From Vitreoscilla filiformis (lineage in GTDB: Bacteria > Pseudomonadota > Gammaproteobacteria > Burkholderiales > Burkholderiaceae_C), in the NCBI RefSeq assembly GCF_002222655.1, contig NZ_CP022423.1, positions 2,108,001 to 2,172,000 of the forward strand: DNA of 64,000 nucleotides. The letters run 5' to 3'. The notes beneath the pieces were generated by a model, which worked only from the letters and a program-made list of their open reading frames with translations, searched no databases and had not been told where the DNA came from. Positions 1 through 64,000 of this stretch are shown piece by piece (position 1 is the stretch's first letter; every line of letters begins with the position of its first letter). Made by a program: the position numbers and the translations under genes.

Positions 1-402
1 CTGTGGGGGCCGCAGACGCCCGCCGTGCTGCTGGCCGCCGTCAGTGCGGCGCTGATGCTGGGGGCGCTGGGGTTGCTGCTCTCGGTTCACATCCGCCAGT
101 TGGAGAACTTCGCCGGGACGATGAACTTTGTCATCTTCCCGATGTATTTCATGTCCACGGCGCTCTATCCGCTGTGGAAGCTGGAAGAGTCCGGCGCCGA
201 ATGGGTGTGGTGGATCGCCCGCTTCAACCCCTTCACCCATGCCGTGGAATGGCTGCGTTTTGCCATCTACGGCAAGGACGCGGGCGATTCACCCTGGATC
301 GTGCTGGGCACACTGGCCCTGTGTTTCGCCCTGGCCGCCTGGGGCTATGACCCGCAGCGCGGTTTCGGCGCCCTCACCAAACGACCAGGAGGCGCCGCAT
401 GA
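1..402 (+). CDS. ABC-2 type transporter permease, C-terminal part
   Basis: This is the end of an integral membrane subunit of an ABC-2 type exporter; its start lies before the window. The reading frame is open from base 1. The visible 133 residues hold two or three hydrophobic segments and the patterns FPMYFMSTALYPLW and NPFTHAVEWLRF, which are typical of the last part of ABC-2 permeases (DrrB/NodJ type). The stop overlaps the start of the next gene (399) by 4 bases, so the genes are co-transcribed. Substrate cannot be told from this fragment. Confidence 0.85.
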   Translation: MWGPQTPAVLLAAVSAALMLGALGLLLSVHIRQLENFAGTMNFVIFPMYFMSTALYPLWKLEESGAEWVWWIARFNPFTHAVEWLRFAIYGKDAGDSPWIVLGTLALCFALAAWGYDPQRGFGALTKRPGGAA

Positions 403-1022
403 GCCGCTTCGTTGTCCCGCTGGCGCCCGACGTGCTGGCCCAGCGCATCACTTGGGCGTGGCGTTTGGCGGCGGTCACGTGCGTGTTCATCGCCCTGTGG
501 ATGCAGCAGCGGGGGTTGTGGGCGGCGCTGCTGGAGGGCGATCCGAGCGGCATCAGCGCCGGCATCGTGGGGTTGAGTGCCGTGCTGACCGGCTGGTGCG
601 GGATGCGTGCGAATGTGCTGGCGCAGCAAGCCGAACCCGATTCAGCCTGGCGCCAGGCGTGGGCGCAGGACGTGCAGCGCGTGCCCGACCAAGCCCCGGC
701 CCTGCTCAACGAGCGCAGCCACGGTGCCCACGAAACCGCCTGGTGGTTTGCCGGTGCCACCATCAAACTCGGGTTGCTGGGCACGGTGGTGGGGTTCATC
801 GTCATGTCGGCGCAGATCGGGCGGATGCCGGGGTTCGATCTCGATCAGGTGCAGACCATGCTCAAGCAGATGACTTCGGGCATGGCCATTGCGCTTTACA
901 CCACGTTGGTCGGGCTGGTGGCGAACCTGTGGCTGGGCTTGCAACTGCTGTTGCTGGATCGCTTGGCGGATCGAATCGTGGCCGACATCGTCGCCAGCGC
1001 GCCCGCCGCGCCGGATGCCTGA
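399..1022 (+). CDS. MotA/TolQ/ExbB-like membrane protein
   Basis: A 207-residue inner-membrane protein. Hydrophobic segments lie near residues 20-37, 50-65, 120-145 and 160-185. The segment around residues 115-185 (IKLGLLGTVVGFIVMSAQI, then SGMAIALYTTLVGLVANLWL) has the glycine-rich pattern of the MotA/TolQ/ExbB proton channel family. The next gene encodes an ExbD/TolR-like single-span protein, so the two probably form an energy-coupling complex. The start ATG overlaps the upstream permease stop. Family assignment is good. The driven process is unknown, although the neighbouring lipoprotein suggests an envelope function. Confidence 0.75.
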   Translation: MSRFVVPLAPDVLAQRITWAWRLAAVTCVFIALWMQQRGLWAALLEGDPSGISAGIVGLSAVLTGWCGMRANVLAQQAEPDSAWRQAWAQDVQRVPDQAPALLNERSHGAHETAWWFAGATIKLGLLGTVVGFIVMSAQIGRMPGFDLDQVQTMLKQMTSGMAIALYTTLVGLVANLWLGLQLLLLDRLADRIVADIVASAPAAPDA

Positions 1023-1040
1023 CAACCCAGGAGCACCGGC

Positions 1041-1643
1041 ATGGCCATGCTGCGCAACCGCCGGCACGACGAGATTGACCCGTTCTCGGACTTGCTGTTC
1101 AACACCCTGCTGGCTTTTGTGATGCTGTTCGCCATCGCTTTGGTGGCGATGAATCCGAAAGCCAAAACCGGGGTGATCGACGCCAAAGCCGAGTTCATCA
1201 TCACCGTGACCTGGCCGGACATGAACCCGAACGACATCGACACTTGGATCGAAGACCCGGGCGGTAACAAAGTGTGGTTCCGCGCCCGCGAGGCCGGGAT
1301 GATGCACCTCGACCGCGACGACCGAGGGCTGGCCAACGACAGCATCGTGGTCAACGGCCAGCAAGTGGTGAATCCGCTGAACCAGGAGGTGGTGACGATC
1401 CGGGGTTTTGCGCCGGGTGAGTACACCGTCAACGCCCATTACTACGACAGCAAGAACGGCAGCCCGGTCAACGTCACCGTGTCGGTGGTGAAGGTGAATC
1501 CGCGTGCCGAAGTGGTGTTCTACGGCACCGTGACCCTGGCGCGCAAAGGCGATGAGGGCACCGCCGTGCGCTTTTCTGTGAACCGCGATGGCGGGGTGGA
1601 CAGCGTCAACACCCTGCCCAAAACCTTGGTGGAGAGGATGTGA
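1041..1643 (+). CDS. ExbD/TolR-like periplasmic-domain protein
   Basis: A 200-residue protein with a short cytoplasmic start, one membrane span at about residues 20-36 (LLFNTLLAFVMLFAIALVAM), and a long periplasmic part. The order DPFSDLLFNTLL resembles the N-terminus of ExbD/TolR, where an Asp sits just before or in the span. The periplasmic part contains a predicted beta-rich domain (TWPDMNPNDIDTWIEDPGG) that is longer than in classical ExbD. It follows the ExbB-like gene by 18 bases, which supports a paired stator. What it energises is not visible. Confidence 0.65.
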   Translation: MAMLRNRRHDEIDPFSDLLFNTLLAFVMLFAIALVAMNPKAKTGVIDAKAEFIITVTWPDMNPNDIDTWIEDPGGNKVWFRAREAGMMHLDRDDRGLANDSIVVNGQQVVNPLNQEVVTIRGFAPGEYTVNAHYYDSKNGSPVNVTVSVVKVNPRAEVVFYGTVTLARKGDEGTAVRFSVNRDGGVDSVNTLPKTLVERM

Positions 1644-1647
1644 GCCC

Positions 1648-2148
1648 ATGAATGCGACCGATGCCATCTTGTGGGCCTTTGTGGCGCTGGCTTTTGTGCT
1701 GGCGCTGGCCTGCGTGTTTTCACCCTGGCCGCGCTGGGCCAAGGCGCTGCTGATCGCCGCCACCGCTGCGCTGTACGTCGGGGCCGATGCCGGGTTGGAA
1801 GCGGTGTGGGGCTTGCCCAGCCGCCAGGCCCTGCCTGAGCGGTTCGTGCTGCTGGCGGCGGTCATTGACGAGCCGAGCAAAAACCGGCCAGGTGCGTTGT
1901 ACGTTTGGGTGAATGCCATCGAGAACGGCAAGCCCGCTGCCAAGCCCCGCGCCTACCAACTGCCTTACAGCAAGGATTTGCACGCGCTGCTCAACGAAGG
2001 GCTGAAGAAGGTGCGGCAAGGCGTCAGCCAGATGGGCACGGCTGAACCCAAGCGTGGGCCCAAAGGGCTGTCTTGGCTGCGCCCCGGCAGCGATGAGCAG
2101 GAAGTGAAGATCCGCGACCTGCCCGCGCCCCAGCTTCCCGAGAAGTGA
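1648..2148 (+). CDS. Small two-span membrane protein of unknown function
   Basis: A 166-residue protein with two hydrophobic segments at about residues 7-23 and 29-47, followed by a soluble, lysine- and proline-rich tail. The ATG at 1648 was chosen because it lies 4 bases after the preceding stop, within the same operon; the frame is also open upstream. I do not recognise the family. Its place between the ExbD-like gene and a lipoprotein suggests it belongs to the same envelope complex. Confidence 0.6.
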   Translation: MNATDAILWAFVALAFVLALACVFSPWPRWAKALLIAATAALYVGADAGLEAVWGLPSRQALPERFVLLAAVIDEPSKNRPGALYVWVNAIENGKPAAKPRAYQLPYSKDLHALLNEGLKKVRQGVSQMGTAEPKRGPKGLSWLRPGSDEQEVKIRDLPAPQLPEK

Positions 2149-2156
2149 GGCCCCCG

Positions 2157-2858
2157 ATGCACACGCTTTCTCTGCTGGCGCTGTTGAGCGCTGCCACGCT
2201 GGCCGGTTGCAGCCCGCCCGCAGGTGCGGATTTGTTCCCGCTCGGTCAGGGCCGAAGCTGGACGTATGACGTGAAAACCGAGTGGGAAAACAACACCGTC
2301 GATCATGAAACCTACGTCTTCACCGGCCACGGCAGCGAAGCGCTGGGCGATGGCCGAGCATTTCGGCGCCGCAGCGACACGGGGGTGGATTACTGGCTGC
2401 GCGTGGACGCCAGCGGCGTCTACCGAGTCGCCAGCAAAACCGACCTCGACGCCGAACCGCAACCCGACCCCGCGCCGCGCTACGTCCTCAAATTTCCGTT
2501 GCAGGTGGGCACGGCTTGGCAGGCCAGCACCACGGCCTACTTGCTCAAGCGCAACCAAGAATTTCCGCCTGAAATCAGACACAGCCACCGCAACATCCCC
2601 ATGAACTACGTCATTGAGGCCCTCGGGGACAAAGTGGCCACCCGCGCCGGCACCTTCGAGGGCTGCGTGCGCGTCAAGGGCACGGCCAGTGTCAAGCTGT
2701 TTGCCGACCCGGTGGTCGGCTGGAAAGACATGCCCCTCAGCACGCTGGAGTGGTACTGCCCCGGCGTGGGCCTGGTGAAGCTGGAGCGGCGCGAGCCGGC
2801 GAACTCGACCTTCTTGGCCGGGGGCACTTTGACCATGGAATTGACCGAATGGAACTGA
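2157..2858 (+). CDS. Predicted lipoprotein
   Basis: A 233-residue secreted protein. The N-terminus is a lipoprotein signal peptide with the lipobox L-A-G-C, so the mature protein should start at that cysteine and be lipid-anchored. The rest is a beta-rich domain beginning DLFPLGQGRSWTY, a pattern seen in hypothetical periplasmic proteins with no firm function. ATG 2157 gives the cleanest signal peptide; an in-frame ATG at 2145 overlaps the previous stop. It closes the ExbB/ExbD-like operon. Confidence 0.65.
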   Translation: MHTLSLLALLSAATLAGCSPPAGADLFPLGQGRSWTYDVKTEWENNTVDHETYVFTGHGSEALGDGRAFRRRSDTGVDYWLRVDASGVYRVASKTDLDAEPQPDPAPRYVLKFPLQVGTAWQASTTAYLLKRNQEFPPEIRHSHRNIPMNYVIEALGDKVATRAGTFEGCVRVKGTASVKLFADPVVGWKDMPLSTLEWYCPGVGLVKLERREPANSTFLAGGTLTMELTEWN

Positions 2859-3853
2859 ACCGCATGTCGCGCCGGCAGGCGCTGGGGCATTTGTCGCATT
2901 TGTCGGCGTGGGGCATTGCGGCGCTGGCGGGGCCGGTGGGCGCACAACCCAGCGCCAGCGCGTTTCCCCACAAACCCATCACCCTGTGGGTGCCGTGGCC
3001 AGCGGGCGGCGCCACCGACGTGTGCATGCGCGTGTTGGCCGATGTCGCGGGCCGCCACCTGGGCCAACGGGTGTTGATCGAAAACCGTGCTGGTGCCGGG
3101 GGCACGCTGTGCATGCCGATCCTGCAACAAGCCGCGCCGGACGGGTACACCGTGGCCCAATTGCCGTATCCCGCGCTGCGTGTGCCGTGGATGCAAAAAG
3201 TGCTGTGGGATCCGATCCGCGACACCACCCCACTGCTGCAACTCAGCGGTGTGACGTTTGGCATCCTCGTGCCAGCCAACAGCCCGTGGCACAGCGTGGA
3301 CGAGTTGTTCGCCTGGGCCAAAGCCCATCCCGGGGAGTTGACCGTCTCGACCAACGGTGTGGCCACCACCCCGCACACGGTGATGGAGGCGCTGTCGGCG
3401 CGCAAGGGCTTCAGTTATGTGCATGTGCCTTACAAAGGCACGTCCGAGCAGATGCTGGCGCTGGCTTCCGGGCAAACGATGGTGGGCATGAACTCGAACG
3501 GTTTCGCGCCGTTTGTGGACAGCGGCAAGTTGCGCCTGTTGGCCACCACCGGCGAACAACGCGCCCGGCGCTGGCCCACGGCGCCGACGCTCAAAGAGTT
3601 AGGCGTGGGCATCGTCGCCAACTCGCCTTATGGCTTGGTGGGGCCACGCGGCCTGCCGGCGGGTGTGGTGCAGGTGCTGCACCAAGCGTTCAGAGCGGCG
3701 CTGCTCGATCCGGCCCACGTCGCTGAGTTGGCGAAGTACGACCAAGAACCGGCCCACCTCAACCCCGAGGACTACGGTCACGCCTTGCGTGACGCCTACG
3801 CGGCTGAGAAACGCCACGTTGAGCGTTTGGGTTTGCTGCGGGCAGCGGGCTGA
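2849..3853 (+). CDS. Bug/TctC-type extracytoplasmic solute-binding protein
   Basis: A 334-residue periplasmic binding protein of the tripartite tricarboxylate transporter (TTT) family, which is greatly expanded in Burkholderiales. It has a signal sequence with twin arginines (MSRRQALGHLSHLS), then the family hallmarks ITLWVPWPAGGATDVCMRVLAD near the mature start and VPYKGTSEQMLALASGQ in the middle. ATG 2849 overlaps the lipoprotein stop; ATG 2864 is also possible. No TctA/TctB genes lie beside it, so it is an orphan receptor that must share a permease or act as a sensor. Ligand unknown. Confidence 0.85.
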   Translation: MELNRMSRRQALGHLSHLSAWGIAALAGPVGAQPSASAFPHKPITLWVPWPAGGATDVCMRVLADVAGRHLGQRVLIENRAGAGGTLCMPILQQAAPDGYTVAQLPYPALRVPWMQKVLWDPIRDTTPLLQLSGVTFGILVPANSPWHSVDELFAWAKAHPGELTVSTNGVATTPHTVMEALSARKGFSYVHVPYKGTSEQMLALASGQTMVGMNSNGFAPFVDSGKLRLLATTGEQRARRWPTAPTLKELGVGIVANSPYGLVGPRGLPAGVVQVLHQAFRAALLDPAHVAELAKYDQEPAHLNPEDYGHALRDAYAAEKRHVERLGLLRAAG

Positions 3854-3857
3854 AGCT

Positions 3858-4514
3858 TCAGCCGTCCAGGCCGTGCCACTGGGCATAACGCAGCAATTCC
3901 ACCGCGTTGCTCACCCCCAGTTTTTGGCGAATGAGCGATTGCTGATTCGCCACCGTCTTGGGGGACAGGCACAGCCGCTGCGCGATCTCCTCCAAACTCA
4001 GGCCGGCAAGGAGGTGGCGCAACACGTCGAACTCGCGGGCCGATAACTGCTCATGCGGCGCCGGCGCAGTGGGGGCCTCGGCGGGGATCGCGTGCGCGGC
4101 CACATCCTGCGACACCACCCGTTCGCCCTGGCGCACCGCCCGCACCGCAGCCACCAGTTCTTCCGGCGGGCTGCTTTTGGTGACAAACCCAGCGGCACCC
4201 GCTCGCAGGCTTTGATTCACCACGGCGGGGCTGTCGTGCATGCTGAAAATCAGCACGCGCAGGCTTGGCCAGCGCAGCCGCACCCGGCGCAGCAAGTCCA
4301 ACCCGCTGCGACCAGGCATGGACAAATCCAGCACCATCACCTCGGCCAAAGCCCCAGCCGACACCGGCTGGCGTTGCAACAAGGCATAGGCCGCATCGGC
4401 ATCGGCACATTCCCCGACGACGAGCATGTCGGGCTCCAACTCCAGCAAGCGGCGGTAGCCAGCGCGCACCACGGCGTGGTCGTCCACCAACAGAACGCGG
4501 GTCGGGGCGGTCAT
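3858..4514 (-). CDS. NarL/FixJ-family response regulator
   Basis: A 218-residue two-component regulator. The receiver domain has the acidic pair VDDHAVVRAGYR near the start, the phosphoacceptor Asp in VLDLSMPGRSG, and the conserved Lys in FVTKSSPPEEL. A LuxR-type helix-turn-helix follows (LSAREFDVLRHLLAGLSLEEIAQ). ATG 4514 fits the family length; its first bases overlap the end of the sensor kinase gene upstream (4511), so the two are translationally coupled. It probably controls nearby genes such as the divergent TonB-dependent receptor, but this is inference. Confidence 0.9.
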   Translation of the reverse strand: MTAPTRVLLVDDHAVVRAGYRRLLELEPDMLVVGECADADAAYALLQRQPVSAGALAEVMVLDLSMPGRSGLDLLRRVRLRWPSLRVLIFSMHDSPAVVNQSLRAGAAGFVTKSSPPEELVAAVRAVRQGERVVSQDVAAHAIPAEAPTAPAPHEQLSAREFDVLRHLLAGLSLEEIAQRLCLSPKTVANQQSLIRQKLGVSNAVELLRYAQWHGLDG

Positions 4515-5953
4515 GCCAGCGTCTCCGCAGACCACGTGAAATCAGCCGCCAGGCGCAACCCGGGGCGCTCGGCTCCAGGGCTCAGGGGCTGGCAGCACAG
4601 TTCGACCCCTTGGGCCCAAACCCGCTCTTTCAAACCGGCCAGGCCGTTGCCGCGCCGCAAGGCTTCCCCGAGCGCCGGCAAGCCCACACCGTCATCTTCC
4701 ACCGCCCAATGCAGGTGACCGTCGGCAGAGAGGTGGACGCGCAAACAGGCCGTGCGGGCGTGGGCATGGCGGGCGACGTTGGTCAGCGCTTCTTGGCTGA
4801 TGCGGTACACATCGGCGGCCAACCCATCGGGCCAGGGCCAAGCATCGGACGCGGGCGGGCAACGAAGGTCGAGTTGGAACGTGGTGCCCACGCCGGGCGC
4901 ACGCTGCCAACTGGCCACCAGCGCGGTCAAGGCTTCGACCCACGCGGCCCCGCCGTCGCCCTCGGTGCCCGCTGGCCATGGACGCAAGCGGGCCAAGGTG
5001 GCGCGAATGTCGTGCTGAAGCTGGCCGATTTGTTCGGCCATGCCGGCCAGCACTGGGGCGGCGGGGTCGGTGCTGGGCCGCTGCCGCGTCAGCCACGCGA
5101 CATCGACGCGCAACGCCGTCAAACGCTGCCCAAATTCATCGTGCAGTTCACGCGCCAAGCGGCGGCGCTCGTCGTCTTGCACCGTCAGCACTTGGCGGGT
5201 GAGGCGGCGCTGTTCGGCCTCGGCTTGGGCCAAAGCGTCCGCCAGGGCGCGCAGGGCGCCGGCCACCGCTTCCAGCTCGGCCACGGGCATGGGGGGCAGG
5301 TGGCGCAGGGCGTCGCGCTGGCCTTGTTGCAGCGCCCCGATGGCCGACACCATCGTCCCCAGCGGGGCCAGGGCGCGTCGGGTGTTCCAGCCCATCACCA
5401 GCAAGATGCCGACCACCACCCCGGCCAGCACGCCCAGCCCTTCGAGCAAAAACGTCAGCGCTTCGGAGCGTTCGCTGTCCGGGCGGGCGCTCAGGGCGAT
5501 GAACCACGCGCCGCCTTGCGGTCGGGCGACTTGCCATGCCACGGTGAAAGACTCCGGCGCGCGCCAGCGATCCAGCCAAGCCGCCACCGTGGGCGGCAGT
5601 TGGGGCGGCTCGTCGGCGGTGGACAGCAGGGGGTGGCCATGGGCATCGCGCACCGTCAGTTGCAGGTGACGCAACTCGCCTTCGCTTTGCCAGAGGCGCA
5701 GGGTGCGCAGCGCTTGCTCGTCGCTTTGCTGCGGCAGCAGGGCCAGATGCTGGCTGAGTTGGGCCAAGGTGCGGGCAGCGAGCAATTCTTCGTCCACATC
5801 GCTGTGCAAGCGCAGCAGCCCCAGCACCAAACCCAACACCAAGCCCAAACCCGCCACCGCCACGGCGCGCCACATGATGAGACGCGGCAGAGCCAACGGC
5901 ACCCGAGGGGAGCGCGCTCCCCACAACCCAGACAAAACAGACCGAACAGACAT
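4511..5953 (-). CDS. NarX/DesK-type sensor histidine kinase
   Basis: A 480-residue membrane kinase with two spans (about residues 28-47 and 165-185) that bracket a periplasmic sensor of roughly 115 residues. A linker follows, then a HisKA_3 dimerisation box with the phosphorylated His in RRLARELHDEFGQRL (near residue 265), then an HATPase domain containing VEDDGVGLP. It phosphorylates the LuxR-type regulator encoded just downstream. The gene starts 99 bases from the divergent TonB-dependent receptor, so the pair may regulate that receptor. The signal is unknown. Confidence 0.88.
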   Translation of the reverse strand: MSVRSVLSGLWGARSPRVPLALPRLIMWRAVAVAGLGLVLGLVLGLLRLHSDVDEELLAARTLAQLSQHLALLPQQSDEQALRTLRLWQSEGELRHLQLTVRDAHGHPLLSTADEPPQLPPTVAAWLDRWRAPESFTVAWQVARPQGGAWFIALSARPDSERSEALTFLLEGLGVLAGVVVGILLVMGWNTRRALAPLGTMVSAIGALQQGQRDALRHLPPMPVAELEAVAGALRALADALAQAEAEQRRLTRQVLTVQDDERRRLARELHDEFGQRLTALRVDVAWLTRQRPSTDPAAPVLAGMAEQIGQLQHDIRATLARLRPWPAGTEGDGGAAWVEALTALVASWQRAPGVGTTFQLDLRCPPASDAWPWPDGLAADVYRISQEALTNVARHAHARTACLRVHLSADGHLHWAVEDDGVGLPALGEALRRGNGLAGLKERVWAQGVELCCQPLSPGAERPGLRLAADFTWSAETLA

Positions 5954-6052
5954 GTCGCCAGTCTGCCAGCCCGCAGGTCGGGAAAACTTCCCGATCGAAT
6001 GGGAACGGGGTTTGCAGGCGCAGCGGTCTCAAATCAGCACAACGGAGACACC

Positions 6053-8362
6053 ATGCCCCCTCGTTTCGTTTGCCCTGTGGTTCGGCCCATGGCCTGGGCA
6101 GTTCAAGCCTGTTTGATGACCCTGAGCGGGCATGTCTGGGCGGAAGAAGCCGTGCCCTCGGTCGACATCATCGGCACTGCCCCTTTGCCCGGGCAAGGGG
6201 TGGATCGTGCCGCGCTGCCCTACACCACCCACGTTTTACGCCGGGCCGATCTGGACGCCGCTCAAGCCCTCAACCTGAGTGAGCTGCTGGCCCAACAGGT
6301 GCCGGGGGTGCAGATCAACGACATCCAGGGCAGCCCCTTTCAGGGTGACGTGAGTTACCACGGCCACCGGGCTTCGGGTTTGTTGGGCGCGGCGCAAGGG
6401 CTGTCGGTGTACCTCGATGGCGTGCGCATCAACGAACCCTTCGGTGATGTGGTGAATTGGGACATGGTGCCGGAGTTCGCCCTGCAATCGGTCAGCTTGG
6501 TGCCCGGGGCCAACCCGGCATTTGGTTTGAACACCCTGGGGGGCGCACTGGCGCTGCGCACCGCCAGCGGTGTGACCGCCCCGGGGACGCGGGTCGAAGC
6601 TTCGGCGGGCCGTTTTGGCCGGCGCCAACTGTCGCTGTCCCACGGCGGCAGCAACGAGGACGGATGGCACCACTACGTCGCCCTTTCGGGCTTTCAGGAG
6701 GACGGGTGGCGGGATCATTCCGCCGGTCACTTGGGCACCGTGTTCGCCAAACTCGGGCGGGCCTTCGCGCATGACGAGTTCACCCTGAGCCTGTTGGCCG
6801 GGCGCAGCCGCTTGGTGGGCAACGGGTTGATTCCGCTGGATACCTTCGATGAAGATGGCCAGCGTCAGCCCGATGTGGGAGCGAACCAACGCAGCGCCGT
6901 TTACACCCACCCCGACGAAACCCGCAACCGCATGTTGCAACTCAGCGCCGAGTGGCGCCACGACATGGACGCCCGCACGCGCTTGGAGGCCCTGGCTTGG
7001 TATCGCCACAGTGACCGCCACACCGTCAACGGAGATTTGGCCGATGACGAGGAAGAAGAAGGTGGCGGCACTGAGGCCGACGAACCCGCTGCTCGCGCCA
7101 GCCTGAACCGCACCGCCACACGCCAGCATGCGGTGGGGGTGAGTGTGGGCGTGTCCGGACGGCAAGCGGCCCATCAGTGGCAAGTGGGCTTCACCTGGGA
7201 TCAATCGCGCACCCACTACGACCAAACCGAACAAGCCGGCGAGCTGGACGCGACGCGTGGGGTGGTCGCGCTGAACGAACCGGTTGAACCCAGCGCCCGC
7301 GTCGCCGGACGGCAGCAGAACGTGGGGTTCTATGCCGGTGACACTTGGGCGCTGACCCCACGCACCCACCTGACAGGTGGGCTGCGCTGGCAACACGCCA
7401 GCGTGAGCAACCAGCTTTCGACAGCCGATGAGGACAGCGGCCAGTTGGCAGCGCAGCCGCGTGAACGGTTTGATTACCGCAGCGTCAATCCGGCGCTCGG
7501 GCTGTCCCATCGGTTTGAAGCGGGTTGGACGTTGTTCGGCCAATGGGCTCGCAACACCCGTGTGCCCACGGTGATTGAGCTGGGCTGCGCCGATCCGGCA
7601 CAACCGTGCCGCCTGCCTGCCGGGCTGCAATCCGACCCCTACCTGCGTCCTGTGCGTGCCACCACCACCGAGGTGGGGATGCGGTTCGGGCCGCTGTCCG
7701 CGTCGGCGCAGGGGTGGCGCGGGGCCGTGTCCGTGTTTCGCAACGACAACCGGGACGACATTTTGTTCCGCAGCGTCAGCGTCAATGGCCAGTTGGGGTA
7801 CTTCCAAAACTTTGCCCTCACACGCTACCAAGGCTGGGATTGGAGCCTGGGTCATCGCGCTGCGCAGTGGGACGCCCGCCTGGCCTACAGCCAATTGCAC
7901 GCCAGTTACCAAGCCCATGGCGTGCTGCGCATGGGGGATCGCAACGTGACGATCCGCCCAGGCACCGAAATGGCGGGGGTTCCGCGCCACACCCTCAAAG
8001 CGTCGGTGGATTGGCTGGGGTGGGCTTCGTGGCGTTTGGGGTTGGATGTGCAGGCGTTTTCGCGTCGGGGCGTCAATGGCAACGAGGACGGGCGTTTGAG
8101 TGACGATGCCACCGCGTCGCAGCGGCTGTCCTTGCCGGGTTACGCGCTGCTGCACGCTCGGGCCAGTTGGCACCCCGCGCCAACGGTCGAGGTGTTCGGC
8201 AGTGTGCGCAACCTCCTGAATCGGACGTACGCCAGTTTCGGCACCTTGGCAGCCACCCACTTTGATGCCCAAGGCCAATGGAGCGACGAAGAACGCGACG
8301 CGCTGTTCGTGGCCCCCGGTGCGCCGCGCTCCGTGACGTTAGGCGTGCGATGGCAGTTCTGA
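6053..8362 (+). CDS. TonB-dependent outer-membrane receptor
   Basis: A 769-residue outer-membrane active transporter. A signal peptide ends near AWA/EEA, then comes a possible TonB box (VDIIGTA). The plug domain lies at about residues 60-170, with LSELLAQQVPGVQINDIQG and VYLDGVRINEPFGD. A long beta-barrel ends in the aromatic terminal residue of GVRWQF. An acidic run, DDEEEEGGG, sits in an extracellular-loop position. The ATG at 6053 is preceded by ACGGAG. The frame stays open upstream to 4265, but that part only mirrors the opposite-strand kinase genes. Substrate is unknown; regulation by the divergent two-component pair is likely. Confidence 0.88.
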   Translation: MPPRFVCPVVRPMAWAVQACLMTLSGHVWAEEAVPSVDIIGTAPLPGQGVDRAALPYTTHVLRRADLDAAQALNLSELLAQQVPGVQINDIQGSPFQGDVSYHGHRASGLLGAAQGLSVYLDGVRINEPFGDVVNWDMVPEFALQSVSLVPGANPAFGLNTLGGALALRTASGVTAPGTRVEASAGRFGRRQLSLSHGGSNEDGWHHYVALSGFQEDGWRDHSAGHLGTVFAKLGRAFAHDEFTLSLLAGRSRLVGNGLIPLDTFDEDGQRQPDVGANQRSAVYTHPDETRNRMLQLSAEWRHDMDARTRLEALAWYRHSDRHTVNGDLADDEEEEGGGTEADEPAARASLNRTATRQHAVGVSVGVSGRQAAHQWQVGFTWDQSRTHYDQTEQAGELDATRGVVALNEPVEPSARVAGRQQNVGFYAGDTWALTPRTHLTGGLRWQHASVSNQLSTADEDSGQLAAQPRERFDYRSVNPALGLSHRFEAGWTLFGQWARNTRVPTVIELGCADPAQPCRLPAGLQSDPYLRPVRATTTEVGMRFGPLSASAQGWRGAVSVFRNDNRDDILFRSVSVNGQLGYFQNFALTRYQGWDWSLGHRAAQWDARLAYSQLHASYQAHGVLRMGDRNVTIRPGTEMAGVPRHTLKASVDWLGWASWRLGLDVQAFSRRGVNGNEDGRLSDDATASQRLSLPGYALLHARASWHPAPTVEVFGSVRNLLNRTYASFGTLAATHFDAQGQWSDEERDALFVAPGAPRSVTLGVRWQF

Positions 8363-9022
8363 GCGCGATTCCCAGAACGTGACCGCATAGTGGCCCGAAC
8401 GGGTCCAACGGTTGTACGCGGGGGGCCAGGCTTCCACTTGGTGCAGGTAACGCGACTGGCGCAGGCAGTCGTTATGTACCGGGTTCATGTACGCCACCCG
8501 CACACGGCGCGGGCGGTGATCCAGCGAGTCGTCCAACCGGGCCAGCACATCGGACAGGGTGCCGGGGCCAAACGGGTGGAACATGAACAACACCGTGGTG
8601 TGGACATGCGGGTAGTGTTGGGCCGGCGATTCGATGAACTCAATGGCCGGGGTGGTGACACGCTGGCGACACTGCTGCACCAACGCTCCGTTGATGTCCA
8701 CGCCAATGGCACGGCCCGCGCCCAAGCGGTGCGCCGCAAAAACGGTGCGCCCTAAACCACTGCCCAAATCGACGTACACGTCTTCCGGCTGCAAGCGCAG
8801 GTGGCGAAGAATGCGCCACACATCCCCGTAAGGGGTGGGTTGGTAATGCACTTGGACGTAGGGGTCGTGGTCGGCCCCAACCTTGGGCACATAACCGAAG
8901 GTTTCGATGCCCAAGCGCCGATCCCAGAACTCATCGTAAGGGTTGGTCAGCCGTGCTTTCAGGTGTTTGCCGCGCAAGGCGTTCAGCAGCGATGGCATGG
9001 AGGCTCCAGTCGGTGTCGTCAT
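8339..9022 (-). CDS. Class I SAM-dependent methyltransferase
   Basis: A 227-residue enzyme with a Rossmann-type SAM site: motif I is VYVDLGSGLGRTVFAAHRLG (near residues 82-101), followed by AIGVDINGALV with the acidic ribose-binding residue. The end overlaps the TonB-dependent receptor gene on the other strand by 24 bases (convergent). The start is ATG 9022; ATG 8998 is a possible alternative. The Nudix gene ends at 9019, just upstream, with a 4-base overlap, so both are probably one transcript. The methyl acceptor is unknown. Confidence 0.75.
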   Translation of the reverse strand: MTTPTGASMPSLLNALRGKHLKARLTNPYDEFWDRRLGIETFGYVPKVGADHDPYVQVHYQPTPYGDVWRILRHLRLQPEDVYVDLGSGLGRTVFAAHRLGAGRAIGVDINGALVQQCRQRVTTPAIEFIESPAQHYPHVHTTVLFMFHPFGPGTLSDVLARLDDSLDHRPRRVRVAYMNPVHNDCLRQSRYLHQVEAWPPAYNRWTRSGHYAVTFWESRSELPSHA

Positions 9023-9564
9023 TCAATGTCAATCGTGTGGACACCGAACTGGCCCGTGTGACGATCCGCAAAATAACGCCGCAGTGTGTGTTGAACGGTG
9101 CGAAACGCCAGTTCATCCCAAGGAATTTCATCCTCGCGGAACAAGCGTGCTTCTTGCGTTTCCGGCCCTGGGTTGAGTTGTGGCGACTGCATCTGGCCCC
9201 GGTAGAACAAATGCACCTGGCCCACCTGGGCCAGATTGAGCACGGCAAACAAGCCGTCCAGCGTCACGAGGGCGCCGGCCTCTTCTTCTGTTTCGCGCAG
9301 AGCCCCTTGGGCCGTCGTTTCACCCAGCTCCATGAAGCCCGCTGGCAGCGTCCACAGGCCGCGCCGGGGCTCGATGTTGCGGCGACACAGCAGCACCCGA
9401 TCCTCCCAGGTGCAGACGGTACCGACGACGTTGAGCGGGTTCTCGTAATGAACCGTCGCGCAGACGGTGCAGGTGGCACGTGGCCGGTTGTCGTCCTCAG
9501 GAACGACGTAGTGGACGGCCGCGCCACAGGCCCGGCAATATCGGATGGTGCGCTCGTTCAGCAT
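9019..9564 (-). CDS. Nudix hydrolase with N-terminal zinc ribbon
   Basis: A 181-residue Nudix enzyme. The N-terminus carries a zinc ribbon (CRACG then CTVC). The Nudix box near residues 76-98 matches GX5EX7REUXEEXGU, with GFMELGETTAQGALRETEEE. Zinc-ribbon Nudix proteins of this kind hydrolyse nucleoside diphosphate derivatives such as NADH or ADP-ribose. ATG 9564 gives a complete zinc ribbon and was chosen over the longer open frame. It is divergent from the FAH-family gene at 9634. Confidence 0.85.
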   Translation of the reverse strand: MLNERTIRYCRACGAAVHYVVPEDDNRPRATCTVCATVHYENPLNVVGTVCTWEDRVLLCRRNIEPRRGLWTLPAGFMELGETTAQGALRETEEEAGALVTLDGLFAVLNLAQVGQVHLFYRGQMQSPQLNPGPETQEARLFREDEIPWDELAFRTVQHTLRRYFADRHTGQFGVHTIDIE

Positions 9565-9633
9565 GGTGGCGCAGTGTACCGGTGGGCGTGGCATGATGGG
9601 CCATCGCCGTGTTGGCTTCGTGTGACTGTGACC

Positions 9634-10347
9634 ATGGGTGAAATCGCCAGCGTTTTCCCACCACCCGCACCCACCTGGGTGCCTACCACGGATGGGCGGC
9701 AATGCCCGGTGCATCGCGTGTACTGCGTCGGGCGCAACTATGCCGAACACGCCATCGAAATGGGGGCCACGGGGCGTGAGCCGCCGTTCTTCTTCCTGAA
9801 ACCCGCCGATGCCGTGGTTGTGGTGCCCGCTGGCACCCTCGGCCACATCGACTATCCCAGCCTGACGGTCAACCTGCACCACGAAGTCGAGCTGGTGGTG
9901 ATGATCGGGCGGGGCGGGCGGGACATTCCCGTCGAACAAGCGGCCCAGCACATCTGGGGCTACGCCATCGGCCTGGACATGACGCGCCGCGACCTGCAAA
10001 ACGACATGAAAAAACAAGGCCGCCCGTGGGACATCGGCAAAGCCTACGAGCAATCCGCCCCCATTGGCCCGGTGCATCCCGTGGCGCAGACCGGAGAGTT
10101 GCGGCGCGGGGCCATCACCCTGTCGGTGAACGATGAACCGCGCCAGCGGGGCGATGTGGCCGATTTGATTTGGAACGTCAACGAAACCATCGCCGCACTC
10201 AGCCGCGCTTGGACGTTGCAGCCCGGCGATCTGATTTACACCGGCACCCCCGCCGGTGTGGGGGCCGTCGCGCCAGGGGATGTGATGACGGCCCGCATTG
10301 CGGGCCTGGGTGAACTGCGCGTGGCCGTGGCCCCACGCGCACTGTGA
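9634..10347 (+). CDS. Fumarylacetoacetate hydrolase-family protein (fumarylpyruvate hydrolase-like)
   Basis: A 237-residue member of the FAH family. Visible hallmarks are VYCVGRNYAEHAIEMG, the metal ligands around HHEVELVVMIGRGG, the segment YAIGLDMTRRDLQ, and the C-terminal GDLIYTGTPAGVGAVAPGD. Such enzymes cleave fumarylpyruvate or related beta-diketo acids to fumarate plus a keto acid. The next gene is a maleylacetoacetate/maleylpyruvate isomerase-like transferase, which together gives the last two steps of gentisate or homogentisate breakdown. ATG 9634 is the family-consistent start. Confidence 0.85.
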   Translation: MGEIASVFPPPAPTWVPTTDGRQCPVHRVYCVGRNYAEHAIEMGATGREPPFFFLKPADAVVVVPAGTLGHIDYPSLTVNLHHEVELVVMIGRGGRDIPVEQAAQHIWGYAIGLDMTRRDLQNDMKKQGRPWDIGKAYEQSAPIGPVHPVAQTGELRRGAITLSVNDEPRQRGDVADLIWNVNETIAALSRAWTLQPGDLIYTGTPAGVGAVAPGDVMTARIAGLGELRVAVAPRAL

Positions 10348-10366
10348 TTTGGGATGGCACACGCTC

Positions 10367-11002
10367 ATGGAACTCTTTAATTACTTTCGATCTTCCGCTT
10401 CGTACCGGGTGCGCATCGCGCTGGCGCTCAAAGGGCTGCCGTTTCACTACATGCCGGTTCATCTGGCGCGCAACGAGCATTTGACCGAGTCGTTCGGCAA
10501 CGTGTCGGCCTCGCGCTTGGTGCCCTTGCTCAAGGACGGGGATGCGTTGGTTCACCAATCGCTGGCGATCCTCGAATACTTGGAGGAAACCCATCCCACA
10601 CCGCCCCTGCTGCCTGCCGATGCTGTGGGCCGGGCGCGGGTGCGGGCGCTGGCGCTGGACATCGCGTGTGAAATCCACCCACTCAACAACCTGCGGGTGT
10701 TGCGTTACCTCACCGGCCCCATGGGTTTGAGCGAGGACGCAAAAAATCGCTGGTACCGCCATTGGGTCGAAACCGGGCTGGAGACGGTGGAGCGCCAGCT
10801 CGTGGCCCAGCCCGCCCGTTTCTGCCACGGCGACACGCCGACGCTGGCGGACTGCTTGTTGATCCCGCAAATCTTCAACGCCCAGCGTTTCGAGTGCCGT
10901 CTCGACCACGTGCCCCAGGTGATGAAGGTGTTTGAGGCGTGCATGGCGCTGGAGGCTTTCGAAGCCACCCGCCCGGAGAAGTGCCCCGATGCCAACGCCT
11001 GA
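10367..11002 (+). CDS. maiA: Maleylacetoacetate/maleylpyruvate isomerase (zeta-class GST)
   Basis: A 211-residue zeta-class glutathione transferase. The N-terminal thioredoxin-like domain starts MELFNYFRSSASYRVRIALALKG; the SSxSYRVRIAL motif is the zeta-class glutathione site, with Ala where the eukaryotic enzymes usually have Cys. A helical C-terminal domain follows. It isomerises the cis ring-cleavage product to the trans form that the upstream FAH-family enzyme hydrolyses. ATG 10367 is 19 bases after the upstream stop. It could equally be called nagL if the pathway is gentisate. Confidence 0.85.
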   Translation: MELFNYFRSSASYRVRIALALKGLPFHYMPVHLARNEHLTESFGNVSASRLVPLLKDGDALVHQSLAILEYLEETHPTPPLLPADAVGRARVRALALDIACEIHPLNNLRVLRYLTGPMGLSEDAKNRWYRHWVETGLETVERQLVAQPARFCHGDTPTLADCLLIPQIFNAQRFECRLDHVPQVMKVFEACMALEAFEATRPEKCPDANA

Positions 11003-11771
11003 TCCTGATTGGCTGCACCCCGGCCCCGGCTGGCCCGCCAACGTCGGTGCTGTGATGAGCACACGGGCCGGGGGCGTGAGCCAAGGGGCTTTCGCGGGCC
11101 TGAACCTGCGCCCCCCCGAACTGCCCGGCAGTGATGTGGACGCGCTGGAAGCCGTCCACACCAACCGCCAACGTTTTGCCGCCGCGCTGGAAGGGGCGCA
11201 GCCGGTGTACCTCTCCCAGGTGCATGGTGCGGCGGTGGTGCGCTTGAGTCACGCCTCGCCGTTGGCACCGTTGCCGGAAGCCGATGCCAGCATCACCACC
11301 GAACCCGGGTTGGCTTGCACGGTGTTGGTGGCGGATTGTCTGCCGGTGTTGTTGGCCGTCACCGACGCCACCGGCCAAGCGCTGGGGGTGGGGGCCGCCC
11401 ACGCGGGCTGGCGCGGGCTGGCTGGCGGCGTGCTCGAAACCACCCTGGCGGCGTTGTGTGAGGCTACCGGCAGCCCCCCTGCCTACGCTCACGCTTGGTT
11501 GGGGGCGTGCATCGGCCCGGAACGCTTCGAAGTCGGTGAGGATGTGCGCCAAGCGTTTGAGGCCGCCCCGGCCACGTGTTTTCGCCCTGCGGGTGCCCCC
11601 GGCAAGTGGTGGGCGGATTTACCCGCCCTGGCCCGCTGGCGCCTGCAATGTGCCGGCGTGACACACCTGCGTGGCGGCAGTTGGTGTACCGCCAGCCAAC
11701 CGTCACGTTTTTTCTCGTTCCGGCGCGACCGGGTCACCGGGCGCCACGCGGCGGCCATCTGGTTGCGCTGA
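10989..11771 (+). CDS. pgeF: Purine nucleoside phosphorylase / peptidoglycan editing factor, YfiH (PgeF) family
   Basis: A 260-residue protein of the former laccase-domain (DUF152) family. Zinc-site segments are visible: SQVHGAAVV, VADCLPVLL and AAHAGWRGLAGGV, followed by LGACIGPERFEV. Members act on purine nucleosides and, in E. coli, help keep peptidoglycan stem composition correct. The start ATG overlaps the end of maiA by 14 bases. Its end overlaps the convergent small membrane protein gene (11703-12032). Confidence 0.85.
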   Translation: MPTPDPDWLHPGPGWPANVGAVMSTRAGGVSQGAFAGLNLRPPELPGSDVDALEAVHTNRQRFAAALEGAQPVYLSQVHGAAVVRLSHASPLAPLPEADASITTEPGLACTVLVADCLPVLLAVTDATGQALGVGAAHAGWRGLAGGVLETTLAALCEATGSPPAYAHAWLGACIGPERFEVGEDVRQAFEAAPATCFRPAGAPGKWWADLPALARWRLQCAGVTHLRGGSWCTASQPSRFFSFRRDRVTGRHAAAIWLR

Positions 11772-12032
11772 GGAAGCCCCTGATGGTGCGACCGCATCGG
11801 ATGTGCCAGCCTCAGCAGCTTGACGCCATCGTGCCAGTTCGGCTTGCTCAGCGCGGTGCTGCGCACGCCGGCGCATGGGGGCTCCCATGATGTACAGCAC
11901 GACCGTCAGCGGAATGACGCCGTACAACACCAGGGTGATCAAAGCCCCGAGCACCGTGCCCTGGGTGGAGGTGGCTTCTGCGGCGGCCATCAAGATCACG
12001 ATGAAAGCCCAAGCAATGGCGACGATGTACAT
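11703..12032 (-). CDS. Small membrane protein of unknown function
   Basis: A 109-residue protein with two hydrophobic segments (about residues 3-18 and 26-50) and a charged, Ala/Arg/Pro-rich tail. The last 69 bases overlap the end of pgeF on the other strand. Similar small two-span proteins occur beside phaC in Burkholderiales, which is the main support for it being real. Function unknown. The 150 bases between it and phaC hold the divergent promoter region; I see no clear conserved operator. Confidence 0.55.
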   Translation of the reverse strand: MYIVAIAWAFIVILMAAAEATSTQGTVLGALITLVLYGVIPLTVVLYIMGAPMRRRAQHRAEQAELARWRQAAEAGTSDAVAPSGASSAQPDGRRVAPGDPVAPEREKT

Positions 12033-12182
12033 TTTGAATGGTGGTAAGCAATATCACGTAACGAAAATTAGAGTCATCATGCGGTAAGCTAGTCCGCCTA
12101 CAAAGCGGCTCACCGGTCAATCCCTTATCCAGCGCTCTGAATTAGCCCTCGTCCGGCGCCCGAGCCTGTCACCAGGAGACGA

Positions 12183-13889
12183 ATGTTGAACCAGCCCCTG
12201 ATCCCTTCCTTCGAGTCCTTCGGATCGCAAACCCAGGCCGGCGTGACCGCCTTCGGCAACGCCTTGGGCGATTTGCTCAAAACCATGTCGGGCCTGACCC
12301 TGCCGCCCGATGCACTCACCAAGCTGCAAGCGGATTATCTGAAGCAGGCCACTGAGTTGTGGAACCAGAGCGTTCAAGGCCTTGGCAAGGACGAAGGCAA
12401 AAAGCCCCAGCGTGACCGTCGCTTCGCCAACAAGGCGTGGCAAGACAACCCGATGGCGTCCTACACCGTGCAGATGTACCTGCTCAACGCCGCCACGCTC
12501 ACCCAATTGGCCGATGCGCTGGACGGCGACACCAAAACCAAAGAGCGCGTGCGCTTTGCGGTGCAGCAGTGGATTGACGCCATGAGCCCGGGCAACTTCC
12601 TGGCCCTGAACCCGGAAGCCCAACAAAAGGCCGTCGAAACCAAGGGCGAGAGTTTGGCCCAGGGCCTGAAGCTGCTGATGGCCGATCTGAAGAAGGGGCA
12701 CATCTCGCTGACCGACGAGTCGGTGTTCGAGGTGGGCCGCAACGTCGCCACGACCGAAGGCGCCGTGGTGTTCGAGAACGAGCTGTTCCAGCTCATCGAA
12801 TACAAACCGCTGACCGCCCAGGTGTACGAGCGCCCCATGCTGTTCGTGCCGCCTTGCATCAACAAGTACTACATCATGGACTTGCAGCCCAGCAACTCCC
12901 TGATCCGCTACACGGTTGAACAAGGGCACCGCTTGTTTGTGGTGAGCTGGCGCAACGCCGATCAAAGCCTCGCCAGCGCCACCTGGGACGACTACATCGA
13001 AAAAGGCCCCATCACCGCCATTCAGGTGGTGCAAGACATCACCCACGCCAAGACGATCAACACCCTGGGCTTCTGCGTCGGCGGCACCTTGCTGTCGACC
13101 GCGCTGGGTGTGTTGGCCGCACGGGGCCAGCAACCGGCTGCATCGGCCACCTTGCTGACCACCTTGGTCGATTTCAGCAACACCGGCGTGTTGGATGTGT
13201 TCATCGACGACACCATGGTGCAACTGCGCGAGATGACCATCGGTGAGAAGGCGCCAGGCGGCCCCGGCTTGCTCAAGGGCAAGGAATTGGCGACCACGTT
13301 CAGCTTCCTGCGTCCGAACGATCTGGTGTGGAACTACGTCATCAACAACTACCTGAAGGGCGAAGCGCCACCCGCCTTCGACCTGCTGTACTGGAACGGC
13401 GATGCGACCAACCTGCCGGGCCCGATGTACTGCTACTACCTGCGCCACACCTACCTGCAAAACGAGCTGAAGGTGCCCGGAGCCCTGACGGTGTGCGGCG
13501 AGAAGCTCGACCTGTCCAAGATCGAAGCGCCGTTCTACCTCTACGCCTCGCGTGAAGACCACATCGTGCCGTGGCAAGGCGCCTATGCCTCGACCCGCGT
13601 GTTCAGCGGCCCCAAGCGTTTCGTGCTGGGTGCTTCGGGCCACATCGCTGGGGTGATCAACCCGCCCAAGGCCGGCAAGCGCTGCCACTGGGTGAATGAC
13701 GATGTGAGCGTCGAGGACGAAGCTTGGCTGGCCGGTGCCACCGAAGTCAAGGGCAGTTGGTGGACGGATTGGACGAACTGGCTGGCCACGCACAGTGGCA
13801 AACAAGTGGCCGCCCCCAAGACCCTCGGTGGCCGCAAGCACAAAGCCATCGAACCGGCTCCAGGCCGCTACGTTCAGGCCAAGGCTTGA
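12183..13889 (+). CDS. phaC: Class I poly(3-hydroxyalkanoate) synthase
   Basis: A 568-residue synthase that polymerises 3-hydroxybutyryl-CoA into PHB on the granule surface. The modified lipase box lies in LGFCVGGTLLST with the catalytic Cys. The catalytic Asp region is YLYASREDHIVPWQGAY and the His is in LGASGHIAGVINPP. Length fits class I enzymes that need no PhaE or PhaR partner. It is first in the phaC-phaA-phaB block. The short upstream sequence contains an AGGAG ribosome site before ATG 12183. Confidence 0.96.
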   Translation: MLNQPLIPSFESFGSQTQAGVTAFGNALGDLLKTMSGLTLPPDALTKLQADYLKQATELWNQSVQGLGKDEGKKPQRDRRFANKAWQDNPMASYTVQMYLLNAATLTQLADALDGDTKTKERVRFAVQQWIDAMSPGNFLALNPEAQQKAVETKGESLAQGLKLLMADLKKGHISLTDESVFEVGRNVATTEGAVVFENELFQLIEYKPLTAQVYERPMLFVPPCINKYYIMDLQPSNSLIRYTVEQGHRLFVVSWRNADQSLASATWDDYIEKGPITAIQVVQDITHAKTINTLGFCVGGTLLSTALGVLAARGQQPAASATLLTTLVDFSNTGVLDVFIDDTMVQLREMTIGEKAPGGPGLLKGKELATTFSFLRPNDLVWNYVINNYLKGEAPPAFDLLYWNGDATNLPGPMYCYYLRHTYLQNELKVPGALTVCGEKLDLSKIEAPFYLYASREDHIVPWQGAYASTRVFSGPKRFVLGASGHIAGVINPPKAGKRCHWVNDDVSVEDEAWLAGATEVKGSWWTDWTNWLATHSGKQVAAPKTLGGRKHKAIEPAPGRYVQAKA

Positions 13890-13949
13890 GCTTCGCGGGC
13901 TGAGTTTTTGCTCTTTTGATCCTTGCTTTATTTCATTGGAGACTCTGAC

Positions 13950-15128
13950 ATGACCGATATCGTCATCGTGGCCGCCGCGCGGACCGCCGTGGGCAAGTTT
14001 GGCGGCACGCTGGCCAAAACCCCGGCTGCGGAGCTGGGCGCGACCGTCATCAAGTCGCTGCTGCAACGCACCGGCGTGGCAGGCGAGCAAATCGGCGAAG
14101 TGATCCTGGGCCAAGTGCTGACCGCTGGCGTGGGCCAGAACCCGGCCCGTCAAGCCGTGATCCGCTCGGGCCTGCCGCAAGGCGTGCCGGCCATGACCAT
14201 CAACAAGGTTTGCGGTTCGGGCCTGAAGGCTGTGATGCTGGGCGCCCAAGCCATCCGTGACGGCGACTCCGACATCATCATCGCGGGCGGCCAAGAAAAC
14301 ATGAGTCTGAGCCCGCACGTCGTGCCCGGCTCGCGTGATGGTCAGCGCATGGGCGACTGGAAAATGGTCGACACCATGATCAACGATGGCCTGTGGGATG
14401 CCTACAACCATTACCACATGGGCATCACCGCCGAGAACGTCGCCAAGCAGTACGGCATCACCCGTGACATGCAAGACGAGCTGGCGCTGGCCTCGCAGCA
14501 AAAAGCCGCTGCCGCTCAAGACGCCGGCAAGTTCAAGGACGAAATCGCCGATGTGGTGATCCCGCAGAAAAAGGGCGATCCGCTGGTGTTCAACACCGAC
14601 GAGTTCCTGAACCGCAAGACCAACGCCGCCGCCCTGGCTGGCCTGCGCCCGGCCTTTGACAAGGCGGGCAGCGTCACCGCTGGCAACGCCTCGGGCATCA
14701 ACGACGGCGCCGCTGCCGTGATGCTGATGAGCGCCGCCAAGGCCGCTGCACTGGGCCTGCCGGTGCTGGGCCGCATCGCCAGCTACGCCAGCGCTGGTCT
14801 GGATCCGGCCATCATGGGCATGGGCCCGGTGCCGGCGGCTCGCAAGGCCCTGGCCCGCGCTGGCTGGAGCCCGGCCGATCTGGACTTGCTGGAAATCAAC
14901 GAAGCCTTTGCCGCTCAGGCCTGCGCCGTTCACAAAGAAATGGGCTGGGATCTGAGCAAGGTGAACGTCAACGGTGGTGCCATCGCCATCGGTCACCCGA
15001 TTGGTGCGTCGGGCTGCCGCATCCTGGTGACGCTGCTGCACGAAATGCAGCGCCGTGACGCCAAGAAGGGCATTGCCTCGCTGTGCATTGGCGGTGGCAT
15101 GGGCGTTGCATTGACGATCGAACGCTGA
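13950..15128 (+). CDS. phaA: Acetyl-CoA acetyltransferase (beta-ketothiolase)
   Basis: A 392-residue biosynthetic thiolase that condenses two acetyl-CoA to acetoacetyl-CoA, the first step of PHB synthesis. It has the nucleophilic Cys in NKVCGSGLKAVML, the catalytic His in GHPIGASGCRIL, and the second Cys in CIGGGMG near the end. ATG 13950 follows a TTGGAG ribosome site; the frame extends 9 codons further up but without support. It lies 60 bases after phaC. Confidence 0.96.
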   Translation: MTDIVIVAAARTAVGKFGGTLAKTPAAELGATVIKSLLQRTGVAGEQIGEVILGQVLTAGVGQNPARQAVIRSGLPQGVPAMTINKVCGSGLKAVMLGAQAIRDGDSDIIIAGGQENMSLSPHVVPGSRDGQRMGDWKMVDTMINDGLWDAYNHYHMGITAENVAKQYGITRDMQDELALASQQKAAAAQDAGKFKDEIADVVIPQKKGDPLVFNTDEFLNRKTNAAALAGLRPAFDKAGSVTAGNASGINDGAAAVMLMSAAKAAALGLPVLGRIASYASAGLDPAIMGMGPVPAARKALARAGWSPADLDLLEINEAFAAQACAVHKEMGWDLSKVNVNGGAIAIGHPIGASGCRILVTLLHEMQRRDAKKGIASLCIGGGMGVALTIER

Positions 15129-15255
15129 TTTTTCAGCCGACGCAGTGTTGCGTGCAGGCAACATAACGGGGAAAGCCCCGGGCGTTGCCTGCGGTGCCGG
15201 GGCCGATCATGGCTCCGCCCAATTTTTCATCAGTGGAAGTTAGAGGAGCAATTTC

Positions 15256-15993
15256 ATGACACAAAAAGTGGCGTATGTGACCGGCGGTATGGGTGGCATC
15301 GGTACCGCGATCTGCCGCCGTCTGCACAAAGAAGGGTTCAAAGTCATCGCCGGCTGCGGCCCGACCCGTGACTTCCAAAAGTGGCTGGACGAACAAGCCG
15401 CTGAGGGCTACACCTTCCACGCCTCGGTCGGCAACGTGGCTGATTGGGACTCGACCGTTGAAGCCTTCAACAAGGCCATCGCCGAGCATGGCAGCATCGA
15501 CGTGCTGGTGAACAACGCGGGCATCACCAAGGATCGCATGTTCCTGAAGATGACCAAGGAAGATTGGGATGCGGTGATCTCCACCAACCTGACCTCCATG
15601 TTCAACGTCACCAAGCAAGTGGTGCCGGGCATGGTGGAAAAGGGCTTTGGCCGCATCATCCAAATCTCGTCGGTCAACGGTGAGAAGGGCCAAGCGGGCC
15701 AAACCAACTATTCGGCTGCCAAGGCGGGCATGCACGGTTTCACCATGGCCCTGGCCCAAGAAATGGCCAACAAGGGCGTGACGGTCAACACCGTGAGCCC
15801 GGGCTACATCGGCACGGATATGGTGCGTGCCATCAAGCCGGAAGTGCTGGAAAAGATCGTTGCCACCATCCCGGTGAAGCGTCTGGGCACCCCGGAAGAA
15901 ATTGGCTCCATCGTCGCTTGGCTGGCTGGCCCGGACTCGGGCTTCACCACCGGCGCTGATTTCAGCTGCAACGGCGGCCTGCACATGGGCTGA
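15256..15993 (+). CDS. phaB: Acetoacetyl-CoA reductase (NADPH)
   Basis: A 245-residue short-chain dehydrogenase that reduces acetoacetyl-CoA to (R)-3-hydroxybutyryl-CoA for PhaC. The cofactor motif is YVTGGMGGIGTAIC, the NAG motif is in LVNNAGITKD, and the catalytic Tyr/Lys are in NYSAAKAGMHGF. The ribosome site AGAGGAG precedes ATG 15256. It is the last gene of the pha block and is followed by a strong terminator. Confidence 0.96.
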   Translation: MTQKVAYVTGGMGGIGTAICRRLHKEGFKVIAGCGPTRDFQKWLDEQAAEGYTFHASVGNVADWDSTVEAFNKAIAEHGSIDVLVNNAGITKDRMFLKMTKEDWDAVISTNLTSMFNVTKQVVPGMVEKGFGRIIQISSVNGEKGQAGQTNYSAAKAGMHGFTMALAQEMANKGVTVNTVSPGYIGTDMVRAIKPEVLEKIVATIPVKRLGTPEEIGSIVAWLAGPDSGFTTGADFSCNGGLHMG

Positions 15994-16034
15994 TCGGATG
16001 GGGCTGCGTGCCCCATCATGCTGCGATGATTGAA

Positions 16035-16064
16035 ACGGGCACCCCAGTTGGGGTGCCCGTTTTT
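16035..16064 (+). terminator. Rho-independent terminator after phaB
   Basis: A perfect 11-bp stem (ACGGGCACCCC paired with GGGGTGCCCGT) around loop AGTT, followed at once by a T run. It ends the pha transcript and marks the edge of the conserved chromosome; cassette DNA starts a few bases downstream. Confidence 0.95.
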
Positions 16065-16070
16065 CGTGGA

Positions 16071-16310
16071 GGCTACCGTAAAAATAACCGGCGGCTTTTG
16101 GGGACGTCGGGTTGATTGCCCTGTGTGCGCCCAGCATGGGCGTGAGCTTATAGGGTGGAAGTCCCCTGTGGGAGTACCGGCCTGGGCGCGAAGAGCGAGC
16201 AGGACAACCCCTCTTTAGCCCCTGTGGTAGTGCGAACCGTCCACTGCGGACCCGCACGGTGGGTGGTGTGGGAGCTGGGAGCTAAAGACCCCCGGCTACC
16301 CGATTAGGCC
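16071..16310 (-). repeat. attC-like site 1, split by group II intron 1
   Basis: On the plus strand, GGCTACCGTAAA leads into an imperfect inverted repeat (AATAACC paired with GGTTGATT, with one extra G in the right arm). This ends in CCTGT at 16124. The intron occupies 16125-16304, and TAGGCC resumes at 16305. Joining the exons gives the core GTTAGGC. The extra base in the 3' arm shows that the plus strand is the attC bottom strand, so the cassettes point left, as their genes do. The arms are shorter and less perfect than in sites 2, 3 and 5. Confidence 0.65.
16125..16304 (+). mobile_element. Group II intron remnant 1 (180 bp)
   Basis: It starts GTGCGCCCAGCATGGGCG, the same 5' end as introns 2, 3 and 6, and keeps about 77 bases of domain I. 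An internal deletion then joins it to the 3' end. At 16237-16266 a hairpin CCGTCCAC/GTGGGTGG fits domain V. At 16269-16301 a stem GGGAGCTGGG/CCCGGCTACCC leaves A16298 bulged 7 nt from the end, as expected for the domain VI branch point. It ends GAT and has no protein gene. Confidence 0.8.
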
Positions 16311-16696
16311 TCATTCGGCTTGGTGCCGCGCATGATTTCGTGCATTTTGGAGGCCTCGTAATGCCGCGTGATCATGTTAACTAGCGCGCTCTTGCTCTGA
16401 CGCTTCGAGTAAGTCAATCTAAGTCGATCGGCTAGTTCAGACAAATTGGCAACAGTAAAGGCTTCTTCGTCAGATAGCAGAAACGTTTCGATTTCTGCAG
16501 GTGACATGGAAGAGAGGCGCGACTCAACGTCCGTCGGGAGTTCGCGCCGTGTCCGAGGTGACTGATCTTTCCCCTCGTCGAGTCCTGGAATGAGTCCCCG
16601 CAGCTGTGATCGAGTTGAGTCAAGTTCGGTGTTCGGTAGTTGTCGTAGCAACTTGGCCAAGAGTTCTAGGTGCCGAGCAAATTCATGAGTCTTCAT
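16304..16696 (-). CDS. Cassette protein, probable DNA-binding partner of the ParA-like ATPase
   Basis: A 130-residue hydrophilic protein; I do not recognise a named family. The C-terminal part (about residues 85-128: LSELADRLRLTYSKRQSKSALVNMITRHYE) has the helix-extension-helix look of SAP-type DNA-binding modules. It starts 8 bases after the ParA-like gene, so the two are co-expressed. Its stop codon TAA lies in the attC core (GGCCTAA), a frequent arrangement in integron cassettes. By analogy with other ParA operons it could bind DNA and stimulate the ATPase, but this is inference. Confidence 0.7.
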   Translation of the reverse strand: MKTHEFARHLELLAKLLRQLPNTELDSTRSQLRGLIPGLDEGKDQSPRTRRELPTDVESRLSSMSPAEIETFLLSDEEAFTVANLSELADRLRLTYSKRQSKSALVNMITRHYEASKMHEIMRGTKPNEA

Positions 16697-16704
16697 TTTG
16701 TGAC

Positions 16705-17646
16705 CTAGACGATCCGCGTGAAGAATTCATCAGCCACTTTTCCCATGTATGTCGCCTGCTTCTCAGCATTGCCTTGCGCTCTGGGCAAATCGCTGAACGC
16801 AAATACTGGGAGGTTGACTTGCGCTGCGGCTGACATTCCGTCGCCATCAGTGATGTAGTTTTGGAAGAGTGCGGTCGCGCCAAGTTGGCCAGCGGTTGAC
16901 GTCATGATTTGTTTATGACCGTCCTTGGGACCCCCGCCATACTCATCAACCATGTTGAAAATGATTCCGCCAAACTTTGTATCTGTGTACACGCCGGGCA
17001 ACCCCGCGTAAGCCCACATGGAACGGTAATCATTGTTAAACTGATTCATGTACTTGGTAATCTGAGAGATACCAACTGTGGACAAGAAGTCTGGGATGGC
17101 TGGCACGACATAGTAATCGCTTGCGAAGAATGCGTTCTGAGTCACTAGATTCACATTCGGTGGACAGTCAAGTAGCACGTAGTCGTAGTCGTCGGCGACT
17201 GCATCAATGATATTCCTGATCACAGAGAGTTTTTCGATCTCGAACCGAGTCTCTTCGCGGTGGTCCTTTCCTGACCGCTTCTCTCGCGCGAGCTTCATGT
17301 CAAGGAGAGTGAGTTCTTGGTGCGAAAGAACGATGCCAACCTGCGTGAATTTCTTTCCAGCTCGGGCCCGAACCTGCTTCTCTAGGATTACGTCTTTTGC
17401 GTTGATGTGCGCGCGATCAAAGTAGGCGTCGAACACGGTCTTGAGCGTAGCGCCTGAATTCTTGTATGTGTGATCTACGTAAGCGGACAGACCTACTGCA
17501 AGGAAAGACAGATTGCATTGAGCATCAAGATCGATGAGCAAGACTCGTTTTGAATGCCTCGACGTTAGCCCAGCTGCGAGGTGAAGCGTCAGGGAAGTCT
17601 TTCCGACGCCACCCTTCCAATTGATCATGCTGACTACGATGGGCAT
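16705..17646 (-). CDS. ParA/Soj-family ATPase in an attC cassette
   Basis: A 313-residue Walker-type ATPase. The deviant Walker A motif is INWKGGVGKTSLTLHLA near residues 8-24, motif A' is VLLIDLDAQCNLS, and Walker B is YDYVLLDCPPNVNLV near residue 155. ParA proteins use ATP-driven dimerisation to segregate plasmids or position complexes. Here it sits in an integron-type cassette with a small co-transcribed gene and no plasmid replication gene. Codon use is less GC-biased than in the chromosomal neighbours, so it was acquired. The role could be element stability or defence; nothing in the sequence decides. Confidence 0.85.
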   Translation of the reverse strand: MPIVVSMINWKGGVGKTSLTLHLAAGLTSRHSKRVLLIDLDAQCNLSFLAVGLSAYVDHTYKNSGATLKTVFDAYFDRAHINAKDVILEKQVRARAGKKFTQVGIVLSHQELTLLDMKLAREKRSGKDHREETRFEIEKLSVIRNIIDAVADDYDYVLLDCPPNVNLVTQNAFFASDYYVVPAIPDFLSTVGISQITKYMNQFNNDYRSMWAYAGLPGVYTDTKFGGIIFNMVDEYGGGPKDGHKQIMTSTAGQLGATALFQNYITDGDGMSAAAQVNLPVFAFSDLPRAQGNAEKQATYMGKVADEFFTRIV

Positions 17647-17703
17647 TGCCTCTCCTTGATTTGGAGTTTAGACCTTAGACGGACGGATTATGGCGGAATA
17701 TGT

Positions 17704-17786
17704 GGCCTAACGTAAAGTTTACTTGCGGCGCCAAAAGTGCGCGCCGGAGGCGCGAACTTTGGGTGACATCAGGTGCAACGGCCCGT
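17704..17786 (-). repeat. attC-like site 2 (right core GCCTAAC), split by intron 2
   Basis: The plus strand begins GGCCTAACGTAAAG, then GTTTACTTGCGGCGCC. After a central hairpin comes GGGTGACATCAGGTGCAACGGCCCGT, which abuts intron 2. The arms GTTTACTTG and CAGGTGCAAC pair with one extra base on the right side, the asymmetry typical of attC. Read on the minus strand, the core is GTTAGGCC. This matches the complement of GGCCTAA at the far end of the ParA cassette (16304-16310), as required for one cassette. Confidence 0.8.
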
Positions 17787-18401
17787 GTGCGCCCAGCATG
17801 GGCGTGAGCTTATGGGGTGGAAGTCCCCTGTGGGAGTACCGGCCTGGGCGCGAAGAGCGAGCAGGACAACCACGAGTCGAGGGCAAGGGCGTCGCTGCGA
17901 GGCGACGAACAGAAACCACATAGAGGAGGCCTAGGACGCCAGACGAGCCGGCACTGGATGGCGAAGTCTGATGGTACAGCGTCTAGGGTAGATGTGGCGT
18001 TTGTGCACCGACAGTTCACGTTCTCACCTGGGGAGATCTGCACCACGGGCGGTGGGCAAGGAGTGAGCAAATTCCCGGATGGGATGACACCGGGTCACCA
18101 ACGTCCAAGTGCTGCGAGGGCTGCCCCTTGCTTGTCGAAGAAAAAGGCAGCGGCTCACAACGTGCTCACAGCGTGGCGGGTGGAGACATCTGACGTGATG
18201 GTGCAGAAGTCAGCAGAGGCCATAGTAGTGAACCGTAGCCCCACAAGGGTGAAGGGCATGAAGGGCCGAACACATGAAAGGAGAGACTCGTGAAAGCTCG
18301 TTGCTTGGTGGTGATGCCCGATCGGGCGAATCAAGCGCGGCGCCACTAGGGAAATTCGATATCCAGCAGGGTGATCCCTCTTTAGCTCCCAGCTCCCCGG
18401 T
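17787..18401 (+). mobile_element. Group II intron remnant 2 (about 615 bp)
   Basis: It begins GTGCGCCCAGCATGGGCGTGAGC and runs through domains I-III and the first codons of the reverse transcriptase before it breaks down near 18300. The expected domain V/VI 3' end is missing. Instead 18376-18399 contains the reverse complement of domain VI (TCTTTAGCTCCCAGCTCCC), showing an inversion or a second inverted fragment. It ends at the TATGCC core of the next cassette boundary (18402-18407). Confidence 0.75.
18198..18293 (+). pseudogene. Start of group II intron reverse transcriptase, truncated
   Basis: The 31 codons MVQKSAEAIVVNRSPTRVKG and onward resemble the N-terminal leader of bacterial group II intron reverse transcriptases (compare MEQKS at 60423 in intron 6). 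No RT palm motif such as YADD follows, so the protein is lost in this copy. Confidence 0.6.
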
Positions 18402-18408
18402 TATGCCA
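18400..18408 (-). repeat. Cassette boundary core of the toxin-antitoxin cassette
   Basis: The plus strand GGTTATGCC is the exact complement partner of GGCATAAC at 19130-19137. This is the expected relation between the two ends of one integron cassette, and it defines the toxin-antitoxin cassette as about 18401-19137. Confidence 0.7.
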
Positions 18409-18412
18409 TATT

Positions 18413-18766
18413 TTATGATGACTCATCTTTCGTGATTTTTGCAAGTGTTGCGGCTTTTTCAGTCATTCGTGTCACGGCAGATTTGTAAACGATACTATCT
18501 TCTCGTTTGTCTACCGACATTACCATGACGATCAATTTATCGTCTTCAACTGCATAAACAAGTCGAACTCCTTGTTTGTTGAGCTTTATCTTGTAGCAAC
18601 CTTTCAACTCTCCGTGTAACTCGCCAACGGGAGTGTGTGGATTATCGAGCCTTTTTGCGAGTAGTTTTTTTATGTTTTCTTTAACTGAACCATCAAGCGC
18701 TTTCCACTCCGTTAGTGCTTGTGGTAAAAAGAAAAGTTTATATGTGTGCTTTTTAGAGGTCGTCAA
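18413..18766 (-). CDS. RelE/StbE-family toxin in an attC cassette
   Basis: A 117-residue toxin of the RelE/ParE superfamily. It has the core patterns LFFLPQALTEWKALDGSVKENIKKLLAKRL and HGELKGCYKIKLNKQGVRLVYAVEDD, ending in IVMVMSVDKRE. RelE-type toxins are ribosome-dependent mRNA nucleases, blocked by the antitoxin encoded just upstream. The start overlaps the antitoxin gene by 14 bases. It is close to the StbE/RelE toxins common in Vibrio and other integron arrays, where they help stabilise cassettes. Local composition is AT-rich relative to the chromosome. Confidence 0.88.
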   Translation of the reverse strand: MTTSKKHTYKLFFLPQALTEWKALDGSVKENIKKLLAKRLDNPHTPVGELHGELKGCYKIKLNKQGVRLVYAVEDDKLIVMVMSVDKREDSIVYKSAVTRMTEKAATLAKITKDESS

Positions 18767-19007
18767 GATTAACCTCTATAGCGCTCGATTTATCTGCAAG
18801 TCGCGCTAGTACTTTTTTATATAAATCTTGATCGGAAATTTCTTCCATGATTGCCTCGAAAAGCTCTGGTTTAATCATGTAAAAAGCAGCTTTATTGTGA
18901 TTTAAAACTGCTACCGGTCGGTTATTGGCTTCTCGCAGAATTGCTGCCGGGTTCTTTTTGAACTCAGACATGCTGACCGCTACGTCTGCTAGGATTAGTT
19001 GCATCAT
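18753..19007 (-). CDS. StbD/Phd-YefM-type antitoxin
   Basis: An 84-residue antitoxin. The N-terminal Phd/YefM DNA-binding fold is seen in ADVAVSMSEFKKNPAAILREANNRPVAVLNHN. The acidic C-terminus (SSAIEVNLDDL) would wrap the toxin. It normally represses its own promoter. ATG 19007 lies after TTAGGAG, a good ribosome site. It precedes the toxin gene with a 14-base overlap, the standard order. Confidence 0.9.
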   Translation of the reverse strand: MMQLILADVAVSMSEFKKNPAAILREANNRPVAVLNHNKAAFYMIKPELFEAIMEEISDQDLYKKVLARLADKSSAIEVNLDDL

Positions 19008-19129
19008 TTAACTCCTAAATTGGTGTCAAATATAGCTCTAAATTTAGAGCTTGTCAATCCATGTTGTGTATGCAATGAATTTAAAGCACCTGAATTATTT
19101 GATAATTTCCGGTGAACGAAGAATTAAAT

Positions 19130-19210
19130 GGCATAACGTAAAGGTAAACTGCGGCACGCAAACCCACAGCGAAGCGCCGGGTTTGCGTGACGTCAGTTTG
19201 ACCGGCCCGT
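19130..19210 (-). repeat. attC-like site 3, split by intron 3
   Basis: It begins GGCATAACGTAAAGGTAAACTGCGGCACGCAAACCC and ends GGGTTTGCGTGACGTCAGTTTGACCGGCCCGT. Outer arms GGTAAACTG and CAGTTTGACC pair with one unpaired base on the right; inner arms CACGCAAACCC and GGGTTTGCGTG pair perfectly. Core, arm lengths and shared TGCGG/GTGACGTCAG blocks match sites 2 and 5. Confidence 0.85.
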
Positions 19211-19495
19211 GTGCGCCCAGCATGGGCGTGAGCTTATGGGGTGGAATTCCCCTGTGGGAGTACCGGCCTGGACGCGAAGAGCGAGCAAGACAACCACGAG
19301 TCGAGGGCAAGGGCGTCGCTGCGAGGCGGGGTCTGGAGGAAGCCCCGTAGACAAGAGGTGCGAGGCGATGAATAGAAACCACACAAAGGAAGCCTAGGAC
19401 GCGAAACGAGCCGGCACGAAATGGCGAATTTTGATGGTGCAGCGTCTAGGGTAGACGCGGCGCTTGTGCATCGACAGTTCACGTTCTTACCTGGT
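19211..19495 (+). mobile_element. Group II intron remnant 3, 5' part only
   Basis: It starts GTGCGCCCAGCATGGGCG and stays close to intron 6 until TTCTTACCTGG near 19495, where similarity stops abruptly. The 3' half, including reverse transcriptase and domains V-VI, is absent, so this copy cannot splice. About 65 bases of unassigned AT-rich sequence separate it from the next gene. Confidence 0.8.
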
Positions 19496-19559
19496 GTATT
19501 AAATGGTTTTTTAACGATCGTTTGTAGAAATTGAATAGCATAACTTCGCGTTTACTCGC

Positions 19560-20367
19560 TCAAGCGACGTCGCGCTGAAGGTCTGCGGGGCGCTCTGGTG
19601 AGAGTTCAGCGGGCAGATGCAAAACCTCAACGGCAGAGAACAGGGCATGCAGCATCCGGCTGTACTGCCCGATCACCAGCAAGAACGAGAGCAGCCACAA
19701 AACGCCGTTGGCAACCACCAGCAGACCCATGCTGCTACCCTGAACCCCCAAGGTTCCTTCGATCAAAGACAGGGTCATCACCAAGCCAATCAGGCCAACG
19801 GCGCCACCCAGCGCCCGCCCGGTTCGCCACAAATTCAACCGATCCTTGAGTTCTTCGAGCAGACCGGATTCGGCCCGTTCGAGACAGAAGGCGGTGATTT
19901 TGGCCATGATCGAGGTGTAGTAATACTTGGTGGTCACCCATTGCTGATAACGGGTCGAAAAAATCGAGCCTTGTGCCAAGGAGGCTAAATGCGCTTGGGT
20001 CTGCTGGGACGAGCTTTTAACAATGAATTGATAAACGGTTTGGTAATTGTTTCGGGTGATGTACTGCTTAAAAATATAAATTTCAACGGGGGAAAAAAAT
20101 AGAAGGGCTGATGGCATCGATCAGCAGCCCCGTTGAAAAAATAATGATCACCCCGATGGCGGAAACCGAGTTCGAGGATAAATCGGTCAAGAACTCGAAC
20201 TGGGCGCCACTCAGCGAAGACTTGAGACTTTCAAAAGACTTTAAAGCATCTGCAATGAAATGCTGGGAGCCCATCGAAGAAAGGCTGAAAAAGACGATGA
20301 GCAGCATGCCTGCCCAAAAAAGTCCACCGATGATGGCATATTCCGCGTAGCGCTCCCAGATTTTCAT
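19560..20367 (-). pseudogene. Four-span membrane protein gene with a frameshift
   Basis: Two overlapping frames together give one protein of about 268 residues. Frame one (20367-20083) begins MKIWERYAEYAIIGGLFWAG and ends in GLLIDAISPSIFF. Frame two continues VEIYIFKQYITRNNYQTVYQ through two more membrane segments to 19560. The frames join if one base is removed from the T7C5 run (plus strand 20088-20099). The order WERYAEYAIIGGLFW with GLLIDAI and a downstream EIYIFKQ helix is a pattern I associate with unnamed membrane proteins of Proteobacteria. It is either a natural 1-base insertion or a sequencing error. Confidence 0.6.
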
Positions 20368-20720
20368 GATGGGGTGGGGGTCGTGGTGGGTTCAGGTGAA
20401 GATTTGAGTGCAGGGTCGGTGGGGGTCGAAGGGCGGAAAATCAAAGCCAATCCACTGCCGATGACACACCCTGCGGCACTGCCCACACCCGGGAAAACAA
20501 ACGTGCCAACGGTGGCGCCCGCCAAACAACTGGCCGTCAAGCGGGCCGTGAGGCTGTTTTCTGTGGGGGCGGATGGAGGGGCTTTGGCGCCGTCGTCGGG
20601 GAGTGGGCTTTCTTGGGCGTGGCTCAGCGGTGCAACGCTTAAAACCAAACCCAGCAGGCCCGTTTGGAGGCCCATCCGCAGGCGTGGATAAATAATTTCT
20701 TTTTCCATGGCTAAACCCAT
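20364..20720 (-). CDS. Secreted or membrane-anchored small hypothetical protein
   Basis: A 118-residue protein from ATG 20720 (or 114 from ATG 20708). It has a signal-like segment (MGLQTGLLGLVLSVAPLSHA) with likely cleavage at SHA/QE, then a hydrophobic Gly/Ala-rich segment (LAGATVGTFVFPGVGSAAGCVIGSG) like a glycine-zipper membrane stretch, and a Pro/Thr-rich tail. The end overlaps the next gene by 4 bases, and its start overlaps the DUF2788-like gene stop. Function unknown. Confidence 0.5.
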   Translation of the reverse strand: MGLAMEKEIIYPRLRMGLQTGLLGLVLSVAPLSHAQESPLPDDGAKAPPSAPTENSLTARLTASCLAGATVGTFVFPGVGSAAGCVIGSGLALIFRPSTPTDPALKSSPEPTTTPTPS

Positions 20721-20938
20721 CATTCCACAATGCCGGACATGAACATCTTGATGATGCCCTTGGCCGCAAAACCCAGCAGCCCCACCCCCAGCCCCAGGAA
20801 CAGAACAAACGTCCCAAATTTCCCGGCCTTCGATTCTCTGGCCAACTGGATGATGATGAATACCATGTACAGCATGAAGGCGGTGACACCGACCGTCATG
20901 CCAAACCAAGCGACTTGTTCTTCTGTGATTCCATTCAT
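20720..20938 (-). CDS. DUF2788-like two-span membrane protein
   Basis: A 72-residue protein with two spans: VGVTAFMLYMVFIIIQLA, then KAGKFGTFVLFLGLGVGLLGFAAKGII. The central SKAGKFGTFVLFLGLG resembles the small DUF2788 family of beta- and gammaproteobacteria. ATG 20938 lies one base from the preceding stop. Function of the family is unknown. Confidence 0.65.
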   Translation of the reverse strand: MNGITEEQVAWFGMTVGVTAFMLYMVFIIIQLARESKAGKFGTFVLFLGLGVGLLGFAAKGIIKMFMSGIVE

Positions 20939-21113
20939 TCAGTTTCGCTCCGCCGGCCCGCTGGCGGCGACGGTGTCTTGGTAAGCATGCCAACTGGCAT
21001 GTGCGATCCAAGGCACGGTCAACACCAATCCAAGCAGCATGAGGGCCATTCCCAATAACGTCAGGCCCATGATCAAAACGGCCCACAAGGCCATCGGCAC
21101 AGGATGTTCCATC
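20939..21113 (-). pseudogene. C-terminal fragment of a DUF2189-like membrane protein
   Basis: The last 57 residues starting at MEHPVPMALWAVLIMGLTLL and ending in WIAHASWHAYQDTVAAS resemble the C-terminus of DUF2189 membrane proteins, which end in a HATWHAY-type motif. The usual N-terminal 200 residues are absent. A different frame upstream (from ATG 21241, MSHRLTEHALQESRLFGMRR) stops at the junction, suggesting two unrelated pieces joined by deletion. A short intact protein from ATG 21113 or 21106 cannot be excluded. Confidence 0.5.
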
Positions 21114-21263
21114 ACCACGTGCCAACTGGTGCCAGCACCCAACCGGTTCCGGCCAGTGGGAAGAAACCGCCGAACACCACCAGCCGGCGCATGCCGAAAA
21201 GGCGTGATTCCTGGAGGGCATGTTCGGTCAAGCGGTGGGACATGATGCGCAATCCTGGCTGTT

Positions 21264-23906
21264 TCAAGTGGGGGACATGAGCACGTCCAGCAGCTCGGTT
21301 TCGACTTGCAACTGCGTGCGGGATTGTTGCAGGGCCGGGCCACTGATCAGGAACATGTCTTCGACACGTTCTCCCAAGGTGGAGATTTTGGCCAACTGCA
21401 CGTCGATGTGATGGGCCGCCAAAATGCGTGCGATGGCGTACAGCAGCCCGGAGCGATCACTGGCGCTGATCGACAGCAGCCAGCGTTGCGCTTTCTCATC
21501 GGGCCGCAGCGACACCCGAGGCTTGACCGGGAACGACCGCACACGCCGCGACACCCGCCCCCGGCTCGGCGCCGGCAGCGGCCCCGTGCTGGACAGCGCT
21601 TGTGCCGCTTGAGTTTCAACGAGCGAGATCATGTCGCGGTAGGCACAAGCGCTGGGATCGTCGGTCGCGGCGGGGTTCACCACCTGGAACGTGTCCAGCG
21701 CGAAGTGGGCGCGGGTGGTGTGGATTTTGGCGTCTTGAATCGAAAACCCAGCGCTGTCGAAGTAGCCGCAGATGCGCGTGAACACATCTGGCCGATCAGG
21801 GGCGAACACCAGCACTTGCAGGCCCTCTCCCAGCGGCGACGGGCGCGCCCGCACCACGGGCACCGTGGTGTTCAGGTGGCGCCACAGCGCACGGGCGTGC
21901 CAAGCAATCTCGGTGGCATCGTGGCGAGCAAAGTAGCTGACGGCCAGCGTCTTCCACAAAGGTTCCTCGGTGCCGGGCAGGGCACTGTGCAGCGCCAGAA
22001 TTTGCCGGGCCTCGGCTTTACGGGCTTCGATTTCGGCGTCTGCGCTGGGCACGGCCCCCCCGAGGGCGCGCAGCGTCAGGCGGAACAAGTCTTCAAGCAG
22101 CTTGCCCTTCCACGCATTCCAGACCTTGGGGCTGGTGCCACGGATGTCCGCCACTGTCAGCAAGTACAAGGCGGTCAGGTGGCGTGCGTGGCCCATTTCT
22201 CGTGCGAAATGGGCGATCACTTCAGGATCGGAGAGGTCTTCCTTCTGCGCCACCCGGCTCATGGTCAGATGGTGGCGCACCACAAACTCCACCAGGGTGG
22301 CGTCTTCACGGTTCAGGCCGTGGTCGCGGGCGAAGCGGCGCACTTCCTCGGCACCCAGCAGGGAGTGGTCGCCGCCGCGCCCCTTGGCCACATCGTGGAA
22401 CAGCGCGGCGATGTAGAGCAGCCAGGGTTTGTCCCACTGCGAGGCCAGTTGCGAACAGAACGGATATTCGTGCGCGTGCTCGGGGATGAAAAACCGGCGC
22501 ACGTTGCGCAGCACCATCAAGATGTGCTGATCCACGGTGTAAACGTGGAACAAGTCGTGCTGCATGCGCCCAACGATGCCCCGGAACACCCACAAGTAGC
22601 GCCCAAGCACCGAGGTTTGGTTCATCAACCGGAAGGCGTGCGTTTGACCATCGTGCTGTTGCAGGATGCGCATGAACAACTGCCGGTTGACGGGGTCGCG
22701 GCGAAACCCCGCGTCCATCACCTTGCGGGCGTTGTACAGCGCCCGCAAGGTGCGGGCCGAAAGCCCTTTGGTGCCGGGCGTCTGCTGGTAGACGAGGAAG
22801 GTTTCGAGGATGGCGTGCGGCGTCGTCTGGTACAGGTCATCGCGGCTGACCTCGATCATGCCGCCCCGGTCAAAGAAACGCTCATTGATCGGGCGCATGG
22901 GCGCGCTTTCCGAACCGTTGATGCGCTCTTCCAAGTTGAGCATCAAAATCTGATTGAGCTGCGTCACCGCCTTGGCCGCCCAGTAGTAGCGGTGCATCAG
23001 CACTTCGGAGGCCCGTTCGGTGCGGCTGGCTTGGTAGCCAAAACTCTCCGCGACGGCGGTTTGCAAATCGAACACCAGCCGATCTTCGCGGCGCCGGGCC
23101 ACCAAGTGCAAACGGCAGCGAATCAGGCGCAGCGTGCCTTCATGCTTTTGCAACTGCTTGACTTCAAAGGGGGTGATCAGCCCTTTGCTGCACAGCTCCC
23201 CCCATGTGCGCCCTTGGCGGGCTGCACGGGCCACCCACATCACCACTTGCAAATCACGCAGGCCACCGGGGCTTTCTTTGCAGTTGGGTTCGAGTGAGTA
23301 AGGCGTGTCTTCGTATTTGATGTGGCGCTGGCGCATCTCCAAGGTTTTGGCTTGAAGAAAAGCGCTGGCGTCCATGGCCTCGTTGCGCGCTTGGCGAAAC
23401 TGGTTGTAGAGCTTGCGTGCGCCACACAGCAGGCGAGACTCCAGCAAAGCGGTTTGCACCGTCACGTCGTTGCGTGCTTCGGTCACGCATTCTTCGACGG
23501 TTCGCACCGAGGAGCCGATTTCCAGGCCGATGTCCCAACAGGCAGTGATGAAATCCGAGATGGCCGATTGGGTGACGGTGCGATCCACTTCGTCGCCGGG
23601 CAGCAGCAGCAGCACATCGACGTCCGAATAGGGGTACAGCTCGCCCCGTCCGTAGCCCCCAACGGCCACCAGGGCGGCGCCTACCGGCAGGTTGAACTGG
23701 TGCCAGAGCTGCGCCAAGATGGCATCGACGTGCCGTGCCAAACCGCGCATCAACCGGGCGGCACTGGTGGTGGTGGGGCGAGCTTCGGCGAAATGATCGA
23801 GCAAGCGCTGCTTGCCCTCGCGGAAACGGGCCCTCAGCTCGGCGATGGACACCACCTGGGAGGACGGGGCCGGCGCGGGAATGAGAAGGTCGAGGGGGTC
23901 GCTCAT
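21264..23906 (-). CDS. glnD: Bifunctional PII uridylyltransferase / uridylyl-removing enzyme
   Basis: An 880-residue nitrogen sensor that uridylylates PII under nitrogen limitation and reverses this when glutamine is high. Nucleotidyltransferase motif: VAVGGYGRGELYPYSDVDVLLLL with the catalytic Gly-Asp pattern. HD domain for de-uridylylation: YIAALFHDVAKGRGGDHS. Two ACT domains follow at the end, starting VFAPDRPDVFTRICGYF and SISASDRSGLLYAIARIL. ATG 23906 (MSDPLD) avoids overlap with map; ATG 23924 is possible. It lies directly after map. Confidence 0.95.
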   Translation of the reverse strand: MSDPLDLLIPAPAPSSQVVSIAELRARFREGKQRLLDHFAEARPTTTSAARLMRGLARHVDAILAQLWHQFNLPVGAALVAVGGYGRGELYPYSDVDVLLLLPGDEVDRTVTQSAISDFITACWDIGLEIGSSVRTVEECVTEARNDVTVQTALLESRLLCGARKLYNQFRQARNEAMDASAFLQAKTLEMRQRHIKYEDTPYSLEPNCKESPGGLRDLQVVMWVARAARQGRTWGELCSKGLITPFEVKQLQKHEGTLRLIRCRLHLVARRREDRLVFDLQTAVAESFGYQASRTERASEVLMHRYYWAAKAVTQLNQILMLNLEERINGSESAPMRPINERFFDRGGMIEVSRDDLYQTTPHAILETFLVYQQTPGTKGLSARTLRALYNARKVMDAGFRRDPVNRQLFMRILQQHDGQTHAFRLMNQTSVLGRYLWVFRGIVGRMQHDLFHVYTVDQHILMVLRNVRRFFIPEHAHEYPFCSQLASQWDKPWLLYIAALFHDVAKGRGGDHSLLGAEEVRRFARDHGLNREDATLVEFVVRHHLTMSRVAQKEDLSDPEVIAHFAREMGHARHLTALYLLTVADIRGTSPKVWNAWKGKLLEDLFRLTLRALGGAVPSADAEIEARKAEARQILALHSALPGTEEPLWKTLAVSYFARHDATEIAWHARALWRHLNTTVPVVRARPSPLGEGLQVLVFAPDRPDVFTRICGYFDSAGFSIQDAKIHTTRAHFALDTFQVVNPAATDDPSACAYRDMISLVETQAAQALSSTGPLPAPSRGRVSRRVRSFPVKPRVSLRPDEKAQRWLLSISASDRSGLLYAIARILAAHHIDVQLAKISTLGERVEDMFLISGPALQQSRTQLQVETELLDVLMSPT

Positions 23907-23916
23907 CGCCGCGCAC

Positions 23917-24720
23917 TCAGGCATGAACGAAGTCCGGCGGCGGCGGTGTGCCAGCGGACACCGTCAGCACCTCATAGCCCGTTTCGGTGACGACGATGGT
24001 GTGTTCCCATTGGGCCGACAGCGAACGATCCTTGGTGACGATGGCCCACCCATCGTTCGATTCTTTGATGTCGCGCCGCCCGGCGTTGATCATCGGCTCG
24101 ATGGTGAACACCATGCCGGGCACCAACAGCTCGCCGGTACCGGGGCGGCCATAGTGCAGCACCTGGGGATCTTCGTGGAACTTCTGGCCGATGCCATGGC
24201 CACAAAACTCCCGCACCACCGAGTAACCTGCTGATTCCGCAAACGTCTGAATAACATGGCCAATGTCGCCCAGGCGCGCCCCGGGCCGCACCTTCATGAT
24301 GCCCTTCCACATGGCTTCGTAGGTGACTTGGCACAGCCGCTTGGCCGCGATGGAACCCTTGCCGACGATGAACATGCGGCTAGAGTCCCCGTGCCAACCG
24401 TCTTTGATGACGGTGACATCCAAGTTGACAATGTCCCCGTCCTTGAGGGGGCGATCGTTCGGGATGCCGTGGCAGACTTGGTGGTTGACCGAAGCGCAAA
24501 TCGACTTCGGATAAGGTTTGTAGCCGCTGGGGGCGTAGTTGAGCGGGGCGGGGATCGCTTTTTGCTGATGCACGATGTGATCGTGTGCCAGTCGATCCAG
24601 TTCGTCGGTGGTGATGCCGGGTTTGACATGCTCGGCCAGCATGTCCAGCACTTCGGAAGTCAGCCGCCCGGCCACACGCATGGCCTCGATATTGGCCGAA
24701 CTTTTGAGGGTGATCGTCAT
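23917..24720 (-). CDS. map: Methionine aminopeptidase, type I
   Basis: A 267-residue enzyme that removes the initiator methionine from nascent proteins. The pita-bread metallopeptidase ligands are visible: DIVNLDVTVIKDGWHGDSSRM (two Asp), GHGIGQKFHEDPQ (His), VFTIEPMIN (Glu) and SAQWEHTIVVTETG (Glu). Map-glnD is a common gene order in Betaproteobacteria. The start ATG 24720 is the family-consistent one. Confidence 0.96.
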   Translation of the reverse strand: MTITLKSSANIEAMRVAGRLTSEVLDMLAEHVKPGITTDELDRLAHDHIVHQQKAIPAPLNYAPSGYKPYPKSICASVNHQVCHGIPNDRPLKDGDIVNLDVTVIKDGWHGDSSRMFIVGKGSIAAKRLCQVTYEAMWKGIMKVRPGARLGDIGHVIQTFAESAGYSVVREFCGHGIGQKFHEDPQVLHYGRPGTGELLVPGMVFTIEPMINAGRRDIKESNDGWAIVTKDRSLSAQWEHTIVVTETGYEVLTVSAGTPPPPDFVHA

Positions 24721-24729
24721 GGGTGTGAA

Positions 24730-27700
24730 TTATCCCACCCGGTCACTGGCTGTGATTTGGGCGTGGAGATCGGCCAAAGCGTGCAACGCCAGTTCATGAT
24801 CGAAACGACTGATGTGCCGTGTGATGGCGTCCACAGCTTCTGCGGAAACATCGGCGGCGTGGGAGGTGCGCCAGGCTTGGATCGCGGGCAAAAGCTGGTT
24901 CCACAGCGTTGCGGCGTCCAGAGAGTCGGCTTCCAGCCAAGCGCGCAGGGTGTCGAGTTGGCCTTGCAACCACGTCAGGGATGGCGGTGCCACCGGGGGC
25001 GGAGGGGGCGTTTGCATCGGAGCGGGCGCCGTTGGCTGCGGTGGCGGCGACGCTGTCGAAACCGGTTGCGCCACCGGGGGGCGCAGTTGCTCGATGGCGT
25101 GGCAGGCGGTTTGTAACGCTTGCGTCAGTCGGCCCAAGGGTTCGGACAGGCGGAGGACGGTGTCGGCGCCATCGGCGTTCAGGCATGCAATCAACGTGCG
25201 CTCCAGCGTCTGGGCCGGTTGTTGCACAGCACGCATGCCCAGATTGCCCGCTGCACCTTGCAGGGCGTGCGCCACTTGGCGAGCATTGGCGTATTCGGCC
25301 CGTTCGATTTGGCGGGCGAGCAGTTGCGCATCGGTGGCGTGATGCTGGGCGAAGTGATCCAGCACGCGGAGGTAACTGGCCGTGCGCTGGGCGAAGCGGT
25401 GCAAGCCATCCTGGGTGTCGATACCGGCAGCTTCCAGCACAGTCAAAGCGTTGCTGGGGGTGGCTGCGGGGGGCGGTGGCAGAAGTGGCGGCGGAGAAGC
25501 AGGCATGGAAGCAGTGTCAAGAGGTGGAGTGGAGGACGGTGCCGCCTGGGATTCGGCCACCGAGGGGAGCCAACGCAGCAGCGCACTGCACAGTTGCTGG
25601 GGCTCGACAGGCTTGGCCAAGTGATCGTTCATGCCGGCGTCCAGGCATGCTTGACGGTCTTCGCCGAACGCATTGGCCGTCATGGCCAGAATGGGCAGCG
25701 ACACCTCAGGCAGCAGGGCGCGCAGGGCGCGGGTGGCTTCCAACCCGCCCAGACGTGGCATTTGCATGTCCATCAAGATGAGATCGGGTGGGTGGCTGGT
25801 GGCCATCTCCACACCTTGCTGGCCATCCTCCGCCAGCTCGACGTGCAAGCCCGCCATGTGCAACCACTCGGCTGTGACTTCCCGGCTGATGGGGTCGTCT
25901 TCCACCAGCAGCACGCGCTGGCCTGCGTGGGGGGTCAATTGGCGCGTCAAAGTGCGCAGCGGATCCTCGTCGTCCGGCGAGGCGGGCGCCAGCATGGCGG
26001 GGGTGCCTGCCGGGGCTGAGGCCCATGTCAGCGGCACTTCGAGCCAGAACAGGGCGCCGCCGTCGGGCAGATCTTGTGCGCCAACTTGGCCCTTCATCAC
26101 GTCCGCCAGGCGCTTGGCCAGCGCCAACCCGAGCCCCGTGCCACCATAGCGGCGTGTGATGGAGCCATCGGCCTGCTCGAATGGCAGGAACAGGCGCGAC
26201 AGATCCAGGGCCTTGAGGCCCATTCCAGTGTCGTGGACTTCCAGCCGCAGACCGGTGTGTCCCGGCCATTCGGCGGGCTCAATCGGCAAGAAGCGACATT
26301 GGATCGTGATGCCGCCTCGATCGGTAAATTTGGTGGCGTTGCTCAGGTAATTGAGCAAAATTTGGCTGATTTTGGCGCCGTCGCCACGCAGCCAGGTGGG
26401 GGCGGGTGGAAGGTTTTGCCGCAGCCACAGGCCCTTGTCGCGCAGGCGAGCGTGGAGTTTCTCGCAGCATTGAGCCACCAGTTGGTGCAGTTCGAATGTT
26501 TGGGATTCGATGCGGATGCGCCCCGCTTCGATCTTGGAGAAGTCCAGCAAATCGTTGAGGATGCTCAGCAGATGCTGGGCGGCGCCCTGGAGTTTGCCCA
26601 GGTGGTCACGCTGGCGCGGGGGCAACTCTGCGTCGGCCAAGAGGTGGGCCATGCCGATGATCGCGTTCATCGGCGTGCGGATCTCGTGGCTCATGTTGGC
26701 GATGAACGTCGTCTTGGCGCGGTTGGCGGCTTCGGCTTCGTCTTTGGCGGCGGCCAGGGCGGCGGTGCGCTCGGCGACCAGATCGCGCAAATGAGTTTGA
26801 TAGCGCAGCAGTTCACGCTCGGATGCCTTGCGCTCCGTGATGTCCATCCACACCACCGAGAGGTAACTGCGTTCATCCAGCAGCAGCGCCCGGGCGGTGA
26901 TCCAGAAATCGCGTTCCGTGCCATCCTTGCGCCGGTGCCGGTTTTCGAACTCCATGAAACCGATGGTCTGCGCACGCAAAGCAATGTTTTGCACCTGTTC
27001 GCGGCCCCAACTGCTCTGGATGTCGTAGACGCTCATGTGCAGCAGCTCGTCACGCGAATAGCCCAAGTCGTGGCAGGTGGCGTCGTTGAGTTCCTCGAAG
27101 GCCAGGGAGTGGGCATCGAGCAGCATCACGGCCAGCGGGCTTTGGTTGACGATGGTGCGGAAGATGCGTTCTCGGCGCTCCAGTGCCAGGGCGGTGCGGC
27201 GGGTTTCGGTTTCGTCGCGCCAGAAGGCGACGACGTAATCGGTGTCGTGCAGGCGCAGCGGGCGCATGGTGGACAGCACATCCACCCAAGAGCCATCCAG
27301 GCGCTGGATGCGGCGATGTTCTTCCCCAGTTTCCTGAAGAACCGGGCCTGGATGGGCGGGCCACAGCCCGGGCACATCGTTCAAACTCAGGCTGGCCATT
27401 TGTTCGCGAGGACGGCCCAGAAGCTGGCAGGCGGCATCGTTGAATTGCACCAAACGTCCTTGGGGCCACTCGGCCAGCACGATGCCATCACTGGCTTGGC
27501 TCAGAATGGCCCGCAGTGTTTCTTCGCGTTCCCGGGCGGATTTTTCAGCCGTGCGCAGTTGTGTGATGTCCCGCCCCACGCCCATGACGCCGATCAGCCC
27601 GCCTTGGGCATCGTAGAGCGCGGTTTTGATGACGTGCAGCAATTCCCGATGGCCGTCGGTGAATTGCAGCCATTCTTCGTTGCTGCAAGGGCGCCCTCCG

Positions 27701-28746
27701 TTGTCGATGGCGCGGCGATCGTGGAAGCGGAAAAAGTCGGCCTGCTCGTGGGTGAAAATTTCGTAGTCGGTCAGCCCGACCATGTCCGGCAACGCACGGC
27801 CAGTGAACCCTTCAAAGCGCGGATTGCAGGTGATGTAACGGCCATCCTTGTCTTTGATCCAGATCGGGTCGGGGTTGTTGCGCACGATGGCCTGGGTCAA
27901 ATAATGGGCCTTCTCCAACGCTTGCTGCGTGGCTTGGTGGGTCTGGGCTGCTACGTGCAGGGCGCACATGGCGCGGGCCAGTTCGGCCAAGGGGTGGCGG
28001 GTGTCCTGAGCCAGAAGGGTGACACTTTCCGGGGGGGCTGTGCCGTTGTGGGCCAGGTTGATCATGGCATGCACCAGGGTGTTGGCATGGGCCGATAGGC
28101 GCCTTGCCAAGCCATACCAGACGCCCAACCAGATGACGCTGAACAAAGCCCCGATGACCACCAGCCACTTCATGCGCTGGGCAAGCTGGACATGTGCCTG
28201 ATCTTGGTGCTGTTGTTCTTGTCGAGCCAAGGCGATGGCCCAATCTTGGGCGTGCCGGTTCAACGTGAAAAAGTGATCCGACAGCACCCGCAGGGGTTCC
28301 ACCAAGCGCTCAGGTGACTGGCTGGGTTCACTCATGACCTGGGTCAGTTGCCGAACGGCTTGGCGGTGGCGTTGAAAGTCCTGCTGCAACGCGGCGCTGC
28401 GTTGTTGCAAATCGGAGTCGTACCACGGTTGCGCCAGCACGGTGGCAAGCCGGCTCTCGACCTGGGCGGCCTGCGAAAGCAACCGCTCACTGAGTGCCTC
28501 GCGGTACTCAGGGTCGCGGGCATGGGGGGCCTGAGTTTGCGCGGTTTGCTCCAGCTCCAGCACTTCGTGCAGCGTGCGTGCCAACACCACTTGGGTGTCC
28601 ATATGGATCACATGCTGTGCGTGCAGCTGACGGTCGGTGAGTCCCAGCCACCACACCCCGCCCAAGGCGCTCAGCCCCATCCATACAGCCATCAAGGCCA
28701 CGGGTGTGAACAACATCCCGAGCAAAGGGCGCTGGCGCAAGGTCAT
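24730..28746 (-). CDS. Hybrid sensor histidine kinase with PAS, receiver and Hpt domains
   Basis: A 1338-residue membrane kinase. Two spans (about residues 12-35 and 194-212) enclose a periplasmic sensor. Three PAS domains follow at about 285-400, 405-515 and 525-637. The HisKA box has the phosphoacceptor His687 in ANMSHEIRTPMNAI; the ATPase domain has LEVHDTGMGLK and RRYGGTGLGLALAKRL. A receiver has Asp993 in LILMDMQMPRLGG. After a Pro-rich linker, an Hpt domain has His1160 in VAHALQGAAGNLG. All relay residues are present. It is encoded 5 bases after the HD-GYP regulator gene, its likely partner in c-di-GMP control. Confidence 0.92.
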   Translation of the reverse strand: MTLRQRPLLGMLFTPVALMAVWMGLSALGGVWWLGLTDRQLHAQHVIHMDTQVVLARTLHEVLELEQTAQTQAPHARDPEYREALSERLLSQAAQVESRLATVLAQPWYDSDLQQRSAALQQDFQRHRQAVRQLTQVMSEPSQSPERLVEPLRVLSDHFFTLNRHAQDWAIALARQEQQHQDQAHVQLAQRMKWLVVIGALFSVIWLGVWYGLARRLSAHANTLVHAMINLAHNGTAPPESVTLLAQDTRHPLAELARAMCALHVAAQTHQATQQALEKAHYLTQAIVRNNPDPIWIKDKDGRYITCNPRFEGFTGRALPDMVGLTDYEIFTHEQADFFRFHDRRAIDNGGRPCSNEEWLQFTDGHRELLHVIKTALYDAQGGLIGVMGVGRDITQLRTAEKSAREREETLRAILSQASDGIVLAEWPQGRLVQFNDAACQLLGRPREQMASLSLNDVPGLWPAHPGPVLQETGEEHRRIQRLDGSWVDVLSTMRPLRLHDTDYVVAFWRDETETRRTALALERRERIFRTIVNQSPLAVMLLDAHSLAFEELNDATCHDLGYSRDELLHMSVYDIQSSWGREQVQNIALRAQTIGFMEFENRHRRKDGTERDFWITARALLLDERSYLSVVWMDITERKASERELLRYQTHLRDLVAERTAALAAAKDEAEAANRAKTTFIANMSHEIRTPMNAIIGMAHLLADAELPPRQRDHLGKLQGAAQHLLSILNDLLDFSKIEAGRIRIESQTFELHQLVAQCCEKLHARLRDKGLWLRQNLPPAPTWLRGDGAKISQILLNYLSNATKFTDRGGITIQCRFLPIEPAEWPGHTGLRLEVHDTGMGLKALDLSRLFLPFEQADGSITRRYGGTGLGLALAKRLADVMKGQVGAQDLPDGGALFWLEVPLTWASAPAGTPAMLAPASPDDEDPLRTLTRQLTPHAGQRVLLVEDDPISREVTAEWLHMAGLHVELAEDGQQGVEMATSHPPDLILMDMQMPRLGGLEATRALRALLPEVSLPILAMTANAFGEDRQACLDAGMNDHLAKPVEPQQLCSALLRWLPSVAESQAAPSSTPPLDTASMPASPPPLLPPPPAATPSNALTVLEAAGIDTQDGLHRFAQRTASYLRVLDHFAQHHATDAQLLARQIERAEYANARQVAHALQGAAGNLGMRAVQQPAQTLERTLIACLNADGADTVLRLSEPLGRLTQALQTACHAIEQLRPPVAQPVSTASPPPQPTAPAPMQTPPPPPVAPPSLTWLQGQLDTLRAWLEADSLDAATLWNQLLPAIQAWRTSHAADVSAEAVDAITRHISRFDHELALHALADLHAQITASDRVG

Positions 28747-28751
28747 GGTGG

Positions 28752-29900
28752 TCAGTGTGTGGGTGGGGCGTCGGCGTAGCGCAGTGCGATGGCCCGGAAC
28801 TCCTCGCGCAGCGCCAAATAGGCGTCGATGATGAGGGGGTCAAAGTGGGTGCCACGACCTTCCAAGATGATGCGATCAACTTCTTCGGCAGGGAATGCCG
28901 GTTTGTAAACACGGCGGCAACTCAGCGCATCGAACACGTCGGCCAGGGCCATGAGGCGTGCGGGCAGGGGGATGTTTTCGCCGTGGAGCCGGTCGGGGTA
29001 GCCCGTGCCGTCCCAGCGTTCATGGTGATGGCGGGAGATCTGGCGGGCGATCTCTAAAAAGGCCAGTGCCGATTCGCGTGCTTCGGTCACATCGGCGAAC
29101 GCATGCTCTTGAGCGGCGCGGGCCATGGCATGCTCGATGGCATCGGCGCCGATGCACGGATGCAGTTTCATTTGCTCGTATTCCTCGGCGGTGAGCTTGC
29201 CGGGTTTGAGCAAGATGTGATCGGGGATGCCGACTTTGCCGATGTCGTGCAGCGGTGCGGCGTGGCCGATCATGCGGATGCGGTTGGGCGTCAGCTCGGC
29301 GGCATCACGCGGTTGGGTGGCCAGGTGATGGGCCAAGGTTTCCACATAACGCTGGGTGCGGTGCAGGTGGTTGCCGGTTTCGTTGTCGCGTGCTTCGGCC
29401 AGCAAGGCCAGGGCGTGCAGGCTGGCTTCCTTGACCAACTCGTTTTCCGCCACCCGCCGAGTGACCTCACGTTCCAGCGCCCCATTGCGGTCTTGCAAGA
29501 CGTCGCGTGCTTGCTTGAGCGCCAGATGGGTGCTGATGCGTGCCAGCAAAATGGCCGGGCGGATGGGTTTGGTGACATAGTCCACCGCGCCCAGTTTCAG
29601 GCCATGTTCTTCGTCGTCTTGGGCGTCCAGGGCGGTGACGAAGATGACGGGGATGTCCTGCGTCTGTGCATGGGCGTGCAGTTGCGTCATGACGGCATAG
29701 CCATCCATGCCCGGCATCATCACGTCCAACAAAATGAGATCCGGATAAGGGGGGGTTTGCACCGCCCGGAGGGCACGCTCACCGGAGTTCGCCACCCGCA
29801 CATGGTAGTGCGGGCGCAGCAGTTCACCTAACAGGACGAGGTTCTCTGGGGTGTCATCCACCACCAAGATGGTGGGGCGAGCAGCAGGGGTGAGCGGCAT
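28752..29900 (-). CDS. Response regulator with HD-GYP c-di-GMP phosphodiesterase domain
   Basis: A 382-residue RpfG-type protein. The receiver has VVDDTPENLVLLGELL and the phosphoacceptor Asp in LILLDVMMPGMDGYAV. The HD-GYP domain has HRTQRYVETLAHHLA, the metal-binding HD in APLHDIGKVGIPDHILLKPGKLT, and the GYP part in ERWDGTGYPDRLHGENIPL. It should degrade cyclic di-GMP when phosphorylated. ATG 29900 was preferred to the open frame from 29999 because it starts right before the receiver. Confidence 0.92.
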   Translation of the reverse strand: MPLTPAARPTILVVDDTPENLVLLGELLRPHYHVRVANSGERALRAVQTPPYPDLILLDVMMPGMDGYAVMTQLHAHAQTQDIPVIFVTALDAQDDEEHGLKLGAVDYVTKPIRPAILLARISTHLALKQARDVLQDRNGALEREVTRRVAENELVKEASLHALALLAEARDNETGNHLHRTQRYVETLAHHLATQPRDAAELTPNRIRMIGHAAPLHDIGKVGIPDHILLKPGKLTAEEYEQMKLHPCIGADAIEHAMARAAQEHAFADVTEARESALAFLEIARQISRHHHERWDGTGYPDRLHGENIPLPARLMALADVFDALSCRRVYKPAFPAEEVDRIILEGRGTHFDPLIIDAYLALREEFRAIALRYADAPPTH

Positions 29901-30008
29901 GGCACAACTCGAGAATTCAAGGGTGCCGCACACGCTAGCACGCTTGACTGTCTCCGCCCATCCCGGGCTTCCGGAAGCCCCACTGCAATCCCTGTTCAAC
30001 CCCCGTGT

Positions 30009-31091
30009 TCAGCCGATGCGCTGCTGGCTGGCGCCGTCGAACAGATGCACCATCGAGGTGTCCCACACCACGCCGACCGAGGCCCCGACGCTCAAGCTGA
30101 CCTTGCCCGGCACCCGTGCCGTCAACGCGCCGACGGGGGTGTCGAGCATGACGTAGGTTTCCGGCCCGGTCGGCTCCAGCATGGTGATGCAGCCGGGCAG
30201 GTGGTTTTCGCTGGCGTGGGCGTCCACCAGCCGCAGGTCTTCGGGGCGCACGCCGTAGCTCACCGTTGGCCCTTGGCCTTGGAGGGCGGCGCATTGGGCC
30301 GCGTTCAACGCCAGCTCGATGCCATGGGCGCTCAGGCCCGGCGCGCTGCCGCTGCGCTGTGCCGGAATCAAATTCATCGCCGGCGAGCCGATGAACTCGG
30401 CCACGAACTGGGTGGCGGGGCGGGCGTAGATGTCATCGGGTGTGCCGAATTGCTGCACCACACCATCCTTCATCACGGCGATGCGGTCGCCCAGCGTCAT
30501 GGCTTCCACCTGATCGTGGGTGACGTACACCGTGGTGGTTTTCGTGCGCTGGTGCAGCAGCTTGATTTCGGCGCGCATTTCCACGCGCAGCTTGGCGTCC
30601 AGGTTGGACAGCGGTTCATCGAACAGGAACAGCTTGGGGTCACGCGCCAGGGCGCGGCCCATGGCGACGCGCTGGCGCTGGCCGCCGGAAAGCTGCCCCG
30701 GCTTGCGATCCAGCAAGTGGCCGATTTGCAGCATCTTGGCCACGCGCTCCACCGCCTCGTCGCGCTGGGCCTTGGGCACTTTGCGCATTTCCAGACCGAA
30801 AGCGATGTTTTGCGCCACGTTCATGTTCGGGTAGAGCGCGTAGCTCTGGAACACCATGGCGATGTCGCGGTCCTTGCTGGGCAAGTGGGTGATGTCACGA
30901 TCACCGATGAGGATGTGGCCGGTGGTGGGCACGTCCAACCCCGCGATCATGGAGAGCAGGGTGGATTTGCCGCAACCCGAAGGCCCGACGAGGATGAGGA
31001 ACTCGCCGGCTTCGATGTCGATGTCAATGCCTTTGAGAATTTCGACCTGGCCGTAGGTCTTGCGAACGTTTTGAATCGAGAGTGCGCCCAT
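30009..31091 (-). CDS. gtsD: Sugar ABC transporter ATPase (MalK/UgpC/GtsD type)
   Basis: A 360-residue ATPase that powers import through the two permeases upstream. Walker A is VGPSGCGKSTLLS, the signature is LSGGQRQRVAMGRAL, Walker B is LFLFDEPLSNLDAKL, and the switch His is in VYVTHDQVEAM. The C-terminal OB/TOBE domain begins near residue 240. It is the last of the gtsA-B-C-D block. The assignment to glucose rests on the binding protein GtsA. Confidence 0.9.
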   Translation of the reverse strand: MGALSIQNVRKTYGQVEILKGIDIDIEAGEFLILVGPSGCGKSTLLSMIAGLDVPTTGHILIGDRDITHLPSKDRDIAMVFQSYALYPNMNVAQNIAFGLEMRKVPKAQRDEAVERVAKMLQIGHLLDRKPGQLSGGQRQRVAMGRALARDPKLFLFDEPLSNLDAKLRVEMRAEIKLLHQRTKTTTVYVTHDQVEAMTLGDRIAVMKDGVVQQFGTPDDIYARPATQFVAEFIGSPAMNLIPAQRSGSAPGLSAHGIELALNAAQCAALQGQGPTVSYGVRPEDLRLVDAHASENHLPGCITMLEPTGPETYVMLDTPVGALTARVPGKVSLSVGASVGVVWDTSMVHLFDGASQQRIG

Positions 31092-31105
31092 GCTGGTGCT
31101 CCTGC

Positions 31106-31954
31106 TTAACCTTTGACGGCGCCGGCGGTCAGCCCACGCACAAAATACTTGCCTGCGACGACGTACACAAACAGCGTGGGCAGCGCGGCGATCATCGCGG
31201 CGGCCATGTCCACGTTGTATTCCTTGACCGAGCTGCTGGTGTTGGCCAGGTTGTTCAGCCCGACGGTGATGGGCTTGCTGTCTGCGCCCGAAAACACCAC
31301 GCCGTAAAGGAAGTCGTTCCAGATGTTGGTGAATTGCCAGATCAGGGTGACGACCAAAATCGGCGTCGAAAGCGGCAGCACGATGCGCCAGAAGATCTGC
31401 CAGAAGTTGGCGCCATCGAGCATCGCGGCCTTGATCAGCTCATCGGGCAAACCCACGTAGTAGTTGCGGAAGAACAGCGTGGTGCTGGGGATGCCGGCGA
31501 TCACATGCACCAAGATCAGCCCCCACACCGAGGAGGCAATGCCCACCCAGCCCAGCACCTGACTCATGGGCAGCAGCACCACTTGCATCGGCATGAAGAC
31601 GCCAAAGAGCAGCAGCGCGAACATGAACTCCGAGCCTTTGAACTTCCACTTGGACAGCACGTAGCCGTTGAGCGAGCCGATGAGGGTGGACACCGCCACC
31701 GCTGGCACCACCATCAACACCGAGTTCATGAAAAAGGGCTTCAAGCCGCCGCAGTCCGTGCCGGTGCAGGCGCTGCTCCAAGCCTTGGCCCAGGCTTCAA
31801 AGCTCGGGCTCATGGGCAGCGAGAGCAGGGTGCCTTCGCGGATTTCGTCCATCGTCTTGAGCGAGGTGCTCAACATGACGTAGAGCGGTGTGAGGAAAAA
31901 CAGGGCGAACAGCCCCAGCGCCACAAAGAGCGCGATGCGACCCGCGTTCAGCAT
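31106..31954 (-). CDS. gtsC: Sugar ABC transporter permease (GtsC/MalG type)
   Basis: A 282-residue inner-membrane permease with six predicted spans. The cytoplasmic EAA loop that docks on the ATPase is DELIKAAMLDGANFWQIFWRIVLPLS. It overlaps the end of the partner permease gene by 7 bases, so translation is coupled. It forms the channel with GtsB. Confidence 0.9.
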   Translation of the reverse strand: MLNAGRIALFVALGLFALFFLTPLYVMLSTSLKTMDEIREGTLLSLPMSPSFEAWAKAWSSACTGTDCGGLKPFFMNSVLMVVPAVAVSTLIGSLNGYVLSKWKFKGSEFMFALLLFGVFMPMQVVLLPMSQVLGWVGIASSVWGLILVHVIAGIPSTTLFFRNYYVGLPDELIKAAMLDGANFWQIFWRIVLPLSTPILVVTLIWQFTNIWNDFLYGVVFSGADSKPITVGLNNLANTSSSVKEYNVDMAAAMIAALPTLFVYVVAGKYFVRGLTAGAVKG

Positions 31955-32829
31955 TTCTTCACCCGCAGTTCAGAGTAGAGGTAAGGCACGACGATGGCGG
32001 CCACCGTCGCCAGCATGATGGTGGCGCTGGCGGCGCCCAAACCGATTTGGCCGCGTGAGAACGCCATCGTGTACATGAAGGTGGCGGGCAGGTCGGTGGC
32101 GTAGCCGGGGCCGCCAGCGGTCAGCGCCATCACCAGATCAAAACTCTTGATGGCCAGATGGGAGACGACCATCAGCGTGGAGAAAAACACCGGGCGCAGC
32201 GTCGGGATGAGAATGCGCCAGTAGATGCGCGGCAAGCTCGCGCCATCGACCTGAGCGGCTTTGATGATGGATTCGTCGATGCCACGCAAGCCTGCGAGGA
32301 AGAGCGCCATCACAAACCCCGCCGATTGCCAGATGCCGGCGATGACGACGCAGTAAATCGCCATGTCCGGATCGACCAGCCAGCCGAAGGTGAAGTCGCT
32401 GAAGCCCCACTGCTGCATCAGGTGCTCCAGCCCGAGGCCGGGGTTCAAGATCCACTTCCAGGCCGTGCCGGTGACGATGAAGGACAGCGCCATCGGATAG
32501 AGGTAGATGGTGCGCAGCACCCCTTCAGCACGGACTTTTTGATCCAGCAAGATGGCCAGCAGCAGGCCCACGGCCATGCCGCCGCCGATGAACAGGGCGC
32601 CAAAAATGGCCATGTTTTGCAGCGCCACCCACCAACGTTCGTTTTCAAACAGGGTGACGTACTGTGCCAGGCCGACGAACTCGTAGTTCGGCAGCAAACG
32701 TGAGGCAGAAACAGAGAGGTAGCCGTTCCACGCCATCAGTCCATAGATGAAGAGGAAGGACAACACAAACGAAGGCGCCACCACCAGCTTGGGCAGCCAG
32801 GGCGTGCGCAGCGCAGACGGTGCGGACAT
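31948..32829 (-). CDS. gtsB: Sugar ABC transporter permease (GtsB/MalF type)
   Basis: A 293-residue permease with six predicted spans. The EAA loop is DESIIKAAQVDGASLPRIYWRILIPTL. ATG 32829 was chosen because the frame upstream (to 32862) has no ribosome site and runs into the intergenic hairpin. It is separated from gtsA by about 80 bases that contain a strong hairpin. Confidence 0.88.
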   Translation of the reverse strand: MSAPSALRTPWLPKLVVAPSFVLSFLFIYGLMAWNGYLSVSASRLLPNYEFVGLAQYVTLFENERWWVALQNMAIFGALFIGGGMAVGLLLAILLDQKVRAEGVLRTIYLYPMALSFIVTGTAWKWILNPGLGLEHLMQQWGFSDFTFGWLVDPDMAIYCVVIAGIWQSAGFVMALFLAGLRGIDESIIKAAQVDGASLPRIYWRILIPTLRPVFFSTLMVVSHLAIKSFDLVMALTAGGPGYATDLPATFMYTMAFSRGQIGLGAASATIMLATVAAIVVPYLYSELRVKKC

Positions 32830-32865
32830 GGGAGCGGGCCTTTGCAACCAGCGAAGAAACACATC

Positions 32866-32886
32866 GGGCGGCCAATGGGGCCGCCC
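32866..32886 (-). promoter_or_regulatory. Intercistronic hairpin between gtsA and gtsB
   Basis: An 8-bp perfect stem (GGGCGGCC paired with GGCCGCCC) with a 5-base loop lies just after gtsA and has no clear T run. Such hairpins often protect the upstream message or cause partial termination, raising the level of binding protein over permease. Confidence 0.6.
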
Positions 32887-32909
32887 GGCGAGGCCACAAG
32901 GGCGTGGCG

Positions 32910-34184
32910 TTACTTGGTGCGCGCAGCAGCGACGAGCTTGGCGACGGCGTCGGGTACCGTCATCTTGTCGCTGTTCCAGAAGGCGCTGATGGCGTCCTTG
33001 ATCGCCCCTTCGGCAGCGGACGGCACGGCCATGCCGTGGGCAATCGAGGGCACCAGGCCGCCAGATTTGGCGGTGGCCACGAAGTCGGTTGAGCTGAGTT
33101 TGGCGCAGTCGTCAAACTTGCCCATGTCCATGCCCAAGCGCACCGGGATCGAGCCCTTGTTCAGGTTGAACAGCTCTTGGAACGCCGGGGACAGGATCGC
33201 CGAAGCCAAGTCCTTTTGCGCTTTGACGTTGGCGTCGTTCTTGAGCTTGAACAGCGCGAAGGAATCGACGTTGAAGGTGAACGCTTTGGCCGTGCCCGGC
33301 GCGGCGGCGCAGACGAAGTCCTTGCCCGGAACCTTGCCTGCGGCGATGAACTCACCCTTGGCCCAGTCGCCCATGAGCTGCATGCCGGCTTCGCCCTTGA
33401 TCACCATGGCGGTGGCCAGGTTCCAGTCGCGGCCAGGGGCGTTTTTGTCGGTGTAGCCTTTGACGCGCTTGAAGGTGGTCAGCACTTTGACCATGGTGTC
33501 ACTCTTGAGCGTGGCCGGATCGAGCTGCACCAGGGCTTTCTTGTAGAAGTCCACCCCGCCAACCCCCAAGGCGACGGATTCAAACGTGGTGAAGTCTTGC
33601 CAGTTCTGCCCGCCGTGGGCCACGGGGATGATGCCGGCCTTTTTCAACGCTTCGGCGGCGACGAAGAACTCATCCCAGTTGGTGGGCACCTTGGCGCCGG
33701 CTTTCTTGAACGCCTCCGGGTTGGCCCACAGCCAGTTGACGCGGTGGACGTTCACCGGCGCGGCGATGTAGTGGCCTTGGTACTTCATCCCATCGCTGAC
33801 GACTTTGGGCAACAGTTCGTCCCACTTCTCGGCTTTGGCGACGTCGTCCATGTTGGCCAGCACGCCCTCACGCGCCCATTCTTGCAGCGAGGGGCCTTTG
33901 ATCTGTGCCGCCGCCGGCGCGTTGCCCGACACCACCCGCGACTTCAGCACCGTCATCGCCGAATCACCGCCGCCGCCCGCCACTGCGAAATCTTTCCACG
34001 TGTGGCCCTTGGCTTGCAGCGTGGCTTTCAGCGCCGAGGCGGCTTTGGCCTCGCCGCCGCTCGTCCACCAGTGCAGCACTTCGACTTCGCCGGCCCAGGC
34101 CGATGTGGCGAAACCCGTGCCAGCGATGACGGCCACGCTCAAGGCGAGCAGGTGGCGGCGCAGTGGTTGTGCGGTCGTGTTCAT
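32910..34184 (-). CDS. gtsA: Glucose/mannose-type ABC transporter substrate-binding protein
   Basis: A 424-residue periplasmic protein with a signal peptide ending near SAWA/GEVEV. The mature start EVEVLHWWTSGGEAKAASAL and the internal segments FAVAGGGGDSAMTVLKSRVVSG, AAPVNVHRVNWLWANPEAF and VAHGGQNWQDFTTFESVAL correspond closely, from memory, to the Pseudomonas glucose-binding protein GtsA. It delivers the sugar to GtsB-GtsC-GtsD. The roughly 85 bases upstream carry an AT-rich promoter region facing a two-component pair, so sugar-responsive control is likely. Confidence 0.88.
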   Translation of the reverse strand: MNTTAQPLRRHLLALSVAVIAGTGFATSAWAGEVEVLHWWTSGGEAKAASALKATLQAKGHTWKDFAVAGGGGDSAMTVLKSRVVSGNAPAAAQIKGPSLQEWAREGVLANMDDVAKAEKWDELLPKVVSDGMKYQGHYIAAPVNVHRVNWLWANPEAFKKAGAKVPTNWDEFFVAAEALKKAGIIPVAHGGQNWQDFTTFESVALGVGGVDFYKKALVQLDPATLKSDTMVKVLTTFKRVKGYTDKNAPGRDWNLATAMVIKGEAGMQLMGDWAKGEFIAAGKVPGKDFVCAAAPGTAKAFTFNVDSFALFKLKNDANVKAQKDLASAILSPAFQELFNLNKGSIPVRLGMDMGKFDDCAKLSSTDFVATAKSGGLVPSIAHGMAVPSAAEGAIKDAISAFWNSDKMTVPDAVAKLVAAARTK

Positions 34185-34271
34185 GCGGTTGACTCCTCGT
34201 TGGGAACGAACGGTGTTGTTCAGATCGTGTGCATAAACTTTAATGTTTTATTAATGTTTCTGACGATGGTA

Positions 34272-35735
34272 TTAACCCGAAGTCCCTGTCGATGCCCGTG
34301 GCAGGTGGATGACCACGCGCAGGCCGTGTGGATGCACGTCGTGCAGGTGTACCGTGCCGGCGTGGCGTTCCACAATTTCCTTGACGATGGCCAGGCCCAG
34401 CCCGCAGCCCAGCGTGTCGGGGGAGAAGCGCACGAAACGCTCGAACACCTGGGGCTTGGCTTCGTCGGCAATGCCGGGGCCGGTGTCTTCGACCACCAGC
34501 GTGGCACGGGGGCGGCCCCCCGGTTCGGCATCGGCGTAGGCGCGCACCGTCACCTGGCTGCCGCTGCCGGCGTAGCGCAAGGCGTTGTCGATCACGTTGC
34601 TGAGGGCCTCGCGCAGCAGCAGCGGGATGGCGTGGACATACACGGGTAGCGTGTCGTCGCCATCACTGTCGCTGCCATCGTGGGTGTGACCGTAGCCCAG
34701 GTCGATGCGGGCTTGCAGGGCACGCGGCACCAGTTCGGCGGTGACATCCCGGGCCAACGCCGCCAGATCCAACCGCACATGGGCTTGGCGCGTGGCCGAT
34801 TCGGGGTCGGCGCGGGCCAGCGTCAGCAACTGGTTGACGAGGTGGGCGCTGCGCACGGCGCATTCTTGAACCCGTTGCAGGCGCTGGCGCTGGTCGGTGG
34901 TGGCGGCGTCGGCCAGTGCCAGTTCGGTTTGGGTTTTCAGGCCGGCCAGCGGCGTGCGCAGTTGGTGTGCGGCGTCGCTGATGAAGCGCTTTTGGGCGGT
35001 GACGCTGCGTTCCACTCGTGCCAGCAAATGGTTGATGGCGTGGGCCAGGGCGCGCACTTCCTCGGGGGCGGCGTCCAGTTCGATGGGGGTCAAATCGGTG
35101 GCGTTACGCCCTTCGACCACGTTGCGCATCCGGTTGAGCGGGGCCAGCCCAGCGCGCACCCCCGCCCACACGATGAGACTCAGCAGCAGCATCAACGCCG
35201 ACAGCGGCAACATCGTGTCTTCCAAAATGCGCCGCGCCACCTGTTCGCGGTTGGCGCTGGAACGGGCGACTTGCACCAACATCGTTTGCATCGGGCCGAG
35301 TTCGTCGCCGTAGCTCAGCAGCAGGGCGACGATGCGCACAGGTTCTTGGGCAATGTGGCTGTCAAACAAAAACGGCACGCCCAATTGCAGCCGATCGAGG
35401 GGCGGATCGGGCAGGTTGCGGTTGCCCAGGATGAACTGCCCCGGCGGGGTGCTCACCATGTAGAGCAGGCGATCTTGCGGATCGGCTTCAAGGATGTCTT
35501 GGGCGGCACGCGGGAAATCGATATAAAGCCCGTTGCCCACGGGCTTGACCTGGCGGGCCAGTGCCCGGGCCGATTGCAGCAGGCTGGCGTCGATGGCCTC
35601 GTTGGCGTAGCGCGTGGCCAGATTGAAGGTGAAAACGGCGCCAGCGAGCCACAGCACCACCTGGGGCACCAGCACCCACACCAGCAGCAAGCGACGCAGC
35701 GAGCGGGCACCGGGCAGGGTGGCAAACCGGGCCAT
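34272..35735 (-). CDS. TctE/QseC-like sensor histidine kinase
   Basis: A 487-residue kinase with an N-terminal span at about residues 18-38, a periplasmic sensor with the TctE-N look (PDPPLDRLQLGVPFLFDSH), and a second span near 165-185. The HisKA box holds the His in FISDAAHQLRTPLAGLKTQTE, and the ATPase domain has VEDTGPGIADEAK and GCGLGLAIVKEI. ATG 35735 gives a proper membrane N-terminus; the longer frame overlaps the regulator gene. It follows the regulator and precedes gtsA, a place comparable to gltR/gtrS beside gts in Pseudomonas. Confidence 0.88.
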   Translation of the reverse strand: MARFATLPGARSLRRLLLVWVLVPQVVLWLAGAVFTFNLATRYANEAIDASLLQSARALARQVKPVGNGLYIDFPRAAQDILEADPQDRLLYMVSTPPGQFILGNRNLPDPPLDRLQLGVPFLFDSHIAQEPVRIVALLLSYGDELGPMQTMLVQVARSSANREQVARRILEDTMLPLSALMLLLSLIVWAGVRAGLAPLNRMRNVVEGRNATDLTPIELDAAPEEVRALAHAINHLLARVERSVTAQKRFISDAAHQLRTPLAGLKTQTELALADAATTDQRQRLQRVQECAVRSAHLVNQLLTLARADPESATRQAHVRLDLAALARDVTAELVPRALQARIDLGYGHTHDGSDSDGDDTLPVYVHAIPLLLREALSNVIDNALRYAGSGSQVTVRAYADAEPGGRPRATLVVEDTGPGIADEAKPQVFERFVRFSPDTLGCGLGLAIVKEIVERHAGTVHLHDVHPHGLRVVIHLPRASTGTSG

Positions 35736-35739
35736 GGCC

Positions 35740-36435
35740 TCAGGCGGCGGGGGCGTCGAGTTCCAGCAGATAGCCCAGGCCACGCACGGTGCGGATGGCC
35801 AGCCCAGAATGCTCCAGCTTGCGCCGCAGGCGGTGGATGTAGACCTCAATGGCGTTGTTGCCGCCGGTGCTGGCGCTGGTTTCGGTGCTGCGGTCGGCTG
35901 CCCATGTGGCGTTGATTTGGTCTTTGGTGACGACTTTGTCGCGGTGGGTCAGCAACAAATCGAGCAGCATTGACTCCCGTGGACTCAGCTCCAGCGGCTC
36001 ACCGCGCACGCTGGCGCGGCGGGTGTCACGCGAGAAGCTGAGGTGGCCCATGTCGGTGGCGGCGGGGCTGCTGGCGCGGCTGCGGCGCAGCAGGGCGCGC
36101 AGGCGGGCTTCGAGTTCGGGGAAGTCGAAAGGTTTGCTGAGGTAGTCATCCGCCCCGGCGTTGAGCCCGGCGACGCGGTCGTCGAGGCTGTCCAAGGCGG
36201 TGAGGATGAGCACGGGCAGCTCTGGTTTGACAACGCGAGTGCGTTTGAGCACCGTCAGCCCATCGACCAGAGGCAGCCCCAGATCGAGGATGGCCAAGTC
36301 GAAAGGCTGTTTGAGGAGCAGGAACTCGGCCACTGCGCCATTGGGGGCGTGTTCCACAGTGAAACCGGCTTGGCGCAACTGGGTGGTCAGGCCGTCAGCC
36401 AGCAGGTGATCGTCTTCGGCAAGCAGGAGGTTCAT
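35740..36435 (-). CDS. OmpR-family response regulator
   Basis: A 231-residue regulator. The receiver has LLAEDDHLLADGLTTQL, the phosphoacceptor Asp in LAILDLGLPLVDGLTV, and the conserved Lys in DDYLSKPFDFPELEARL. The winged-helix domain ends with NAIEVYIHRLRRKLEHSGLAIRTVRGLGYLLEL. It is first in the regulator-kinase pair upstream of gtsA and probably activates the gts genes. The pair is paralogous to tctD/tctE at 42109-44240. Confidence 0.9.
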   Translation of the reverse strand: MNLLLAEDDHLLADGLTTQLRQAGFTVEHAPNGAVAEFLLLKQPFDLAILDLGLPLVDGLTVLKRTRVVKPELPVLILTALDSLDDRVAGLNAGADDYLSKPFDFPELEARLRALLRRSRASSPAATDMGHLSFSRDTRRASVRGEPLELSPRESMLLDLLLTHRDKVVTKDQINATWAADRSTETSASTGGNNAIEVYIHRLRRKLEHSGLAIRTVRGLGYLLELDAPAA

Positions 36436-36622
36436 GGGGGGGGAGCTTAACCTGTTGGGCGATGCGAGAGGCGGTGGCGAGGTTGCTGGGGGACGTGAGC
36501 CGCTTGGTATGTCAGGGCAATCACACTGGTCTTCCCTGTATCATTCCGTTCAGGAGTATCACACTCTGAAACTGAGGCTGCCTTTTCAGTGGTCATTCGC
36601 TAATCAACATGCAACTGGCAAT

Positions 36623-38307
36623 ATGTCTACACTAAAAGTTAATCAAATTCGTGGGAAAATTCGAGCAATGTTTGAGCCATATTTGGATGTTAAGGATATT
36701 GGTGCCAATGATGCGGAGCGAGAGCAGAAAATATTAAGCCGATGCTTGGCTGCATTTGCTGTTTACTTAAGGTCGGGGTGCTCTGAGAAGGAGGCGTCCG
36801 AATCTGTTTGGGATGGTGTGGATGATAATGGAATTGATGCTGCATTCTTTGATGAATCGGCGAAGTGTGTTGTATTTGTGCAGTCGAAATGGATAAATAA
36901 AGGCTCGGGTGAACCAGAGGCAAAAGATTTAAATACTTTTGTTAAGGGTGTTCGTGATTCAATTGAGCAGGATCCGACGAACTTCCACAAACGTCTCCAG
37001 GGTCGTTTTAGTGATATAGCTTTTCGCATTGGGACTCCCGGAGTCTCGGTAGAGTTGGTTGTTATATCAACTGGTGCAAGTTCATTGGCTCGCCACGGAA
37101 ATGCTGTGCTTGATGATTTTATTTCTGAGCTGAATGGTGATGATCTGGATGCTATTGCAAGTAAATCAATTATTGGTTTGGCGGAGGTGTATTCCGGTCT
37201 TGCAAATGACTTGTCTCAGAGTAGTGTTGAAATAGATGCGACTATTTTGGATTGGTCTCATGTGCCATCGCCCCATCCGGCCTATTTTGGCCTGATTGAT
37301 GGTCTTTCACTTAAATTTTGGTGGAAAACGCATGGGAAAAGTTTGGTTTCGTCAAACATTAGGCATTCGCTTGGTAGTACAGAGGTTAATAACGAAATCA
37401 AGAATTCCGCTGCTATGGCGCCTCAAAAGTTCTGGTATTTTAATAACGGTATCACATTGGTTGCCAACGATGTATCAAAAGCACCCGCTGGGGCCGCATC
37501 AAAGTCAGCGGGAGTCTTTTCGTTTAGGGGGGCATCTATCGTTAATGGAGCTCAAACCGTAAGTTCTCTTGCTAGGGTTGAAAATGATGAGCAGCTTGGT
37601 CGGGTTCGAGTGCCAATTCGTGTTATTTTATTAAAGGATGCACCTGAAGGCTTTGGTAGTGAGGTAACTAGAACCAATAATTTGCAAAACAGGGTTGAGC
37701 CTAGAGACTTTGTTGCGCAGGATTTGGAGCAAAAAAGAATTCGGCAGGAAATGGCTATTGAAGGTATTGATTATCAATTTGTCAGGTCTGGGGATGTTGT
37801 GGCTACTGCAACTGCATGCGAGCTTGTTGAAGTTACGACTGCGCTTGCTTGTGCAACGGGCGAATCTGGCCATGCTGTTCAAATAAAAACGGGTATTGGT
37901 CGTTTTTTTGCTGACTTAAAAAAGCCCCCTACAAAACGTTGTTTAATCCAACGACTAGCGGGGCAAAAGCATTTAATGCCACGGTTCTGCTTCGGGCGAT
38001 TGAGCGCTGGATCGAAAAAAAGAAATCAAGCATTTCTAAAAAGAGTGGCGCGCGTTGGGGTGTTCTTATTCATGGGAATAGAGTTCTTGCGGCCGTTGTT
38101 TTTAAGAGGATTGGTATTGAGAAGTTATCACAGCCAATTGCGGACTTTCATGTAATGGTTGGTGGTTTTGACTTGGATGCTATTTGCGAAGATGCGCACT
38201 CAAAGATGGTGACGTCAATCGAGATGCATTACTCTGGGAAGTTTCTTGCGGTGTTGTTTAAGAATCCCAGCATGAGTAAAAGTGTATTTGATAATGCTGC
38301 TGCATAG
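36623..38307 (+). pseudogene. AIPR-domain abortive-infection-type protein, with -1 frameshift
   Basis: The N-terminal frame from ATG 36623 reads MSTLKVNQIRGKIRAMFEPY and includes the AIPR hallmarks WYFNNGITLVANDV, GASIVNGAQTVSSLAR and TRTNNLQNRVEPRDFVAQDLEQKR. At 37918-37924 it would leave the family sequence, while the -1 frame continues APYKTLFNPTTSGAKAFNATVLLRAIERW to 38307, the expected AIPR C-terminus. The whole is about 560 residues. AIPR proteins are linked to phage abortive infection. The gene is clearly AT-richer than its neighbours, so it was acquired. The break sits on A AAA AAG followed by a hairpin, so it may be programmed rather than a mutation. Confidence 0.75.
37918..37964 (+). 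promoter_or_regulatory. Possible -1 frameshift site: slippery heptamer and hairpin
   Basis: The zero-frame codons TTA AAA AAG contain A AAA AAG, the heptamer used by E. coli dnaX. Directly after it, GCCCC (37924-37928) can pair with GGGGC (37960-37964). Inside that, CGTTG (37937-37941) pairs with CAACG (37949-37953) around a 7-base loop. A -1 slip restores the AIPR C-terminal frame. The inner stem starts 12 bases after the heptamer; the outer stem begins at its last base. Confidence 0.45.
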
Positions 38308-38439
38308 ATTGTACTGATAGAGTAGGCATTTCTCGATTTTCCATTCAACCGCAGGCATAATCAATTGCAGTTGGTCTGGTGATTGTGGATGCAAAATTCG
38401 GAGCTATGAATTTCTTCGCCCGGCTGCTTTTGCGGCGCT

Positions 38440-38600
38440 GGGCTTTTCTTGACCTTCAAACCGAAGCGCTTGCTGGCCTTATAGCCCATCGTCTGCATTG
38501 GCCGGCATTATTTTGTCTTGCGGATCAGTTTGTGCTTCGCGTCCACGTTATTGTGTAGCTTGTAGCAGTGGTGGGACTTATCCTTCAGCAGCGCGTATCC
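38440..38600 (-). pseudogene. IS5-type transposase fragment
   Basis: The minus strand can be read as KSHHCYKLHNNVDAKHKLIRK followed after a stop by GYKASKRFGLKVKKS. The YKLHxNVDAKHKLIR segment is typical of IS5-family DDE transposases. Stops and frame breaks show it is dead. It marks the right edge of the acquired AIPR segment. Confidence 0.5.
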
Positions 38601-38607
38601 AAATCCG

Positions 38608-38844
38608 TGTCAGGATCCCCCAGCGTCAGACCCGTTGCCACTCCCGAAAATCCCGAAAATGTTGAGCGCCGAGGGCGCAAAAACATGAAGTAGTAGGGTA
38701 CGCAAAAGAGTTGAAAGACAAAATGGTGGCGCGCTTGCCCAACCAGACAGCCGCAGCACGACTCGAAGCGGTGCGGGCGGCGCTGGACGGTCTCGGCAGT
38801 GGAAGCAGCGGGCCGTTGTCACGCCCGCAGAGTGAGTTCCAAAC
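38608..38844 (+). other. Gap with possible transposase debris
   Basis: At 38694-38760 the plus frame reads YAKELKDKMVARLPNQT, which resembles the start of IS3-type transposase OrfA proteins, then loses similarity. No intact gene is seen between the IS5-type fragment and tctA, and no inverted terminal repeats were identified. Confidence 0.3.
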
Positions 38845-40341
38845 TCAGGGCGCCGCGCGCAACTTGGCCCGCAGACGCATCAACGGCGGCACCACCAGCA
38901 AGCCCGTCACCAGCGTCAACAACACCAGCGACATCGGGCGATCCACAAACACGCTCCACTTGCCTTCCCCGATGGACAGCGCATTGCGCATCTGCGCTTC
39001 CGCCATCGGGCCCAGGATCATGCCGACGATCACCGGGGCGGTCGGGAAATCAAAGCGCCGCATCAGCACGCCCAACAGGCCCACGCCGAACATCAAGAAC
39101 AGATCGAAGGCACTTTGGCGCATGCCGTACACCCCCACCGTCGCAAAAATCAAAATGCCGGCGTACAACTGCGCCTTCGGGATCTTCAGCAGCTTGACCC
39201 ACATCCCCACCAGCGGCAGGTTCAGCACCAGCAACATGACGTTGCCAATGTAGAGCGACGCAATCAGCGCCCACACCAAATCCGCTGAGGTGGTGAACAG
39301 TTGCGGCCCCGGGTTGATGCCGTAGTTTTGGAAGGCACTGAGCAAAATCGCCGTCGTCACCGACGTGGGAATGCCCAGGGTGAGCAACGGCACCAAGGTG
39401 GCCGTCACCGCCGAGTTGTTCGCCGCTTCCGGGCCGGCCACGCCTTCGATGGCGCCCGTGGTGCCGAACTCCGCCTTGTGCGCCGACAGTTTGCGCTCGG
39501 TGGCGTAACTCAAGAACGTGGGAATCTCCGTGCCGCCCGCCGGGATGGTGCCAAACGGGAAACCCAGCGCCGTGCCACGCAGCCAAGCCGGCCACGAACG
39601 GCGCCATTCCTGCTTCGTCATGTGAACCCGGCCAGTGGTGTTGAGGCTGGCCTCGCTGCGCCCTTCGTACAGGGTGTTGTAGAGCGCTTCACCCACTGCG
39701 AACAGGCCGACGGCAATCAGCACCACTTCAATCCCGTCCATGAACTCGGGGATGCCAGCGGTGTAGCGCACTTGGGCGGAAATTTGATCCATGCCCACCA
39801 GCCCGATGGCCAGGCCGATGAACAACGCCGTCATGCCACGCAACATGCTGGAGCCCAGCACGGCACTCACGGTCGTGAAGGCCAGCAGCATCAAACAAAA
39901 GTATTCCGGCGGGCCGAGTTTGACGGCCACATCGGCCACAAAGGGCGCAAACAGCGTCACCAACACCGTGGCGATGGTGCCCGCGACAAAACTGCCAATG
40001 GCCGAAGTGGCCAGCGCGGCGCCTGCACGGCCACTCTTGGCCATCTTGAAGCCTTCCAGCGCCGTCACCATGGTGCCGGTTTCGCCGGGGGTGTTCAGCA
40101 GGATCGACGTGGTCGAGCCGCCATACATCGCGCCATAGTAGATGCCGGCAAAGAAAATCATCGATGCTGTCGGCTCAACCTGCGAGGTGATGGGCAGCAG
40201 CATCGCCACCGTCACCGCTGGGCCCAGGCCAGGCAGCACCCCAATGGCTGTGCCCAGCGCGCAACCCACGAAAGCCCACATCAAATTCACCAGCGTGCCA
40301 GCCGTGGCAAAACCGTGCAGCAGGTTATTCAGAATGTCCAT
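38845..40341 (-). CDS. tctA: Tripartite tricarboxylate transporter large permease
   Basis: A 498-residue membrane protein with about 12 spans. TctA hallmarks are [19 protein letters not shown] near the N-terminus, [24 protein letters not shown], and in the second half [19 protein letters not shown]. It forms the sodium- or proton-coupled channel with TctB and receives substrate from TctC. It lies downstream of tctB in the same direction. Confidence 0.95.
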
Positions 40342-40372
40342 GGCAAAGATCCCATGAGAAAGTGGCGAACGC

Positions 40373-40927
40373 TCAAAGCCAGCCGCTGCCCGTCAGGCCC
40401 GGCAGGTTGATGGCCAACAGCTTGGTGAACAGCCAATACACCGGCGCAGACAGCGCCAGCCCCACGCCCACATCGCCCAAGGTTGTGCGCAGATTGCCTG
40501 CGGCGCGGCCTTCGGCTTGGCGCAGCCCGCGCACCGCCAACACGAAACACAGCGCACAACTCAAAATGAACCCGATACGGGTGATCAGCGCCGCATTGGC
40601 CAAAATGCCAGCAGCCACCCAGGCCAGTGCGCGCCAATCCCCTTGCGCTGCCCCCGAAGGCGAGGCGTAACGCTTCCAGCCGCCAGCGCCCAGCGCCTCG
40701 ATCACCAGCAGCACGCCGCACAGCATCAAGCCGCCCGACACCACCCAGGGCAGGAAATTCGGCCCCACCCCGGCATAACCAGCATCCGAAGGAATGTTGG
40801 CGGCGCCAACAGCCATCAAGACCCCCAGCAAAGCCACCGCACCACCTAACAGGGCTTGCAAGCGGGTTGGGGCGGGATCGTGGGCCCCCACAGGTTCATT
40901 CACAGACGGCGCAAGCGGCTCGGACAT
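40373..40927 (-). CDS. tctB: Tripartite tricarboxylate transporter small permease
   Basis: A 184-residue protein with four predicted spans and the TctB/DUF1468 layout: an N-terminal span ([18 protein letters not shown]), then [32 protein letters not shown] 40927 was selected because the longer frame runs through the terminator-like hairpin upstream. It pairs with TctA. The name is supported by position between tctC and tctA and by topology. Confidence 0.88.
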
Positions 40928-40943
40928 GGCCAGCTCCCAAGGC

Positions 40944-40970
40944 AAAAAAAGCCGGCCCCGCAGGCCGGCC
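40944..40970 (-). terminator. Terminator-like hairpin between tctC and tctB
   Basis: On the minus strand a GC-rich stem (GGCCGGC paired with GCCGGCC) is followed by seven T, ending about 17 bases before the tctB start. It sits inside the operon, so it is probably a partial terminator that lets the binding protein be made in excess over the permeases. Confidence 0.8.
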
Positions 40971-41008
40971 CACAACTCAGAAAAAGAAACGCTCAGGCGA
41001 CCACGGCC

Positions 41009-41968
41009 TTAAATCATCCCGGACTTGACCATGATCATGCGCAGCGTGGCGAACTCGCGTTCGACGAACTCGTCGAAGGCCGGGCCGGTGAGCACAGCGG
41101 GCGTCCAACCGTTCTTTTCCAGCGATTCGGCCCACGCTTTGGACTTCATCGCCGCCACCACCATGTCCGTCAGGGCTTTGCGCTGCTGTGGGGTGATGCC
41201 CGGCGGGGCGTACACGCCGCGCCAGTTGCCGATCTCCACATTGATGCCCATTTCTTTGAGCGTCGGAATGTTCAACCCCTTGAGGCGGGTGCCCGAGGTC
41301 ACGGCAATGGCGCGCATCTTGCCGCTCTCGATGTAAGACGCAAACTCGCTGTACCCGCTGCCTCCGATGCTGACGTTGCCACCCAAAATAGCCGCCACCG
41401 CCTCACCACCGCCCCGGAAGGGCACGTAATTGATCTTGGCGGCATCCACACCGGCTTCACGGGCGATCATGGCCGCCGCGATGTGCTCCGTGGCCCCACG
41501 CGAGCCCCCACCCCACTTGACACTGCCCGGATCCTTCTTCATGGCCTCGACCACGTCTTTCATGGTTTTGAAGGGGGAGTCCGCCGGCAGCACGAAGACG
41601 TTGTATTCGCTCGTGAGACGCGCAATCGGGGTGGCTTGGCTCAACGTCACCGGGGGCTTGCCGGTGATGATGCCGCCCAACATCACCGCGCCCATCACCA
41701 TCAAGGCGTTACCGTCGCCCTTGCTGGCGTTGACGAACTGCGCCAAACCCAAGGCCCCCGCTGCACCGCCCTTGTTTTCGTAGGTCACCGCCGAGGCCAC
41801 ACCCGCGTCTTGCAGGGCTTTGCCCAGGGCGCGCCCGGTGGTGTCCCAACCGCCGCCGGGGTTGGCAGGGATCATCATTTTGAGGTTGGCCGAAGCCCAG
41901 CTCGGCTGCGGCAAGCTGCCCACGGCAACGGAAGCGGCCAAGGCTTTGAGGAAGGTATCGCGGCGCAT
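41009..41968 (-). CDS. tctC: Tripartite tricarboxylate transporter binding protein
   Basis: A 319-residue periplasmic Bug-family receptor. The signal peptide is MRRDTFLKALAASVAVGSLP with cleavage near SWASA. The mature start LKMMIPANPGGGWDTTGRALGKAL and VPFRGGGEAVAAILGGNVSIGG are TctC hallmarks. ATG 41968 was preferred as it gives a normal signal peptide. It is first in tctCBA and divergent from tctDE, the standard citrate/tricarboxylate layout. Confidence 0.93.
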   Translation of the reverse strand: MRRDTFLKALAASVAVGSLPQPSWASANLKMMIPANPGGGWDTTGRALGKALQDAGVASAVTYENKGGAAGALGLAQFVNASKGDGNALMVMGAVMLGGIITGKPPVTLSQATPIARLTSEYNVFVLPADSPFKTMKDVVEAMKKDPGSVKWGGGSRGATEHIAAAMIAREAGVDAAKINYVPFRGGGEAVAAILGGNVSIGGSGYSEFASYIESGKMRAIAVTSGTRLKGLNIPTLKEMGINVEIGNWRGVYAPPGITPQQRKALTDMVVAAMKSKAWAESLEKNGWTPAVLTGPAFDEFVEREFATLRMIMVKSGMI

Positions 41969-42108
41969 GTCGGGGTCTCCAAGCGGTTGAAGGTGGGGCG
42001 CGGGGCCCTCTGTGGTGAGTAGGTTCATGGTCGAGAACCAAGCTGTCAAAGCGCTGTTGCACACCCTGGGGAAAATCCCGAGCTTCTGGCGGTGCTATGT
42101 TGACGCGC

Positions 42109-42798
42109 ATGAAAGTCCTGCTGATCGAAGACGATGCCGCCATGCAAACCACGTTGCAGCGCACGCTGGAGCGTCGCGGCATGTGGGTGGTCGCCTGTGG
42201 AGATGGTGCTCGTGCGCTGGATCGCTGGCGCGCCAGCCTGCCCGATGTCGTGTTGCTCGACCTGAGTTTGCCCGGCCTGGACGGCCTGCAAGTGCTGGCG
42301 CAAGCACGCGCCGAGGGGCTGCGGGCGCCGGTGATCATCCTCACGGCACGCGGCACCATTGGGGATCGCATCATCGGCCTCAACACCGGCGCCGACGACT
42401 ACCTGCCCAAACCCTTTGACCTCGATGAACTGGAAGCCCGCATGCGTGCCATCGTGCGCCGCAGTGCGTCGCCATCGGGTTCGGCGCCAGTGCTGCACGA
42501 GGGTTCGCGGGAGTACGCCAGTTTGCGTTTGGACGGGGAAAGCGGCGCCATCTACTGCCACGATGCGCCCCTGGAGCTGGCCCCACGCGAAGCCGCGATG
42601 TTGCGCACGCTGCTGCAACGCCCCGGCCAAGCGGTGGCCAAAGAGCGGCTGTTCGAAGCGGTGTTCGGGGACGATCCCGATGTGCAATTGGAGGCGGTGG
42701 AAGTCGTGGCCTATCGACTGCGCAAACGCTTGGCGGGTAGCGGCGTGCAGTTGGTGACGCTGCGCGGTTTAGGCTACCTGCTCAAGGCGGAAACATGA
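42109..42798 (+). CDS. tctD: Response regulator for tricarboxylate uptake
   Basis: A 229-residue OmpR-family regulator. The receiver has MKVLLIEDDAAMQTTL, the phosphoacceptor Asp in VVLLDLSLPGLDGLQV, and the Lys in DDYLPKPFDLDELEARM; the C-terminal winged helix ends in LVTLRGLGYLLKAE. ATG 42109 fits the family; ATG 42097 is 4 codons earlier. The stop overlaps the tctE start by 4 bases. It is divergent from tctC and should activate tctCBA. Confidence 0.9.
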   Translation: MKVLLIEDDAAMQTTLQRTLERRGMWVVACGDGARALDRWRASLPDVVLLDLSLPGLDGLQVLAQARAEGLRAPVIILTARGTIGDRIIGLNTGADDYLPKPFDLDELEARMRAIVRRSASPSGSAPVLHEGSREYASLRLDGESGAIYCHDAPLELAPREAAMLRTLLQRPGQAVAKERLFEAVFGDDPDVQLEAVEVVAYRLRKRLAGSGVQLVTLRGLGYLLKAET

Positions 42799-44240
42799 GC
42801 CGGTGGCGCATTTCCACCCGCTCACTGCGCGACCGGCTGATGCTGGGGATTTTGTTGCCGGTGATCGGAGTGATTGCCCTGTCCACCTGGGCGCTGTACC
42901 GCCAAGCCCTGCAAGCCGCCGACACGGCCTACGACCGCACCTTGCTGGCCACCGCCAAATCCATCGGCGACATGCTGGAAGTCGAAGCCCCTGCCGGGCG
43001 CGCAGCACGGCTCAAATCCACCTTGCTCTATTCGGCGCTGGAGCCTTTTGAGGCCGACAACCGCAGCCGCCTTTACTACAAGGTCACGGGGTTTGCAGGG
43101 GAAACGGTGTCCGGGTTCGAGGCTCTGCCGAGCTGGCGGGGGCGTCTGCCACCGAAAGGGCCGTATGCGGCTTTGGTGGATTTTTACGATGACCGTTACC
43201 AGGGCCATCCGGTGCGGGTGGCGGTGTTGCTGCAACCCGTGACCTGGGAAGGCGGCCAGGCGATGGCCACGATCCAAGTCGCTGAAACGCTGGAGTTGCG
43301 CCAGACGCTGGCGCGCAGTCTGTTGTGGGGCACGCTGGCGCGGCAAGCGGCGCTGGTGCTGATCATCGCGGGGGTGGTGGTGTTCGTGGTGCGCCACGCC
43401 ACGCGACCGGTGCTGGCCTTGAGCCACAGTCTGCGCGAACGAGCGCCGGGCGATTTGACCCCCTTGCCCGTGGCCGACGCACCACGCGAACTGCAACCGC
43501 TGTTGGATGCGAACAACCAGTTGATGTCGCGTCTGCGCAATTTGTTGGAGTTGCAGAAGCGTTTCGTGCGTGACGCTTCCCACCAATTGCGCACGCCTTT
43601 GGCGGTGCTGAAAACGCAGGTGCAATCCGCCCGGCGCGGTGACGTGCCGCCCCAGCAAGCGCTGGCGGAAATCGATCAAACGGTGCAGCGGGCCACGCAA
43701 CTGGCCCATCAGATGCTGGCCTTGGCCAAGGCCGCCCAGATGCGCCAACACACCGATGCGCCGTGCTCCGATTGGGCGGTCATCGTGCGGGCGGTGGCGC
43801 TTGATTTGGCACCGTTGATCGTGGAAAAAGAGCTGGAATTTGAGCTGGAGGCCGCGCCGCATGTGCCGATCCGCAGCCACGAATGGGCGCTGCGGGAGCT
43901 GACGCGCAACCTGTTGCACAACGCGATCCGCCACAGCCCGACGGGTGGCGCGTTGCACATTGGTCTGAGCTGTGAATCGACCTTGGCACACCTGAGCATC
44001 CGCGACGATGGCCCGGGCATTGCCGACAGTTGGCGTGAACACCTGTTCCAACCCTTCGCCACCACGGACACACGCCACGGTTCCGGCCTCGGGCTGGCGA
44101 TTTGCCAAGACATCGTCAACTCACTGGGCGGGCGCATCACGCTGGATAACCGGCTGGCCGCCGCTGCGCACCCGCAAGACGCACCTCAGGTGTTGGGATT
44201 GGAGGTGCGGGTGGTGCTGCCGGTGCAACACACAGGTTGA
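42795..44240 (+). CDS. tctE: Sensor histidine kinase for tricarboxylate uptake
   Basis: A 481-residue kinase. A first span at about residues 14-34 (LMLGILLPVIGVIALSTWALY), a TctE N-terminal periplasmic sensor, and a second span near 178-200 are visible. HisKA: FVRDASHQLRTPLAVLKTQVQ with the phosphoacceptor His. ATPase: IRDDGPGIADSW and GSGLGLAICQDIV. It is translationally coupled to tctD. It senses citrate-like acids in characterised relatives; the exact ligand here is unknown. Confidence 0.9.
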   Translation: MSRWRISTRSLRDRLMLGILLPVIGVIALSTWALYRQALQAADTAYDRTLLATAKSIGDMLEVEAPAGRAARLKSTLLYSALEPFEADNRSRLYYKVTGFAGETVSGFEALPSWRGRLPPKGPYAALVDFYDDRYQGHPVRVAVLLQPVTWEGGQAMATIQVAETLELRQTLARSLLWGTLARQAALVLIIAGVVVFVVRHATRPVLALSHSLRERAPGDLTPLPVADAPRELQPLLDANNQLMSRLRNLLELQKRFVRDASHQLRTPLAVLKTQVQSARRGDVPPQQALAEIDQTVQRATQLAHQMLALAKAAQMRQHTDAPCSDWAVIVRAVALDLAPLIVEKELEFELEAAPHVPIRSHEWALRELTRNLLHNAIRHSPTGGALHIGLSCESTLAHLSIRDDGPGIADSWREHLFQPFATTDTRHGSGLGLAICQDIVNSLGGRITLDNRLAAAAHPQDAPQVLGLEVRVVLPVQHTG

Positions 44241-44266
44241 AAATTATTTGGGTGTACATTTAATTC

Positions 44267-44382
44267 ATGCGTACCGTGATCGAAACTCCAACGTTTCAGA
44301 AGCAAGCGGCTACGGTGTGGCGTGCTGAGGAGCCAAAGCCGAACGTGAGAACGTGAAGCCCACACAGATCAAGCGGAGCTGA
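44267..44382 (+). pseudogene. RelE/HigB-type toxin with internal deletion
   Basis: ATG 44267 begins MRTVIETPTFQKQAATVW, the N-terminus of a common RelE/HigB2-like toxin. After about 20 codons the sequence jumps, and the frame A-E-R-E-N-V-K-P-T-Q-I-K-R-S ends at TGA 44380-44382, which matches the expected toxin C-terminus. About 60 middle codons are gone and the two ends are in different frames. The antitoxin gene follows 3 bases later and is intact. Confidence 0.7.
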
Positions 44383-44385
44383 CAC

Positions 44386-44703
44386 ATGACAACGTTGAAA
44401 ACACTGGATCTTGACAAGGTGGCTGCCGCCATCGAGGCCGATGCCGGGCAGCCACTGCCGGGCCTGCGCGAATCGCTGGCCGAGGCGCAGGCTGGGGTGT
44501 ATGCCTGCGTGACCAGCCGTGAAGAGATTGCCCGACGTACCCGTGGGCGTCCGGTTGGCAGCGTTCAGGCCGCCACCAAAGCCCCCGTGAAGTTGCGCCT
44601 CGACCCCGACTTACTGGCAGCCCTCAAAGCCACAGGCCGGGGTTGGCAAACGCGGGTCAACGATGCCCTGCGCGAAGACCTGAAAGCCGGACGTTTGGGT
44701 TGA
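44386..44703 (+). CDS. Orphan antitoxin, HigA-like N-terminus with BrnA-like RHH C-terminus
   Basis: A 105-residue protein. The first half (LDKVAAAIEADAGQPLPGLRESLAEAQAG) is the N-terminal arm of antitoxins that normally pair with the RelE/HigB toxin found broken just upstream. The second half (RGRPVGSVQAA then KLRLDPDLLAALKATGRGW) is like the ribbon-helix-helix end of BrnA antitoxins, instead of the expected XRE domain. It may be a chimera or an unusual natural family. With its toxin deleted, it could act as an anti-toxin or repressor in trans. Confidence 0.7.
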   Translation: MTTLKTLDLDKVAAAIEADAGQPLPGLRESLAEAQAGVYACVTSREEIARRTRGRPVGSVQAATKAPVKLRLDPDLLAALKATGRGWQTRVNDALREDLKAGRLG

Positions 44704-44707
44704 TCGC

Positions 44708-45127
44708 ATGCTGGAACCCAAACTCTGCGAACACCCCGTTCGGCTCGATAAATGGCTCTGGGCCGCTCGCTTCTTCAAAACCCGTGCGCTGGCGGTGGAG
44801 GCCATCGGCAAACACCGCGTGGATGTCAACGATCAGCCGGCTAAACCGAGCCGCGATGTGCGTTTAGGCGACCGGGTCACCTTGCGAGAGCCGGGTTTAC
44901 CGGCCCGCATCATCGTCGTGCGGGGGTTGAGTGAAATTCGCGGGCCCGCCCCCATCGCCCAACAACTGTACGAAGACACCGCCGACAGCCTGCACGCCCG
45001 CGAAACCGCCCGCGAACAACGCCGCCAAGGCATCGAACCCGCGCAGGCCATCGAACATGGCCGCCCCACCAAACGCGATCGGCGCCAATTGGCCGATTGG
45101 CAACGCTGGAGCGTCTCCCTCGATTGA
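44708..45127 (+). CDS. hslR: Ribosome-associated heat-shock protein Hsp15 (S4 domain)
   Basis: A 139-residue RNA-binding protein. The S4 domain is at residues 8-60 ([23 protein letters not shown] and [22 protein letters not shown]). A basic tail with [31 protein letters not shown] follows. Hsp15 binds 50S subunits that carry an aborted nascent chain after heat shock. It precedes grpE-dnaK-dnaJ, which fits a heat-shock cluster. Confidence 0.92.
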
Positions 45128-45170
45128 AAAAATTCTTCAACACCCTCTTGAAAAGAGGGCCCGTGGCCGC
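45121..45170 (+). promoter_or_regulatory. Possible sigma-32 promoter and hairpin before grpE
   Basis: GATTGAA at the end of hslR and CCCTCTT about 14 bases on resemble sigma-32 boxes (CTTGAA and CCCATNT). The second box overlaps a perfect palindrome CCCTCTT-GAA-AAGAGGG (about 45142-45158) that could form a hairpin. The hairpin lacks a T run, so it is not a standard terminator. Confidence 0.35.
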
Positions 45171-45222
45171 AGTTGCCAGCGCATTCGGGCATGACGCCCA
45201 CGCCGCAACGCCTTTGCCAACC

Positions 45223-45771
45223 ATGACGACCGAAGACACCCCCATCCCCACCCCAGCCACCGAAGCCGCCGCCGCACCAGCCCCCGCTGAAGCGCCCGCC
45301 GCCCCGGTCGAGCCCAGCTTGGCCGAACAGCTCGCCGAGCTGCAAGCCAAACACGTCGAAGTGTCCGACGCTTACCTGCGAGCCAAGGCCGAAACGGAAA
45401 ACATCCGCCGCCGCTCCGAAGAAGAACTCGCCAAGGCGCGCAAGTTTGCCGTCGAAGCCTTCGCCGAAAGCCTGTTGCCCGTGAAGGACAGCCTGGAAGC
45501 CGCCATCGCCAACCCCAACGCCCCGGTAGACAAGGTGCTCGAAGGCGTACAAGCCACGCTGCGCCAGCTCGCCAGCGCGCTGGAACGCAACAAGGTGGTG
45601 GAAGTGGCCCCGCCCGCCGGTACCAAGTTCGACCCGCATCAGCACCAAGCCATCAGCATGGTGCCCGCTGAACAAGACCCGAACACCGTGGTGATGGTGC
45701 TGCAAAAGGGCTACCTCATCGCTGAACGGGTGCTGCGCCCCGCCCTTGTGACGGTCGCGGCCCCCAAGTAA
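45223..45771 (+). CDS. grpE: Nucleotide exchange factor GrpE
   Basis: A 182-residue co-chaperone that exchanges ADP on DnaK. After an Ala/Pro-rich leader comes the coiled coil ([32 protein letters not shown]), then the globular head with [13 protein letters not shown] and [19 protein letters not shown] 45223 is chosen because the upstream frame is Ala-rich spacer with no family match. It is followed by dnaK. Confidence 0.93.
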
Positions 45772-45822
45772 TTCCCCCTAACACCCCCACCCACGGCAGC
45801 GCGGCGCGGCCCCATCGCCAGC

Positions 45823-45853
45823 CCCTTGAAAAGCCCGCTGCCAGACCTATTTG
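45823..45853 (+). promoter_or_regulatory. Probable sigma-32 promoter of dnaK
   Basis: CCCTTGAAAA at 45823 fits the heat-shock -35 box and CCTATTT at 45846 fits the -10 box, with 15 bases between the CTTGAA and CCTATTT elements. The dnaK start is 42 bases further on. Confidence 0.55.
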
Positions 45854-45894
45854 CGGCTCAACGCAACAGATTCCCCGAATTGAGGAGAAATTCA

Positions 45895-47826
45895 ATGGGC
45901 AAGATCATCGGTATCGACCTGGGCACCACCAACTCGTGCGTGGCCATCATGGAAGGCAACTCGACCAAAGTGATCGAGAACTCGGAAGGCGCACGCACCA
46001 CGCCTTCGATCATCGCCTACCAAGAAGACGGTGAAGTGCTGGTCGGCGCATCGGCCAAGCGCCAAGCCGTCACCAACCCGCGCAACACGCTGTACGCCGT
46101 CAAGCGCCTGATTGGCCGCAAGTTCACCGAAAAGGAAGTGCAGAAGGACATCGACCTCATGCCCTTCGCCATCAGCGCCGCCGACAACGGCGACGCCTGG
46201 GTGGAAGTGCGCGGCAAGAAGTACGCCCCGCCGCAAATCAGCGCCGAAGTGCTGCGCAAAATGAAGAAAACCGCTGAGGACTACCTCGGCGAAGAAGTCA
46301 CCGAAGCCGTGATCACGGTGCCGGCCTACTTCAACGACAGCCAACGCCAAGCCACCAAGGATGCTGGCCGCATCGCGGGCCTGGATGTCAAGCGCATCAT
46401 CAACGAACCGACCGCTGCGGCCCTGGCCTTCGGCTTGGACAAGGGTGGCAAGGGCGACCGCAAAATCGCCGTGTACGACTTGGGCGGCGGCACCTTCGAC
46501 ATCTCCATCATCGAAATCGCCGATGTGGACGGCGAAATGCAGTTCGAAGTGCTCTCCACCAACGGCGACACCTTCCTGGGCGGCGAAGACTTCGACCAAC
46601 GCATCATCGACTACATCATCGGTGAGTTCAAAAAGGAAAGCGGCGTCGATCTGACCAAGGACGTGCTGGCCCTGCAACGCCTGAAGGAAGCCGCCGAAAA
46701 GGCCAAGATCGAGCTGTCCAGCTCCTCGGCCACGGACATCAACCTGCCCTACATCACCGCCGACGCCACCGGCCCGAAGCACCTGAACATCAAGCTGACC
46801 CGCGCCAAGCTGGAGTCGCTGGTGGAAGACCTGATCGAGCGCACCATCGCGCCGTGCCGCACCGCCATCAAGGATGCGGGCGTGTCGGTCGGTTCGATCG
46901 ATGACGTGATTTTGGTCGGCGGCATGACCCGCATGCCCAAGGTGCAAGACACCGTCAAGGCCTTCTTCGGCAAAGATCCGCGCAAGGACGTGAACCCGGA
47001 CGAAGCCGTGGCCGTGGGCGCGGCCATCCAAGGCCAAGTGCTGTCGGGTGACCGCAAGGACGTGCTGCTGCTGGACGTGACCCCGCTGTCGCTGGGCATC
47101 GAAACCCTGGGCGGCGTCATGACCAAGATGATCGCCAAGAACACGACCATCCCGACCAAGTTCAGCCAAGTGTTCTCGACCGCTGACGACAACCAGCCGG
47201 CCGTGACCATCAAGGTGTTCCAAGGCGAGCGTGAAATGGCCGCCGGCAACAAGAGCCTGGGCGAGTTCAACCTCGAAGGCATCCCGCCGGCACCGCGTGG
47301 CATCCCGCAAATCGAAGTGAGCTTCGACATTGACGCCAACGGCATCTTGCACGTCGGCGCCAAGGACAAGGGCACGGGCAAGGAAAACAAGATCACCATC
47401 AAGGCCAACTCGGGTTTGAGCGAAGCCGAGATCGAAAAGATGGTGAAGGACGCCGAAGCCAACGCCGCCGAAGACAAGAAGAAACTCGAAATCATCCAAG
47501 CCCGCAACCAAGCCGACGGCCTGGTGCATTCGGTGAAGAAGAGCCTGGGCGAGTACGGCGAGAAGCTGGATGCGGCTGAAACCGCCAAGATCGAAGCCGC
47601 GATCAAGGAACTGGAAGAGGCCATCAAGGGCGACGACAAGGCCGCCATCGAAGCCAAAACCGAAGCCCTGATGACCGCCAGCCAGAAGCTGGGTGAAAAG
47701 ATGTACGCCGACCAGCAAGCCGCTGCGGGCGCTGCCGGGGCCGCTGGCGCCGAAGCCCCGAAGGCCGACGCCAAGCCCGCCGATGACAACGTGGTGGACG
47801 CCGAGTTCAAGGAAGTCAAGAAGTGA
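45895..47826 (+). CDS. dnaK: Molecular chaperone DnaK (Hsp70)
   Basis: A 643-residue Hsp70 that folds proteins by ATP-driven cycles with DnaJ and GrpE. ATPase motifs: [16 protein letters not shown] at the start, [14 protein letters not shown] and [13 protein letters not shown]. The substrate-binding domain starts around [17 protein letters not shown] and the tail ends in the conserved acidic pattern [17 protein letters not shown] 45895 (MGKIIGID) follows TGAGGAG. Confidence 0.98.
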
Positions 47827-47832
47827 TCAACC

Positions 47833-47947
47833 CATCGGCCCTTCGCGGGGCTGATGCGAGATGAGCGCGCCGCGTTCCGGGCGTTCGGCCATCGGGCTGG
47901 ACGTTCGAGCGCGGCGGTTTCACATCCAGGGTTGAACGGAAACAGCC
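47833..47947 (+). promoter_or_regulatory. Structured dnaK-dnaJ spacer
   Basis: Right after dnaK, CATCGGCCC pairs with GGGCTGATG (one G-U pair) around a 6-base loop. Further on, CGCCGCG can pair with CGCGGCG. Neither is followed by a T run, so they are more likely message-stabilising or attenuating structures than terminators. Confidence 0.45.
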
Positions 47948-49096
47948 ATGTCTGAGAAGCGCGATTACTACCAGGTGCTGGGCGTCGCCAAGACCGCCAG
48001 CGACGACGACATCAAAAAGGCCTACCGCAAGTTGGCCATGAAGTACCACCCTGACCGCAATCAGGGAGAGGGTGCCAAGGAAGCCGAAGAGAAGTTCAAA
48101 GAAGGCAAAGAAGCCTACGAAATGCTGTCCGACCCGCAAAAACGGGCGGCTTACGATCAGTATGGCCACGCGGGGGTCGATCCGAGTGCGGGTGGATTCC
48201 GAGGCGGGCAGGAAGGTTTCGGGGGCTTTGCCGAAGCCTTCGGTGACATTTTTGGCGACATCTTCGGCCAACAAGGCGGCGGCGGGCGCCGGGGCGGCGG
48301 TGGCCAGCAGGTGTACCGGGGCAACGATCTCAGCTATGGCATGGAGATCTCTCTGGAGGAAGCTGCACGGGGCAAGGACGCGCAAATCCGCATCCCCACC
48401 TGGGAACACTGCGAAACCTGCGGCGGCACCGGTGCCAAGCCCGGCACCAAGGCCAAGACCTGCTCGACTTGCAATGGCAGCGGCACGGTTCACATGCGCC
48501 AGGGGTTTTTCAGCATCCAGCAAACCTGCCCGCACTGCCACGGCAGCGGCAAGATCATCCCCGAGCCTTGCACGAGCTGCCACGGTGCGGGCAAGGTGAA
48601 GAAACAAAAGACGCTGGAAGTCAAAATCCCGGCGGGTATCAACGAGGGGATGCGCATCCGCTCGGTGGGCAATGGCGAACCGGGCACGAATGGCGGGCCG
48701 CCGGGCGATCTCTACATCGAGATCCGCATCAAGCAGCACGATATTTTTGAGCGCGACGGTGACGACCTGCATTGCACCGTGCCCGTGCCCATGACCACGG
48801 CGGTGCTCGGTGGCACGATCGAAGTCCCGACGCTGGAAAGCAAGCTGGAAATCGAGATTCCGGAAGGCACCCAGCACGGCAAAACGTTCCGCTTGCGTGG
48901 CAAGGGCATCAAGGGCGTGCGCTCGGCCTATCCGGGCGATTTGTACTGCCACGTCACGGTAGAAACGCCGGTCAAGCTCACCGAACACCAGCGCAAGCTG
49001 ATGAAGGAGCTGGACGAGTCGTTCCGCAATGGTGGTGACAAACATTCCCCCAACGCCAAGAGCTGGGTGGATCGCGTCAAGGACATGTTCAAGTGA
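47948..49096 (+). CDS. dnaJ: Co-chaperone DnaJ (Hsp40)
   Basis: A 382-residue type I J-protein that delivers clients to DnaK and stimulates its ATPase. The J domain has the HPD motif in [13 protein letters not shown] Gly/Phe-rich linker follows, then four zinc-binding repeats: [24 protein letters not shown] and CTSCHGAG. The C-terminal client-binding domains are complete. It is followed by a strong terminator. Confidence 0.97.
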
Positions 49097-49123
49097 ACGC
49101 GCACTGAGCGTGCCACGCCAACC

Positions 49124-49151
49124 AACGCCGGGTCGAACCCGGCGTTTTTTT
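49124..49151 (+). terminator. Rho-independent terminator after dnaJ
   Basis: A perfect 10-bp stem (AACGCCGGGT paired with ACCCGGCGTT) with loop CGA is followed by a run of seven T. It ends the heat-shock block just before the convergent dnaB gene. Confidence 0.95.
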
Positions 49152-49153
49152 CG

Positions 49154-51838
<2,685 letters not shown>

Positions 51839-51872
51839 GGCAGCAAGCTCGCAAAAACGCAGCGGCAAAGAA

Positions 51873-51903
51873 AAAGGGCCGGGTGCAGCGCACCGGCCCT
51901 TGC
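51873..51903 (-). terminator. Terminator of the rpsF-priB-rpsR-rplI operon
   Basis: On the minus strand AAGGGCCGG and CCGGCCCTT form a stem around a GC-rich loop, followed by TTTTC. It lies between rplI and dnaB, so dnaB probably has its own promoter within this short gap. Confidence 0.8.
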
Positions 51904-51940
51904 ATCATGGCTCAGGCCTTAGCCTAAGCACAGGCGGGAA

Positions 51941-52390
51941 TCACTCCTCGCCCACCACCTTCACGGTGATCTCCACCACCACGTCGGTGTGCGGAGCCAC
52001 TTCCACGGGGAACTCGCCCACGTGCTTCAGGGGGCCGTGCGGCATGCGCACTTGAGCCTTGACCACAGCCAGGCCTTGCTTGCCCAGGGCTTCAGCGATG
52101 TCGTGGTTGGTGACCGAGCCAAAGAGGCGGCCATCCACGCCAGCCTTTTGCTGCACCACCAGCAGCAAACCGGTGAGCTTTTCGCCCAGGGCTTGTGCAG
52201 CGGCCAGCTTCTCAGCGGCAACCTTTTCCAGTTCGGCGCGACGGGCTTCGAATTCCTTCAGCGCGGCCTCGGTGGCACGACGTGCCTTCTTGGTCGGGAT
52301 CAGGAAGTTGCGAGCGTAGCCGTCCTTGACCTTGACGACGTCACCCAGGTTGCCCAGGTTGGCGACCTTGTCCAGCAGGATGATTTGCAT
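51941..52390 (-). CDS. rplI: 50S ribosomal protein L9
   Basis: A 149-residue ribosomal protein. The N-terminal signature [32 protein letters not shown] is unmistakable; a long helix leads to the C-terminal domain ([18 protein letters not shown]). It is last in the rpsF-priB-rpsR-rplI operon. Confidence 0.98.
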
Positions 52391-52408
52391 GGTGTTGACT
52401 CCTTACCC

Positions 52409-52693
52409 TCAGACCTTGTGCTGGTCGCTGTAGGGCAGCATGGCCAGGAAGCGCGAACGCTTGATCGCCACGGTCAGTTGGCGCTGGAAGAAAGCGCGGG
52501 TGCCGGTCAGACGAGCCGGGGTGATCTTGCCGTTTTCGCCGATGAAATCGCGCAGCAGATCGACATCCTTGTAGTCGATCGACTCCACGCCGGTCACGGT
52601 GAAGCGGCAGAACTTCTTGCGGCGGAACAGCAGCGATTGCTGGTTACGCTTCGGACGACGGTCCTTAGAGAAACGGGACTTGGGCGGTGCCAT
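52409..52693 (-). CDS. rpsR: 30S ribosomal protein S18
   Basis: A 94-residue S18 with the family core [26 protein letters not shown] and [28 protein letters not shown]. It partners S6 on the 30S platform. It carries a basic N-terminal extension common in Betaproteobacteria. Confidence 0.98.
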
Positions 52694-52731
52694 GTCGAAT
52701 CCTTGTGTGTTCTACGGTTCTTTGAACAGGT

Positions 52732-53013
52732 TCAGTGCAGCTCGGTGATGTGGAACACCAGACCTTTGCCGTTGCGCGCAGGCGCCAAAAATCCGGCAAA
52801 GGTGGCCAATGCCCCCAACTCGAAACGCTCCACCACGCTCACCAAATCGCCGATGACCACGGCACGCAGCTCCAGGGAGACTTTGCGCGGCTGGCCGTTT
52901 TGGCTCACGGTGCTGTCGGATTGCAGGCGCAGATCAAGCGCAGGCAGTCCGGCTGGGGTGTAACGCTTGGCACCACGCTCCTGAACGCTGGCGCTCAGAA
53001 GCAACTGGTTCAT
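52732..53013 (-). CDS. priB: Primosomal replication protein N
   Basis: A 93-residue OB-fold protein that binds single-stranded DNA and works with PriA in replication restart. The position between rpsF and rpsR is the classic beta/gammaproteobacterial arrangement. Visible pattern: LDLRLQSDSTVSQNGQPRKVSLELRAVVIG, with the usual C-terminal HITE. Confidence 0.93.
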   Translation of the reverse strand: MNQLLLSASVQERGAKRYTPAGLPALDLRLQSDSTVSQNGQPRKVSLELRAVVIGDLVSVVERFELGALATFAGFLAPARNGKGLVFHITELH

Positions 53014-53039
53014 GCGAGCTTTACGTCACGCAAGCGGGT

Positions 53040-53411
53040 TTAAGCCGCTTCTTGCTGGGCAGCGGCCTTACGGGCCTCTTCCTTTTCCACCGACTTCATC
53101 ATGACGGAGGGGCTGGTTTCAGCCTTTTCCAGCTTGACGGTCAGGTGGCGCAGCACGGCGTCGTTGAAGCGGAAGCCGGTTTCCAGCTCGGCCAGCACTT
53201 CCTTCGAGCACTCGATGTTCAGGCACAGGTAATGTGCCTTGGCCAGCTTCTGGATCAGGTAAGCCAGTTGACGACGGCCCCAATCTTCAACGCGGTGGAC
53301 TTTGCCACCGCCGTTGGTCACCAGGGTCTTGTAACGCTCCAGCATGGCCGGAACCTGTTCGCTTTGATCCGGGTGGATCAGCAGAACGATTTCGTAGTGA
53401 CGCATGAACAC
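53040..53411 (-). CDS. rpsF: 30S ribosomal protein S6
   Basis: A 123-residue S6 beginning [21 protein letters not shown] (ATG 53405 within the frame; ATG 53411 gives two more residues). The RNA-binding core includes [25 protein letters not shown]. It is first in the operon with priB, rpsR and rplI and is preceded by GGAGTG. Confidence 0.97.
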
Positions 53412-53486
53412 TCCTTTTGGGTTCCAAATGGAAGTCGCTCCGCGCGTCGATGCGGAAGCGACAAGGGAAAGCCGACCATTATGGCA

Positions 53487-53512
53487 CGTAAAAGCGGCCC
53501 GTAGGCCGCTTT
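53487..53512 (-). terminator. Terminator after ppsA
   Basis: On the minus strand AAGCGGCC pairs with GGCCGCTT around a 4-base loop, followed by TTTACG. It lies just past the ppsA stop and before the rpsF promoter region. Confidence 0.75.
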
Positions 53513-53545
53513 AGATGTGCTGCATGACGCAGCAGGCGGAGAGGA

Positions 53546-55945
53546 TCAGTCGCGCTGAGCCAGCAGCGTCCAGGTGTCGATCACCGTGTCCGGGTTGAGC
53601 GAGATGGACACGATGCCTTCAGCGGCCAGCCATTGGGCGAAGTCCGGGTGGTCGCTGGGGCCTTGGCCGCAGATGCCGACGTACTTGCCCGTCGCACGGC
53701 AGGCGGCGATGGCGCGGCTGATGAGGGCCCGCACTGCCGGGTCACGCTCGTCAAAATCGGCGGCCAGCAGCTCCATGCCGGAGTCACGATCCAGGCCCAG
53801 GGTGAGCTGGGTCAGGTCGTTCGAGCCAATCGACATGCCGTCGAAGTGTTCCAGGAACTGATCGGCCAGGATGGCGTTGCTCGGCACTTCGCACATCATG
53901 ATGACGCGCAGGCCGTCTTGGCCGCGCTTCAGGCCACGATCCGCCAACATGCCGACCACGCGCTCGGCTTGGCTCACGGTGCGCACGAAGGGCACCATGA
54001 TTTCGACGTTGGTCAGACCCATGTCCGAACGCACGCGCTTCAAGGCTTCACATTCCATGGCGAAGGCTTCGCCGAAGTCTGCGCTGATGTAACGCGACGC
54101 GCCACGGAAGCCCAGCATCGGGTTTTCTTCGTCCGGCTCGTAGCGGCTGCCGCCGATCAGCTTCTTGTACTCGTTCGACTTGAAGTCCGAGAGGCGCACG
54201 ATCACCGGCTTGGGCCAGAAGGACGCCGCGATGGTGGCAATGCCTTCGGCCAGCTTGTCCACGTAGAACGCACGCGGCGAGGCGTGGCCACGCGCCACCG
54301 ATTCCACCGCCTTCTTCAGATCAGCACCGACGTTCGGGTAGTCCAAGATGGCCTTGGGGTGGACGCCGATGTTGTTGTTGATGATGAACTCCAAGCGGGC
54401 CAGGCCCACGCCCGAGTTCGGCAACTGCGCGAAGTTGAAAGCCAACTGCGGGTTGCCCACGTTCATCATGATCTTCACCGGGCAGTACGGCAGCTCACCC
54501 CGGCTGACTTCGCTCACCTCGGTTTCCAGCAAGCCGTCGTAGACGTAGCCGGTGTCCCCTTCCGAGCACACCACGGTCACCAAGGCGCCGTCGGCCAGGG
54601 TTTCGGTGGCGTCACCGCAACCGACCACGGCAGGGATGCCCAGCTCGCGGGCGATGATGGCCGCGTGGCAGGTGCGCCCGCCCCGGTTGGTGACGATGGC
54701 GCTGGCGCGCTTCATCACCGGCTCCCAGTTCGGGTCGGTCATGTCGGTGACGAGCACGTCACCCGGTTGCACGCGCTCCATCTCGGCAATCGAGCTGACC
54801 AGGCGCACCGGGCCGGTGCCGATCTTCTGGCCAATGGCGCGGCCTTCGGCCAGCACCGTGCTGGTGCCCTTCAACTTGAAGCGCTGCTCCACTTGGCCTT
54901 CGGCCTGGCTGCGCACAGTTTCCGGGCGGGCTTGCAGGATGTAGAGCTTGCCGTCCACCCCGTCCTTGCCCCACTCGATGTCCATCGGCCGGCCGTAGTG
55001 CTTCTCGATGATGAGGGCGTATTGGGCCAGCTCGGTCACGTCCGCATCGTTGAGCGAGTAGCGGTTGCGCAGCTCGGGCGGGGTGTCCACGGTCTTGACC
55101 AGCTTGCCGCTGGCGGCCTTTTCTTCCGGCGTGGCGAACTCCATGCGGATCAGCTTGGAGCCCAGCGTGCGGCGGATCACGGCCAGCTTGCCGGCTTGCA
55201 GCATCGGCTTGTGGACGTAGAACTCGTCCGGGTTCACGGCGCCTTGCACCACGGTTTCACCCAGGCCGTAGCTGGCGGTGATGAACACCACGTCCTTGAA
55301 GCCGGATTCGGTGTCGATGGTGAACATCACGCCGGCGGCGCCCACGTCCGAACGCACCATGCGTTGCACACCCGCCGACAACGCCACTTCCGAGTGCGAG
55401 AAGCCCTTGTGGACGCGGTAGCTGATGGCCCGGTCGTTGTAGAGCGACGCGAACACTTCCTTCATCTTGTGCAGCACGTCCTCGATGCCGACCACGTTCA
55501 GGAAGGTTTCTTGCTGGCCGGCGAACGAGGCGTCGGGCAAGTCTTCGGCGGTGGCGGAGGAGCGCACGGCCCAGCTCGCGCCGGGCGAACCGGCTTCGAC
55601 GCGCTGGAATTCGGCGCGCACGGCGGCTTCAAAATCAGCCGGGAACGGGGCGTCGATCACCCATTGGCGGATTTCGGCGCCAGCTTCGGCCAGGGCGCGC
55701 ACGTCTTCGGTGTCGAGAGCGTCCAGGCGGGCGTTGATCTTCTCAGTCAGGCCGCCGTGGTTCAGGAATTCGCGGAAAGCGTGGGCCGTGGTGGCGAAAC
55801 CACCGGGCACGCGCACGCCGGCTTCCGCCAGTTGGCTGATCATTTCGCCGAGGCTGGCGTTCTTGCCGCCGACGATTTCCACGTCGGTCATGCGCAGGTG
55901 CTCGAAGGGGGCGACCAGCGCGGTGGCCAGGTTGCTAGAGGACAT
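53546..55945 (-). CDS. ppsA: Phosphoenolpyruvate synthase
   Basis: A 799-residue enzyme that makes PEP from pyruvate and ATP, releasing AMP, for gluconeogenesis. The ATP-grasp domain has [18 protein letters not shown] and [25 protein letters not shown]. The phosphohistidine domain has the catalytic His in [20 protein letters not shown]. The C-terminal barrel has GFRGASRYI and [19 protein letters not shown] 55945 (MSSSN) follows AAGGAG; the frame upstream is spurious. It is divergent from its regulator ppsR. Confidence 0.96.
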
Positions 55946-56258
55946 GGGAAGGCTCCTTGATGACAAAAAATCAGGAGCATCAGTCGTCAGATCACGGACT
56001 CCCGGGGCAGGTTGGCCACCACCAGCCTGGGCGCTCGGGCCGCAGACGCGCACACGCACGCAGCCCTGCCGGGGCTTGTTGTTCGAGTTGTTGGCAGGTT
56101 GCTTGCATGGGGGAGGTCGGGGAGTGGGCGCCAAAGCGGCGCAACATGACGAAAAGCTGATGCAATGGGCGCGATTCTAAGGACGAATTGCGTACCATCA
56201 CTGAAAGCTTGCTGAAACTTGACATCGTTTTTTCACCGATTGAAACCCTGAAATTTGT

Positions 56259-57083
56259 ATGCCCAACCGTTCTGTTTTCTACGTCTCCGATGGCACTGGC
56301 ATCACCGCCGAAACGTTCGGCAACTCGATCCTGGCGCAGTTCGCTGCCAAGCCGCGCCATGTGCGCCGCCCCTTCATCGACTCGGTGGAGAAGGCGGACA
56401 AGCTGGTCTCCGAGATCAACGAGACCTTCGAGCAAGAGGGGCGGCGCCCGATCGTGTTCCTCACCTTGGCGAACACCGAGATCCGCAATGTGCTGACCGG
56501 CCCGCGCTGCAAGGCCATGGTGATGGACATGCTGCAAGCCTTCATCGAGCCGCTGGAGGAAGAGTTCGGCATGAAGTCGAACCACCGCGTTGGGCGCTTT
56601 TCGGACGTGGCCAAGAGCCAGGAGTACAGCGACCGCATCGAGGCCATCAACTTCAGCTTGGCGCACGATGATGGGCAATCGGCCAAGAACTTGGCGATGG
56701 CGGATGTCATCTTGGTGGGGGTGAGCCGCTGCGGCAAAACGCCGACGTCGCTTTACTTGGCGATGCAGCATGGCATCAAGGCCGCGAACTACCCGCTGAT
56801 TCCGGACGATTTCGAGCGCAGCCAACTGCCCAGCGCACTGACAGCGCACAAGCGCAAGTGCTTTGGCCTCACCATCGACCCGGATCGGCTGTGCCAAATC
56901 CGCAACGAGCGCCGGCCAGGCAGCAAGTACGCCGCGCTGGAAAACTGCCGCTACGAGGTGAACGAAGCTGAGGCGATGATGAAACGCGCCGGCATTTCGT
57001 GGCTGAGTTCGACGCACAAGTCGATCGAAGAAATCGCCACCACCATCCTGCGGGACATTCGGCCGGATCGGTTGATTTACTGA
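56259..57083 (+). CDS. ppsR: PEP synthase regulatory kinase/phosphorylase
   Basis: A 274-residue DUF299 protein that inactivates PEP synthase by ADP-dependent phosphorylation and reactivates it by phosphorolysis. The N-terminus is MPNRSVFYVSDGTGITAETF, and the P-loop-like site is VGVSRCGKTPTSLYLAM. It is divergent from ppsA with about 310 bases between the starts, which hold both promoters. The second accessory island begins about 30 bases after its stop. Confidence 0.95.
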   Translation: MPNRSVFYVSDGTGITAETFGNSILAQFAAKPRHVRRPFIDSVEKADKLVSEINETFEQEGRRPIVFLTLANTEIRNVLTGPRCKAMVMDMLQAFIEPLEEEFGMKSNHRVGRFSDVAKSQEYSDRIEAINFSLAHDDGQSAKNLAMADVILVGVSRCGKTPTSLYLAMQHGIKAANYPLIPDDFERSQLPSALTAHKRKCFGLTIDPDRLCQIRNERRPGSKYAALENCRYEVNEAEAMMKRAGISWLSSTHKSIEEIATTILRDIRPDRLIY

Positions 57084-57114
57084 GTTTGCTGGGCTTGCGC
57101 CCTTTTGACCAGCT

Positions 57115-57500
57115 GTGTGCTTGGCCACGCTGCGCGCTGTGGGTGGGCAGCTCCCCGCAGCGCTTGGACGTTGGTGACCCGGTGTCATCCCATCCGGGAC
57201 TTGCTCACCGCATGTGGTGCAGACCTCCCCAGTTGAGAGTGTGAACTGTCGATGCACAAGCGCCGCGTCTACCCTAGACGCTGTACCATCAAATTCGCCA
57301 TCTCGTGCCGGCTTGTTTCGCGTCCTAGGCTTCCTTTATGTGGTTTCTGTCCGTCGCCTCGCACCTCTTGTCTACGGCTTCCTCCAGACCCCGCCTCGCA
57401 GCGACGCCCTTGCCCTCGACTCGTGGTTGTCCTGCTCGCTCTCCGAGTCCAGGCCGGTGCTCCCACAGGGGACTTTCACCCCATAAGCTCACTGCATACC
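57115..57500 (-). mobile_element. Group II intron remnant 4, inverted
   Basis: On the minus strand this matches intron 6 from GTGAGCTTATGGGGTG through GACAACCACGAGTCGAGGGC to CAACGTCCAAGCGCTGCGGGGAGCTGCCC. The first bases that form the 5' hairpin are lost, and the 3' part with reverse transcriptase and domains V-VI is missing. It ends just after ppsR. It is the only intron copy on the minus strand. Confidence 0.8.
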
Positions 57501-57580
57501 GAGCTGTCAACCTGATGTCACGCAAACCCGGTGCTTCGCTTTGTGTTTGCGTGGTGCTGTTTGCTTCTGCGGTCAGTGCC
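57501..57580 (+). repeat. Degenerate attC-like site 4
   Basis: CTGTCAACCTGATGTCACGCAAACCCGG and GTTTGCGTGGTGCTGTTTGCTTCTGCGGTCAGTGCC mirror site 3 in reverse complement. The inner arms CACGCAAACCC and GTTTGCGTG still pair. The terminal core GTCAGTGCC has drifted from GTTATGCC. It is on the opposite strand to sites 1-3 and 5, like the intron beside it. Confidence 0.65.
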
Positions 57581-57638
57581 TGAAAAAATCCTTCCACAGT
57601 GGCAAGCTACAAGCGCCACAACATTTAGAGAGTGATAA

Positions 57639-57977
57639 ATGTCCGAACAAAAATTTTCCGAAGCATATTCCGATGATGGCTTTTGGAACAAAGTCAAAGG
57701 TTATGCAAAAGTGGCTGGGGAAAACGTATTGGAACCAGCGCTAAAAATGTACTACGCCGCGATGGACTCAGATACGCCGGTTTGGGCGAAGACGACAATT
57801 ATTGCCTCCCTTGGCTATTTTATATCGCCAGTTGATGCGGTTCCAGATGTTGTGCCAATCGTTGGTTATACAGACGATCTTGGCGTTTTGTGTGCGGCGC
57901 TCGCAACGACAGCAGCACACATCAAGGAGGCTCACGTACAGCAAGCAAAGGAAACCTTGAAGCAGTGGCTCTCCTGA
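57639..57977 (+). CDS. YkvA-family (DUF1232) membrane protein
   Basis: A 112-residue protein with the DUF1232 core WAKTTIIASLGYFISPVDAVPDVVPIVGYTDDLGVLCAAL, in which DAVPDxxPxxGYxDD is the family motif. These proteins are small membrane-associated factors of unknown function, often in mobile or cassette DNA. The gene is AT-richer than the chromosome and follows attC-like site 4 in the same orientation, so it is probably cassette cargo. No attC site of its own is seen after it. Confidence 0.85.
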   Translation: MSEQKFSEAYSDDGFWNKVKGYAKVAGENVLEPALKMYYAAMDSDTPVWAKTTIIASLGYFISPVDAVPDVVPIVGYTDDLGVLCAALATTAAHIKEAHVQQAKETLKQWLS

Positions 57978-58169
57978 GAATTAGAAGATATACGGGTGGG
58001 TATAATAAGCTTGAAGTGGCGCATAGCTTGGGCTTGAGGTATTGGCAGTAAGCCTTTCCAATCGATATCAGCGAAAAGACGTGGAACTTTGTTGTGCGTC
58101 TTACCTGACGTTAATTGCAGAAAACAGCCTGTGCAGCGCGCTACTCAGCCCAGCGCTGGCTGGCGCGTG
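57978..58169. other. Unassigned gap in the second island
   Basis: No open frame with family features, attC site or intron part is recognisable here. It separates the YkvA-type gene from IS5-type debris, and any attC of the YkvA cassette has been lost here. Confidence 0.4.
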
Positions 58170-58386
58170 CGGGTGTGTCCTTGCATCTGCTGCCCAATGA
58201 CTTCCCCTTGGTCAACAAGGGGTCAGCAGTGGCGACGCTGTAACGCAGTGGCATGCTGTAAAGCAACTGTGAGAGTGGCCCACACGCGCAGGCTATGACA
58301 GCTACAAGCGCCGCATGGGCAGCAAGGTAGGGGGCGGTGGACACACTTGGGCAGTTGATTGCGCTGACGGTGACTCCAGCCAATGC
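58170..58386 (+). pseudogene. IS5-family transposase fragment
   Basis: Broken frames read LPNDFP, then YDSYKRRMGSKV, then after a frame change AVDTLGQLIALTVTPANA. These segments are characteristic of IS5-group (DDE) transposases. Stops and frame changes show it is inactive. It is joined directly to the 3' end of intron 5, so the IS probably inserted in the intron before decay. Confidence 0.7.
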
Positions 58387-58505
58387 CTGAGCGCAAGAGA
58401 GAAGCGTGCCTCGTCGAGAGCGAACCGACTTGTTGAACCGCCCACTGCGGACCCGCATGGTGGGTGGTGTGGGAGCTGGGGGCTAAAGACCCCCGGCTAC
58501 CCGAT
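58387..58505 (+). mobile_element. Group II intron remnant 5, 3' end only
   Basis: From TGAGCGCAAGAGAGAAGCG it matches the end of intron 6, including the domain V hairpin CCGCCCAC/GTGGGTGG and the domain VI stem with bulged A, ending CTACCCGAT. TAGCC follows, the core of the next cassette. The 5' half is gone, replaced by IS5-type debris. Confidence 0.8.
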
Positions 58506-58527
58506 TAGCCTTGGGTTCTATGTCAAA

Positions 58528-58905
58528 TTAGCAAATTTTTCTACCCCACCAATCACTTTTTTCTGCATATACTATAACAGCACCATTTCTTATTAATAAA
58601 GCATCGGTTTGGTATCCTGTATAAGCGCCATAAGAATTCTTTGCATTTAATGTTGTGCAAACTAGAAATCCATATCGTGGGGTTTCCAAACGACTTCCAA
58701 GCATCATTTTTTTAGGTCTAGAAATTACCTGATATAATGCAGAGTCGGGATCTTTGAGATGGTTTTTATAATATCTTTTAACGATGTCCTCGTGATTTTC
58801 TGGAAATTCACCATAATCTGCATTGGCAATTTGTTCTGGCGTCGGTGGCGTCGTACACCCAGTTGTTAATAAAATAGCAACTAGCATTATAAATAAGCGA
58901 ATCAT
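58528..58905 (-). CDS. Cassette lipoprotein, 125 residues
   Basis: A short lipoprotein signal ends in the lipobox LTTGC, so the mature protein should be lipid-anchored. The rest, with DIVKRYYKNHLKDPDSALYQVI and YGFLVCTTLNAKNSYGAYTGYQ, resembles small secreted proteins often found in gene cassettes and phage-like DNA, with no known activity. It is AT-rich and is the last gene before the attC core on the minus strand. Confidence 0.75.
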   Translation of the reverse strand: MIRLFIMLVAILLTTGCTTPPTPEQIANADYGEFPENHEDIVKRYYKNHLKDPDSALYQVISRPKKMMLGSRLETPRYGFLVCTTLNAKNSYGAYTGYQTDALLIRNGAVIVYAEKSDWWGRKIC

Positions 58906-58918
58906 TTTCTTTTCCTGG

Positions 58919-59332
58919 TTAACTATTGGCGCAAGTTTCTAGCGTTGACATCCATTGACTTAAAACAACATCTCCAGAATTTCCTACTCCAAACCCATTT
59001 ACTAGCGTTTTGTTTTCCATTAATGGGGTGAGATATATTATTGAACCATAAAATAATTGATCCTTAAATGGCGCTGTCCATGCATGATATATTTCTATAC
59101 GTTGTTGTTTGATTAAATATTCAATGTGAGCCGCATTCTTAAAGTCAATGACAGGTTTTTCGGCTAATTTTTCCCAGCACTCGCCCAAAGCAATATATGA
59201 TTTGCTGAGCGTAACATTAGTATACTTGCGTGTTGCGGATGATATTAAATCATCTTTACTAGGCGCTGGAACCGTTATTGCGCAGCTTGACAAAGTCATG
59301 GATAAAAGAAGTAGTGATATTTTGGTATTCAT
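58919..59332 (-). CDS. Cassette lipoprotein, 137 residues
   Basis: The N-terminus MNTKISLLLLSMTLSSCAITVP is a lipoprotein signal with Cys17. I do not recognise the mature domain; it keeps several aromatic residues and two further Cys (ALGECWEKL and ETCANS). It is encoded 13 bases before the next lipoprotein gene, so both are probably co-expressed and may act together in the envelope. Confidence 0.65.
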   Translation of the reverse strand: MNTKISLLLLSMTLSSCAITVPAPSKDDLISSATRKYTNVTLSKSYIALGECWEKLAEKPVIDFKNAAHIEYLIKQQRIEIYHAWTAPFKDQLFYGSIIYLTPLMENKTLVNGFGVGNSGDVVLSQWMSTLETCANS

Positions 59333-59350
59333 GCTAATTTGTATGTTGTG

Positions 59351-59858
59351 TTAAAAATTCTCTGGAATTTCACCTGTATCAACTAACAGCATAAACTGAT
59401 CCTCACTGAGGATCATTACTCCTTGATGTCGCGATTTTTCAATTTTGCTGGGGCCTGCATTATAACCACAACATAAGAAATGCAAATTTTTAGTGACACT
59501 TGGTCGAATAAAAAAGTTGTTCGCTTCTGCTAAGCTAGTTAATCGATCTTTATCCGCCTGCTTGAATCCAGTAAAACATATTTCTAGTTTTCCTGAATCA
59601 TTTGCTTTTCTAAATACAGTTTTTCTTTCCTTTTCAATCGGTGGTGGATTATTGCTTATATGATATGAGAGTCGCGCTTCAACATTAATATTATCATCAA
59701 TATATTCAAGAACTCGATCCTTTCGGAAAGTCCGCAATCCTTGATCTTGCGGGCATATTCCTTGAATGTAGTCAGGTGTTTTGATATATTTTTATATGTC
59801 TGGCTGAAATTCTTCCCTGTGCATCTTTGTATATAAAAGTTAAGATTTCTTGCGTCAT
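59351..59858 (-). pseudogene. BRCT-domain cassette protein with frameshift
   Basis: The C-terminal 75 residues form a BRCT domain (LEICFTGFKQADKDRLTSLAEANNFF, then NLHFLCCGYNAGPSKIEKSRHQG). The N-terminal part starts at ATG 59858 (MTQEILTFIYKDAQGRISAR) but stops after about 29 codons. Removing one base from the T4 run at 59779-59782 joins YQTPDYIQG with LRTFRKDRVLEYID, giving one protein of about 168 residues. I recall similar small-N-terminus plus BRCT proteins as hypothetical cargo. It is either a decayed gene or an assembly error. Confidence 0.7.
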
Positions 59859-59896
59859 GATAATCAAGCTACGTTGGCTTATGAAAATTGTATTTT

Positions 59897-59978
59897 GGCT
59901 AACGTAAAGTTCACCTGCGGCGCCCAAACTGGCGCGCGAAGCGCGGCAGTTTGGGTGACGTCAGGTGCAACGGCCTGT
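59897..59978 (-). repeat. attC-like site 5, split by intron 6
   Basis: GGCTAACGTAAAGTTCACCTGCGGCGCCCAAACTG pairs with CAGTTTGGGTGACGTCAGGTGCAAC, leaving one extra base in the right arm (CACCTG/CAGGTG outer, CCCAAACTG/CAGTTTGGG inner). It ends GGCCTGT, abutting the intron. Read on the minus strand the core is GTTAGCC, matching GGCTAA at 58505-58510 at the other end of the three-gene cassette. Confidence 0.88.
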
Positions 59979-60899
59979 GTGCGCCCAGCATGGGCGTGAG
60001 CTTATGGGGTGGAAGTCCCCTGTGGGAGTACCGGCCTGGACTCGGAGAGCGAGCAGGACAACCACGAGTCGAGGGCAAGGGCGTCGCTGCGAGGCGGGGT
60101 CTGGAGGAAGCCGTAGACAAGAGGTGCGAGGCGACGGACAGAAACCACATAGAGGAGGCCTAGGATGCGAAACGAGCCGGCACTGGATGGCGAAGTCTGA
60201 TGGTACAGCGTCTAGGGTAGACGCGGCGCTTGTGCATCGACAGTTCACACTCTCAACTGGGGAGGTCTGCACCACATGCGGTGAGCAAGTCCCGGATGGG
60301 ATGACACCGTGTCACCAACGTCCAAGCGCTGCGGGGAGCTGCCCCCTGCATGTCGAAAAAGCTGGCAGCGACTCACGAGGAGCGCACAGCGCACAGCGCA
60401 CGGCGTGGCAACACGAGGTGTGATGGAGCAGAAGTCGCAGAGGAGGCTACCGCTTGGGCAAGCTCAGGGAGTGCGTGCGAAGGTGGATGCAGTACTTTGG
60501 GATCAGCCAGTATTGGAGGACTGTGCCGGGGCTAGACGAATGGATCAGAAGGCGGATGCGATCGGTCTACTGGAAACGGTGGAAGGGGAGCAGGACGAAG
60601 ATCCGGGAGTTGTTGAGGCTGGGCGTGAACAGACGCATGGCCTTTAGGCACGGACTGAGTGGCAAGGGGAACTGGCGCATGGCCAGGAGTCCGGGGTTGC
60701 GAATCGCGTTGACAAACGAGAGGTTGCACGAGACGGGCCTGGTGAGTGTGGTGGCCCTATGGAAGAAAGCTCAGGGGTACGCTTGAGCGAGAAAGAGAAG
60801 CGAGCTTCGTCGAGCGAGCCGACTTGTTGAACCGCCCACTGCGGACCCGCATGGTGGGTGGTGTGGGAGCTGGGGGCTAAAGACTCCCGGCTATCCGAT
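59979..60899 (+). mobile_element. Group II intron remnant 6, most complete copy (921 bp)
   Basis: This copy keeps both ends: the start GTGCGCCCAGCATGGGCG and the end with domain V (about 60834-60863) and domain VI, with the bulged A at 60893 and terminal GAT. The inside is deleted: only the first codons and the last about 110 codons of the reverse transcriptase remain. TAGGCC resumes at 60900, restoring GTTAGGC with the TGT before the intron. It might still fold and splice with a maturase supplied in trans. Confidence 0.85.
60423..60786 (+). pseudogene. Group II intron reverse transcriptase, internally deleted
   Basis: A start MEQKSQRRLPLG at 60423 runs straight into the C-terminal maturase domain in another frame, from about 60454: MQYFGISQYWRTVPGLDEWIRRRMRS and KIRELLRLGVNRRMAFRHGL. 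The latter is the domain X (GIIM) signature. All RT palm motifs, including YADD, are missing. The gene cannot make an active enzyme. Confidence 0.85.
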
Positions 60900-60952
60900 T
60901 AGGCCGCTCGTGCGCCACAGCAAAGAAGCTGTTGCACGAGAACTGACTCCGC

Positions 60953-61216
60953 TCAACGAACCTTGTTGAGTTGCGTATTGCCATGCGCAACAGATCCGTC
61001 CTTGTGGAGCACATCACACGTGTACTCTGGATAGTTTTGATGGAACCGGTTTTTCTATTCGACGACAGTCATCGTGGCTGCTGCTTTCTTCTTGTAGCAG
61101 TAAGCGGGAAGCCCTTGTAGTTCCAGATCTGCTGGCTTGCCGAAGCCATCGAAAATCTGAATAGAGAAGCCCTCGAATTGTTCGACTTCCTTCTTTCGGG
61201 TTGCGAGCTTGGTCAC
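60953..61216 (-). pseudogene. Cassette gene with in-frame amber codon
   Basis: GTG 61216 is preceded at 7 bases by a good ribosome site (GGAGG) and reads VTKLATRKKEVEQFEGFSIQ. It continues to an amber codon at 61057-61055 in MTVVE/KNRFHQNYPEYTCDVLHKDG. The frame then goes on to TGA 60953 (HGNTQLNKVR). The sequence on both sides reads like one 87-residue protein with TGG changed to TAG. I do not know its family. The GTG overlaps the stop of the XRE gene frame. It lies in the cassette whose core is GGCCTA at 60900-60905. Confidence 0.5.
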
Positions 61217-61578
61217 TATTTTTCCTCCGGTTGGTTTTGGGAGTCAAAAGGATAATGCATAGATGGGCTCCGTATGGATAGAAGTGCTCGGCGGCTACCT
61301 GAGAAGCCTAACTGCGCAATGGATTGCAAGGCCTGAGGTGGCCACAGCTCCAACAAGGGTGCGGCCAGCCCCAGCGTTTGGGCGACGCGCACCAGGGTTT
61401 CGATAAAGGTCTGCCCGGTGGATTCGAGCTTGCGCAGCGTGCCCAGCGCCACCCCGGCGCGGGCCGCGAGTTCAGCTTGGCTCAACAACTGGGCCAGCCG
61501 CTGGGCGCGCAAGCGCTGGCCGAGTTGCTGACAGATCTCGCTGGGAGTGCTCAATTCAACAAACAACATATTGAACAT
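61216..61578 (-). CDS. XRE-family (HipB-like) regulator, C-terminus replaced by cassette DNA
   Basis: A 120-residue protein. The helix-turn-helix is at residues 18-75 (LGQRLRAQRLAQLLSQAELAARAGVALGTLRKLESTGQ). HipB-like relatives usually sit next to a HipA-like kinase, not seen here. Native-like sequence runs to about residue 88 (QALQSIAQ). At 61312 the bases GTTAGGC begin, the attC core, and the last 32 residues look like cassette leader. So the array seems to have entered this gene at a GTT. Its original 3' end and any partner gene are not in the expected place. Confidence 0.7.
   Translation of the reverse strand: MFNMLFVELSTPSEICQQLGQRLRAQRLAQLLSQAELAARAGVALGTLRKLESTGQTFIETLVRVAQTLGLAAPLLELWPPQALQSIAQLGFSGSRRALLSIRSPSMHYPFDSQNQPEEK
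61306..61312 (-). repeat. Core GTTAGGC at the array/chromosome junction
   Basis: Minus-strand GTTAGGC (plus GCCTAAC) lies inside the XRE regulator gene and complements the GGCCTAA core at 60900-60905, across the amber-containing cassette. This is the expected first boundary of an array inserted at a secondary GTT site. Confidence 0.5.
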
Positions 61579-61632
61579 TGTCAGCCGACAAAGGCATTAA
61601 AAGCCAATTTTTTGATGATTGTGTTGGGGTGG

Positions 61633-62898
61633 CTACTCGACCAAAATCGCCCGAAAATCATTCACATTCGTCAGCGTCGGCCCGGTGATGACACTGTCAC
61701 CCAGAGCCTGAAAGAAACCGTGGCCGTCGTTGTTGTCCAGTGACTGGCGCGGGTTCAACCCCAGCGCCCAGGTGCGGGCCAGCGTGTCCGGTGTGAGGAG
61801 GGCGCCGGCGATCTCCTCGCGGCCATCCACCCCATCGGTGTCCCCGGCCAGGGCGTGGACGCCAGGCAAGCCCTCCAGCGCCAGGCCCAGCGCGAGCAGA
61901 AACTCCACGTTGCGCCCGCCTCGGCCACTGCCGCGCAGCGTCACCGTGGTTTCACCGCCCGACAGCAGCACGCACGGCGCCGTGAACGGTTGGTCGCGCT
62001 GCACCACTTGGCGCGTGATGCCGGCCAGCGCTTTGGCCACGTCACGCGCCTCGCCTTCGAGGCTGTCCCCCAAGATGTGGGCAGCATAGCCAGCGGCCCG
62101 GGCCTGCGCGGCTGCGGCCTCCAGCGCCATCTGCGGCGTGGCGATGAAACGCCATTCGTGTCCGTTCAAACGCGCATCGCCGGGGCGAATGGGCGCGTGT
62201 CCGCCTGCATTCAACAGGGCTTGCACCGCTGCTGGCACTGCGATGCGGTAGCGGTGGAGGATGGCCTTCGCCTCGGCGGCGGAGGTCGGATCGGCCACCG
62301 TTGGGCCGGAGGCGATGACAGGCAGTTCATCACCCGGCACATCCGAAATCAACAGCGTCACGACCCGCGCCGGATGGCACGCTGCCGCCAGGCGTCCCCC
62401 CTTGATGCCGGAGAGCTGGCGGCGCACGCAGTTCATCTCGGCAATGCTGGCGCCTGAAGCGAGTAGGGCGGCATTGACGGCTTGTTTGTCCGCCAGCGTC
62501 AAGCCCGGCGCAGGTTCGACCAGCAGCGACGAACCGCCGCCCGAGATGAGCGCGATCACCAGATCATCTGCGGTGAGTCCGCTCACCACCTGGCGGATGC
62601 GCTGGGCCGCTTGCAGGCTGGCCGCATCCGGCACCGGGTGCGCGGCTTCCATGATCTCGATGCGCTGGCAGGGTACGGCGTAACCGTAGCGCGTGACCAC
62701 CCGGCCTTCCAGCGGGCCATCCCAGTGCTGTTCCAGCGCCTGCGCCATGGCGGCGGAAGCTTTGCCGGCGCCGATCACCACCGTGCGGCCCCTGGGGCGC
62801 GGCGGCAGGTGTGCAGGCAGGCACAGCGCGGGCTGGGCGGCAGCGATGGCGGTGTCGAAGAGCTGGCGCAGCAGGGCGCACGGGGCGGGGGTGTTCAT
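61633..62898 (-). CDS. ttuD: Glycerate 2-kinase / hydroxypyruvate reductase (TtuD, MOFRL family)
   Basis: A 421-residue enzyme of the glycerate 2-kinase family (DUF4147 plus MOFRL). The N-terminal part has [17 protein letters not shown] and [20 protein letters not shown]; the C-terminal MOFRL part has [27 protein letters not shown] and [10 protein letters not shown]. It converts glycerate to 2-phosphoglycerate, or acts as TtuD in tartrate use. The start overlaps the hydroxypyruvate isomerase stop by 4 bases, giving a short operon for glyoxylate-derived C3 acids. Confidence 0.92.
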
Positions 62899-63710
62899 GC
62901 GCGGCGAGTGTCGCGCAGCCAGCCCAGGCCGTCACGGGTGCCCCCGGCCACGGCGCCGCGTGCCGGGCGGTATTCGCAGCCGATCCAGCCTTGCCAGCCG
63001 CAGGCCTCGGCCACCTCGTCGATCACGTTGAACAGATAAGGGTAGTTGAGTTCGCCCACGTCCGGCTCGTGGCGCTGTGGCACGCCAGCCAGTTGAAAGT
63101 GCCCGACGCGGCCCGTCGGCAGGTACTGGCGAATCTTCATCGCCACATCACCTTCGACAATCTGGCAGTGGTACAGATCGAACTGCACCTTCAGATTCGG
63201 CGCGCCAATGGCCTGCGCGATGCGGTGCGCTTCCGCCTGGTGGGTGAGGAAGTAGCCGGGGAAGTCTCGCGGGTTGATCGGTTCGATCAGCACCTCGCGC
63301 CCGAGGGTGGCGGCTTGTTCGGCGGCCCAAGCGAGGTTGGCCTCGTAGGTGGCTTGCAGCCGTGTGCGTTCCACCCCGGCAGGCGCCAGCCCGGCCATGA
63401 CGTGCAGGCGCGGGCAGTTCAGCGCTTGGGCGTAGTCGAGCGCCTGAGCGAACCCGGCGCGGAATTCCGCCTCGCGCCCCGGCAGGCAGGCGATGCCGCG
63501 CTCACCCGCGTCCCAATCCCCGGGCGGGGCGTTGAACAGCACTTGTTGCAGGCCGTGATCGGCCAAGCGCTGGGCGAGGTCGGCGGCGGCGAAGGCGTAG
63601 GGGAAGAGGTACTCCACCCCTTGAAACCCATCTGCTGCCGCTGCGGCGAAGCGATCCAGAAAAGGGTGTTCGTTGTAGAGCAGGGAGAGGTTGGCGGCGA
63701 AGCGGGGCAT
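62895..63710 (-). CDS. hyi: Hydroxypyruvate isomerase
   Basis: A 271-residue TIM-barrel protein (xylose isomerase-like family). Motifs include [21 protein letters not shown] at the start, [17 protein letters not shown] with the metal-binding Glu, [16 protein letters not shown] (Asp and His), and WIGCEYRPA (Glu). It interconverts hydroxypyruvate and tartronate semialdehyde after glyoxylate carboligase. It is first in the pair with ttuD. Confidence 0.93.
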
Positions 63711-63749
63711 GGCAAAGCCTTTCGGGCAAGCGGGCAGGGTACGGAGTGC

Positions 63750-64000
63750 TCAGCGTGACACGGCGAGTGGTTGCCCCAACCCCCGCAACACATCCCGAAT
63801 GAACTGCGCCCGCTCCCGCGCTTCGCCGATCTCCCGGTCGATGCGCAGCTTGTCATTGCCGGCCAGCTTGATAGCGCGGTTCTTCTGCACCAACTCGATG
63901 ATGCGCATCGGGTCAATCGGCGGATTCGGGCGGAAATAGAGGTTCATCACCTTCGGCCCCGCATCGATTTTGATCACGCCATACGGCTTGGCTTGGATGC
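63750..64000 (-). CDS. mfd: Transcription-repair coupling factor, C-terminal end
   Basis: The frame is open to the right edge, so the gene continues beyond the window. The visible 82 residues end with VIKIDAGPKVMNLYFRPNPPIDPMRIIELV and KLAGNDKLRIDREIGEARER. This is the last part of Mfd, the D7 region after the helicase domains, where NPPIDPxxII is typical. Mfd removes stalled RNA polymerase and recruits UvrA at lesions. Confidence 0.85.
   Translation of the reverse strand, partial: IQAKPYGVIKIDAGPKVMNLYFRPNPPIDPMRIIELVQKNRAIKLAGNDKLRIDREIGEARERAQFIRDVLRGLGQPLAVSR

Follow-up and report, generated by a model that had tools for sequence, protein, structure and literature searches.

The stretch of 64,000 nucleotides analysed here (the window) raises the question of whether one group II intron family has entered every attC site at the same base, and of how copies of such different lengths came to lie there. 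Six group II intron copies (w1 to w6) were located in the window, in the places where an earlier reading of the letters alone, the sequence-only reading, had put six copies or fragments of one family, and all belong to a single IIC-attC family. The intron copies and cassette parts are as follows (window positions, strand, feature):

16070..16124, + strand, attC remnant adjoining w1 (model R1 40.8 bits)
16125..16304, + strand, intron copy w1 of 180 nt, with both ends and a large deletion, placed in the type B ORF-less lineage
16304..17646, − strand, cassette genes for an unknown protein of 130 aa (no Pfam match) and a ParA-like ATPase of 313 aa
17704..17786, + strand, attC adjoining w2 (R1 86.2 bits, model R2 15.4 bits)
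17787..18399 (end placed by eye), + strand, intron copy w2 of the type B ORF-less lineage, with an eroded 3′ end
18413..19007, − strand, cassette with genes for a ParE-like toxin and a Phd/YefM antitoxin
19130..19210, + strand, attC adjoining w3 (R1 89.5 bits, R2 23 bits)
19211..19494, + strand, intron copy w3, 5′ part only, 93% identical to full-length positions 1-282
57145..57492, − strand, inverted intron copy w4, reduced to its 5′ part, with the first 17 nt eroded
57498..57578, − strand, attC adjoining w4 (R1 26.2 bits; missed by R2)
57639..57977, + strand, cassette gene, DUF1232
58383..58508, + strand, intron copy w5, reduced to the 3′ end with domains V and VI, without attC
58528..59737, − strand, cassette genes for proteins of 125 aa and 137 aa (no PADLOC match) and a third, weakly BRCT-like, just below the Pfam cut-off
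59896..59978, + strand, attC adjoining w6 (R1 88.8 bits, R2 23 bits)
59979..60899, + strand, intron copy w6 with both ends, a type A ORF-less form from which most of the reverse transcriptase (RT) frame is deleted

All six copies had been described as abutting attC, which is the case for five (w1, w2, w3, w4, and w6) and not for w5, where the remaining intron 3′ end is followed by TAGCC and no attC is left. Model R1 recognises five attC sites in the window, all touching an intron; four run straight into an intron 5′ end and the w4 site runs into an eroded one. Model R2 recovers four of these five, together with a weak match at 35108 that was taken as chance, and the w6 attC folds at z −6.9 as DNA. 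The proposal that excision joins ...TGT to TAGGC holds for w1 and w6, because both of their splice junctions are readable; in w2 and w3 the 5′ junction is CGT, and w3, w4, and w5 are without one end. The cassette genes are opposite in strand to the introns in both window clusters, as had been read. Copy w1 aligns with the full-length intron over its 5′ 85 nt and 3′ 71 nt and has a 96-nt stretch in common with i5, a copy elsewhere in the genome, and w2 is 91% identical to i5 across 647 aligned columns, including a segment without counterpart in the full-length intron; domain V and part of VI are gone from the w2 3′ end, with both junctions still readable by eye. Copy w4 is 86% identical to the full-length intron and 97% identical to w6 over 349 nt. 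Rfam group-II-D1D4-3 matches were obtained for w2, w3, w4, and w6 and not for w1 and w5, from both of which most of that region is missing.

Genome-wide, 16 attC sites were read, of which 13 lead directly into an intron 5′ end, one leads into an eroded end, and two model-recognised sites (2349272 and 1478533) are empty; by eye, an additional attC-like repeat near 2349016, different in sequence type, is empty too. The intron occupies nearly, not literally, every attC of the genome: the claimed high occupancy stands, and "every site" holds only nearly because of the two empty ones. Insertion at one attC base by a IIC family is likewise supported, with 14 of the 16 attC sites at an intron 5′ end (one eroded), a test that is partly circular because 10 of the 11 sites in the R1 training set, which includes three of the five window sites, are occupied. 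R2 was built from relatives' sites only and came out without base pairs; run on loci fetched mainly because they were intron-bearing, it recovered 12 of the 16, the four missed being those of i1, i6, and w4 and the empty one at 1478533. Two weak R1 matches at 14280 and 402409 (E 0.9 and 5.5), in surroundings that look coding by eye, were dropped before the count, and a home-made palindrome scan for attC, being too insensitive or unspecific, was replaced by R1 and R2. The comparison with attC in relatives that had been advised found the intron at none of 63 sites (29 loci), 60 of which have an intact GTTRRRY; an R1 match was present in 31 relatives, and loci from 29 were read (G099 and G133 left out). 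Two of the 29 (G058 and G101) have a fragment related to the intron elsewhere in the genome, and in three same-genus genomes neither the intron (E 1e-20) nor R1 (E 0.001) gave a match.

A search for an intact parental intron, also advised, found seven full-length copies of ~2,010 nt among the 19 places that the family occupies in this one genome. Copies i1, i3, i4, s1, and s2 are identical over their aligned length, i2 has one inserted base, and s3 is 97% identical; the six near-identical copies suggest recent movement, and the several waves of invasion envisaged earlier are supported. The RT frame is open in the full-length copies and encodes a group II reverse transcriptase/maturase with RVT_1 and GIIM and no other Pfam domain, for which the best solved match is the GsI-IIC RT (419.7 bits, vs 151.7 bits for LtrA). 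RF02001 and RF01998, domain I-IV motifs of catalytic group II introns, were matched above the Rfam gathering scores. Failure to place domains V and VI had been named as grounds for refutation; hairpins for both were found in five of the six 3′ ends folded (z −3.4 to −5.7), w1 having only VI; in four loci searched up to E 0.1, no Rfam domain V/VI family matched. A candidate conserved N-terminal RT extension (617-aa frame) was set aside because the first 200 codons contain seven stops in relative G121, though one in G035 and two in a G211 copy. An intron match was present in 11 relatives (the second search excluded G183), and seven of eight located intron 5′ ends in relatives are preceded by an attC-like hairpin by eye, and two such hairpins scored 19.2 bits (L081) and 22.7 bits (L099) with R1. 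None of the 41 pattern matches from a protein search of a contig collection was confirmed as a relative. Introns of this class are known to carry an outward promoter (available portion of PMC8876359), and such an intron-borne promoter was not supported here, the count of promoter-like sites being 0 where shuffled sequence averaged 0.4.

The exon side of the 5′ junctions reads GT/T, and GGAGT/T at s1 and s2, which are identical full-length copies outside attC, sense and in phase within a comM-type and a MerR/B12 gene, and which are recent because they are identical. Residence mostly outside attC had been held to count against the attC-targeting claim; two copies lie there, inside genes, and 14 of 16 attC sites are at an intron 5′ end. 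The sequences before s1, s2, and i6 form no significant hairpin (z 1.3, 0.0, and 0.2), and targeting is therefore not strictly bound to the attC hairpin. Sense insertions in two conserved genes also provide a direct opening for a splicing test.

The copies had been thought decayed to different extents, and deletion ends do vary, for instance among the plainly wrecked w3, w4, w5, and c3, but several short copies have junctions or a segment in common at unrelated sites. In type A (i6 and w6, ~200 kb apart) the internal junction is the same in alignment, in type C (c1 and c2) an internal junction is common to both, and type B (i5, w2, and w1) has a common sequence absent from the full-length intron and found only in this genome among 299 sampled family genomes. 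The 1,200-nt flanks of same-type copies have no common sequence at E 1e-5, save for overlapping neighbour flanks or other attC or intron copies. Three ORF-less types at different attC sites suggest mobilisation in trans, though a tree of the 5′ regions gives support for the type B pair only (91/98). Independent internal deletions of separately inserted full-length introns, with no such mobilisation, would fit the many wrecked copies with variable ends and the observation that c1 and c2 are each nearer to the full-length intron than to one another; this origin is nonetheless improbable in view of the junctions common to i6/w6 and c1/c2, the type B sequence of i5, w2, and w1 amid unrelated flanks, and the presence of that segment in this genome only. 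Gene conversion between copies could instead have spread the deletions, the inserts themselves having been made by full-length introns. Exchange is evident in i6, a mosaic in which the first ~360 nt are nearer to type B i5, its neighbour in the array, than to type A w6 and the rest matches w6, so its type A junction may stem from exchange between copies, and crossing-over is visible among i2, i3, and i4 (below). Three attC sites, however, carry the type B segment or its 3′ edge, one of these sites lies ~240 kb away from the other two, and exchange would therefore need a long reach and nearly the whole intron, which leaves gene conversion a rather doubtful source of the short forms.

The array at 2.35 Mb has identical 688-bp segments between the near-identical introns i2, i3, and i4, that is, a duplicated segment. 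The gene-side flank is common to i3 and i4, whose attC differ, the attC is common to i2 and i3, whose gene-side flanks differ, and one gene in the array now precedes the attC of a neighbour cassette, with both outer junctions still present. The array appears to be the footprint of unequal crossing-over between introns, by which a cassette gene gained a new site. Three near-identical 2-kb introns with identical 688-bp spacers are hard to assemble, yet an assembly artefact is quite unlikely, as i2 has its own one-base insertion and the attC to the right of i4 is unlike those of i2 and i3. The occupancy might also reflect cassette spread rather than many insertions, had an integrase moved intron-loaded cassettes, which carry their own attC along; an integron integrase gene is present at 3371894-3372838, the only TIGR02249 match above the cut-off (469 bits). 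No array was found beside this gene (R1 genome-wide; motif in L017, L018, and L020; by eye), so that the integrase gene and adjacent attC array of a complete integron do not occur together, and the nearest intron or attC is s3, ~36 kb off. The occupied attC sites differ in sequence among themselves, the flanks of same-type copies differ, and the sole duplication ends at introns, not at cassette borders, all of which make spread by the integrase very improbable.

The best explanation, and a probable one, is that a IIC-attC retro-intron has come close to saturating scattered cassette clusters, that its ORF-less forms were moved in trans, and that its copies have served as repeats for crossing-over. 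The full-length intron would splice and retro-move, entering at GT/T, beyond the attC hairpin, in the strand opposite to the cassette genes, with the R″ box therefore split and integrase recombination at that attC presumably lost. The ORF-less forms would most likely be carried to other attC sites by the protein of the full-length intron acting in trans. The introns would then act as identical 2-kb repeats for unequal crossing-over, presumably by RecA, and crossing-over between two of them would double a cassette segment and set a gene before the attC of another cassette. More tentatively, the intron may have replaced the integrase as the shaper of arrays, where insertion marks attC, intron recombination duplicates cassettes, makes mosaics, and re-links genes, and ORF-less miniatures live off the full-length intron.

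How genes first gain attC is an open question in integron biology, and recombination between IIC-attC introns, a proposed answer, would have a readable natural footprint here, in a genome with a seemingly recently active intron; no gene from outside an array joined to attC was seen in this genome. With the ORF-less types, the driver-and-passenger pattern of introns would come to include the IIC-attC group. In the open literature searched, no report was found of attC sites filled to this extent, of ORF-less families among IIC-attC introns, or of an attC swap brought about by introns. The TeI3 introns are not known to be of class IIC or to lie in integrons. In Thermosynechococcus elongatus, ORF-less TeI3 is driven in trans by TeI4 proteins, mobility with the proteins of other introns having been assayed, and common deletion break-points at different sites are read as a single proliferated ORF-less lineage (PMC2882425, in the part available). 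The same sign, a junction or segment repeated at unrelated sites in short copies, is present here for types A, B, and C, type A being weakened by the mosaic i6; unlike TeI3, trans mobility is only inferred here, and exchange between copies is also seen.

According to the accessible text of PMC7923331, group IIC-attC introns of the S.ma.I2 type insert after or into the bottom-strand attC hairpin, in R″, most often at TTGT/T and in the orientation opposite to the cassette genes, and do so in CALINs too. The present family resembles that description in its insertion after the attC hairpin in R″ and in its strand, and differs in its 19 places in one genome, near-saturated attC, ORF-less types, and two intragenic sense insertions. 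A protein relative (54% over 67% of the query) is encoded by the intron beside blaIMP-4 on the Serratia marcescens IncN plasmid NZ_MZ643942; compared by description, there too the cassette gene is on the other strand, with one insertion in the stretch shown. In the model of Leon and Roy (2009), as told in the same accessible text (PMC7923331), a gene becomes linked to another attC when introns undergo homologous recombination. The 2.35-Mb array, where a gene appears to have been joined to another attC through intron recombination, is similar to what that account describes, except that the swap lies inside one array, between two attC-borne introns.

Whole-genome searches of the 3.79 Mb genome (three contigs; window at C1:2108001-2172000 on NZ_CP022423.1) gave 17 matches to the 367-nt 5' part of the intron and 15 to its 91-nt 3' end, together marking 19 places, including all six copies that the sequence-only reading had claimed in the window:

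w1-w6: inside the window
i1-i6: array, 2.351-2.366 Mb
c1-c3: 0.248-0.252 Mb
s1: 1018437
s2: 1193389
s3: 3335802
solitary intron 3' fragment: 346942

The intact parental intron, which the sequence-only reading had suggested looking for elsewhere in the genome, was found as seven full-length copies of ~2,010 nt, which start with GTGCGCCC and end with CCCGAT; five of them show no difference across the aligned length, one additional base in i2 breaks its reading frame, and s3 has 97% identity. The encoded protein carries RVT_1 and GIIM domains, its best solved match is the GsI-IIC RT, and the nearest protein to the RT in a large search has 92% identity over 89% of the query. The ribozyme part matched Rfam RF02001 and RF01998, and domains V and VI both fold in five of the six 3' ends tested, w1 retaining VI only.

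The claim that one intron family occupies every attC-like site at the same base proved real and mostly well read, with 'every' reduced to 'nearly every'. The attC model R1, trained on 11 sites (10 of them occupied), gave 18 genome matches at E up to 10. With the matches at E 0.9 and E 5.5 set aside as weak, 16 remain: 13 continue directly into an intron 5' end, that of w4 continues into an eroded 5' end, and two are empty with GTTRRRY intact. Four of the five matches outside the training set (i3, w1, w4, i6, and 1478533) are occupied, with i3 duplicating i2. The model R2, made from 39 attC sites of relatives only and applied to 11 sources mostly fetched for containing introns, gave 13 matches, namely 11 occupied sites, one empty site, and one taken as chance, and did not find i1, i6, w4, or the empty 1478533 in these sources. 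A repeat that resembles attC but differs in sequence type (AATAAC...GTTATGC; L009 ~3017-3085) is empty by eye and has no R1 or R2 score.

R1 matches occurred in 32 of 299 family genomes, this one included. None of the 63 attC sites (E up to 0.5) from loci of 29 relatives contains an intron, and GTTRRRY is intact in 60 but not in the other three; the contrast with 14/16 occupied sites here (Fisher's exact test, 1e-13) involves sites that are not independent, the own sites having trained R1. Of the 298 other family genomes, 11 have intron matches (E 1e-20), with 1 to 7 per genome in the 10 searched again, several being pieces of one copy. By eye, an attC-like hairpin precedes seven of eight located intron 5' ends in relatives, no clear one preceding that in G211 (L082), and R1 scored two such sites (L081 and L099). 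Also by eye, i6 sits in a damaged attC of another type, and an empty attC of relative G241 (L060:1501-1581) closely resembles the i6 site.

Both s1, inside a MerR/B12-binding regulator gene, and s2, inside a comM-type Mg-chelatase-like gene, lie on the sense strand, and the host domains resume beyond the intron with flanks in phase, as worked out by hand. Since the fold test detected no significant hairpin upstream of s1, s2, and i6, while each of the three further attC sites tested does fold (z -3.7 to -9.1), the intron prefers attC without being bound to it.

The most valuable parts of the finding lie outside the window, namely the intact parent, the shortened types without the RT ORF, and an attC swap. 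Type A (i6 and w6, ~920 nt, ~200 kb apart) has 94% identity and a common internal junction in the alignment. Type B comprises i5, w2, and w1; i5 and w2 have in common a ~170-nt segment that has no match in the full-length intron or in the 298 other family genomes (E 1e-6), occurring among the 299 only at these two places, and w1 has its 3' edge. This segment lies at L010:5898-6065. Type C (c1 and c2) has a common junction at positions 281/1834, and w3 terminates at the same left position. Within each type, no similarity was found between 1,200-nt flanks (E 1e-5), neighbour overlaps and stretches with other attC or intron copies excepted. The simplest reading of these common junctions and segments is mobilisation of the ORF-less types in trans, an argument also used for T. 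elongatus introns (PMC2882425). Counted against trans mobilisation are the mosaic i6 (L010:7514-8433), whose first ~360 nt (the 5' third) resemble its type B neighbour i5 and the rest type A w6; the distances of c1 and c2, each of which is nearer to the full-length intron than to the other copy; and the tree of intron 5' regions, in which the type B pair is the only supported grouping. Intron copies have therefore indeed exchanged sequence, which may have spread some internal junctions.

In gene direction, the 2.35-Mb array reads methylase gene, i2, attC-A, 82-aa gene, i3, attC-A, 82-aa gene, i4, attC-D. Two 688-bp segments are identical, the left flank is common to i3 and i4, and the right flank is common to i2 and i3; the duplicated unit is therefore bounded by introns and not by cassette borders. 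One 82-aa gene copy now precedes the attC of the methylase cassette, and unequal crossing-over between two outer introns would yield both the duplication and the attC swap in one step. Cassettes of this array (L009:3423-5264 and 7572-9562) look like defence genes, namely an Old-type nuclease (PADLOC Old) and a C5-cytosine methylase with a 288-aa uncharacterised gene ahead of it. A TumE-like toxin gene and the HTH protein gene that comes after it (L010:6722-7488) are likely a toxin-antitoxin cassette.

A single gene exceeded the TIGR02249 cut-off (3371894-3372838, named integron integrase), and no array by eye, motif match, or R1 match was found around it; the cassette clusters therefore resemble CALINs. 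This solitary gene (L018:15829-17385) has an in-frame N-terminal extension of ~180 codons ahead of the family match. In gene direction, the first attC box is split by the intron (YTA|AC in most copies) and the last is intact, and the split R'' box probably hinders the integrase. Insertion into R'' has been described for IIC-attC introns (PMC7923331) and corresponds to the box split seen here.
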